This document shows positions 1 to 64,000 of a stretch of 64,000 nt of DNA, piece after piece. The stretch comes from Cliona cf. orientalis. Taxonomy: Eukaryota > Porifera > Demospongiae > Clionaida > Clionaidae. A program made the translations under genes and the position numbers. Numbering within the stretch: position 1 is the stretch's first letter; each line of letters starts with the position of its first letter. Under the pieces are notes generated by a model that ran no database searches, was not told where the DNA came from, and saw only the letters and a program-made list of their open reading frames with translations. The stretch covers positions 3,348,001 to 3,412,000 of the forward strand of contig OZ005696.1 in NCBI GenBank assembly GCA_963930775.1, read 5' to 3'.

Positions 1-508
1 TAACAAATACTGTGATCTGATTGGTTAAATTGAAGTATCTATCCTTCATAGAAAATCATGTAAGCTCTGTAGAAAATCATGTAAAATTTCTTGCCTATGG
101 TTAGGGTTGTTGCTAGGCAGCAGTTTATATGTCTAGCTTTTGGGCATTGTTGCTAGGATCTAAACATGTTAGACACTGTTTAGTCGGTTTCTACGTGATT
201 TAGAAGACCTCAGGGCTCAGTAGAACCCTCGCTTTGCTCGGGATTCTACATAGAGCTCTTTGGTCTTCTAAATCACGTAGAAACCTCCTAAACAGTGTCT
301 AACTATTATATATTTTCAGTGTTGTTGGTTTCAATATTTAATCAACACGGAAAGAGAATCAAGGTCTCGATATTGGTATGCTGATAATAATACAAGGAAA
401 TGCCAATGTCATACACAAACATGTGTGCATAGCTATTTGCAATTACTACTGTGGTGTACATTCTAAGAACTACAGTATCTGAATATTCATATAATATTAT
501 TGTACTGA
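1..508. other. Gene-free left flank
   Basis: No supported coding sequence. It holds the downstream flank of the peptide-transporter gene, which lies on the minus strand, and one hairpin element described separately. No clear polyadenylation signal was recognised. Confidence 0.5.
169..302. repeat. Short palindromic element (MITE-like hairpin)
   Basis: The outer arms TAGACACTGTTTAG (from 170) and CTAAACAGTGTCTA (to 301) are exact inverted repeats. They enclose a second pair, GGTTTCTACGTGATTTAGAAGACC near 186-209 and its complement near 262-285. The whole unit folds as a nested hairpin of about 134 bp. No ORF is present. The structure fits a non-autonomous DNA transposon; the superfamily cannot be named. 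Confidence 0.7.
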
Positions 509-2358
509 TTAATCTGTGTACAAATCTGAAAGGTTGTCTTCAGTAGCTTGTGTAATGTAGCGTTCATAGATTTCTTCTACTTGTTGCTGTCTGAACATTC
601 CCTCATCTCTCTCCCGGTACTTGTATTTCTTGGCTGCTATTGAAAATAGAATGAGACCAACTATCCCCATTATGCATGTAAAAAGAAGATAGACAAAGCC
701 ACAGTTAGTAATTGGAGGATGAATTGACACATCTCCACTAGCCCATGGATTCTTAAAGGAAAAACCAAGGATGACGATAGAATTTAGAAAATGAAATAAG
801 CCTCTGATAGCAAAAAATACTCCAATAAGAAGGCCTTTCATTGACTGAGGGCTCTGAGCAGAGATTAGTTCATAGGTTGCGGAAATCACAATTAGGGGTC
901 CGATTCCAAGAAACAGGTTTGGTGGAATAAGTACAGTCCAGTGTAGGTTGAGGGCTGGATATGATACGGTAGTGTTGGTTCGATAAACCTGAAACATACA
1001 CTGTGTATTATTCAGGCCAGTTGTGCCGTGTAGCGAGTGCCCTACAACATCGATAATAAGCAAGCTAATAACTCCTAAGAGACAAATTGCAGCTCCCAGT
1101 TGAATTCTGCAGAATATGTTGTTCAATTTCCTACATAGAGCAGAAAAGTTAATGATGCATATGTAAATTGGAAAGAGGCAGATTAGTGATAGCAGAGTCA
1201 TCAGGCTGCCAGTTTCAATGAAACCACTTTCCCATTTGTGTTCAATAGTGTCACAGAAGTCCTTTCCTATGTGCTTACGATAGTGAAGAACATGCAGTCC
1301 AAATAGTGGAAACACAAAGAAAGAAGATGGTACCTCTAAAGCGAATACAGGCCCCATCGCAAATAAAATGAGTAGAATCCTAAAAAATGTTTTGACATTT
1401 TCCACTTGTTCTGTTGTGAAAGGCCCTCCAAACCTCTCTTTGGTAAGGTCTATCCTGGAAGGTATGATGTCATCGCTATACGTAAAAACACTACGCCGAA
1501 GTGGATACTTACGAATTTGATCACCTGGAAAACTGTTAGATAAGGATTTTCTTGTCCAGGCTCAGAATAAAACCAATGGCGTTTCCATCGATAAATAATT
1601 AGTAATGTAATCAACAAAATAGAAATAATAAATGGTGTAGAGTAAAGTGCTTTCTTTGGTGCCATTGCAATTTTTCCTGGATAACTACAGGACACGAAAG
1701 AGTCGATTATTCTCAATGGTAGTAATACCAAATGGAAAGCCCATATGGAATAGTGTATAAAGAGGCGGAGGTATCGAGTGGGGGCCTCAAACAACTGATC
1801 CAGTCCAAGCTGAACATAGTTAGCCTGAAAGCCTGCTAGTTCAATCATCAAAAGCATAAAAGAGACCAAACTGAAACCAAGCAAAACCTGCATAATGCTC
1901 CTGTGTAGGTATGTGGCATAATCATTGTAAGCTATTACCTCCAGCTTAAATATGAACACTAAAATCTCCATAAAGCATACTGTGAGTCCACATGCAAGCA
2001 AAAGGCACAAACTGATAAGCACCAGTTTTAGTCGTCCACAGCACACATCGGCCATGAAACCACTCAAGGGATAGAGCATCATTGCAAGGGCCAGAGTAGC
2101 ATACAGCAGAGAAACAAATGCCGATATGCTTGCTGAAGTTAGTGGGTTAGTGTAGATAAATATCACCACCATACTCAATGCAAGGTAATACATTATACCT
2201 ACGACAACTGTCCAGAAGATGATCAGAGTAGCCGCCTTGGACAGAAGACAAAGAGATCGATGAAACCAAGAATCCTTAGTTTGATGACGCTTTTGATTTC
2301 TCTGTGTAGCTTGAGGCAGCAGATGCCCCAATTCAGCTGGTGATACTTTTTGTTTCAT
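509..2358 (-). CDS. Proton-coupled oligopeptide transporter (POT/SLC15 type), with one frame break
   Basis: This is a multi-pass membrane protein of the POT/PTR2 branch of the major facilitator superfamily, whose members import di- and tripeptides with protons. The first part (2358 to 1513) carries the GFMAD..CGR loop after an early TM segment and AGFQANYVQLGLDQ, both POT-like. The second part (1510 to 509) carries KYPLRRS, SRIDL.KERFGGPFT, EQVENVKTFFRIL and SAQSPQSMKGL, all strong family signatures. The two parts are out of frame by the two bases at 1511-1512, and about four residues expected between VIKF and KYP are missing. Splicing at the GTAAGT there does not restore the downstream frame with any acceptor I see. 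So this is a small deletion: a pseudogene, an inactive allele or a sequence error. Together the parts give about 615 residues, near family size. The start is the first ATG, followed by a short basic N-terminus. Confidence 0.85.
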
Positions 2359-2557
2359 GATGATCTTTTCGCAATCAATTACTCATTTTTCTGTGATTAT
2401 GATTGTGTAATCCAGTGCAGCTTTGATGTATCACTGACTGTCTGATTGCATGTACAGTACCAGTTTATGAAACAAATTACACTCCATAACTATAGTACCT
2501 ACATGTGTGATGCAGTGTTATAGATCAAATTAAGGGGGGAGAACTGATAGCAAAAGT

Positions 2558-2950
2558 GGGGGGGGGGGGGGGGGGGGGGGGCTCAGACCTTTGACTGTGT
2601 ACTGTGATAACAATATGGCTGTGGGCATATGGCCACAGCCCACATAGGGGGGTCTGGGGGCATGCTCCCCCAGAAAATTTTGGAAATTTCACGTCGACTC
2701 TCTGAGAGTGTTTCTGATGCATCCTGGCAGCAGTTTTTGGACTGATTTAGCAGTTATTTTTTCTTGAGCACTCTTTTGAAAACACCTAGAATTATAACAG
2801 AACTATGTTATTATAATTTTATAGTGTGGGCATGTGATAAAATGGGGGGCTCAGCCCCCCTTGTTTCCAAAGTGGGGGGGGGGGGGGGGGGGGGGGGTGG
2901 GGGGGGGAAGCGAGCGGGGGGAGGGGGGGGCGCCCCCTCCTGCAAATGGC
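2558..2950. repeat. Poly-G tracts and G-rich block
   Basis: A 24-base G homopolymer spans 2558-2581. A second run of about 24 spans 2874-2897 and is followed by further G runs to about 2940. The block also includes palindromic GGGGGGCTCAGCCCCCC-like sequence near 2844. Such tracts can form G-quadruplexes and are prone to length error in assemblies. Confidence 0.85.
2643..2720. repeat. Dispersed repeat copy A
   Basis: The stretch centred on CTGGGGGCATGCTCCCCCAG, followed by AAAATTTTGGA and a diverged tail, recurs at 48607-48690 inside a terminal-inverted-repeat element. Conservation extends over about 70 bp. It is therefore a fragment of an interspersed repeat family. Confidence 0.75.
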
Positions 2951-3341
2951 TAATTTAAAAATGTTATGACATTGAGAATTGCTATTTCCCTTTCCTACAA
3001 TAGTTTTCGTGAATTCAAAATTGTTTACTTTTAGTTATCATAAGATGTGCCAAATCAAAGTAGTCTTAACCCCGCCACCATTATCGTACAGTTATAGCTG
3101 GATACATTCTGGGAGGCATGTTGCATACCAGTCAAAGAATCTGAAGTTGTGCATGCATTTACTGTTGATACTTTCAAGTCCTTGTGTAACCTGTTGAGTG
3201 TACTTTATATATCTATGATCTAATCTTCTTAGAATAACTGTAATCAGTGTGTACGCCAGCATTTCTCAGCTATTCTAATGCCAACAAAGCCCTACTGTAC
3301 TATGACAATAACGACACACAATATGTTTTAGTTTTCACTAG

Positions 3342-3347
3342 TTTATT
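3342..3347 (-). other. Candidate polyadenylation signal
   Basis: TTTATT on the plus strand is AATAAA on the minus strand. It lies about 110 bases downstream of the stop codon of the beta-helix/multi-span gene that ends at 3457. Confidence 0.45.
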
Positions 3348-3456
3348 CAGAAACAGGAAATGGTATGTAACTACACATAGTAACTCAATTGAAAGTAAAC
3401 ATGAATTATAACTGTACAATGTCATGAAGTATCTAGATTTCATAATTTAACTGTGG

Positions 3457-6400
3457 TCAATCATCTATAAGCAATTCTCGAAGATCAACAGATGAAGAAG
3501 TGACAAACCTATTCTCCTCCAAAGTTATATTTTTTGTATTCTTTTTACTTTTTAGTTTCACTAAATTACGTATCTTGCTCTGTGTATAGGAAACCCACCT
3601 AATTGGGGTAAGCCTCACTTTTATGTGGTAAATGACAATTGCTACAAAGATAAGAAGGGCAGTTCCAGTTGATGTATATGTAATTGGTGTAAGAGAGCCA
3701 CCTGAAGCTATTTGGTAGTGAGCTACTGAGGACAACATACCCAGATTAAGAAAAAAGATAATCTCAATTAGATTAAGCCACCACTGTCTATACACACCTC
3801 TTATTATGGAATTGTAGCCACATAGAACTAGTGCTGTTAGAGATATTGCTAAGAGATTAACCATAGGATCACCAAGCAAGTTTAAGGAGAATACCAAGAA
3901 TAGGCAAGCTCTTACGAATAGTAGAAGCCCAGTCCAATAGCGATGCTTGATCTTGTAGGGCCCGGTGTATGCATCAAAGAGAGGGTGCAATTTTACAACC
4001 CACGAAAAAATTTTGTAGTTGGGAAGCTTTTGTAGCAATTGCACAAAGAGGAGCATTGCCGTATAGGGCAGGGAGATGACAGTTAAAAGCAAGAATGCAA
4101 CTACAAACAAGTAAATGTGCTTTCCTTTAAGATATTCCACATTGCTGTCATAGAGCCAGACCCACCTCCTGTGACCGTTTGGATAGACCAGTTCCGTTGA
4201 ACTGAAAATGGTGATAATGATGCGTAGGAGTTTGGCATAAGAGAGAAGAAACAGTGTTGCCAAAACTTGAACAGCGTTGCTACCACACAGCTTTGATACT
4301 CGAGTGGAGTAATGGCTAGCTACAATAATTACTATGACAATGAACCAAATGTATAGAGGAAAGAGAAACTGTAACCATGTTACTGATAGGCCATCAAAGT
4401 TATCGTAAAAACAACTTTCAATACCTAGATCTAGGTTCAGCCATGCGATAAAGGTGCTAAGAAACGAGTGTGACGTTTGGTATGGGAAGAATGTTGCACT
4501 GTTAGCTCTTACAATATTGGCATAGAATATCAGTCCATTGATGGTGCCAATGGACACAGTAATGTTGAGTATCATTAAGCCAACTACGAGAGCCACTCCT
4601 GCTAATGCCATCAGAGGAATTATCACAACTAGCCAATATTTTTCACAGTGCTTGCATCTTGATGTTCCCAGCACTCTACTGTAGCCAGACTGACAGGCAC
4701 CGCACAGAATACCAGAGCGCTTGAATGCACACTGTTCATCGGGAGAGGTCAGATTGAGCTCACTGTAGCCTTTAGTTTGCTTACAATAATCAAAGGGGCA
4801 ATGATCATGTACAATGACCCCTGAGTTCTGAGACAAAGCAAGGTGGCTGAATGTTGCATTGATCCACTTTGGGCTTTCTCTGAGAATCTTGAATGTGGTC
4901 AAATTGCATGTAATACCGTGTGTGAGAAGAATTTGTTGGCACTGACATTTTTTCAAATTTGTATCAAGATAGAATCCAAGAGAACAATTTTTCAGGGTAA
5001 TACTGATTGAGATATCAGTATCAATATTCTTGTCATGCTGTAGCGCAATAAAATTAATAGTAGACGCAACTGTTAATTTTAATGTTTCCATTTTATCATT
5101 CGATTGCACAGTATACTCAAGATTCGTACATTGACTTCCAACGTTTTGAGTGTACTGTAACCTTCCCAGCTTGGCGGTTGTTTGCCCTAAGTAGTTAGCT
5201 GATACTCTTGATGGTACAACTCCATACATCTGACCTACTGCTACTATTTCTATAGAGAACGTTTCACCAGGGATCAATTCAACACTGTGGACACTTCTAG
5301 TGCAAGTTGGTAATGATTTTGAGCATGGACACAATTTGATTGGATCGGAGGACACTACTGAAAGATCTGTATCCTGTTGACCTTCAAAATTGAATGCGCT
5401 CTGTGATTGATGGATCCATCCGCCATAGATTGCACTGCCAGCTTGACCAGCTCTATTATTGATGAAGTAAAAGGACAGAGTTCTACCTACAGTGAACGTC
5501 TCATATGTATCATCTCCTAGGTAGACACCTTTGGTGATGTAATCAGCGTCTACTACAAATATAGCCCCACCTTCTCTTCTTGCTTGATTGTCTTCGAAGA
5601 TTAGTACAGCCATGCCATGGGCAACTAGCTTCGATTTCTTCTGAAATAGAATTGCTCCACCTCTCCGACCGGAGTTGTTTGAGAATAGCCACCTTGAGTC
5701 TCCTTCAAATGAAACGTTTGATTTCTCAAGTACCATGCCTCCACATTTTCGCCCAATATTGTTTGCAATTACTACTGTGGAAAAGTTATTGACTTGAATG
5801 ACAGTACCAACAATATAGAAGGGCCAATCTTCTGGATATGGAAATAACTGTTGGCTGGCATTGAGCAACAGGGAACTATTGGCGTGGAATATTACCGATC
5901 TTATGTAAAAGAATAGAAGCTGTCCTCTATTTCTTTGAAGCGTCAACTGACCTTGAATGCTAAGATGCCGACATTTTGTAATGCACAGTGCACCATCACT
6001 ATCTTCAATATTTACATTGTGCAATGTTACATGACCTATGTTTACTATGGTCAGTGGATCTTGAGCATATCTTATTGATATGTTTGTCATGATAAGCTTG
6101 AAATTTACATTTGATCTCCAAAGTGGCCCTATTTGCATTCGTGAATTGTTTAGGTATACATTGTTTACTGTAATGCTTCCAAAACTTTTGTCTACTTGTG
6201 AGAAATTCCTTGGTTCGATGATCAATCCTGGTATACGACGATATCCATACAGTGAATAGTGCACTGATTCAAAATATTGTGTATTGCATTCCAGACCATT
6301 GATGTGTATGATTGTTGTATGCATGTTATGGTAAATATCACAAAATCCACTGGAGAATATGTCCCTTGGAAGCACGTGAATAGTGATATTTGTCAGTGAT

Positions 6401-7161
6401 ACTTCAGTGTAGCCTAGTGTCTGATTTAGTACCATGGTTATCCCAGGATTAGTAACTCCTGGAAAAATGTGATTTGATTTACTAACGTAATAACCTGAAA
6501 AGGATTGTAAATTCTCGATCATTAATGTTTTATTTTTAACGAAAGTTTTATTCTCAGAATGTGTATTGAAAATGTATAAGTTTACTTGATTGTAATGGAA
6601 TGTTGTATTATTCAAAACTAGCATCTGGCCCAAATTTTCAATATACAATGCTATGCCAGTGCCATTCTTTATGGACAAATTTTCTATCATTACATTATCT
6701 GAGCATGAAATGAACAATGTGAAGTAATCCATTACACCCATTTGCCTTACCCCACAGCTTTCAAACGTGATACCATAAATTGTGAGATTCGAAACGTTGC
6801 TGAAAGCAAATCCTATATTATGTTTGGTCGCATTACAATTCACTGTTGATGCTCCAAGTTTCAAATCTTTAGCTCTCAGCTCAACAGTCGTTGTGTTCAC
6901 TATCTTAATGACACCATCTTTTGTACCTCTGTACGTGTGAACACCTGGCAGTAAAATAATGGTGATGTCAGATACATTATCTTCAACCAAACTCATAGTA
7001 GTCAGGGAAGTAAGCGTGTAACAGGGCTCCTGCATAGAACTGCACTCTCTGACTGATGTTGACTCGGCATTTGGTGTGAGATAAATAATCCTTTGTGACT
7101 GAACTGAACATAAGAGCACAGCTAAATTATAATATAGCAAATGAAACACTAGCCTGGCCAT
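3457..7161 (-). CDS. Secreted beta-helix (PMP-like repeat) multi-span membrane protein, paralog 1
   Basis: A single uninterrupted exon encodes 1234 residues. Residues 1-22 form a signal peptide. Roughly residues 60-620 form repetitive, Asn-rich beta-solenoid sequence with PMP-type FxxN and GGAI pairs (FSNNSGRRGGAI, FEDNQARREGGAI, FINNRAGQAGSAI). A Cys-rich linker follows: CSLGFYL near 728, CPFDYC, then CAFKRSGILCGACQSGYS near 808 and CKHCEKYW. About eight hydrophobic spans occupy 840-1180, and the tail ends in DLRELLIDD. Landmarks shared with two other genes in this window include NGLIFYANIVRAN, LLSYAKLL, WLYDSNVEYLKGKHI and RYWTGLLL. The ectodomain should face outside. The role is unknown; adhesion or ligand sensing is inference. 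A GTAAGT donor on the minus strand near 7285 could close an upstream untranslated exon. No frame damage was seen. Confidence 0.85.
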   Translation of the reverse strand: MARLVFHLLYYNLAVLLCSVQSQRIIYLTPNAESTSVRECSSMQEPCYTLTSLTTMSLVEDNVSDITIILLPGVHTYRGTKDGVIKIVNTTTVELRAKDLKLGASTVNCNATKHNIGFAFSNVSNLTIYGITFESCGVRQMGVMDYFTLFISCSDNVMIENLSIKNGTGIALYIENLGQMLVLNNTTFHYNQVNLYIFNTHSENKTFVKNKTLMIENLQSFSGYYVSKSNHIFPGVTNPGITMVLNQTLGYTEVSLTNITIHVLPRDIFSSGFCDIYHNMHTTIIHINGLECNTQYFESVHYSLYGYRRIPGLIIEPRNFSQVDKSFGSITVNNVYLNNSRMQIGPLWRSNVNFKLIMTNISIRYAQDPLTIVNIGHVTLHNVNIEDSDGALCITKCRHLSIQGQLTLQRNRGQLLFFYIRSVIFHANSSLLLNASQQLFPYPEDWPFYIVGTVIQVNNFSTVVIANNIGRKCGGMVLEKSNVSFEGDSRWLFSNNSGRRGGAILFQKKSKLVAHGMAVLIFEDNQARREGGAIFVVDADYITKGVYLGDDTYETFTVGRTLSFYFINNRAGQAGSAIYGGWIHQSQSAFNFEGQQDTDLSVVSSDPIKLCPCSKSLPTCTRSVHSVELIPGETFSIEIVAVGQMYGVVPSRVSANYLGQTTAKLGRLQYTQNVGSQCTNLEYTVQSNDKMETLKLTVASTINFIALQHDKNIDTDISISITLKNCSLGFYLDTNLKKCQCQQILLTHGITCNLTTFKILRESPKWINATFSHLALSQNSGVIVHDHCPFDYCKQTKGYSELNLTSPDEQCAFKRSGILCGACQSGYSRVLGTSRCKHCEKYWLVVIIPLMALAGVALVVGLMILNITVSIGTINGLIFYANIVRANSATFFPYQTSHSFLSTFIAWLNLDLGIESCFYDNFDGLSVTWLQFLFPLYIWFIVIVIIVASHYSTRVSKLCGSNAVQVLATLFLLSYAKLLRIIITIFSSTELVYPNGHRRWVWLYDSNVEYLKGKHIYLFVVAFLLLTVISLPYTAMLLFVQLLQKLPNYKIFSWVVKLHPLFDAYTGPYKIKHRYWTGLLLFVRACLFLVFSLNLLGDPMVNLLAISLTALVLCGYNSIIRGVYRQWWLNLIEIIFFLNLGMLSSVAHYQIASGGSLTPITYTSTGTALLIFVAIVIYHIKVRLTPIRWVSYTQSKIRNLVKLKSKKNTKNITLEENRFVTSSSVDLRELLIDD

Positions 7162-7743
7162 GATGACTTGGTACTCAATTAATTCACAAAGTTGCTTCTA
7201 CCCAAGATATTATGACAATACTGAAGGGTGATGTAGCATGTGACTTGTGTAGAATGATGTCATTGATTAATAAACTTTCACTTACCAAGTTTGGGACGTC
7301 TGACTGTTTATGCAATCTTGCTGATCAAGTTCATGAAAGTTTTTGTAGTAATAATCTTCACTTTGTGATGATTTTGTGGTAAGGTATTTCCGGTTTACAT
7401 AGACAGTCTTGGATCCGATAAGCACACTAGCTAGTATACTAGGTGTATAATACTCTAAACTTGAGTATGGACTATATGTGACCCGGGTCGCGTACCATAC
7501 CCCCCAATCGGAGTGAAAGAGGGTGTACGTGTGGCTAGCGAGACTACGTAGTGCTGTACTGTATACCATTGTCATGACAAATTTGGATCCCCCCCTCTTT
7601 TTTGTTCCCCCCAGTCCATATATGTGGACCCCCAGCCCTGTTATATTTCTGAAATAGCTAGCTATATGGACCCCCATGCATGTTATCAACTAGCTACAAT
7701 TCAGAAGGGTCAAGGGCTGGTTAGCTATAGCGCTAGTCTGCAC

Positions 7744-7797
7744 TAGTCTCGTGCCCAGCCCTTCCTTTTTGCGTAGGAGGGGCTGGGCACGAGACTA
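7744..7797. repeat. TAGTCTCG-type hairpin, copy 1
   Basis: TAGTCTCGTGCCCAGCCCTT pairs with AGGGGCTGGGCACGAGACTA to give about 20-bp arms and a short loop. The element is absent at the equivalent place (about 13264) in the duplicated segment upstream of gene copy 3, so it was gained or lost after that duplication. Confidence 0.8.
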
Positions 7798-7844
7798 AGT
7801 CTGCCCAGCCCCTCCTAGGCCGATCCTAGCCTATTATAATATGC

Positions 7845-7898
7845 TAGACTCGTCCCCAGACCCCACCCCCAAAAGGGTGGGGTCTGGGGACGAGACTA
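7845..7898. repeat. TAGTCTCG-type hairpin, copy 2
   Basis: The arms TAGACTCGTCCCCAGACCCC and GGGGTCTGGGGACGAGACTA flank a tiny loop. Arm ends match those of the 7744 hairpin and of the 1.68-kb element at 20221. Like copy 1, it is missing from the paralogous segment near 13265-13290. Confidence 0.8.
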
Positions 7899-8071
7899 AT
7901 TATATGCAAAAGGGAGGGTCCAAATATCACGTGACAGTACGTGGGCGGAACCGCATATTAACTCGAAAAGCTTAAAGCCAGGGAAGAGCTGTCCACCTAC
8001 CCTCGTCTTTATCCATTCCCGAATTCGCAGTGCCGGTGATATCATCAGAGTCAAGCCTGAAGCTCAGGACG

Positions 8072-10225
8072 ATGAGCACTCGAGCTCGAAAGACCTTCTC
8101 GACATCATCTCTCAGCGATTTTTGTCTTTGTAAACTGGTCGAAGAACTCGATCACTACTCGCCAGAGGCGCTGAGCCTTCTTCCACCCGTTCAACGAAAG
8201 AAGCTGTTACTCCTTTGTCCAGTTGTTTCCATCTGTCACCTCGAGCGGACCTGCGCCTTTGACGATATCGATTCCGACACATTCTGGGATGACCTTCGCA
8301 AAAGCCAAAGCAGTAGGCTGGGAGGTTTTCGTGGTTATGACTTTCATGCACTACTGACGGTCTCCGAGTATTCTTCAAATCATGAAGAGTTTTCATCGAG
8401 TCGTGAAAAATACTTCACATTTCTGACGACAATGATCTTCAGTGGTGACCGCTTCTCTGCCATGGTGTTTACGGATGGCTTGTAGATGACCGCGACTTCT
8501 ACGAGGGTTGGTCTCCACCACCTGAGCAACGGAGTTGCCCTGATGACGTTGTGAACGATCTTGTCACATATCGAAAGCCAAAAGCAATAACCGTAAGAGA
8601 GAGTAAAGGTTGTGTCACTCGATATGCTGAAGACGACAATGATTTCTATTACCCACTTCCTTCCCGTGATGTATTTGGTAAGCAGCATGATAAGCTTTAT
8701 GAATATGCTACCCAAGGCCAGTATGTTCACTCTCGGTATTCGCACTACACTTCGAAGGAGAATCACTACCGCCTCTCCGATGATGACGCAGTGTCGTTGA
8801 TCATGAACGAATGCCACTACTATCCCAAGAAGCTGTTCCTTCATGAGTATGAGCATATGCATTGGAGGTGGAGCCGTGGTGATCTGACACGCCTACTGAC
8901 ACAGTTTTTCTGTAAGCTAGAGTCACTTAGTTTACAGTTTAGGCAAGCAAAAGATATCGATGGCTATGTAGATAGGGGTGATTGTTCCAAGGAAGCTTTG
9001 GAGCTGGTATTGAGCTGTTGCTTTAGCAGCCCTGTGCTTAGCTCGCTGGACATTCTTGATCCAGTTTTAGACGATACATCCAGCAAAGTTTTATCTTCTA
9101 TGCTTGCAACTATGCCCTGTCCATCTCTAAAGAAGCTTGACATGTTCATCTGCGTACGTTATAGTGGTGAAGTGCGTTGTTTGGAAGCTTTAGCTAAGAT
9201 CATAGCTTCTCATGGCCAACTCACTGAGATAAGTGTGCGGGTTGATGAAGGGGCGAAAGTAAATCCCAGTGCCTTCTCTTATTTGTACACTTCTTTGATT
9301 GGCTTTGTCCAGAGGCAGGAATTTTCGAAGCTTACTCTTAAGGGTCAAGTACCCATGTCTTTATAATTGAAACTACTGCTTGATGCCTTCCTCAAGACAC
9401 CTTGTAGCCAGCCTCAGGATTTACAGCTTAAACATCTAAAACCAGCTCATAATGAACCAGCCTCGACCACCCATAATATGAATGTGCCGGTAGGTGACAG
9501 AAGAGTACCTATTGGAGCTCTAGAATATAAATCCCTCCTTTTTTATGAATATTGCAACATAACTGTGGATTTTTGCAATTGGTTGTTTTCAAACCAGCCT
9601 CTTGTTCTCAAAGCCTACAACTTTGATGCTAGCATAGGTAGTCTTGGGAAATATGGCAGATTTGAACCGTCTGAGACAGCTTTACCTGTACATCTTTTGT
9701 CTGAAAATGCTCTGTTTCAGGCTCGGGAATTATCGTTGCCAATATTTGATAATTTTCCCAATCAAGCTCTTCAACATCTTTTCCAGCGCCAGCAACTGAC
9801 ACGCTTAACACTTCAACCTACAGAACCACCAGTGAAGGATATATTTAGTAGACGTAAAGAAGTTCCTAAATCATGCAACATCGATGCTATCACTGAGATT
9901 CTGTCCTATCAAAAGGAGCAGCCCGTTGAGCTTACAATATACAGGGAATATTTCAACTATGTATCCATCGAACCATCAACCGATGAGGATCAATTTGGAG
10001 ATGCCCTTTTTTCTCTAAACAATTTTGAGTCTTTTCGTTTCAGATCTCAATGGTATGGAAGCAAGAGGATACCGGCTACCTTGATACGCTGTACAACAGC
10101 TGGCTAAAGCATGGACGTAAAAAATTGAAGTTATTTCAATGGGAAAATTTGTGTATCAGTTTTCTATGACTGACTAGCTAACTAGAAAATTAGATGAAAT
10201 GGGACTTGTAATAACTACTCAGTAA
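8072..10225 (+). pseudogene. LRR/F-box-like gene, copy 1 (broken)
   Basis: Closely similar along its whole length to the intact copy at 13452-15689. I see three lesions: a 4-base insertion (about 8460-8463) shortly after the GDRFS codons; a CAA-to-TAA stop at 9364-9366; and a one-base deletion near 10025 that puts the last 60 codons out of frame. A further substitution near 10174 makes another stop (TAG) in the original frame. The reading start is the ATG at 8072, which matches copy 3; the frame upstream has no ATG. It may still be transcribed, because the upstream leader is preserved. Confidence 0.85.
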
Positions 10226-10573
10226 TTTTGTGTTGTGGCATTTATTAGTGAATCTTAGGAATGTACTCTATCATAGCAACTGCGTATGTAGTATGTAGTG
10301 TAATACGAGACTTCCGTTTCAATGTGTTTACTCTTGTTCATACCGAATTCAATAATTAAAATTACAAGGGATACCCCGCTTGGATCGGCACATGCACCGT
10401 AATAGTGCCCACGTGCATAATCATCGCTGCCATGCCATACTTAATTGGAGGAAAGAGGGAGTGGCTAGTGAGATCCATAGTATAGTGGAAGGAAAGAAAG
10501 TTTCTGGGCCCGCCCAGCCTCGTCTTATTATAGTACCGCAGCTGGTGGCAACAGTTTAATATCACTCAGGAGG
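10226..10573. other. Spacer between LRR gene copies 1 and 2
   Basis: No gene is seen. Unlike the leaders of copies 1 and 3, the sequence immediately before copy 2 does not align with them, so the second unit is 5'-truncated relative to the others or its leader has been replaced. Confidence 0.5.
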
Positions 10574-12726
10574 ATGAGCACTAGCACTCGAAGCACCTTC
10601 TCGACTTCATCTCTTGGCGATCTTTGTCTTTGTAAACTGATCGAAGAACTCGATCACTACTCACCAGAGGCGCTGAGCTTTCTTCTACCCGTTCAACGAA
10701 AGAAGCTGCTACTCCTTTGTCCCGTCGTCTCCATCTGCCATCTCGAGCAGACCTGTGCCTTTGACGATATCGATTCCGACACATTCTGGGATGACCTTCG
10801 CAAAAACCAGAGCAGTAGGCTTGTAGGAGGAGGAGGTTATGACTTTCATGCAGAGGAAGTACTCGAATATTCATCAAAACATGAAGAGTTTCATCGAGTC
10901 GTGAAAAATATTTCACATTTCTGACGACAATGATCTTCAGTGGCGACCGCTTCTCTGGTGTTTATGGATGGTTTGTAGATGATCGAGATTTCTACGAAGG
11001 TGGTTGTCCACCACCTGATCAATGGGACTGTCCTGACGATATTGTGAATGATCTTATCGCGTATCGAAAGCCAAAAATAGTAAACGTGGTAGTAGAAAAG
11101 ATCGATGCAGATCATAACGATTCAGATGCTGATGATAACAGTGATTTCTTTGATGGCAATAATGACTCGAGTTTCTATTACCCACTTCCTTCCCGTGATG
11201 TGTTTGGTAAGCATCATGATTAGCTTTATGAATATGCTACCAAAGGCCAGTATGTTCACTCTCAGTATTTGCACTACATTTCGAAGGAGAATCACTACCG
11301 CCTCTCCAATGATGATGCAGTGTCGTTGATCATGAACGAATGCTACTACTATCCTAAGATTCTGTTTCTTCACGAGTATGAGCATATGCATTGGAGGTGG
11401 AGCCATGGTGACCTGACACGCCTACTGACACAGTTTTTCTGTAAGCTAGAATCACTTAGTTTACAGTTTAGGAAATCGAAAGATATCGATGACTACGTAG
11501 AAATTTGTGGTGATTGTTCCAAGGAAGCTTTGGAGCTGGTATTGAGCTGTTGCTTTAGCAGCCCTGTGCTTAGCTCGCTGGACATTCTTGATCCAGCTTC
11601 AGGCGAAACATCCAGCAAAGCTTTATCTTCGACGCTTGTAACTAAGCCCTGTCCATCTCTGAAGAGGCTTGACATATGTTTCTGCATACATTATATGGAA
11701 ACCTTGGCTAAGATCATAACTTTTCATGGCCAACTCACTGAGATAAGTGAGCGGGTAGATGAAAATCCCAGTGACTTCTCTTGTTTGTACACTTCTTTGA
11801 TTGGCTTTGTCCAGAGGCAGGAATTTTCAAAGCTTACTCTTGTGGGTCAAGTACCTATGTCTTTACAATTGAAACTACTGCTTGATGCCTTCCTCAAGAC
11901 ACCTTGTAGCCAGCCTCAGGATTTACACCTTAAACATCTAAAACCAGCTCGTAATGAATTGGCCTTGACCACCCATAATATGAATGTGCCTGTAGGTGAC
12001 AGAAGAGTACCTATTGGAGCTCTAGAATATAATCCTCCTTTTATATGAATATTGCAACATAACTGTGGATATTTGCGATTGGTTGTTTTCACATGAGCCT
12101 CTTGTTCTCAAAGCCTTCGACTTTGATGCTAGCATAGGTAGTCTTGGGGAATATGGCAGATTTGAACCATCTGAGACAGCTTTACCTGTACATCTTTTGT
12201 CTGAAAATGCTCTGTTTCAGACTCGGGAATTATCGTTGCCAATATTTGATAATTTTCCCAATCAAGCTCTTCAACTGGCATCTTTTCCAGCGCCAGCAAC
12301 TGACACACTTAACACTTCGACCTACCAAACCACCTGTGAAGGATATATTTAATAGACATGAAGAAGTTTCCAAACCATGCAACATCGATGCTATCACTGA
12401 GATCCTGTCCTATCAAAAGGAGCAGCTGGTTGAGCTTACGATATAGCTACAGGCAATATTTTTACTATGTATCCATCGAACCGTCGACCGATATGGAACG
12501 ATTTGGAGATGCCCATTTTTCTTTAAACAATTTCGAAGTCTTTTTGTTTCAGATCTCAATGGTATGGAAGCAAGAGGATACCAGCTACCTTGATACGCTG
12601 TACAACAGCTGGCTAAAGCATGGACGTAAAAAGTTGAAGTCATTTCAAATGGGAATGTTTGAGTATCGGTTTTCTATGACTGACGAGCTTGCTAAAGAAA
12701 TGGGACTCGTAATAACTACTTGTTAA
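10574..12726 (+). pseudogene. LRR/F-box-like gene, copy 2 (broken)
   Basis: This is the same family as copies 1 and 3 but more diverged. Lesions relative to copy 3 are: a one-base deletion near 10890 (GAGTTTC for GAGTTTTC); a GAG-to-TAG stop at 11221-11223; a two-base deletion near 12033; and 4-base insertions at 12276-12279 (TGGC) and about 12445-12448 (GCTA). It also has an acidic Asp/Asn-rich insert near 11110-11165 that the other copies lack. It ends VITTC and stop, so the shorter C-terminus shared with copy 1 is probably ancestral. It is not expected to make a full-length protein. Confidence 0.85.
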
Positions 12727-12840
12727 TTTTTGTGTTGGAATAATTATGATGTAATATCAGCGCCTATGATTCATCAAGTATTATACTTAATGTGGCTACT
12801 CAGTTCATAGATACAGACTTAGCTATAGTATTTTCCATAG

Positions 12841-13451
12841 CATTGCTCACTCCTTCATTTAAATACACTGCCAGGACTTTTGTAGTCTACCATTCATCTT
12901 TTATTCATTTATGTGAAAACAGCCATTTGGCGCACGCGCACATAATATGACGTAAAGCGCATATGCTGTATAGTATGTGTACATGACATTGTACCTTATC
13001 TCGCACACCACACCCCCCAATTGGAGTGAAAGAGGGTGTACATGTGGCTAGCGAGACTATGTAGGGCTGTACTGTGTACTGTCATGACAAATTTGGATCC
13101 CCCCCCCCCCCTTTTTGTTCCCCCCAGTCCATATACGTGGATCCCCAGCCCTATTATATTTCTGAAATAGCTAGCTATATGGACCCCCATGCATGTTATC
13201 AACTAGCTATAATTCAGAAGGGTCAAGGGCTGGATTCTGGGTATAAGTATGAATGGTTAGCTAGTCTGAGCTGCCCAGCCCCTCCTACGCAAAAGGGAGG
13301 GTCCAAATATCACGTGACAGTACGTGGGCGGAACCACATAATTTAAAGCCAGGGAAGAGCCGTCCTACCCTCGTCTTTATCGAGGTCTTTATCCATTCCC
13401 GAATTCGCAGTGCCGGTGATATCATCAGAGTCAAGCCTGAAGCTCAGGACG
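12841..13451. repeat. Intervening duplicated segment between copies 2 and 3
   Basis: The first part (about 12841-13010) is the 3' flank of a unit and matches 15851-16019, including CATTTGGCGCACGCGCAC. The rest (12996-13451) is the 5' leader that matches the leader of copy 1. The junction shows unequal, head-to-tail duplication of a unit of about 5.4 kb or of parts of it. Confidence 0.75.
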
Positions 13452-15689
13452 ATGAGCACTCGAGCTCGAAATACCTTCTCGACGTCATCTCTCAGCGATC
13501 TTTGTCTTTGTAAATTAGTCGAAGAACTCGATTACTACTCGCCAGAGGCGCTGAGCCTTCTTCCACCCGTTCAACGAAAGGAGCTGCTACTCCTTTGTCC
13601 CGTCGTTTCCATCTGTCACCTCGAGCGGACCTGTGCCTTTGACGATATTGATTCCGACACATTCTGGGATGACCTTCGCAAAAGCCAAAGTAGTAGGCTG
13701 GGAGGTTTTCGTGATTATGACTTTCATGCACGACTGACGGTCTCCGAGTATTCTTCAAATCATGAAAAATTTTCATCGAGTCGTGAAAAATACTTCACAT
13801 TTCTGACGACAATGATCTTCAGTGGTGACCGCTTCTCTGGTGTTTACGGATGGTTTGTAGATGACCGCGATTTCTACGAGGGTTGTTCTCCACCACCTGA
13901 GCAACGGAGTTGCCCTGATGACGTTGTGAACGATCTTGTCACATATCGAAAGCCAAAAGCAATAACCATAAGAGAGAGTAAAGGTTGTGTCCTTCGATAT
14001 GCTGAAGACGACAATGATTTCTATTACCCACTTCCTTCTCGCGATGTATTTGGTAAGCAGCATGATGAGCTTTATGAATACGCTACCAAAGGCCAGTATG
14101 TTCACTCTCGGTATTCGCACTACATTTCGAAGGAGAATCACTACCGCCTCTCCGATGATGACGCAGTGTCGTTGATCATGAACGAATGCCACTACTATCC
14201 TAAGAAGCTGTTCCTTCATGAGTATGAGCATATGCATTGGAGGTGGAGCCATGGTGATCTGACACGACTACTGACACAGTTTTTCTGTAAGCTAGAGTCA
14301 CTTAGTTTACAGTTTAGGCAAGCAAAAGATATCGATGGCTATGTAGATAGGGGTGATTGTTCCAAGGAAGCTTTGGAGCTGGTATTGAGCTGTTGCTTTA
14401 GCAGCCCTGTGCTTAGCTCGCTGGACATTCTTGATCCAGTTTTAGACGATACATCCAGCAAAGTTTTATCTTCTACGCTTGCAACTATGCCCTGTCCATC
14501 TCTAAAGAAGCTTGACATGTTCTTCTGGGTATGTTATAGTGGTGAAGTGCGTTGTTTGGAAGCTTTAGCTAAGATCATAGCTTCTCATGGCCAACTCACT
14601 GAGATAAGTGTGCGGGTTGATGAAGGGGCGAAAGTAAATCCCAGTGCCTTCTCTTATTTGTACGCTTCTTTGATTGGCTTTGTCCAGAGGCAGGAGTTTT
14701 CGAAGCTTACTCTTAAGGGTCAAGTACCTATGTCTTTACAATTGAAACTACTGCTTGATGCCTTCCTCAAGACACCTTGTGGCCAGCCTCAGGATTTCCA
14801 CCTTAAGTACCTAAAACCAGTTTGTAATGAACCAGCCTCGACCACCCATAATATGAATGTGCCTGTAGGTGACAGAAGAGTACCTATTGGAGCTCTAGAA
14901 TATAAATCACTCCTTTTATATGAGTATTGCAACATAACTGTGGATTTTTGCAATTGGTTGTTTTCACATGAGCCTCTTGTTCTCAAAGCCTTCAACTTTG
15001 ATGCTAGCATAGGTAATCTCGGGGAATATGGCAGATTTGAACCATCTGAGACAGCTTTACCTGTACATCTTTTGTCTGAAAATGCTCTGTTTCAGACTCA
15101 GGAATTATCATTGCCAATATTTGATAATTTTCCCAATCAAGCTCTTCAACATCTTTTCCAGCGCCAGCAACTGACACGCTTAACACTTCGACCTACAGAA
15201 CCACCAGTGAAGGATATATTTAATAGACGTGAAGAAGTTCCCAAACCATGCAACATCGATGCTATCACTGAGATCCTGTCCTATCAAAAGGAGCAGCTGG
15301 TTGAGCTTACGATATACAGGCAATATTTCGAATATGTATCCATCGAACCGTCGACCGATATGGAACGATTTGGAGATGCCCTTTTTTCTCTTAACAATTT
15401 CAAAGTCTTTTCGTTTCAGATCTCAGTAGTATGGAAGCAAGATGATACCAGCTACCTTGATACGCTGTACAACAGCTGGCTAAAGCATGGACGTAAAAAG
15501 TTGAAGTCATTTCAAATGGGAAAGTTTGAGTATCGGTTTTCAATGACTGACGAGCTAGCTAGAAAATTAGATGAAATGGGACTCGTAATAACTACTCCAA
15601 GCAGGGTTCTCGAGCTCCCAACACTGGTCGGGAGTGGTCAGCTCAGACCGTTCACCTCTCAGCAATTTTTTACCACCTCTCAGGCTTGA
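13452..15689 (+). CDS. LRR/F-box-like protein, intact copy 3
   Basis: Encodes 745 residues from the ATG at 13452. The frame is open 14 codons further upstream, but only to a GTG, and copies 1 and 2 also start at this ATG. The N-terminal 60 residues (LSDLCLCKLVEELD, LPPVQRKELLLLCPVVSICHLE) resemble an F-box-like helical module. The body has irregular leucine-rich stretches such as LSSLDILDP, LKKLDMF, LTEISVRV, FSKLTLKG and LTRLTLRP, spaced 25-60 residues apart. No signal peptide or TM span is seen, so it is probably cytoplasmic. A substrate-adaptor role in ubiquitin ligation would follow only if the F-box reading is right. The last 30 residues come from a 63-base insertion (15597-15659) that removes the stop used by its sisters. 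I see no intron. Confidence 0.7.
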   Translation: MSTRARNTFSTSSLSDLCLCKLVEELDYYSPEALSLLPPVQRKELLLLCPVVSICHLERTCAFDDIDSDTFWDDLRKSQSSRLGGFRDYDFHARLTVSEYSSNHEKFSSSREKYFTFLTTMIFSGDRFSGVYGWFVDDRDFYEGCSPPPEQRSCPDDVVNDLVTYRKPKAITIRESKGCVLRYAEDDNDFYYPLPSRDVFGKQHDELYEYATKGQYVHSRYSHYISKENHYRLSDDDAVSLIMNECHYYPKKLFLHEYEHMHWRWSHGDLTRLLTQFFCKLESLSLQFRQAKDIDGYVDRGDCSKEALELVLSCCFSSPVLSSLDILDPVLDDTSSKVLSSTLATMPCPSLKKLDMFFWVCYSGEVRCLEALAKIIASHGQLTEISVRVDEGAKVNPSAFSYLYASLIGFVQRQEFSKLTLKGQVPMSLQLKLLLDAFLKTPCGQPQDFHLKYLKPVCNEPASTTHNMNVPVGDRRVPIGALEYKSLLLYEYCNITVDFCNWLFSHEPLVLKAFNFDASIGNLGEYGRFEPSETALPVHLLSENALFQTQELSLPIFDNFPNQALQHLFQRQQLTRLTLRPTEPPVKDIFNRREEVPKPCNIDAITEILSYQKEQLVELTIYRQYFEYVSIEPSTDMERFGDALFSLNNFKVFSFQISVVWKQDDTSYLDTLYNSWLKHGRKKLKSFQMGKFEYRFSMTDELARKLDEMGLVITTPSRVLELPTLVGSGQLRPFTSQQFFTTSQA

Positions 15690-16812
15690 TTTATCAGCAC
15701 TGACTCATAGATACCACCTCTCAGGCTTGATTTATTAGCACTCTTGGATGGTAAAAAGTGCTGAAATCTATGTTTAATGCAATTTGACAGTACTTTTGCT
15801 CAAGTTTAATATAGCTGCTTTCATAGATACAGACTTCTAGTATTTTCCATAGCATTGCTCATTCCTTTATAGCTAACTAGTACACTACCAGGACTTTTGT
15901 AGTCCACGATTCATCCTCTATGTGAAAACAGCCATTTGGCGCACGCGCACACATGATGTAAAGCACATGTGCTGTATAATATATGTACATGACATTGTAC
16001 CTTATCACGGTCCATGACAAAACCAACCATATTGCGCTGGATATCAATCTGAGATACAGGCCTATTTAGTTGCCCAAGGTGATAATTATCATTTTCACCT
16101 TTTGGCATAGTCTAGATCGATAGAGGAATCATTCCTCTACACAAAAATCTGCTTCGTAGCTTCTAGAACGCTATACTTACTGAGTTATGGCTCGAAGAAT
16201 TCGGCCGTGTAGCTAACATTGATCATCCATGATACGGAGCCGTTGCCATAGTTGCAGGTAGGCAAGCACGGCAGCTGCACAGAAAAAACTCTCCAGACAC
16301 TTCTTTCTTTGATTTTGTGCTAATGATCTATAGACACGCTTTTCCTTTCATTCTTTTCCATCGAAACGCCAGCCGCTGCTTTCTTTTGGCCGCCATCTGG
16401 CTCTTTGACTTAGTGGTCGTGGCCACGTGTTTTGCATAAACGGCGAGTATACGGACTTCCGCGTGCAACGTACGTGGCAATGTTTCATTGAGCTTGCTGC
16501 ACATTTTTATCACGGGCGATCCGGGTACATTTTGGCTCATATCTCCATGACTACACGGGCTAGAGACTTCAAATTTGCAGGAGCAATAGTTCAAAGGTTG
16601 TACTTGGTAATGGTACGTGGCCTTAACTAGAAATCAGTTGTCAGCGCGATATGGTTGGTTTAGTCATGGAAGGTCACATATAATTTGCAGCAAGGAGTAG
16701 AGTAAGTTAAAGGCATCTGTATGTTATAAACTGAACGCCTTTGAGACGTGTAGCTATATACCTTAATAATTGAATTGCACTAGTAGCTATAATTATTACT
16801 AATATTGTATTT
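15690..16812. other. 3' flank of the LRR array and spacer
   Basis: 15669-15765 contains a short tandem repeat of ACCACCTCTCAGGCTTGATTTA. 15851-16019 is the duplicated 3' flank. From 16020 to 16800 I see no supportable gene; a minus-strand run of about 22 codons beginning MAAKRKQR (near 16402) is too short to call. Confidence 0.5.
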
Positions 16813-17532
16813 GTGAAGTCATTCCCACTCCTACTTTTAGAACAAAAAATACCAAAATACATCCCACTTATTATAAAAGATCTGGCTAGCTTCAGATTAG
16901 GTTTACATAAAGCGCCAAAAATCACTAAAACCGATAATACAGCCAAAATTTTAATTATAAAGGTTCCTTTCCACAACAAAGGTTTAGAAATGATTAATTT
17001 GTCCCAAATATTACATAGTAAACCAGTAAAAGAATCTATCCCTAGCTTCATTCAAAACCAGACTCCCCCTACTATTAGCTACTCTTATACAAAAACTATA
17101 GCAGGAAAAATTTTTAATTTCAAACAAAGTATCAAAGATCTAGATTTTGAGACAGGCACAAAAAATTTTAGCTGCGACTGCCACGTGTCAGATTTTAAAT
17201 ATGAACCTGCGGGGCACGTAGTTACCGGTAATCTAGGCATAGTGGAAAATAGAAAATTAAGAAAACTAATTAGTAAAGGCCCATCATATAGAGAACAAAA
17301 TAACATTAATTGGGATACCAACCTAAAAATCATCAAAAAAGCCGTTAGGGCATACAAAATAAAGTGGGCTAAGAAGGATAGAGTAGATAGCCGTACTTTA
17401 GACGAATGGGAATGTAGAATTATAAAAACAGTTCAGGCTAGGATAGACAGACTTAGGAAGAAAGGTAAAAACCAGCGGAAAAAACATGTTTTGTCGGATT
17501 TAGAATGCAAAAAATATTTAGAGTACTTTTAG
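16813..17532 (+). pseudogene. Retroelement N-terminal part
   Basis: 239 codons with HKAPKITKTDN, a CDCHVSDFKYEPAGHVVTGNL segment containing a Cys-x-Cys-x-His pattern, SKGPSYRE and a basic helix before the break. Reading stops at a TAG just after a short T run (about 17525-17530). One missing T there explains the shift into the RT frame. Confidence 0.75.
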
Positions 17533-18458
17533 TTCCTGCGGATAAAGCGAGTAATAACGTCTTAGTCGTTTGCAAAAAATATTACCTCGATGTAGTATTA
17601 AAAGAGCTTAGCACGAAGAATGGGACTAGCCCACAAACTTACACACCTTGTGGCGCTCACGTGGACCATCTAGTTGCGGAGCACATTGAATTTTTGATTA
17701 AACAAAATATTAGAATCCCAACGGATATGAAACAACTGCCAGCCTTTTACTGGCTCCCAAAAATGCACAAAAATCCGATAGGTAGTAGATTCATAGCAGC
17801 TTCTAGTGCATGCACCACCAAACCTCTATCACAATTGCTAACATCTAGTCTTAAACTAATTACTATACATTTTAAACAGTATTGCGCAGGGATTGCTAGA
17901 AATACAGGTGTTAATTGTTTTTGGATCATTAATAATGCCGCGGAAGTCCTAAAAAAACTAAAGAAATTAAACCGTACCAAAGGAGCCAGACATTTTGATA
18001 GCTTCGATTTTTCTACTCTTTACACTAATATACCACACGATCTTCTTCTAGACAGCATCAGCCAGCTCATTAGTGAGGCATATAAAATTAGAGGGGCAAA
18101 ATATTTAGTAGTGCAGGGCGATGGCACAGCGTACTGGTCAAACACAGTATTAACACGTGAACATAGTATTACCGAGGACCAACTGGTCAAACTAATAAAA
18201 TTTCTCGTGGATAATATCTACATTCAAGTCGGAAACAAAATTTTTAGGCAAACAATAGGCATACCGATGGGCACTGACTGTGCCCCACTTCTAGCAAACC
18301 TTTTTCTTTTTTATTACGAGTACAATTTCATGAAAGAAAAACTTAAACATAATAGTCAAATAGCAAACATTTTTAGTAACACTTTTCGATACATTGACGA
18401 CCTACTTACACTTAACAATCCAACTTTTGAGCAGGAAATTAGGAATATATACCCGTGA
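17505..18458 (+). pseudogene. Reverse transcriptase core
   Basis: LVPADKASNNVLVV and LPKMHKNPIGSRFIAAS lead into the palm. Catalytic motif A is FDFSTLYTNIPH, motif B is GIPMGTDCAPLLANL and motif C is FRYIDDLL with the paired aspartates intact. The frame ends at 18458 and coding continues in the next frame, so there is a second small indel near 18455. The functional Met at 17505 is not meaningful; real coding enters from the preceding frame. Confidence 0.85.
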
Positions 18459-18919
18459 CAAAAAGGACCACGGAAACAGATAGTAGGCTTTCTTATTTAG
18501 ACTTAGAAATAAACATTAGCGATAGGAGATTTACCACGGCAGTTTTTGACAAGCGCGATAATTTTAGTTTTCACATAGTCAATTTCCCTCACATGGATAG
18601 CAACATACCTAGCAAACCAGCCTATGGGGTTTATATCTCTCAGTTAATTAGAATAGGGCGCATATGCGATAGTTACGAGAGTTTTTACACCAGACACCAC
18701 AAATTAACCTGTAGATTAGTCAAACAGGGTTTTTTATTCGATAAACTAGTTACTACTTTTAAAACATTTTGTAGCAGGTATCCTGAGATTTTTTCCAAAT
18801 TTAAAATTTCCATTAGAAAGCACGTACAGGATGGTATTTGCCTTCCCACTGTAGCTATCAGTAGTCTGCCGAATAAAGTAAACATTAGATCTAGGTCTTC
18901 AAAAAAAATCTTAGTTTAA
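18455..18919 (+). pseudogene. Retroelement C-terminal (thumb) part
   Basis: Continues the RT after a frame shift: TETDSRLSYLDLEI, FHIVNFPHMDSN, YGVYISQLIRIGR and RHHKLTCRLVKQGF. It ends with a basic tail and a TAA. The remainder matches the same family as the core, with no further stop. Confidence 0.75.
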
Positions 18920-19620
18920 GGGGCGCCAATAGTCTGACATCAAATTAGTTACATCATAACACTAATTACCATACTGATAGCAACCTAAACGTATATATTA
19001 ACTAGGGCCATTGGTTACAACAACTAATACAAAAAGTTCCAGAGCCTAAAGAAGTAGACTACTCCAGCTCCTGCATGAACACCCGGGATTCGTGAGTTAA
19101 CGTACCCCTACAAAATTATGTAGTAGCTAGTAACAATACTGACTGGAGATTCTGTTAATTTCCCTGAATGTGTAATTATGGTCATATATGCATGCTGCCC
19201 GTGTCCATGAGCCACTTAGGTGGGTAGGGAGAGTTTCCATGGAACAAAAGAGCTTTTCAACCTACCACCCCTAGTTCTCAAGGCTAGGCACCTATGTGGC
19301 TCTGCCTTTTGCTTAAATTAGGTTTGCCTGAGCAGGCAGTGAGATGGTTTTCCCCTTAGGTTTGGATTGGTAGTAGAAGATAAACCTACTGAATTTTCAT
19401 GCTTTGAGTTCATATAGCTTCCATATTATCGAGTTTATTCTAATAGAACGCAAGCTAAAAAAATAATTACAATTTCAGATTTTTCTGGTAAAGGTCGTCA
19501 CTCGCTCCCATAAGATACATTAAGAAAGGCCTAAAACACAAATTTTTTAATGGCCTATTAACCATTATTCCAACACATCAAACCCACTTGTGTGGTCCCT
19601 GATCTACTAAGCTGTACATG

Positions 19621-19915
19621 ACGTAATCCCGTGAATATATATATATATATCCCTGCGCTATATATAGCACGCACCATGAGCAGCGTGCCGCCGGACCAAT
19701 CTAGCTGTACTGCGCTGTTTAGCTTTGAAAATTTTCACTATCGAGGTCCAGAGATACTCTCAGATTCCCGATGATCCGAGGCTAGTCTGCGACTGAGGCG
19801 CCGGCATCGTACTGTACAGTGAAGTGAACCCACTATATTAACGACCTTTACCGCATACACCATTTCAACTATGCAGCTACTGAGTGCATGGTCAAGTTTT
19901 CATTAAAGGTCACAA
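19621..19915. repeat. Dispersed repeat B, copy 1
   Basis: Aligns in the same orientation with 50998-51292. Shared landmarks in order are TAATCCCGT, CTATRTATAGCAC, GATTGAGGC-like GCATCGGCATC, CACTATATTRACGA, CTTTTACC and ATTATGCAGCTACTGRGCATG-like sequence, ending GGTCAAGTTTT. The copies differ by many substitutions and small indels, so this is an old interspersed family. Confidence 0.7.
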
Positions 19916-19933
19916 TAAATTATTATGCATTTA

Positions 19934-20030
19934 AGTGTCCGTTACATTCTTGTTTTGAATGCCAATTTTTTTTTTGCTAAAACTAACTGGCATAAAAATT
20001 GGCATTCAAAACAAGAATGTAGCGGACACT
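19934..20030. repeat. 37-bp-arm hairpin element
   Basis: AGTGTCCGTTACATTCTTGT and onward to 19970 is complemented by 19994-20030 with a single mismatch. The loop is 23 bases and partly poly-T. No ORF is present. MITE-like. Confidence 0.85.
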
Positions 20031-20295
20031 ATATTATTTTTGCATATTTGTCTCAAAATTATGCCAGCATATTATACTATTAAGGTAATATTAACCCACT
20101 TCTGAGTCAAACGAGTCTGAAATCATTACTAGTCAGGTATTATGATTACTACGAACTCTGTGTCTATCAAAAGTAGAATGCCAGTTTACCATGATACTCA
20201 GTCTATAATAATATAGCTAGTAGTCTCGTGAACTGGACCACTCCCAGTGCTGCAGAGGGAGTGGTCTAGCTGGTTTTTTTTTTTTGTTTTTTTTT

Positions 20296-21050
20296 CAAGG
20301 GGACCACACACTAAGCAGAAAAAAAAATGGTCCGAAAATCACCACACAGTCGAGCTGGATGCAAAGTAGAGCCCATACAATGCAAGCAGGCACCCAAACA
20401 GCAATATGCACAATGTTCGGTAAAGGGTCGTCAACGTACCCCGCGCGCCCGTAAAATTTATCCCGTTTGCCCGTAAAATTTTTTTGGCAAACATTGCAAG
20501 TGAATGGCTTCCTATACAAACTTCAAAGAGCCATAACTTTAATTCTAGGGCGTGAATCAAAAAAGTCTCTCGATCAAAGTTCGTAATTTGAGCCATTCTG
20601 CGTGCCCATATAAAACTTTCGGTCCCAATCGCTCCCCAGGGTCCCAATAATTAAAATCTTTTTTTTTTTTTTTTCTATTCAAGGGGACCACACACTAAGC
20701 AGAAAAAAAATGGTCCGAAAATAACCACACAATCGAGCCGGATGCATAGTAGAACCCTACAATGCAAGCAGGCATACAAATAGCAATGTATACAATGTTT
20801 GGTAAAGGGTCGTCAACGTACCCCGCGCGCCCGTAATTTTTTTTACGGGCAAACATGGCTTCCTATACAAACATATGGGGATACTTCAAAGTGCCGTAAC
20901 TTTAATTCTAAGGTGTGAATCAAAATTCTTTCAGGTCAAATCTCTAGTTTCGACCCATTCTGCGTGCCCATGTAAAAATTATCCCCCCAAGTGCTCCCTA
21001 ACCCCCCATGAATTAGATTATTTAATTATTTAATTATTTAAATTTGCTTT
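20296..21050. repeat. Tandem duplication inside the TIR element
   Basis: Unit period is about 384 bases. Both units contain GGACCACACACTAAGCAG, TGGTCCGAAAAT and GGTAAAGGGTCGTCAACGTA followed by CCCCGCGCGCCCG, and both end in A/T-rich sequence. The second unit is about 85 percent similar to the first by eye. Confidence 0.75.
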
Positions 21051-21203
21051 TTTTTTTCTACTTAGTGTGTAATTTCTATTTTCTATTTTTCTACTTCTTC
21101 TACTTAGTGTGTAATTTTTTCTCTATAATAATTCATGTACAAACAAGATGTACATAGGACACATGAATAGCCAAAGGCTAATCCGAGCATGTACCCTAGC
21201 TAA

Positions 21204-21804
21204 CTATACTTTAGACTTAGATCTAGTTCTTGAAGCAATTGGAGTCCAACTTGATGTGCATCTAGTTCTTATCTGCAAGCCTGGTGTTCCCTCATAGATA
21301 TTGAAATATACATTTGCACCCGCTGGAATACAAAGTTCTTCATCTTCCGAACTGCTAACGTCAGATTGATCCCGACTGTGAGATTTTCGCATGGGATGGT
21401 CTGGGGGAAACTTCTCTACGCAACACAAAGTCTGGAAGGTCTCTCCTTCTCCTCCGTCTACCAACCACTGGTGTCCATCCAGCCACATTTTCAGGATCGT
21501 GATATGACACTCCAGGACAACCATCTCTGATTTCAAAGTCCACATTCGAACAAGTAGTCAGATCTACACCGTCACTCGTGGCTCCAGACTCATCTGTTGA
21601 AGCAGGTGACTGACTATCAGCAGTAGACTGGTTAGATGCAGGACTAGGAGACTTATCTGGAATAGGAGACTGACTTTCAGCAGTAGACTGCTTAGGTGTA
21701 GGAGTAGGAGACTTATCCCTGATTAGGGCTGGGTGGGCTTCAATAGGAGTTGTACCAGACTTTGAGCTCTTTGGAGACTCAGCAGGGCTAGCAGTGGGCT
21801 CCAA
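21204..21804 (-). pseudogene. Unrecognised protein of the TIR element, frame-broken
   Basis: Two overlapping minus-strand frames (21804-21361 and 21545-21204) look like one protein with a one- or two-base shift near 21420-21440. The N-terminal half is Ser/Pro/Thr-rich and holds a repeated SPTP..QSTAESQSP unit. It then has NVDFEIRDGCPGVSY, AGWTPVVG and six consecutive Arg. The C-terminal half has DVSSSEDEEL, then ANVYFNIYEGTPGLQ, SSWTPIAS and RTRSKSK. The NV.F.I..G.PG.(7-10)WTP motif followed by a basic run therefore occurs twice. Function is unknown; a nucleic-acid-binding structural protein of the element is a guess. Confidence 0.45.
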
Positions 21805-21988
21805 GTATTGATTAGCAGCATTAGTACCTAGTGTACCTAGTGTCTTGGCCTTAGCTCTCCTTCTTCTTCTTCTTTTGCGCCTTGGTTCACGAGACTAACT
21901 AGCTAGATGGACTTAGGCAACTCTGCATTGACACTTAATGTAAGGAAGTAACACAAATATAGCTCTATTATATGTGTAGCGTCCCACA

Positions 21989-22329
21989 ATGGCTCCGTGC
22001 TGGAATGGCCATAGGGAGGCGCGTGCAACAATGGTATAATGTATTATATACTAATATACGTATACGTGGTATGGATGGGAGGGGCTGGGGGGGGGGGGTT
22101 GGGGATGGATTGCCTATGGTTAGCAGGGTTAGTCTCTAGGGTTTGTCTATGAAAGGGGGAAATAATGATTGGCAGCAGCGACAACAGCAGTGGTGTAGCT
22201 AGTGCATGGTTGGGCTCTTGCGTGTGGAACAGAATGTAGCGGGTTCAAATCTCACTTTATGCTTTGATTTTTTTTTCATTTGTCGACATTTTTCTAGGAT
22301 CGGCCGAGCCATTCCAGCACGAAGCCAAT
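21989..22329. mobile_element. Short TIR element enclosing a tRNA-like segment
   Basis: ATGGCTCCGTGCTGGAATGG at the left is complemented by CCATTCCAGCACGAAGCCAT-like sequence at the right (22306-22329), with a few mismatches. Size is about 340 bp. It holds a G-run, a GC-poor spacer and the tRNA-like segment listed next. The left end starts just after GTCCCACA. Confidence 0.6.
22171..22276 (+). ncRNA. tRNA-like / SINE-type Pol III unit (candidate)
   Basis: A box-A-like TAGCTAGTGCATGG lies at 22196-22209 and a good box B, GGTTCAAATC, at 22242-22251. Their spacing of about 46 bases is typical of a tRNA. A run of nine T at 22268-22276 can end Pol III transcription. I could not fold a full cloverleaf, so this is more likely a tRNA-derived SINE head than a functional tRNA. 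Confidence 0.4.
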
Positions 22330-23042
22330 GCATGTAGCACGCTGCAGTAGGCATGATAAAAAATTAATTATTATGCATACCAGTCTTTGGCTATTGGCTT
22401 TAGCTATAAATTATGGCGGGGGGTGGCCTATATCATTATTACAATTTGCAGCAGTGCAGCTAGGGACATATGTTTTCATGCTTATTCTGTTAGCTACATA
22501 ATAATACATGAAATTGGTGCCTGAAATAAATTTTCAGTTAGGGCTCTAATACAATAATTGTGCTCTATAAAACAATCATTATGAATAATCCGTGACATGC
22601 AGTGCTAACTGTTTGTTGTACAAGGCTGCCTTATCTTGTTAACAGTTTGAGAGTCTTTGATATTGCAACAATAGTGCATGTGTGTGGTTTAGTAAATAAA
22701 GTCAGTGACACATGAGTCCGTACTGTTACAGTACTGCTCTTGTGAAGTATGTTATGAGACTACAGCAGCAATAGTATACCAATTCCCTGGCCCCATGCAG
22801 CTGTCGAATAACAATCTGTGATGCAATAGTGTGATACTGAGAAACATGATATGATCTTTATTTCCCAATCCACTTTTTGTAAGTCACGCAGATGCATAGA
22901 CTGCATGTCCCTCTTGGGAATAAATGGTGTTTTTTTCCCAACTTACGGCAACTACATTTGATAAAAGACCGATTTTCCCTCATAATTTTCACTTTCTTCG
23001 GAAGGATTTGAGTTTGAGAATTATTGACTACATCAAAAAAGA

Positions 23043-23636
23043 ATGACTGCGTTCTGTGTTACTTTGGCTATAGGCATAGCTTTCATCTGCACAGCAGCCA
23101 ATGCAGCCCCTGCTCAGATGCAAAGCGATCAAATTGCAGGTAACCAGAAATTCGACTGGGGTGGAATGGTTGTTGACGTCCTCAGCAAATATGCAGCCGA
23201 TAGGATTGCCAATGGACAAAATCGGGATGCAGAAGTTGCAGCTATAAATGCTGTTAGCTCTCAAGATGCGAAAGCTGCAAATTTTTGGAGGGAAGTTGGA
23301 CCTCAACTCATATCTGCAGTGGGCGATTATGTGGCAAACCGGATTGCTAACGGTGAAAATCAGGAAACTGATGAAGCTGAAGCTCAGTTTTGGGGGACAG
23401 CTGTTAGGTTTGCTGCTCCCTATATTCTTAACAGGATTATTGGAGATGAAAATCAGGAAACTGAGGAAGCTGAAGCTCAGTTTTGGGGGACAGCTCTTAG
23501 GTTTGCTGCTCCCTATATTCTTAATAGGGTTATTGGAGATGAAATGGCAATGTCTGAAGTTGCCAAAGCTCTTCCTGAAGAAGCTAGAGCCGAAGGTTGG
23601 CGGAGGCTTGCTGGAGGAATTCTGAGTCTTGGATAG
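23043..23636 (+). CDS. Small secreted protein of repeated amphipathic segments
   Basis: 197 residues in one exon. Residues 1-21 form a signal peptide, with likely cleavage after Ala-Asn-Ala. The mature part is a series of segments that each begin with an aromatic pair or Trp, continue as an amphipathic helix ending in NRI/DRI plus NG or GD, and are joined by acidic linkers: KFDWGG..., ANFWREVG..., FWGTAVRFAAPYILNRIIGD, FWGTALRFAAPYILNRVIGD, and a final GWRRLAGGILSLG. The two FWGTA units lie in near-exact 93-bp tandem repeats (23355-23447 and 23448-23540) with linker ENQETEEAEAQ. No cysteine occurs in the mature part. It has the layout of a multi-peptide precursor, possibly antimicrobial or membrane-active. 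That is inference; no family was recognised. Confidence 0.75.
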   Translation: MTAFCVTLAIGIAFICTAANAAPAQMQSDQIAGNQKFDWGGMVVDVLSKYAADRIANGQNRDAEVAAINAVSSQDAKAANFWREVGPQLISAVGDYVANRIANGENQETDEAEAQFWGTAVRFAAPYILNRIIGDENQETEEAEAQFWGTALRFAAPYILNRVIGDEMAMSEVAKALPEEARAEGWRRLAGGILSLG

Positions 23637-26079
23637 AACCAGCACTAGTTATAAGCGAACTTAACACTGAGAAAGACTCAGAACTGTACTTAAGTGGAAC
23701 AAATGCTGTACTTTGTGCTTATATTGCCATTCAGAAGTTGTAGTGTTAACTTTATAAGCGTTTAATCATTATTTGGAAATAAGTGCAATTCACAATACTG
23801 AAAATTAACACTACCTGCATATTTTTAATACAAATTGACTGATATTATCATTGTACGCTAAAAGTAAGTGTAATAATATAATACAATAACAAAGGATGTA
23901 AATCTTGCAATCTTAGTTGATAATTATAAGCTACAATACTATTGCTGCATATACAACTGATTAGCTAGCTAGTGTGAATAGCCTAACAGATATAATATTG
24001 AATACAATGAAAATAATTATTAATGGTTGTCCGAAAATATTATAGATTTTAATATTTTTCTTATTATGTAAATAATTATTGCTATGCTAGTGCATACATG
24101 TATTTGTGCAACTATCATGAAGTTACCTGTGCAACAGAATAATTAATTAGATGTCCCACATAAAAAACTGTAGTGGACTATCCATATGGCAGCTTGTATA
24201 TATGTTTTTTGCCTATAGCGAGAGCTCTAGAGCTATTGATGTTATGGTGGCACCAAAAAATAAGAAGGTGAGTACCATCAAAATTAATATGAATTAAGCC
24301 AGATAGCTACTATCAGCTGAAATTTGAGCGCAGATGAAGGACACACCACTGTTAGCTACAATGTATGTGTGCGCATATACTATAGCTATAGTAGCTCCCA
24401 TGCAAAGACTTCAATATGTAAAAAAAAATTAACTTGACTGGCCTACAAGTATAATTAGCCTGCCAGCTACCGTATGACTCACAGGAAGATAGACTGGCTA
24501 ATGCTCACAGTGGAATACTAATAATTTAAAATAACTATAGTAGTATTGATGCATGTGTTGATGTAGTTATTACATATACTTAGTAATAATAATTAACTAA
24601 TAATATGTCATTAATTGGCATTGCTGCAGCAGTTACAGCTGCCCTCCTTATTATAGCTTGCATATTATACAAACTGATCACATTAATTTTGGGAAACATG
24701 GCTTGTACATAGTATACTATACTCAGTGATAGTAATGTGTTATTGTGAAATATATCCTTCTTTGTGTCCACCAGTCAGGTGACCTTGTGTATCATGTTAT
24801 AAGGGGTTAACAAAAGCATCAACAAGCAATTTAATGAAAAACAACCATTGATTAAGTATAGAAAACACAAACATTCCCAAATGTGCATGTGCATATCTAC
24901 AATACTACAGCTAGAGATTATTATTCTCGGCCAGTGATGTTTTCAGTGTATGGGTATGATAATTATAGTGGATACTTGTACCATCCTTTATGACAGTATA
25001 TACACAAGTTGAAATCTTTTATACTATACTAGTAAGATGAAAGTATAATACACTGCACACATTAGATAGAATTAAGTAAACTCCTTACAAGCATGTTTCG
25101 ATAGGGTGATAATATTGTGAAAATGAATAGTGATCTTGCATGTACTAGACTAAGTATAAAATCATGGATCAGATTCCCCTGTCGTGCAGCACTCTGTGTA
25201 GCTATTATAATAGCTGAATAGTTGGGGTCTGTCCGCAATATGACTGATTTGCTGCCTAATCTATAACTGTTACAACTGATCATGAGGCCTGGTGTGTGCA
25301 TGTAATATATTATATAATAATAATCTAAGCGTTACTGGGCAGTTTACATTAGCAGCTAAATAATCTCAAATTTTGGACTGTTGCACTGAGTAAATATTGG
25401 GAGTTATTTCAAGAAAAGTAGCTATCTAAACCGTATATATAATTATACTTCAATAATTGATACGGCATATGTAATGTTTTGCAGTGCATGTAATTGTCAT
25501 GATAATAATTTATTACAACAGCTACTGTTAATATACTCTTCCCTATAGTTTTTGTAATGTGCAAGTCTCTAATCACAACATGATTGATTGATGTTGGATA
25601 ACAACTCTTTGTCAGCTAGTCCATGTTTAATCTACGAAGATTCAAAATAGCTAATATTGTTAATCAAAATAGCTACCACACATCCCATCTTGAAATTTCC
25701 TCTTTCAATTTGTTGTTAATAATAATTCTGCTACTACGATAATATAACATGGATACAAAAAATTAGCGAATATGATGAGTTGCTAACATGAATGTACCCA
25801 GAAATTAAGACATAACAATAAAAAAGAAACACAATAATGTACATTAATTTTATGAATTGATGAAGGTAAACTAAAATAACATGTGGAAAACAGGAGTACA
25901 TTATATAGCTATATGCATTCATTCGTGCAATAGATCCCTCTAACAATAGGCATTCAGAATTTCTCAATTAAGGTGTGAGTGTGATGCAGAGTGGGGGGAG
26001 GGGGTGGTTTGGAAATGAAAAAGATCCATGCATTCATCACCTGAAAAAGATAGCTCAGTTTATCATTAAAGTAGTGATC
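23637..26079. other. 2.4-kb AT-rich intergenic region
   Basis: I see no gene, RNA or clear element. It is rich in TAGCTA, AATTATTA and similar low-complexity words. Small ORFs have no supporting features. Confidence 0.6.
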
Positions 26080-26081
26080 TT

Positions 26082-26450
26082 CTATTTTTCAAAGTTGGAA
26101 GCTTGGAATCTGTAAGCAGTTTTTTGTATGGCTAGGGTCCCACACAGGTGCAGCGCAGTCCAAATGTGGTTGAATATTAAGTGACATGTATACCTGTATA
26201 CAGATTCAGTAGTAGCTCCCTTGATAAAAATTTTACCAGTTTGTTCAAGTTGGTGGCACATTTGCAAATTTCGTCAATGTGCTTGTTCCATGTATAATAT
26301 AGCTATAAGATTGCTAGAGAGCCACACTCCTAGGTAGCTATTTAAACTGGTCTACTTTTTTTATTTCTAGGTTGTTGATGGTGAATGGGACAGATGACAC
26401 CAATGGCTGTGTCTTGCGGCTAATTTGCATTTTAAAGCATTGAATTGGAG
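26082..26450 (-). mobile_element. Decayed non-LTR retrotransposon (RT C-terminal part)
   Basis: Read on the minus strand across several frame shifts and stops, it gives the standard end of a LINE reverse transcriptase in order: FNALKCK, ISRKTQPLV, INNLEIKKVDQFK, YLGVWLSSNL, WNKHIDEICKCA, LNKLVKF and QPHLDCAAPVWDP. Each piece sits in the expected order over about 360 bases. It is a dead fragment; clade (CR1/Jockey-like) is not resolved. Confidence 0.75.
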
Positions 26451-26524
26451 ACATTTTTTTCTGGATCCAGTTATATATAGTGAATTTATGTCCTACTGAA
26501 GTTATGCTTTACTGGTTGCCCATC

Positions 26525-26739
26525 AGAGATGGCGCGCCCACGTGTCATTCGTCTGTCGGTAAAGTTCATCGCACAGAAATGTATTAGGATATCGCGTATA
26601 TTAAGCTAGCGAGCGCTGCTTTTGGTTGTGACGATCTTTTCCTATTTCCGTTGTACCAGATCGGGCGCCGCACTCGGGCCGGCCTGCGAGACTGCACACT
26701 TCCTCAAGCAGAACATCTTCAGTGGCATCTTTTTTGTCA
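26525..26739 (+). promoter_or_regulatory. Probable promoter/5' leader of the SRCR-EGF-FN3 gene
   Basis: A local rise in CpG (GGCGCGCCCACGTG, ATATCGCG, GCGAGCGC, CGGGCGCCGCACTCGGGCCGG) sits directly upstream of the signal-peptide exon in otherwise AT-rich DNA. No TATA box is obvious. An E-box-like CACGTG lies at about 26537. Confidence 0.35.
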
Positions 26740-45906
<19,167 letters not shown>

Positions 45907-46540
45907 ACCATCAGATTTACAAACATGTATGACTTATTAAGTTTAACATCAGCTAGCTACATCCTGATTAATTAATTAAAACAGCACTAAAATATATTAC
46001 AAGTGTGATTAATTTCTCAGCTTCCACCCCCACCATGAATGAATTTTATGTGTCTGATGACTATCATCATAATTATATATGCTTAGCCTAACGCCAGCCC
46101 TGATTATATAATTTTGTGATGCAGGAAGTAGCTAAGTAATCTCAATATCTTGTATTATTTGGATTGGCTCACTATAATGATGATTATTATTATGCGGGTG
46201 CATGCTATTAATTACATGAAGCAGCTTGATATATATTGCACTGAAGGTACATAATACTATGACTTTATATTAATGCTCTGATCCCAGCTAAATTAATTTT
46301 CAAAAATGAGCTGTAGCTATATGGCCCTTCCTATAGTATACGGCTCAGTTAATTATGGGCTACTTGGTATATTATATGCCTAACTAAGATCCAATTGTAC
46401 ACGTCTATCAAATACCAGATTGAAAATTAGCTAATAATTATACCCTGTAGTAAACAATCTATAATTATGAAATACATAATAATAATTATTATTATTAATA
46501 GTGATAAGAATCTGATCATGTCATCATTATACTATTATGA

Positions 46541-46736
46541 TACGTAGATCGCGAAATTTTCGCCGTTAAAATATTTTCATCGATGACCTTTTCCGACAAA
46601 AAATTTAATAAACACGCGAAATATTTTGTGCAATGTGACTCAACCTATACCTATTTTGGTCGCTAAAGTCTGGCTAGACTACGTGAAAAATTTACAAGTG
46701 AATATTTTCCCAGCGAAAATATCCCAATCTACGGTA
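46541..46736. mobile_element. 196-bp MITE
   Basis: TACGTAGATCGCGAAATTTTCGC at the left is matched in reverse by GCGAAAATATCCCAATCTACGGTA at the right. The interior is rich in CGCGAAATATTT-like words. Same style as the TA-flanked elements at 34196 and 53112. Confidence 0.65.
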
Positions 46737-48606
46737 ATTTGGCATGATGATCAATCATTATTGAAACAAACGAAAGTTTGCCCTGAGGATGACTAGAGCA
46801 TCTAGTCAAGACGTCGCCAAGTTTTACCGAACAGTTATTAAGTTGTTCGCAAAGAATCTTCGTTTGTTTCATGAAGATAGCAACAGAGAACGACGTCACA
46901 TCAATCATTTTTTTTAGTTTGGTTGTAATATATTATGCTGCAAATTCACTCTAATTTTGGGCCAAGGGTGCTCAAGCATCACCAGAAGGCTGAGGAATTA
47001 CAGAAACTGCTAGCTACCTATAGCTATTAAAGTTATAGCCAACAGCTATCACTCAGTTAACAGTCTGATAATCTGTTGCTAGCTAGCTACCCGAGCCTAG
47101 CTATACCTATAGTTAGCTAGCTGAATTTTTACGCTGACTCTGATTATTTTTTTTGAATGAACAGTGCACGCAGTAATCTCATGATCACGGCTGACATAGA
47201 TTTTACTATATAATACATCAGGAGCACATGAAGAGAATGAGCTTACATCCAGAAATTAAAGTAAATTCGTCATGCACACGTTTACTTAAAGTATAGGAAA
47301 ATCCCATAAGTTATATATTATGGGATTGATTTAAGTCAATTATAAGGATCCCACGGGTTATTCATGAGACTGAATTAAGTCATCTACTCCATGTGTTATA
47401 CATGGGATTGTTAAGTCAACTTAGTTTGACTTAAATTGCCGATTTATTAGACGTATACCTTAACTATTATCCCCATCTTTATGGAAATATTAATTATTAA
47501 TGGAGACCATCGCTAATCATATACATTAATTGGACAGCTCAACGGCTGGCTATAATTATTATACTGTACACCCAGACCGTTCTTCACCTAAAAAGGGGAA
47601 GGAGGAAAGAGAGCCAGACTCAGAAGCTTCAAAGGTGGCAACTGGTGTAAAATTGTCCCTTGTAATAAAATATTCAGGATCTTACACCAATTTTGCTGGT
47701 GTAAACTAGTCCCACGAGCTATAGCTACTCTAGGTTGTATTATTGTAAAATCGTCCCATGAGTTACTCTAGGTATAAAATTTTACACTAAGTTCTATAGG
47801 ACCCCCCAAAATTTATGTCAGGAGCCTGGGCTCAGACTGTGGTCCCTGTGTTGTGGCAGTTTCTCTCCCAGAAATGGCCCCATTAGATAGCTAATATTAA
47901 TGGTCGCCTGCTAAACTGATAGTCTGTAGTCCAGTCCACATGCAGTCCCTTAATTAACTTCTTGACGGTCCTCCTCTACACTCTGTATTGAGAACCTCAG
48001 ATCTAATCTGAGTATATAGCTTGGTGGGGGAAGCACGGTAGCTAATGCCCCACCCTCTTGCGGGGATTGGGACACTGGTGGCATGCTAATGGCCTTCCCC
48101 CAGGCTGAGCACTGCATGATCAAGGATAATTAAAACGAATGAATTATGTCAAATTCACCTAATTACAATAAAGGGCTCCTCATTGCATAAATCCTTCCTT
48201 AATAAAACTGCTTGGTGTGTATCTATACATGGGGAGTATTTACGCACTTCTTATTGTGTCAGAAAGTTTCTATGCATATGCTTGGAAATCCTTGGTCCTT
48301 TGTTATAAACATGGGAATGAATACATCAAATTCAACTAATTACAGGGGCACCTCACGGCGTAAATCCTTCCTAATAGTTAGACACCGAGGCCAAGGGATC
48401 TACAGTATTTAGCATCGATATCCCGATGGCCCCGAGGTATGACACCCGAGCGTGGCGAGGGTGTTACTATAAGGGGACAGAGGGATGCTAAAATTAATAC
48501 TGTGGATCCCATTGGCCGCGGTGCAGTGGCGTAGGAAGATGTTTTTGAGCAGGGGGCTGAAAGTAAGCAGGTGAAGACTCGCTTTACGCGCGCATAGCGC
48601 GCGAAA

Positions 48607-48690
48607 GCTAGGGGGATCTGGGGGCATGCTCCCCCAGGAAAATTTTGGAATTTTAGACCTGAGAGCTTTTCTAGTGCATTTCCGAGGACA
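48607..48690. repeat. Dispersed repeat copy A, second copy
   Basis: Matches 2643-2720 through CTGGGGGCATGCTCCCCCAG and AAAATTTTGGA and the following GAGAG..TTTCT.RTGCAT. It lies inside the CAGTGGCGTA element, so the 2.6-kb copy is probably a fragment of a relative. Confidence 0.75.
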
Positions 48691-48705
48691 TTCTGGACTC
48701 CTAGC

Positions 48706-48762
48706 TTGTCACATGTGAACACAGATCAGTAGTGACTACTGATCTGTGTTCACATGTGACAA
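48706..48762. repeat. Perfect 28-bp-arm palindrome
   Basis: From TTGTCACATGTGAACACAGA to the complement ending TGTGACAA. Arms are 28 bases with no mismatch and a single-base centre (G at 48734). Confidence 0.95.
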
Positions 48763-49361
48763 TTATTGATATCTACACACCGTGGGGCTAAGATACACCA
48801 TAATCATGAATAACTCAACCCTGATTGTGGCAACAGATGAAAAAGAAAAGTGCAAACCTCAGAGGGTGAGCCCCACCCCCTGGCTTGTACAGCAGTCTAA
48901 AAATCAGAGGGGCTCTGCCCCCCCAATCTTATGACTGGGGGGGGCAATTGCCCCCCCCCCCCAGCCCCCCTGGTTCTTACGCCAGTGCGGTGAGCTAGAA
49001 TTTTACAACTGTTGCTATAGTAGTACAGCTATTTGCCTTGGAGCTCTCATATTACCATGGATCCTATTGGTCAATATTTACAAGTAACTAAGTAAAACTT
49101 TTACTTGATTACAAGTAGCTAACTAACAAGTAACTAAGCTACTTAGTTACCTCCTATTGACCAATCAGATTACAGGGAAGTGGCAGTAAAATTCTAATAA
49201 TTGGTTAGATGTGTGTTTGGGGAGTATTTACGCATTTCTCGTTAAATACCAGTCAGATGGGGTTTTACTCTTTTAATGAAAGTATGTAAATCATTCCCAT
49301 ATAAACTTTAAAAGATTAACTTTTGGGGAATTTATGCCATTCAAGAGAGACATAAATCCTT

Positions 49362-49458
49362 CCCATGAGTGACTCATGGGAAGTGACGTAAATCAATCCC
49401 ATGAGTCACTCGTGGGTTTGGTGACATAGCTAAATCCTTCCCATGAGTCACTCATGGG
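49362..49458. promoter_or_regulatory. Three spaced palindromes with AP-1-like cores
   Basis: CCCATGAGTGACTCATGGG (49362-49380), CCCATGAGTCACTCGTGGG (49398-49416) and CCCATGAGTCACTCATGGG (49440-49458). Each contains TGAGTSAC/TGACTCA, the bZIP (AP-1/GCN4) type of site. They end 284 bases before the start codon of the 7TM-like gene. Looser relatives of the word occur at 47.3-47.8 kb, so it may be a repeat family rather than an enhancer. Confidence 0.4.
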
Positions 49459-49741
49459 ATTATCTTCCAATTTACGTATTTTTCACCACGACCATTATTC
49501 ATAGCGCTAAATTTAAATTCCATCAATATTATAGTCTATAGCAAGCGTGCGGCCAAGTACCAGCTTACGTAAATGAAAAGCGTCTGGAATATGCAGTGGT
49601 CTCGCAAGCCTAGCCCCCTTTCACACAAGAGGCACGTGAAATGTTGGACTAAACGCGCACGCCCATGGTCCATTCATGCTATAGCTAGCCCCGCCTTCTA
49701 ATTCTCCAGCCGCCTGCTGACCCTCCCACTTCTGACATGCC

Positions 49742-52700
49742 ATGGCTTCAAGTAGCTGTGACCACACTCCTTTTGGAGAAGCTGAATCTGCTGGGTCAGA
49801 CTACAAAGATGACGTGGAAAAGGACAAGCGTTGTCTTCAAAAGAGAAAAATTGTCTGTGAGATGGTTTTTCTCTCTGTGGCTATTGGTGTAGTGTGGAGC
49901 TTGATGCTACTCCCCATCATCTTCTGGCATTTGCCAGTAAATGTGCAAACGGTAAATAAAACCATAATTTCTAGAGTGTTGAAAGTGTAAACTGCAATAA
50001 CACTCTAGCTATATAGCTAATTTTGTATACTTGATGCTTCTTTGTCTATACGGGGTCACTCAAGACATAGATTATATTATTTGAATATATAGGCTATGCT
50101 CAAGACGTGGTCTCTAAAGACATACTCTACATATATACCAATTTTCAAGTCTCAGAAAGGCTCCACGGAGGCCGTGTATTTTCTGGCAGTTACCTCATAG
50201 ATTACGTCATTATTACCTAATAACCGCAGAAAAGTAAATTGCTACTGTATGGGCATGTAAATGAAAAGTTAGACTACATCCCTCGTCCCTCATGAAATTA
50301 AAAGTATTCACTGCGCCCGCCATTATCGACCTTGGATACATTGTCAAACTGCACGCGCATGCTCTATATACGTGTACATTGGGGCGCACGGCTTGAGCCA
50401 ATTGACCCGGATGTGACCTCCATGTACTCGACTGAATAGGGAAATCCCCCAGAGTGCGAGCTCACCAAAGAAAGCAACTGAGAGAATTGCCATATATATA
50501 TCATCGATAGTCCATGATCTAGCTAGGTTTGAATTCTGGGTCCCAACACCCTGTCATGTGAGCTAAACATTTTGAAACGGTCTTCACAGCAATTTCATCA
50601 TCATTTCTGAATCATCTTAATTACCTCATTGGTTGGCTGAATTGTTGATTGGGACTCGGGATGTAATAAGCATATTTGCGACCTTGTTTCGTTTTTTACT
50701 GTAGTTGTTTCAATGGTCTAGCCTTCCAATCTTCTTCACATGCCAGGCAGCCTCTAGACTTCGTAATATCAATTGTACTAGTGTTCTTTTGCACTATTTT
50801 ATGCGTCCTCTGCATGCTTATGCATAAAATAATTTAAAGAAAGTAGGTAGCTACAAGTTGCACATGCATGCTCCCTCCTTTCACTCAGTGAATTGGGATC
50901 AATCTGACACATGTATCCAACGAATACATTACAAGCTGAGTGCTACTTTCTCTGACAAGTACCACCAGCCGAACTTCATGCATTTTCTCAGTGGCTGACA
51001 TAATCCCGTAGATAAATAAAGCTAGTCTTGTGCTATGTATAGCACACACACTGTGTGCCATGCCATGACCAACCTGATGTTCAGAAGCTGTGTGGCACTG
51101 TCGAGTTCATCTCCTGTGATTGAAAATTGTCAGTGTTGAGGTCAAGAGTCAGTCTCAGACTCCAACTCTGTGATTGAGGCATCGGCATCAATATGGCTTG
51201 GACTGTGCACACTATATTGACGAACTTTTACCATATGACCCATTATGCAGCTACTGGGCATGTGGTCAAGTTTTTCATATACTATAAAGGCTACACTAGC
51301 AGGAAATTTCCCAGCCGTATTATCCTCTGATCATGAGACGCATGATCATAATTGAATGTGATAATAATAAATATCTTTCATTGTTCTAGCAGTATAGCTA
51401 TATTATGTAGAGTTATTGTTGAGGGGAAAAAAACTTTCACAGGAACAATAATCATTGAAAATAAAAAATGATTTTGCAAGCATTTTGTGTATAGCTGTGA
51501 AATTTTTTGTAACTGAATCTGTCTTCAAAACGTGTATATACTATACCAAGCAATGACATACAGTATAAAGTGCATAATGTTATACAAACAATTTGATCAG
51601 ATGCCTATGAATAATGTTTTGAGGCATTAGTTTTCTCACCTCTAGCCGACACAATGCTAGACTTAGTGTTGTTCTTTTATGGTGTACCTAGCCTGTGTAA
51701 ACAAATTCACTGAATTTGCATAACTGCTGTCAAGATAAGATGTTACAATAACTATCACACAGCGCCAATGGCATAGGTTGCTTCAACCATGGCCAACTTG
51801 CCTATGCTATAGTGTTGATGCCCAAGAATTGGGGATGGAGGTGGTGGGCAGTGTCACCTCCTTGCCACAATCCTTGGATCCTCCCCTCAGTGTAGATGAA
51901 GCATAAGGAAATCCAGAGAAATATCAGGTAGCTAGCCACAAGTTTGTCCCAGGTCAGTGCATGCATGCATGCACTGCAAAAACAAAATGGTTAGTTTAAC
52001 CAATCTTATATTACCTGAGTTGCATTCATACAATTGTATGAATGCAACTCAGGTAACCTACTGTATGAATGCAACTAATATAGCTTAAGATGCATGGGTA
52101 ATTGTATGAACGCAACTCAGGTAACCTAAAAATGTGTTAAACTAACTCATCTTAGATTACCTGGGTTGAACTCAGGTGACCTAAAATGAGTTGTATTCAT
52201 ATGAATGCAACTCAGGTAACCTAAGATAGGTTAGACTAACCCTTTTGTTTTTACAGTGATATATATGCATGAAGGGCATTAGACTCACATAGGACACCAT
52301 GCAGCGATAATAATAGTTGTACCATGTACCAATGATTGTGTTAAAAACACAAACTTATGGAATGTAACACCAAGTCTTTTGGGCTTGTCATGCATCCTAG
52401 CACAGGACTTCATTGAAATAGTACCACATGAATCTAGAATAAAATTCTTTACAGAGAGTATAGCTTTTTCACATTAATTTTATAGTGGCAAGTATGGCGG
52501 GGCTGAATGGATTGATTAGCTATAGTTAGTCAAAGTATGCGATATTCACCTACAGAGGTTTACTTTCTAATAATTATTATTGATTGGGCACAAAGCAGGG
52601 CCATGCCCACATATATACATGTAGTTTCTGAGGGTACATAATATTATGTTGATAGCTATACTTGTTATTATTACAGAACATCACTACCTGTGAAGAATGT

Positions 52701-54793
52701 GACTCCACAGTGCAATACTCCAATACTACAGAGCAATTGCCATGTCGGCAGGATTTCTTCCGTAGTGAAACATCTGCTGTCTGTATCCCAAGCTGTGCCA
52801 CATGGAGCGAGTATTCACTTTCTGAAGTGATTCTTACTGATGTCTTGATCATTTTATCGGCAGTCATTGGACTCGTAACAGGATCAGCGGTCTTGATATT
52901 GGCCATTGTACGATTCAAACGAATGTAAGCATCAGTATCATAATACCAGTAGTATTATTGTGTGGATTGCATGTGAATAAGTATAATTTTTTCTTTTGTA
53001 GGTGTGCATTTCCAGCTATGTTTGTGGTATACTTAACAATAGACTTCATGATTCTTGGTATGTTTGGAATAGACATCCAAGGCATAGCTATCTATAATGT
53101 AATAGCCACTGTACTGTAGGACGGGTTTTAATTGTGTAGTTTAATGATTGCGTTTTAGTCAAATCAGGCCAAATTGCAAATCCAATAATTGCGATGGACG
53201 ACCCCGTACCGTACGTGCACGTTTATTATTATTTGCAAATCTATTAATTGCGAAACATAGAAAATCTTGCAATTCGCAATTAATAGATACTCGCAATTAA
53301 AACCCAACCTACGGTATTAGCTCTCTATATACCTCTTAATCTTTGGCTGTCCTGAGAGAGTCCATAACAATTAACTTTTGTATTATTGAACAGATTTCTT
53401 TCTCATCATTTCCCACTTTGATCGTCCTTCTCTGTATTGCTCCTCACCTGACCTGCTGCAGAGTATCCTGAAACCAACCCCATTCTGTGTGATAACAGGT
53501 AACTGTATACTTTACATAATAATTATAGCTGCATGCATTTGCACATGGGTCACGAGTGTTGATATGATAATAATTATAATTCGTTCAGGTATGGTTCTCT
53601 CGTACTTACTACTTCAGATTGCATTTTGGTGGTTAAGCCATGCGACAGTTATTCTGTGGAAGCTTCAATTTCCATTCCATGCTAGATCCTTCGAGAATTC
53701 GGAGAAAATGAAATACGTCCACATTATCAGTGTTGTGATTGGCCTATTGCTCCCACTAGTCTCACCAATAACCTCAATGGTAGACTTTGCAGTGGATCTG
53801 AGTTCCAGTGAAGTACTGCAGAGTCAAAACATTTCATTTATGTCTGGGGGACTTGGTTACGGTCTTATTCGTTTCCCTTCGATTCTCTGCTCTGCTATCG
53901 ATAGATATGCTCTATACTATTCAAACGTACTGCCGATAAACCTTATGGTCATTGTTGGGATCACTGAATTGATACTGGTGTTCAGGATTATTCACAAGGT
54001 ATGTACATGTTCACTATTAATAGTAAACTGACGTCAGCCTATTCTCATTGGCGGCCGCTCACGCCTGAAGTACGCTAGATTTATCTCAAGACATGCATGG
54101 AGAATAAGAACATTCTACATATTATTATTATTATAATATGTATCTATTTAACATTGTAATATTATTATTTGATCCTTTGTCTTCTGTAACCAATTGTAAA
54201 CCTATTAATTATAAACTTTGTCTATCTCAGTGGCAAACTATAGAGCTCACATGACTTCGCATGCACTAACTTAGAGTCAAGTTTCCGATTGAATTATGTA
54301 CCCATCATGCATGCAGCCTTGATGCAGGCTAGCTATAGCTTTGAAGATTACTGTTGCACATTTTTTATGTCTTTCCATGCCTCTGTAGCAATATGGATTG
54401 TTCAGAGCAAGATCAAGCAAGACCAAACATCCACTAGGGCTTGGAATGGCTGAGAGAAAAATCTTAATTGTCTTATGCTACTATGTTGTGGTTGCTTCAT
54501 TCTCCCTCACACAATACACTGTGGTGATCCGAAACCTCGATGCATTTAACATGCAGCTTGAGAAGTACTTCATCTGTGAACTGAATGGGCATGATCCAAG
54601 CAATCCATGTGACAGGAATAGATTTCGCCAGCTTTCTAATCCTGGCTTAACTGCATTGACATTCATTCTTCTGGGACTCTTTCCTCTATTTAATCTAATT
54701 TATGCTCTGAACTATGAGGAACTGCTGAAGAGGTGCAGGGCTTGTTTCAGGGGCAAAAAGCTAAGTTCTAGAATGACTATGTCAAGTATTTAG
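49742..54793 (+). CDS. Seven-transmembrane receptor-like protein with Cys-rich ectodomain (6 exons)
   Basis: Exons 49742-49951, 52677-52924, 53002-53057, 53394-53498, 53589-53998 and 54389-54793 join with consistent phases (0, 2, 1, 1, 0) to give 477 residues. Residues 1-37 are charged and Ser-rich. A hydrophobic segment at about 38-62 looks like a signal anchor. A short Cys-rich ectodomain follows (CEEC, LPCRQDFF, VCIPSCATW), then seven TM helices, the third with AFWWLSHATVILW. The tail is short and basic (CRACFRGKKL). The overall plan resembles a class F or adhesion-like 7TM receptor without a recognisable CRD or GAIN domain; I do not recognise the exact family. The first intron is 2.7 kb, the others 77-390 bases. 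Signalling through G proteins is inference. Confidence 0.7.
50998..51292. repeat. Dispersed repeat B, copy 2
   Basis: Same orientation counterpart of 19621-19915, lying in intron 1 of the 7TM-like gene. Confidence 0.7.
51972..52258. mobile_element. 287-bp MITE with nested palindromes in intron 1
   Basis: The ends CACTGCAAAAACAAAA and TTTTGTTTTTACAGTG are inverted with one change. Inside, a GGTTA..CTAACC arm and several copies of TGAATGCAACTCAGGTAACCT in both orientations make a multi-branched foldback. Confidence 0.85.
53112..53316. mobile_element. 205-bp TA-flanked MITE in intron 3
   Basis: TACTGTAGGACGGGTTTTAATTG at the left and CAATTAAAACCCAACCTACGGTA at the right are inverted ends with three mismatches, bounded by TA. 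The interior repeats AATTGCGA/TCGCAATT. It makes up most of the 336-base intron. Confidence 0.8.
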
Positions 54794-55054
54794 GGCTTTC
54801 TGTTTCCTTGTTTCTGTTGAACCTAGTAATGAAATATTTTGAGGTGGTAAGGGCAATTATCATAATGATCATACATAATTATTATCGACTGACATATTCA
54901 TAACTAATCAGCTAAATCAAAGTTATAAAACACAATGAATAGATAACTACAGATTCTTATGTTCAGTGTAGCTATATGAGCCGTTTTGTTGCTATAGTAT
55001 ATACAAGACAGGGTACTAGGTACGTAAATCTGATTCTGTTAGGGTCTCTTCTTC

Positions 55055-58000
55055 CTACAAACATTTGTAAGTGCCTCTATACTCAAAATCTTCATCCACA
55101 ATTCGATTATGAGCGATATCAATAGTTGAATCTGATTGTTCTTTGCGAGCACTGATAACCTGTACTAACTCCCTGGCTTTTGAAGTAATAATATTTTGAT
55201 TTTTACTGCCACATGCATGCTTGAATACTTGCTTACATAAGATTATGAGTAGGTACATGCACATCACCATCATCGGTAAACAAATGAGCACTAGCTGAAC
55301 TGCAGCAGCTGAATCTAGTATGGCTTTGTACTGTGATGTCTGGTTCTGGCTATTGTGATAATTGAAAAATAGGAGGCTGTTAATTAGAATCAGGTTGGAA
55401 AAAAGTAGAGTATCTATGATGTTGTGTGCTCTCTTTACGTAAGGCTGACATATGGTGTGTAGGGTAAGGATAAACACTAGCACACCACCGATAGAAGTAT
55501 AATGGATACTATATAATTCCGTATTGGAGGAAACCAATAGAAATGACCACCGATAAAGAAAGTAAAGACCAGCAAAGAACCTGAGCCTATCTTTGAAGCA
55601 ACCTTGGAAGGAGTCAAGCAGAGGCTTCAGGCTGGCAATGGGCAATATTGCACAGATGAGCTTAACACACTTTTTGTCTTCAAGACCAAGATAATCTAGT
55701 AGCTTATTTAGAAGGGGATATACCAACAATAGAATTGGAGGGAGAGCACCAATGGTAAGAAGGCAAAATAATGCTGGAAGAGCATAGGGCAAATGTTCCT
55801 TGCTAAAATATTCTATTTCCCCATTGTACCACACCCTTGGATGCACTTTAAACCCACTGCCATTTTCCGGATGGATGTATAAGCGAAGCAGAAGGCGTAG
55901 AGACACTTTAACACACTGAGCATAGCTGATCACAAGGAAACTGGAAATTCCGTGTATGATTGAAGCTCGGACAGTGGTTATTCGACAGCATTTGCCCAGA
56001 TATCTTCCTCCACATCTGTTCATTATCCAAATAACCGCTATAATCAGTAGTATGGCATAGATGATTGTGACATACTTAATAGCAATCATATCCAATGCTG
56101 AAGCACCCTTCCATAAACAGAATGGAAAGAGTCCTATACCTAAGAGATCAAGGTTGAAGAATCCATAGAGCACTAATGCTACCTTTCCAATTCCTGAAAT
56201 TGGTATGGGTATTATTCCACTGGCACGCATATCTAGCGAATCAATAAGTTGACTGTAAAGAATGAATCCATTAACAGCCCCAGAGGTGAAACTGAGATTG
56301 AAACCTAGTACAACAATGAAGGTGACCGTGACAGGAATGAGTTCCGAGAGGATATAAAAGAGCCAGCCTAACTTGCATCCAACAGGTTCTGCTGGTCTAC
56401 ACAAGAAGCCTGGTGAATGAAAGTGCACTGTATAGTTACTAGTACACTTGCCACATGCTATGCCAGTCCTCGTTTCCCCACAGAGAACTTGGTTCAATTC
56501 AACAGAGTTTCGAGGTAAGGAAATTTCAGATCTTGATGGAACAGTTGAACAAAAAGTGCATACACTGGTCACTAGTTTGGAGTCAATGAAGCCAGTCCAG
56601 AACCCAGGTAATAGATAGCTGTAAAATCCATCTTCGTTGCATCTAAGCAAGCCAATATAATTATGTGCATTACAAACGCACTTCAATTCGTTATTGGACT
56701 TAAATCCCGGAGGACACTCAAGCAGTGTTATGGCTAATTTTAAGTAGCTATGCCTTGGGGACAAGACCTCTAAATGGAGAGTTGCGTTTTCACCCGGCTC
56801 ACCTGTAAGCTGTAGTTCATCTCCAATGAATGTGGAAAAGGCAGAATCAAGCTGAACGCCACTATCATTCACTTTGTCAATAATTGCCACTCTAAATGAT
56901 GGCTTAGTCCTTTGTCCCAAATCATCAGTTGTCAGAATATCATGCTCGTAGTATTCACCTGGGATTATCATTAATGGTGTGGACTTGTTGAAGCTGAGAG
57001 TAGCTCCATCCGTTGCAAGCTGTGGCTGTAGTCTTGTATCGTTATCAAATTTTATTCCCCGTTCGTTAAATATCTCAGAAATATTGACAGTTAGATAATC
57101 AAAATGATTGTTAGTGCCATATCTAATTGTCTGGCAGGGGAAAAGGGATGTGGCATAAATAGCATGACCAGAAGTGCCATCTTTAGCTTTGTTTCCAACG
57201 AAAGTTATGTTAGTATCCCGCAATATTGAAATGTTAGCAGTATCCTTATCAGCATATTGAATAAAACAACTCTTAGAGGCAAATTCAGTTATGTCAGTTA
57301 ATGACACATAAAGTGCACCACCCAGAAATTGTGCATGGTTATTGAAAAATCCATAGCTATTGTTTGATCCTACCATTATTTTAGCTACTCCGATTAGAGC
57401 CACAGCACCTCCCTGGAGACCGGTATTGTTGATGAAATCTACACTGCTGTTTTGAAAGTCCATGACTCCATTGACAGCATAGAGGGCAGTACCCCAATTG
57501 TTTTGGAACAAATTGTAACCTTGAAAGTTTATGTCAGACAAACTAACATAAACTGTGCCAACTCCAGGGACTGTTTGGTTCCACTGGGTCCAATTCTTTT
57601 TTGCAATAACACTATTATTTAAAAACCGACAATTTCGAAACTCTGGCACAATTGTGTACCCCCTGTACTTCTTCAAGAAGATATCTGGTACCATGACTAG
57701 AGCTGATCCTGCATGCGCTTTATTCTTTTCAAACGTTGAATTTTCAAGTAGCATGGAATTATGACTGTAGTCAGGGTGTTGTTTATCATGATGTGAATAA
57801 TAGTACACACCACCACCAAGTTCAGCACAATTCCCCAAAAAAGTAACATTTCTCAAGATGAAATGGGAGTTAGTTATTCCAGCACCATTACCTGACTCTA
57901 TTCTAAGATACATTCCACCTCCAAACACTGTGTATTTGCTTGGCATGCAACCATTCTGTCTGAATAAGGAATCTGTGACTTTAACCGTGATATTGCTAAT

Positions 58001-58888
58001 ATTGAGGAAATTCTTACGATACATTTGTGCTGACAGTGCACCTCCAATGAATGCCTGATTAGAAGTGAAATTGCAGCTTACAAATGATACGTGAATGTCA
58101 ACTGAACCATCATCAAAGCTCATGTAGACACCTCCACCTTTTCCTTTGTTATCTTGTGCTGACTCTTCTACATCTGTGTAACTCAATTTATAGCGGGAAT
58201 TGCTTGAAGTGTTATTTTCAAAAGTACACTTATCAAACAGAATTATTGTGGGATAAATTGGACTACTGGAAAATTTTATATACACTCCACCGCCTCCAAA
58301 CACTCTATTGTTTGTGCCGTTCCAGTATTTCTGTGGCAAAGCATTCCCTGCAATCAATGCTGATGATATATTCACTGTGCCTCCTGTGTGGTTCAGTATC
58401 ATCAGTCCAATTCCATTACTTTTTTCAATAACTATCTCAGTGAGTTCCACATTGCTACAGTTTAAAATTATCAAGGCCGAAATGTATTTTAGCCTCCGTA
58501 TTTCAGTTCCACATGAGTTGAAGATCAGATTACTTAATTTAATTGAGTCTCCAATGTGACTTAGCTGAATTCCAGCACTAGAATTTGTACTTTCCATACA
58601 AGTAATAGTTGTTGGATTGCCATTAATGATCAATGACTTAAAACCTTCAAATTTTGTGGAAGTATTCAAGTGCAACAGTGGAATATTGATATCAATGTGC
58701 ACATCAGTTTGTTGATGCCCATTAACTTTACCTGCAATTGTCTTTAATGACTCACTTTGACAATCTTCTTCTGATTGATCATGAGGGTCACAGGTTAACG
58801 TTATTGATAGTGATTGATTGAAACTTTCTGCAAACACTACACTGGTGAGAAATATTGCACTAGTGATGATCATCAAGTGGTTAGCCAT
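55055..58888 (-). CDS. Secreted beta-helix (PMP-like repeat) multi-span membrane protein, paralog 2
   Basis: A single exon of 1277 residues. Residues 1-20 form a signal peptide. Roughly 60-680 form a beta-solenoid with many FxxN and GGA/GGG pairs (FENNTSS..GGGVYM, FTSNQAFIGGAL, FLGNCAELGGGVYY, FINNTGLQGGAV, FFNNHAQFLGGAL). A Cys-rich linker starts at CPPGFKSNNELKCVC (near 726) and reaches CGETRTGIACGKCTSNY. About eight membrane spans follow from about 839. The shared membrane landmarks are less exact than between paralogs 1 and 3: GAVNGFILYSQLI, FLVISYAQCVKV, IEYFSKEHLPY and DRLRFFAGLY. The linker is about 40 residues longer than in paralog 1. Start is the first ATG; upstream there is no continuing frame. 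It is divergent from paralog 1 but collinear, so the duplication is old. Confidence 0.85.
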   Translation of the reverse strand: MANHLMIITSAIFLTSVVFAESFNQSLSITLTCDPHDQSEEDCQSESLKTIAGKVNGHQQTDVHIDINIPLLHLNTSTKFEGFKSLIINGNPTTITCMESTNSSAGIQLSHIGDSIKLSNLIFNSCGTEIRRLKYISALIILNCSNVELTEIVIEKSNGIGLMILNHTGGTVNISSALIAGNALPQKYWNGTNNRVFGGGGVYIKFSSSPIYPTIILFDKCTFENNTSSNSRYKLSYTDVEESAQDNKGKGGGVYMSFDDGSVDIHVSFVSCNFTSNQAFIGGALSAQMYRKNFLNISNITVKVTDSLFRQNGCMPSKYTVFGGGMYLRIESGNGAGITNSHFILRNVTFLGNCAELGGGVYYYSHHDKQHPDYSHNSMLLENSTFEKNKAHAGSALVMVPDIFLKKYRGYTIVPEFRNCRFLNNSVIAKKNWTQWNQTVPGVGTVYVSLSDINFQGYNLFQNNWGTALYAVNGVMDFQNSSVDFINNTGLQGGAVALIGVAKIMVGSNNSYGFFNNHAQFLGGALYVSLTDITEFASKSCFIQYADKDTANISILRDTNITFVGNKAKDGTSGHAIYATSLFPCQTIRYGTNNHFDYLTVNISEIFNERGIKFDNDTRLQPQLATDGATLSFNKSTPLMIIPGEYYEHDILTTDDLGQRTKPSFRVAIIDKVNDSGVQLDSAFSTFIGDELQLTGEPGENATLHLEVLSPRHSYLKLAITLLECPPGFKSNNELKCVCNAHNYIGLLRCNEDGFYSYLLPGFWTGFIDSKLVTSVCTFCSTVPSRSEISLPRNSVELNQVLCGETRTGIACGKCTSNYTVHFHSPGFLCRPAEPVGCKLGWLFYILSELIPVTVTFIVVLGFNLSFTSGAVNGFILYSQLIDSLDMRASGIIPIPISGIGKVALVLYGFFNLDLLGIGLFPFCLWKGASALDMIAIKYVTIIYAILLIIAVIWIMNRCGGRYLGKCCRITTVRASIIHGISSFLVISYAQCVKVSLRLLLRLYIHPENGSGFKVHPRVWYNGEIEYFSKEHLPYALPALFCLLTIGALPPILLLVYPLLNKLLDYLGLEDKKCVKLICAILPIASLKPLLDSFQGCFKDRLRFFAGLYFLYRWSFLLVSSNTELYSIHYTSIGGVLVFILTLHTICQPYVKRAHNIIDTLLFSNLILINSLLFFNYHNSQNQTSQYKAILDSAAAVQLVLICLPMMVMCMYLLIILCKQVFKHACGSKNQNIITSKARELVQVISARKEQSDSTIDIAHNRIVDEDFEYRGTYKCL

Positions 58889-60080
58889 TCCTATAGCTAA
58901 TTGTTATAGCGACGTTTTTTCGAATCACCAGTGTACAATCTCGTAGTATATGCACTCAAATGGCTTGCATGCAATCTCGAGTGACCTTCTGGCCATGGGC
59001 CACCGTATGAAATTGATGCTTTGGTGATGTATGGTACACATAATAGCTATCCTAACAGGATTTGGGAATTATAGTGTATTGTTTAAAGCATTGCCTATGG
59101 CTATACAGTTTCAGGTTGGTCACACTATGAGTGTATTATAATCCATTAGCTATAGATATAATACTATTGTTATAAGTATGAAATTGAAGGATAAATTAAG
59201 CAGGGATGGCAAGGTCAAAAAGTACACAAACGAGATTGTAGGGATAATCACATCCACTATAACTATACAACGCCCCTAATCTTGCTTTCCTCGATTTATC
59301 ATACGCCTGTTGGTTACCCATTGGTGCTAGTGCTATCATTTGAATCTTCTGTGCACGTGGGAGAAATTTATCTTATCCACTATGCTCATATAAGGGTTGG
59401 GGGGAGGGGGTAATCAGCTTTGATCATCACATTACTGCGCCTGGTTAGTTACTTCCTGCACCTACTCAAAAAGCAAGCATATAGGGATGTATAATTATAA
59501 TAATATAGTGGATATGATTATCCCTATATATTATCTTAATTGTTTGTGTACTTTTTGGGCACCCTGCCATCCATCCCTACTTTATCCTTCAATTTCATTG
59601 TATTACATGTGCTATCTGGCATTGGTCTCTTCCGTTTCATGTAGGGTCTTCACAACCTGTAGAGCGGTATATATATAACGTGTAGCTAATAGTGCCGATG
59701 GATTGTGTGATGGGTGGTGAGTATGGTTCTTGGTCAGTTCCAGGCATAATACTATTATGTATAGTGCACGAAGCCCTATTATTATGCGTGAGCAGGCCCC
59801 TTTGTCTGGTATAATAGAGAAGGGGCTAGTGCAATGCGCCACACACTAATGCATCCTACATCAAGCGTAGAAATCCACCACCCCTGACAGTGTATGTCCT
59901 GATCAGAAATACTGGGAATAGGCCCTGAGAAGATACACTTCATGTGCACCAAGTTATATGCACAAGATGATTATAAAAATGTTGGATTTAGGCAGATAGC
60001 TAGCTATTTTGCATAATGTATCCACTTCAGCTACACCATGTCATAATAGTGTACACATAATAATTATATTATTATTATGC
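58889..60080. other. Spacer upstream of paralog 2
   Basis: No gene supported; contains the inverted-repeat element at 59179-59598 and AT-rich unique sequence. Confidence 0.55.
59179..59598. mobile_element. 420-bp foldback element with arms of about 95 bp
   Basis: Left arm (about 59179-59270) and right arm (about 59487-59598) are inverted copies sharing ATGAAATTGAAGGATAAA, GGGATGG, AAAAAGTACACAAAC and AGGGATAATCATATCCACTAT with small gaps. The 220-base centre has a G-run and no ORF. Confidence 0.8.
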
Positions 60081-60086
60081 TATACC

Positions 60087-60625
60087 TCATCCTTAGACAC
60101 TGTTTCCATCTCTGCTGCCAGTGACTGTGGTTTGCTTTGAGCTAGTAGTTCCTTTCCATGCTGGATGAACTGACTCTCCAGCTCCTCATTCCACTGCTTA
60201 GATGCCTCCATCAATGCCTATAGTCCAATAAAAGACACTAGCTCAAATAATGACCTTTACCAGGTGTAGTACACATACGTGTAATGTAAATGCAAATTAC
60301 CCTTTTGAGTCTGTTTATCTCTCTGTCCATGTCGGATGCTGTAATGGATGACTGTTTCTTTTCTTGTTTGATATCCTCACACTCCATCTGAAGTTGGTGC
60401 AGCTGATGATCATACCCATCCACTTCCTGTATATACAATGCACATACGTGTACATACATGTAGGAGAATGTGGAGAAAGTAAATTAAATGCTTAGTAAAT
60501 CATTCTCACTATAATACGTGAATCTACAATGTCAAAAGCTGCTCCCTTGTCCTTCTCAGTTCCTCTGTAACACTTCTCTTCATGTCCTCTGCTTCTGATA
60601 GCAGCATCTCTTTCAAGTCCTCTCA
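60087..60625 (-). pseudogene. Orphan coiled-coil exons
   Basis: Two clear exon-like stretches on the minus strand. About 60428-60301 begins after TACAG, encodes EVDGYDHQLHQLQMECEDIK and SDMDREINRLKR, and ends at GTAATT. About 60218-60087 begins after TATAG, encodes ALMEASKQWNEELESQFIQ and AAEMETVSKDE, and ends at GTATAG. A third possible stretch (60625-60510) is ambiguous in frame. Heptad-like charged helices suggest part of a coiled-coil protein. No start or stop belongs to it, and a single-exon gene lies directly upstream, so it is probably a stranded fragment. Confidence 0.4.
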
Positions 60626-61084
60626 ATCTCCTACAGCATCATTATGGCAGAAAAATAAACCGTCTATAGCTGATCCCCTACCACACTCACACGTTAACAG
60701 TGATACATGTACGTTTTTTCTTCACTATCATAATATTATGGAGCCTGGGGATGAGGCTGGACCGCTCTACAGACTCCAATATATTAGCTATAAACTTAGC
60801 GATAGTTGATTACATATGTAATTATTATAACAATTTTCAGAATTGATATCATACTGTAACTTAATTGATTATTCAATAGTCATCAATAATAAGACAACAA
60901 ACACAGAGTATTACATCTAATACATAGAGCGCTAGCCACACAATAATTGGTAAGTTATTGGACACAAGTTGAATTCAAAGGCAAAGTTAGTAGCCACCAT
61001 TCTAAAATTCTCTATAATATATTATAATAATTAATATTATTATACTGATATTAAACTTTTGGTTCATTTTGTGTATTGGCTTTT
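60626..61084. other. Spacer downstream of paralog 3
   Basis: Nothing recognisable beyond AT-rich low-complexity sequence. Confidence 0.5.
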
Positions 61085-64000
61085 TCAGTCTGTGTTGGAC
61101 CCAGGGGGATTATATTGTTGACGCTCCTCCACTTGAATTGGGATACTGCTGCATGATTCCATCGGCTTTTCCTTGAGCAATGGTACACCAGAGTCATTAG
61201 TGTTGGTAGAGGAATCAATGACGTCTAGTAGTTCTCTAAATCCCCGAGTATCGTCATCACCATCATATGGCAAGCTTAAGCTTAAGCAACGATGTCCATT
61301 TTGATTATTTCTAGCAAAAAGTGCATGAGCCATTCTAAAGGGCCTTAATATCTTCTTGAAACCCGAAAAGATGCTGGTGTAAGTATATATGTGGTAAAAG
61401 ATGATGAGCAGCATTGCAATGAAGGCAGCGAGGACTGACATGTAAGCAACAGTTTCTTGGCTGAAATCTGGGCTATTGAGGGAATATTCAGTGAATATAC
61501 AAACGAAAAGAATATTTAAGAAGAAGAAGGTCTCAAACATATTGACTAAAGATTTCCTGTATACTGAAGTTTGGAAGAACACTCTAAGGAGAAGGATGCA
61601 AACTACAGTGAAAATGATCACATTAAGAGCAAGGTGAGGATCGTTTGAAACATTTGCAGCAGCAACAAGATATAAGATAACACGAGTAATCAGCAACAGT
61701 CCAGTCCAGTAGCGATACTTGGGCGTGAAAGGCGCATGGTGAGTCTCTATGAATGTTTGCAGTTTCTGATTCCTTGTCCACTTAAACACTTTCCAGTCTG
61801 GAAGGCAGAGAAGCCACTGCCATGAGAAGAGTAGAGCAGTGTAGACCAGTCCAAAAGCGAGAATGAGAACAGCTGCAATGAATAAGGGTATGTGCTTTTC
61901 AGAGAGGTATTTTACAGTTGCATCAGGGAGCCACAGTAATACTCGGGTGCCATCGGGATAGGTAAGTGTTCCAACAGATAGCGACTCAAAGCAGATTTCA
62001 AGGATTTTTGAATAGGATAAAAGAATCAATGTAGCTAGAGTTGCCACTGGGTCCCTCTTTCCAATGAGATTTGAAAACTTCATGGAATGTGAACTGATTA
62101 TTATAATTGAAATCACAAGGAGAATGACATAGGCAGGAAAAGCCAATTGTAGCCACATTTTAGCATTAGCGTCCATTCCTGGAAAGTAGCAAGTATCAAT
62201 TCCAAGCCCGAGGTTGAGCCATGAAACAAATGTAGTAATTGCATTAGCCTCTTGAAAAGGAAGTAGAATGCTCCTGTTTGCATGCACAATATTGACATAG
62301 AATATCAGCCCATTTAATGCTCCAACTGCAACTGTCATGTTGAGTAGCAAAAGGAGCGCTACTAGTGCTATACCTGCTAGAATTGCAGCTAAAGTAATGA
62401 CTATTAGTATAAAAGGCCAGTATCTAGCACACTGAAGGCAGCGGGAGCTACCAAGAGAGAGGCTTAGACCAGGTTTACAATGTCCACACAACAGAGATGA
62501 TCGATTGAATGCACACTGCACATCAGTTCCATTTGACTGACTAAGAATTATTGGCACAGATCGTGAGTTACAGTAGTCTAAAGGGCAATTTTTGAAGACT
62601 ACATAGCCACTTATGTTGGTGTCATTGATGTAAGAAATCCAAGCTCTGGATTGAGATTTCTTGATAATAAATCCAGTATTGCTATCACAATATTCCATGT
62701 ATTGAACAATATTGATGTGGCAATCACATGAGCAATTTATTTCAGTCTTTCCGGAGACTTGAAAGCCAATTGGACAGCTACAGGGAAGAAAGTGTACTTT
62801 GATCCGTCTCCTGGATAGATCTGCATCCTTGCAGGGACCATCAATTGCGTATAGAGTCAATTCTTCATCTTCATGTGGAGAGACAATGTTAAAAGTCAGG
62901 GTAGTACATTTTCCACCTATTTCTGCTGTAAGTTGGCCTTCAGAAAGGCCGCTTTGAGTAGATTTAAAGGGCAGTTTGGATAGTTGCTCTAACTGGTTGT
63001 TCTAGTTGATCAACAGCAACAAGAGAAACATTAAATGGTGCTCCTTTTTTCACCTTAACGTGAGCTTGAAGTTGATGGAAGCATTTGTATTCACTTGCAT
63101 TACAAAGACACACTTTGACTGGGCGGGATGATATTGTGGCAAAGAAGTCCGCCAGTCCATCACCATCTGGGAGTAGAGAAATTCCCTTTAAGTAAGCAAC
63201 TCCACCATAAGGATCTAGATCTTTCGAATAAACTTCAGCAAACTGACTCGCAACACACCTATCCAACATTCCTCCATAGAGTGTGGATCCTGAAATATTT
63301 GCTTGGTTGTGAGAGAAATATAAATATTGTGTCTTCACATCAATGCGGTTTTGACTATGGAGAGCTAGAATTTGAAAGAAACACTCAGCTTTTGCAGTCG
63401 AATTAGGAGTGCACATGCTGCCCGAGTTGGAGTCATCATCCACATACACCGCACCTCCATACGTGTATGCACTATTGGCTGTGAAAGTAATAATTTTATC
63501 GACCGTGTTTTTAGTATTATATAAATACTTCAGTATAATGAGTTCTGCATTGGCTTCCAAAGAAAGTCCACCCCCCATATCTGCTAAATTTTTGTTGAAG
63601 TATAACGGTTCCCTTGCTCCAGTAGGACATGAACAGTGATTATCTGAGTCCCATGCCTCAATAGATGAGCTAATGGCATGGAGTCCACCTCCTTTATGCT
63701 CTGCGTAGTTACTACTAAAACCAAGAGTGCTTTTGTGTAGGCAATTCAGCTCACTGTTTGAGAGATATCCTCCTCCTCCATTTCTACTTGCCTTATTGTG
63801 TGCTATAATTAGATAACCGTGCACATAGAGTTTGCTCATTATTGATAGCAGTCCTCCACCATTTTCAGCATGATTGTACTGAATAGTACACTTTCCTTTA
63901 AAATGTGCATTGCTATGAAAAAGAGTGATAGCTCCTCCCTCCTGGAAAATAGCTGTAGAACTATTGGTCCAGCTGATTTCAGTTTCTGGATGGTTACTTA
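61085..64000 (-). CDS. Beta-helix (PMP-like repeat) multi-span membrane protein, paralog 3 (partial, frame-broken)
   Basis: The gene enters at the right edge already in frame (residues before the Met at 63839 are open to the window end), so the signal peptide lies outside. The upstream part carries FxxN/GG pairs (YNHAENGGGLL, FSSNYAEHKGGGL, FNKNLADMGGGL, FTANSAYTYGGAV). It stops at a TAA at 62964-62966, and coding continues one base out of frame from about 62965 with KSTQSGLSEGQL. The downstream part has the Cys linker (CSCPIGFQ, CPLDYC, CAFNRSSLLCGHCKPGLS, CLQCARYW), the multi-span domain (NGLIFYVNIVHAN, LLSYSKILE, YLSEKHIP, RYWTGLLL) and a long acidic tail with GFRELLDVID. It is closer to paralog 1 than to paralog 2. 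The break is a one-base indel, a sequence error, or less likely a programmed shift. Confidence 0.8.

Follow-up and report, generated by a model that had tools for sequence, protein, structure and literature searches.

This locus raises the question of what role is served by sponge proteins that join repeats like those of chlamydial polymorphic membrane proteins (PMPs) to a large membrane domain, and of how many such proteins the genome encodes. The window, by which we mean the whole 64,000-nucleotide stretch analyzed here, contains three of them, all long open frames on the minus strand. The sequence-only reading ascribed one shared plan to the three genes, and the Cys motif and membrane landmarks indeed align in 3/3. 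Their features are as follows.

3457..7161, minus strand: gene 1 (P0001, class I), an uninterrupted single frame of 1234 aa with relatives in its own genome
7096..7161, minus strand: hydrophobic signal-peptide-like N-terminus of gene 1 (residues 1-22, boundary approximate)
4957..7095, minus strand: gene 1 ectodomain with PMP-type/beta-helix signal (residues 23-735; Chlam_PMP 2.4e-6, above cut-off; Beta_helix 1e-4, below cut-off)
4636..4956, minus strand: gene 1 Cys-rich linker with DUF7630-like motif CAFKRSGILCGAC (PF24633 E 4e-4, and 6e-5 on the sub-domain, both below cut-off)
3628..4635, minus strand: gene 1 conserved membrane module (residues 843-1178), nine spans predicted from hydropathy, K+R/D+E balance, and alignments
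3460..3627, minus strand: gene 1 predicted cytosolic tail, with tail-motif copy TSSSVDL at ~3481-3501
55055..58888, minus strand: gene 2 (P0002, class II), an uninterrupted single frame of 1277 aa with relatives in its own genome
56744..58828, minus strand: gene 2 PMP-type ectodomain (residues 21-715; more GG[AVIGT] than in shuffles; Chlam_PMP slightly below cut-off)
55214..56743, minus strand: gene 2 Cys-rich linker and membrane module (residues 716-1225), matching class I by profile
61085..63001, minus strand: gene 3 Cys-rich linker, membrane module, and tail in an open frame; P0003 is the portion from 62860 (61085-62860)
62964..64000, minus strand: C-terminal part of the gene 3 PMP-repeat ectodomain, in a different frame from the membrane part (overlap 62964-63001) and extending past the window; Chlam_PMP above cut-off

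The hydrophobic N-termini of genes 1 and 2 agree with the signal peptides ascribed to them. Gene 3 is split by a frame shift, and its 5' part lies beyond the window end; the ectodomain frame reaches contig position ~3413897 (G000:C8), where its start is hydrophobic and signal-peptide-like. Thus, the signal peptide said to be missing from this gene reflects a window-edge effect. The membrane landmarks described as fixed align in all three genes but are less invariant than proposed: at the KH(I/L)P position gene 1 has KHIY, whereas gene 2 has EHLP and further carries the variants VISYAQ, NGFILY, and CGETRTGIACGKC.

Rather than three members, the family has hundreds of copies. The membrane core was found at no fewer than 423 distinct places in the same 217-Mb genome, with each of three core searches returning 150 matches per 150 scored candidates (in one search, two rows represent one place). 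Searches for relatives matched every scored candidate for gene 1 (38/38, at E <= 8e-178) and gene 2 (36/36). The motif of one class occurred at 300 sites in the genome (reversed control, 0), and all sampled sites encoded the core (20/20, E <= 4.4e-14). Taken together, these counts imply ~570 copies or more. To our knowledge, animal families this large are rare outside the olfactory, nematode chemoreceptor, and innate-immune receptor sets. Many copies are seemingly intronless, as judged from open frames rather than transcripts, and 100/150 class I places lie in frames of at least 1000 aa. The other 50 lie in shorter frames; thus, a good many copies could be dead or truncated, and some matches in the gene 1, gene 2, and core searches contain stops. 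Many copies are in tandem clusters, and among the places listed, 316/513 have a neighbor within 10 kb (median, 6.9 kb).

The part common to all three genes is the neck with its multi-span membrane domain, which occurs in two distant classes (I and II). Profile-profile comparison with hhalign joined classes I and II at E 4.5e-21 and joined a further class III to classes II and I at 2.2e-45 and 7e-21, respectively, while nine controls gave 0.0014 to 0.68; an alternative setting yielded smaller values (1.5e-27 to 4.3e-61), and the milder ones are quoted. Class III proteins, of ~600 aa, carry the same module behind a short Cys-rich N-terminus in place of PMP repeats. The four class III proteins that we read lack PMP repeats and end shortly after the last span; thus, neither the ectodomain nor the tail is essential to the module. 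Alignments show strongly conserved loops within it. About eight spans had been proposed, and the hydropathy and K+R/D+E balance of 17 rows better fit nine, oriented N-out/C-in. Against this topology, an invariant N-x-T sequon falls in a loop placed inside. Predicted span 2 is weakly hydrophobic, and predicted spans 8 and 9 are connected by ~10 residues.

The membrane domain had been left without a named family, and profile searches of Pfam and PDB bear this out. No credible Pfam match was found among 27 scanned rows (26 distinct; 21 at E <= 1 and 6 of class II at E <= 10); PDB profiles yielded none for alignment A2 and elsewhere a single match at E 0.67, to an RNA-binding protein. TRP and polycystin families were absent from the Pfam matches of the scanned rows and from the A2 PDB profile search, and neither a 7TM Pfam profile nor a GPS/GAIN domain matched, as regards adhesion or other GPCRs. 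We drew no fold claim from AlphaFold models of three-row, window-only alignments (pLDDT 37.4 and 34.6). Foldseek with the second model retrieved 44 PDB entries, many with beta-helix names; the best had E 0.013, and no entry reached E <= 0.001. A prokaryotic or viral origin was considered and set aside, as gene 1 and alignment A2 had no IMG/VR relative and bacterial and archaeal genomes gave only a 28-aa chance match, in insensitive scans with 2-6 short peptide patterns.

The Cys-rich linker described for all three genes was recovered, its motif being aligned in each. Its likeness to DUF7630 (PF24633), a domain of unknown function, is confined to the neck, where the domain spans only ~32 residues. 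PF24633 scored below cut-off in genes 1 and 2, with no match listed for gene 3. In the same genome, it exceeded the curated cut-off at 32/150 scored places, and 13 of these had a listed family locus, from class II among others, no more than 2.5 kb away.

An adhesin-like, PMP-repeat ectodomain is supported, weakly in gene 1. Chlam_PMP (PF02415) exceeded its cut-off in genes 1 (27.6 bits) and 3 (36.2 bits) and fell just short in gene 2 (19.8 versus 20.6). Counts of GG[AVIGT] reached 12 in gene 2 (shuffle mean, 1.9; maximum, 8) and 30 in the whole gene 3 ectodomain frame, which lies partly beyond the window (mean, 3.6; maximum, 12); they topped every shuffle in a further sequence, L035, as well. 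In gene 1, the count of 2 was within shuffle range (1.3), and [FIL]xxN exceeded every shuffle only in gene 3 among the three. The proposed solenoid of PMP-type repeats is therefore supported for genes 2 and 3 by repeat counts and is less sure in gene 1, where the Chlam_PMP match is not accompanied by repeats beyond those of shuffles. The FxxN and GGA(I,L,V) repeats of chlamydial Pmps form beta-helix coils in predictions, according to PMC11166332. The sponge proteins resemble chlamydial Pmps in these repeats; the chlamydial proteins, however, have an autotransporter beta-barrel where these have a multi-span module and tail. No Pfam or NCBIfam match to such a barrel was found in the three genes, whose C-terminal parts consist of hydrophobic spans.

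The motif ascribed to the two best-preserved tails, RELL(I/L)D or FRELLD, needs revision: the FRELLD of gene 3 is followed by a longer tail and does not clearly correspond to the gene 1 RELLID. The element conserved in class I tails is [TS]x[ST]x[VI]x[LVIM], followed in some members by E-x-L-[LI]. This element was present in 27/29 tails of a first set and 11/19 of a second, which was viewed before the pattern was written. In a blind third set, retrieved once the pattern had been settled, 14/20 tails carried it versus 0.6 expected, and 6/20 did not. None of 2000 shuffles reached the observed count in any of the three sets. E[PSALC]L[LI] was likewise enriched (27/29, 5/19, and 5/20). The standard acidic dileucine [DE]xxxL[LI] was mildly elevated in the first set (9/29 versus 4.4) and not enriched in the others (1/19 and 1/20). 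An ITIM reading was rejected: [ILVS]xYxx[ILV] exceeded shuffles in the first set (8/29) and not in the others (3/19 and 2/20), with F, H, Q, S, or other residues replacing the tyrosine. NPx[YWF] was found in 0/29 and 0/20 class I tails.

Purifying selection acts on the sampled close paralogues, most strongly on the neck and membrane module and less tightly on the ectodomain. Across 35 pairs from five clusters, dN/dS was 0.20-0.65 in the ectodomain versus 0.11-0.25 in the neck and membrane part. No tested pair reached 1 in the ectodomain, the neck, or the membrane part; the sole value above 1 (1.23) came from a 40-codon tail. In a four-gene comparison, no 40-codon window had pN/pS above 1 (highest, 0.92); thus, diversifying selection is not supported. 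Ectodomain dS exceeded that of the neck and membrane part in 33/35 pairs, which are not independent, with the bootstrap interval above 0 in 21. In one cluster, ectodomain and membrane trees grouped the genes differently, the conflicting groups having support of 0.87-0.95 on several and down to 0.2. The dS gap and tree conflict suggest recombination or conversion, as far as sequence comparison can tell. Flank similarity was concentrated within clusters (159 HSPs versus 14 between clusters; 59 flank pieces from 30 loci, which may include neighboring members), and no flank sequence common to most dispersed copies was present among these pieces.

We read the three genes as belonging to a hyper-expanded cell-surface receptor superfamily that serves as a recognition-receptor repertoire, and we place the probability of this at roughly one half. 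The module recurs at hundreds of loci with at least two N-terminal kinds, the long PMP-repeat ectodomain (I and II) and the short Cys-rich form (III), and the long-frame copies are clustered and under purifying selection (the latter from five clusters only). Such repertoire-like expansion fits the surface-sensing role proposed earlier. The ectodomain would form a ligand-binding beta-helix, its ligands being glycans from microbes or food, or molecules on the surface of other cells. Its state would be transmitted inward by the neck and membrane module, and the class I tail motif might dock a cytosolic partner for signaling or sorting. Variants would then be maintained by the hundred in the genome to provide a recognition repertoire, much as in chemoreceptor and innate-immune families. 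Because the membrane domain matches no known signaling family, signaling is a step that we infer. A broader version is less probable, and we offer it tentatively: the proteins would be a previously undescribed class of animal surface receptors, built on an orphan nine-span signaling module that has no relation to known GPCRs or channels and is used in more than 500 copies with exchangeable outer domains. They would be the main repertoire by which an early-branching animal lacking adaptive immunity recognizes microbes, food, or self, and gene conversion would keep the membrane halves alike while the outer halves diverge.

If the proteins were instead endocytic adhesins, the ectodomain would capture particles or microbes, the tail motif T-x-S-x-V-x-L (partly with E-P-L-L) would be a sorting signal for uptake and recycling, and the nine-span part would be mainly an anchor. 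Trichomonads offer a parallel: in the available excerpts of PMC6701047, their Pmp proteins (48 Pmp-like in Trichomonas vaginalis) have both FxxN/GGA repeats and a membrane anchor, joined in many cases by endocytic tail motifs, and tested members increased adhesion. These share with the sponge proteins a eukaryotic PMP-repeat ectodomain, a membrane anchor, and a tail motif, and they differ, as far as the excerpts go, in a single span and an NPx[YWF] tail, whereas here there are about nine spans, a DUF7630-like neck, another tail motif, and hundreds of copies. The same excerpts place the trichomonad Pmps in internal compartments and not at the plasma membrane, which, coming from the closest described parallel, counts against a surface-receptor reading. 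The enrichment of E[PSALC]L[LI] also favors endocytic adhesins, but the acidic dileucine is mild in the first tail set alone and NPx[YWF] is absent. The four class III proteins lack a long ectodomain and long tail, and the strong constraint on the multi-span module probably exceeds what an anchor needs. We regard this reading as rather doubtful. Another, in which the proteins act in cell-cell or matrix adhesion or self-recognition with little signaling, diversified by conversion between neighbors in an allorecognition-like manner, draws on the higher ectodomain dS and the conflicting trees; the dS gap could also come from other constraint or alignment error, and we find this distinctly improbable.

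Ligand-gated channels or transporters, with a module that conducts ions or solutes on a TRP-like or polycystin-like plan and is gated by the ectodomain, would account for the large size of the multi-span domain, its Cys-rich neck, and the strongly conserved loops. We think this unlikely, as Pfam and PDB profiles yielded no channel family or credible match and the short connection between the last two spans may leave scant space for the pore helix and filter of a TRP-type channel. Passive or selfish amplification of a gene carried by a transposon or spread by retro-amplification, with most copies dead, could explain seemingly intronless copies by the hundred, short class I frames, and stops. 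The dN/dS values below 1 and the flanks, alike mainly within clusters, do not support a transposon, and this origin appears very improbable.

If the receptor-repertoire reading holds, the family could be part of how a filter feeder without adaptive immunity separates symbionts, food, and self, and structural and signaling studies would gain a new subject in the membrane module. The conserved core and tail motif can serve as probes, and hundreds of natural variants permit specificity mapping. PTHR11319 of PANTHER, which we take to be "G protein-coupled receptor-related / PmpC-related" and to group pectin-lyase-fold with multi-span proteins, is a lead only; the accession was not mentioned in the open-licence PMC literature searched. 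Among the matches listed from that literature, no paper was recognized as addressing this family. The terms "pectin lyase," "beta-helix," and "polymorphic" were absent from the available text of a chromosome-level sponge genome paper (PMC12909245). Chemoreceptors show lineage-specific expansions, with several vertebrate groups intronless, according to excerpts of PMC11526382. The sponge family resembles vertebrate olfactory and nematode chemoreceptor families in such expansion to hundreds or more, and several vertebrate families in seemingly lacking introns, as far as those excerpts show; it differs in having no 7TM GPCR match, a large repeat ectodomain, and nine predicted spans. PDB matches of two Bcl-2 genes from the same genome did not single out a sponge; the Bcl-2 genes and EGF_CA/fn3 domains are consistent with an animal.

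The genome comprises 216.8 Mb in 149 contigs, of which the window (G000:C8:3348001-3412000) is a 64-kb piece. The three family genes within it read as follows:

3457-7161, minus strand: gene 1, a single open frame of 1234 aa
55055-58888, minus strand: gene 2, a single open frame of 1277 aa
61085-63001 and 62964-64000: gene 3, two overlapping frames

In gene 3, the ectodomain and the membrane part lie in different frames. This split could mean that the gene is a pseudogene or contains a short intron, or it could stem from misassembly. The sequence-only reading had seen no signal peptide in this gene. Its ectodomain frame (L034) continues past the window to approximately C8:3413897 and begins with a hydrophobic N terminus; thus, a signal peptide is likely present.

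Pfam scored the Chlam_PMP repeat above the cutoff in genes 1 and 3 and slightly below it in gene 2, and the NCBIfam POMP repeat was matched in genes 1 and 3. Gene 2, gene 3, and a long relative (L035) contain more GG motifs than any of their shuffles, and the motifs there are often spaced ∼25 to 31 residues apart, as expected for the coils of a beta-helix; the gene 1 count did not exceed its shuffles. The Cys-rich neck resembles DUF7630, which fell below the Pfam cutoff in genes 1 and 2 and exceeded it at 32 of the 150 genome places scored. For 13 of these 32 places, a listed family place is found no more than 2.5 kb away, with no such proximity shown for the other 19.

The membrane part of genes 1 to 3 matched no plausible Pfam family, and profile searches of the PDB with class I (typified by gene 1) and with class II (gene 2) retrieved no credible relative; the initial reading likewise could not assign this domain to a named family. 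When sets of 21 and 6 rows were scanned against Pfam, DUF7630 was detected in 16/21 and 5/6 of them; all other matches were weak and judged implausible, including a zinc-ribbon family in 10/21 rows (best value, 0.0033). Two AlphaFold models built from three window rows each had low pLDDT (37.4 and 34.6), and the Foldseek matches included many beta-helix proteins, with no match significant. Genes 1 and 2 are only distantly alike (24% or 21% in two alignments), yet the class I and class II profiles still matched with gene 2 not shared between them (E value, 4.5e-21). Controls, which comprised a POT-like protein taken as two halves, a different frame from the window, and profiles in reverse, reached an E value of 0.0014 at best. 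Across 17 class I rows, hydropathy and charge fit nine spans with the N terminus outside: K+R predominates over D+E in loops 3, 5, and 7 and where the tail begins, the charge of loop 2 is acidic, and the two kinds of residue are roughly balanced in loops 4 and 8. We offer this topology as a proposal, given the low hydrophobicity of predicted span 2 (0.89) and the presence of an invariant N-x-T in a loop that would be inside.

Class I proteins combine a PMP-repeat ectodomain, the neck, the membrane module, and a tail with a recurrent motif, [TS]x[ST]x[VI]x[LVIM]. This motif occurred in 27/29 class I tails (shuffle mean, 1.4) and in 11/19 more distant ones (shuffle mean, 0.9), the latter set having already been viewed when the pattern was defined. 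The case is strengthened by 20 further tails for which the pattern was fixed beforehand: 14 carried it, even with one short odd frame scored as a miss (shuffle mean, 0.57; 0/2,000 shuffles as high). A second element, E[PSALC]L[LI], was found in 27/29, 5/19, and 5/20 tails of the three sets. Some members contain an ITIM-like VTYSEV, but the tyrosine is not conserved, and an ITIM reading was rejected. Class II follows the same plan with a different tail; E-L-P-[HY]-R-L is present in three of the five tails seen (relatives L036, L038, and L039) and absent from gene 2 and L040. Class III proteins are ∼600 aa long with a short, Cys-rich N terminus. No PMP repeats were evident by eye among four of these proteins read, and no Pfam match was obtained for two that were scanned. 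Class III arrays are located on C8, C9, C15, and elsewhere, with dense tandem arrays at G000:C8:2.16-2.35 Mb and C15:6.35-6.46 Mb.

Genome searches indicated a large family. With gene 1 as the query, all 38 scored candidates matched (E ≤ 8e-178; best 38 of 1,916 first-look candidates), as did all 36 with gene 2 (best 36 of 1,822). Shorter membrane-core queries retrieved at least 150 matches each: a 128-aa core of gene 1 (150/150 scored; 1,400 first-look candidates), one of 140 aa from gene 2 (720 candidates), and one of 141 aa from class III (1,278 candidates). The union of the three core searches gives at least 423 distinct places, or at least 513 including 100 listed sites of the class I pattern H-R-Y-W-x-G-L. 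This pattern has 300 genome sites versus 0 in the reversed control. The gene 1 core search had already recovered 10 of the 100 listed sites; 20 of 20 sampled from the other 90 encode the membrane core (E ≤ 4.4e-14), which strengthens the census. Neither this sample nor the 20 further tails bear on ligand, signaling, or fold. On C1 and C2, where all pattern sites were listed, 0/15 class II or III places carry the pattern, from which we infer that ∼570 copies (300 + 273) would be a fair lower bound. Frames of at least 1,000 aa occur at 100 of the 150 listed gene 1 core places, and 316 of the 513 listed places have a neighbor within 10 kb (median, 6.9 kb).

Among 13 close pairs, dN/dS was 0.12 to 0.28 in the membrane part and 0.24 to 0.55 in the ectodomain; values for the tails, which are short, scattered to 1.23. 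Among 35 pairs (those of 43 possible that passed a size filter), dN/dS was 0.11 to 0.25 for neck plus membrane and 0.20 to 0.65 for the ectodomain, using well-aligned codons only, which lowers ectodomain dN. Ectodomain dS exceeded membrane dS in 33/35 pairs, and for 21 the bootstrap interval lay wholly above zero; the pairs are not independent. In one cluster, trees of four gene parts gave conflicting groupings of the copies (support, 0.2 to 0.95). Selection thus maintains the copies sampled, and the membrane half looks homogenized. Positive selection received no support, as pN/pS stayed below 1 in every 40-codon window of a four-gene comparison.

Dispersal as a mobile element was also considered. 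Across 59 pieces from 30 loci, flank similarity gave 159 HSPs within clusters versus 14 between them, part of both possibly due to neighboring family members. Flanks are thus alike mainly inside clusters, and the mobile-element reading was rejected as far as tested. Compared with its rivals, a repertoire of recognition receptors better explains how large and clustered the family is, its long frames and conserved tail, and a membrane part that stays constant beside a freer ectodomain. No description of the family was found in the open papers searched. Similar uncharacterized proteins occur in sponge and cnidarian databases; thus, the family may be present there though apparently undescribed. 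The closest parallel described is the trichomonad Pmp family, whose proteins join PMP repeats to a membrane anchor, many of them also bearing endocytic tail motifs; tested members increased adhesion, although tagged ones localized to internal compartments (PMC6701047). The trichomonad proteins have one span, in contrast to the nine predicted here.

Other loci in the window include a POT/PTR2-like transporter in two overlapping frames (512-2382, minus strand; PTR2 at 2.9e-4 in one, below the cutoff) and an uncharacterized gene in three tandem copies (7976-15689, plus strand; MSTRARxTFSTSSLSDLCLCKLVEELD...). The third copy is an open 780-aa frame with no Pfam match; the first two are broken across several frames. 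A reverse-transcriptase remnant spans three frames at 16774-18919 (plus strand), the middle one slightly below the cutoff for RVT_1 (1.7e-6). At 23037-23633 (plus strand), a secreted-looking, peptide-precursor-like frame of 199 aa contains a tandem repeat of 93 bp (31 aa) in about two nearly identical copies and no Pfam family above the cutoff. The region 39115-45747 (plus strand) is probably a multi-exon gene; it encodes EGF_CA and fn3 domains and, close to its end, a hydrophobic stretch. Two hydrophobic frames without a Pfam match, perhaps exons of a multi-span gene, adjoin gene 2 (53390-54793, plus strand). On a small contig, a Bcl-xL-like frame (L061, G000:C117:249142-249438) matched the PDB at an E value of 3.4e-38, versus a far weaker 5.6e-18 for the other Bcl-2 gene compared (L062); L061 may be a contaminant or, alternatively, a gene with unusually high conservation.
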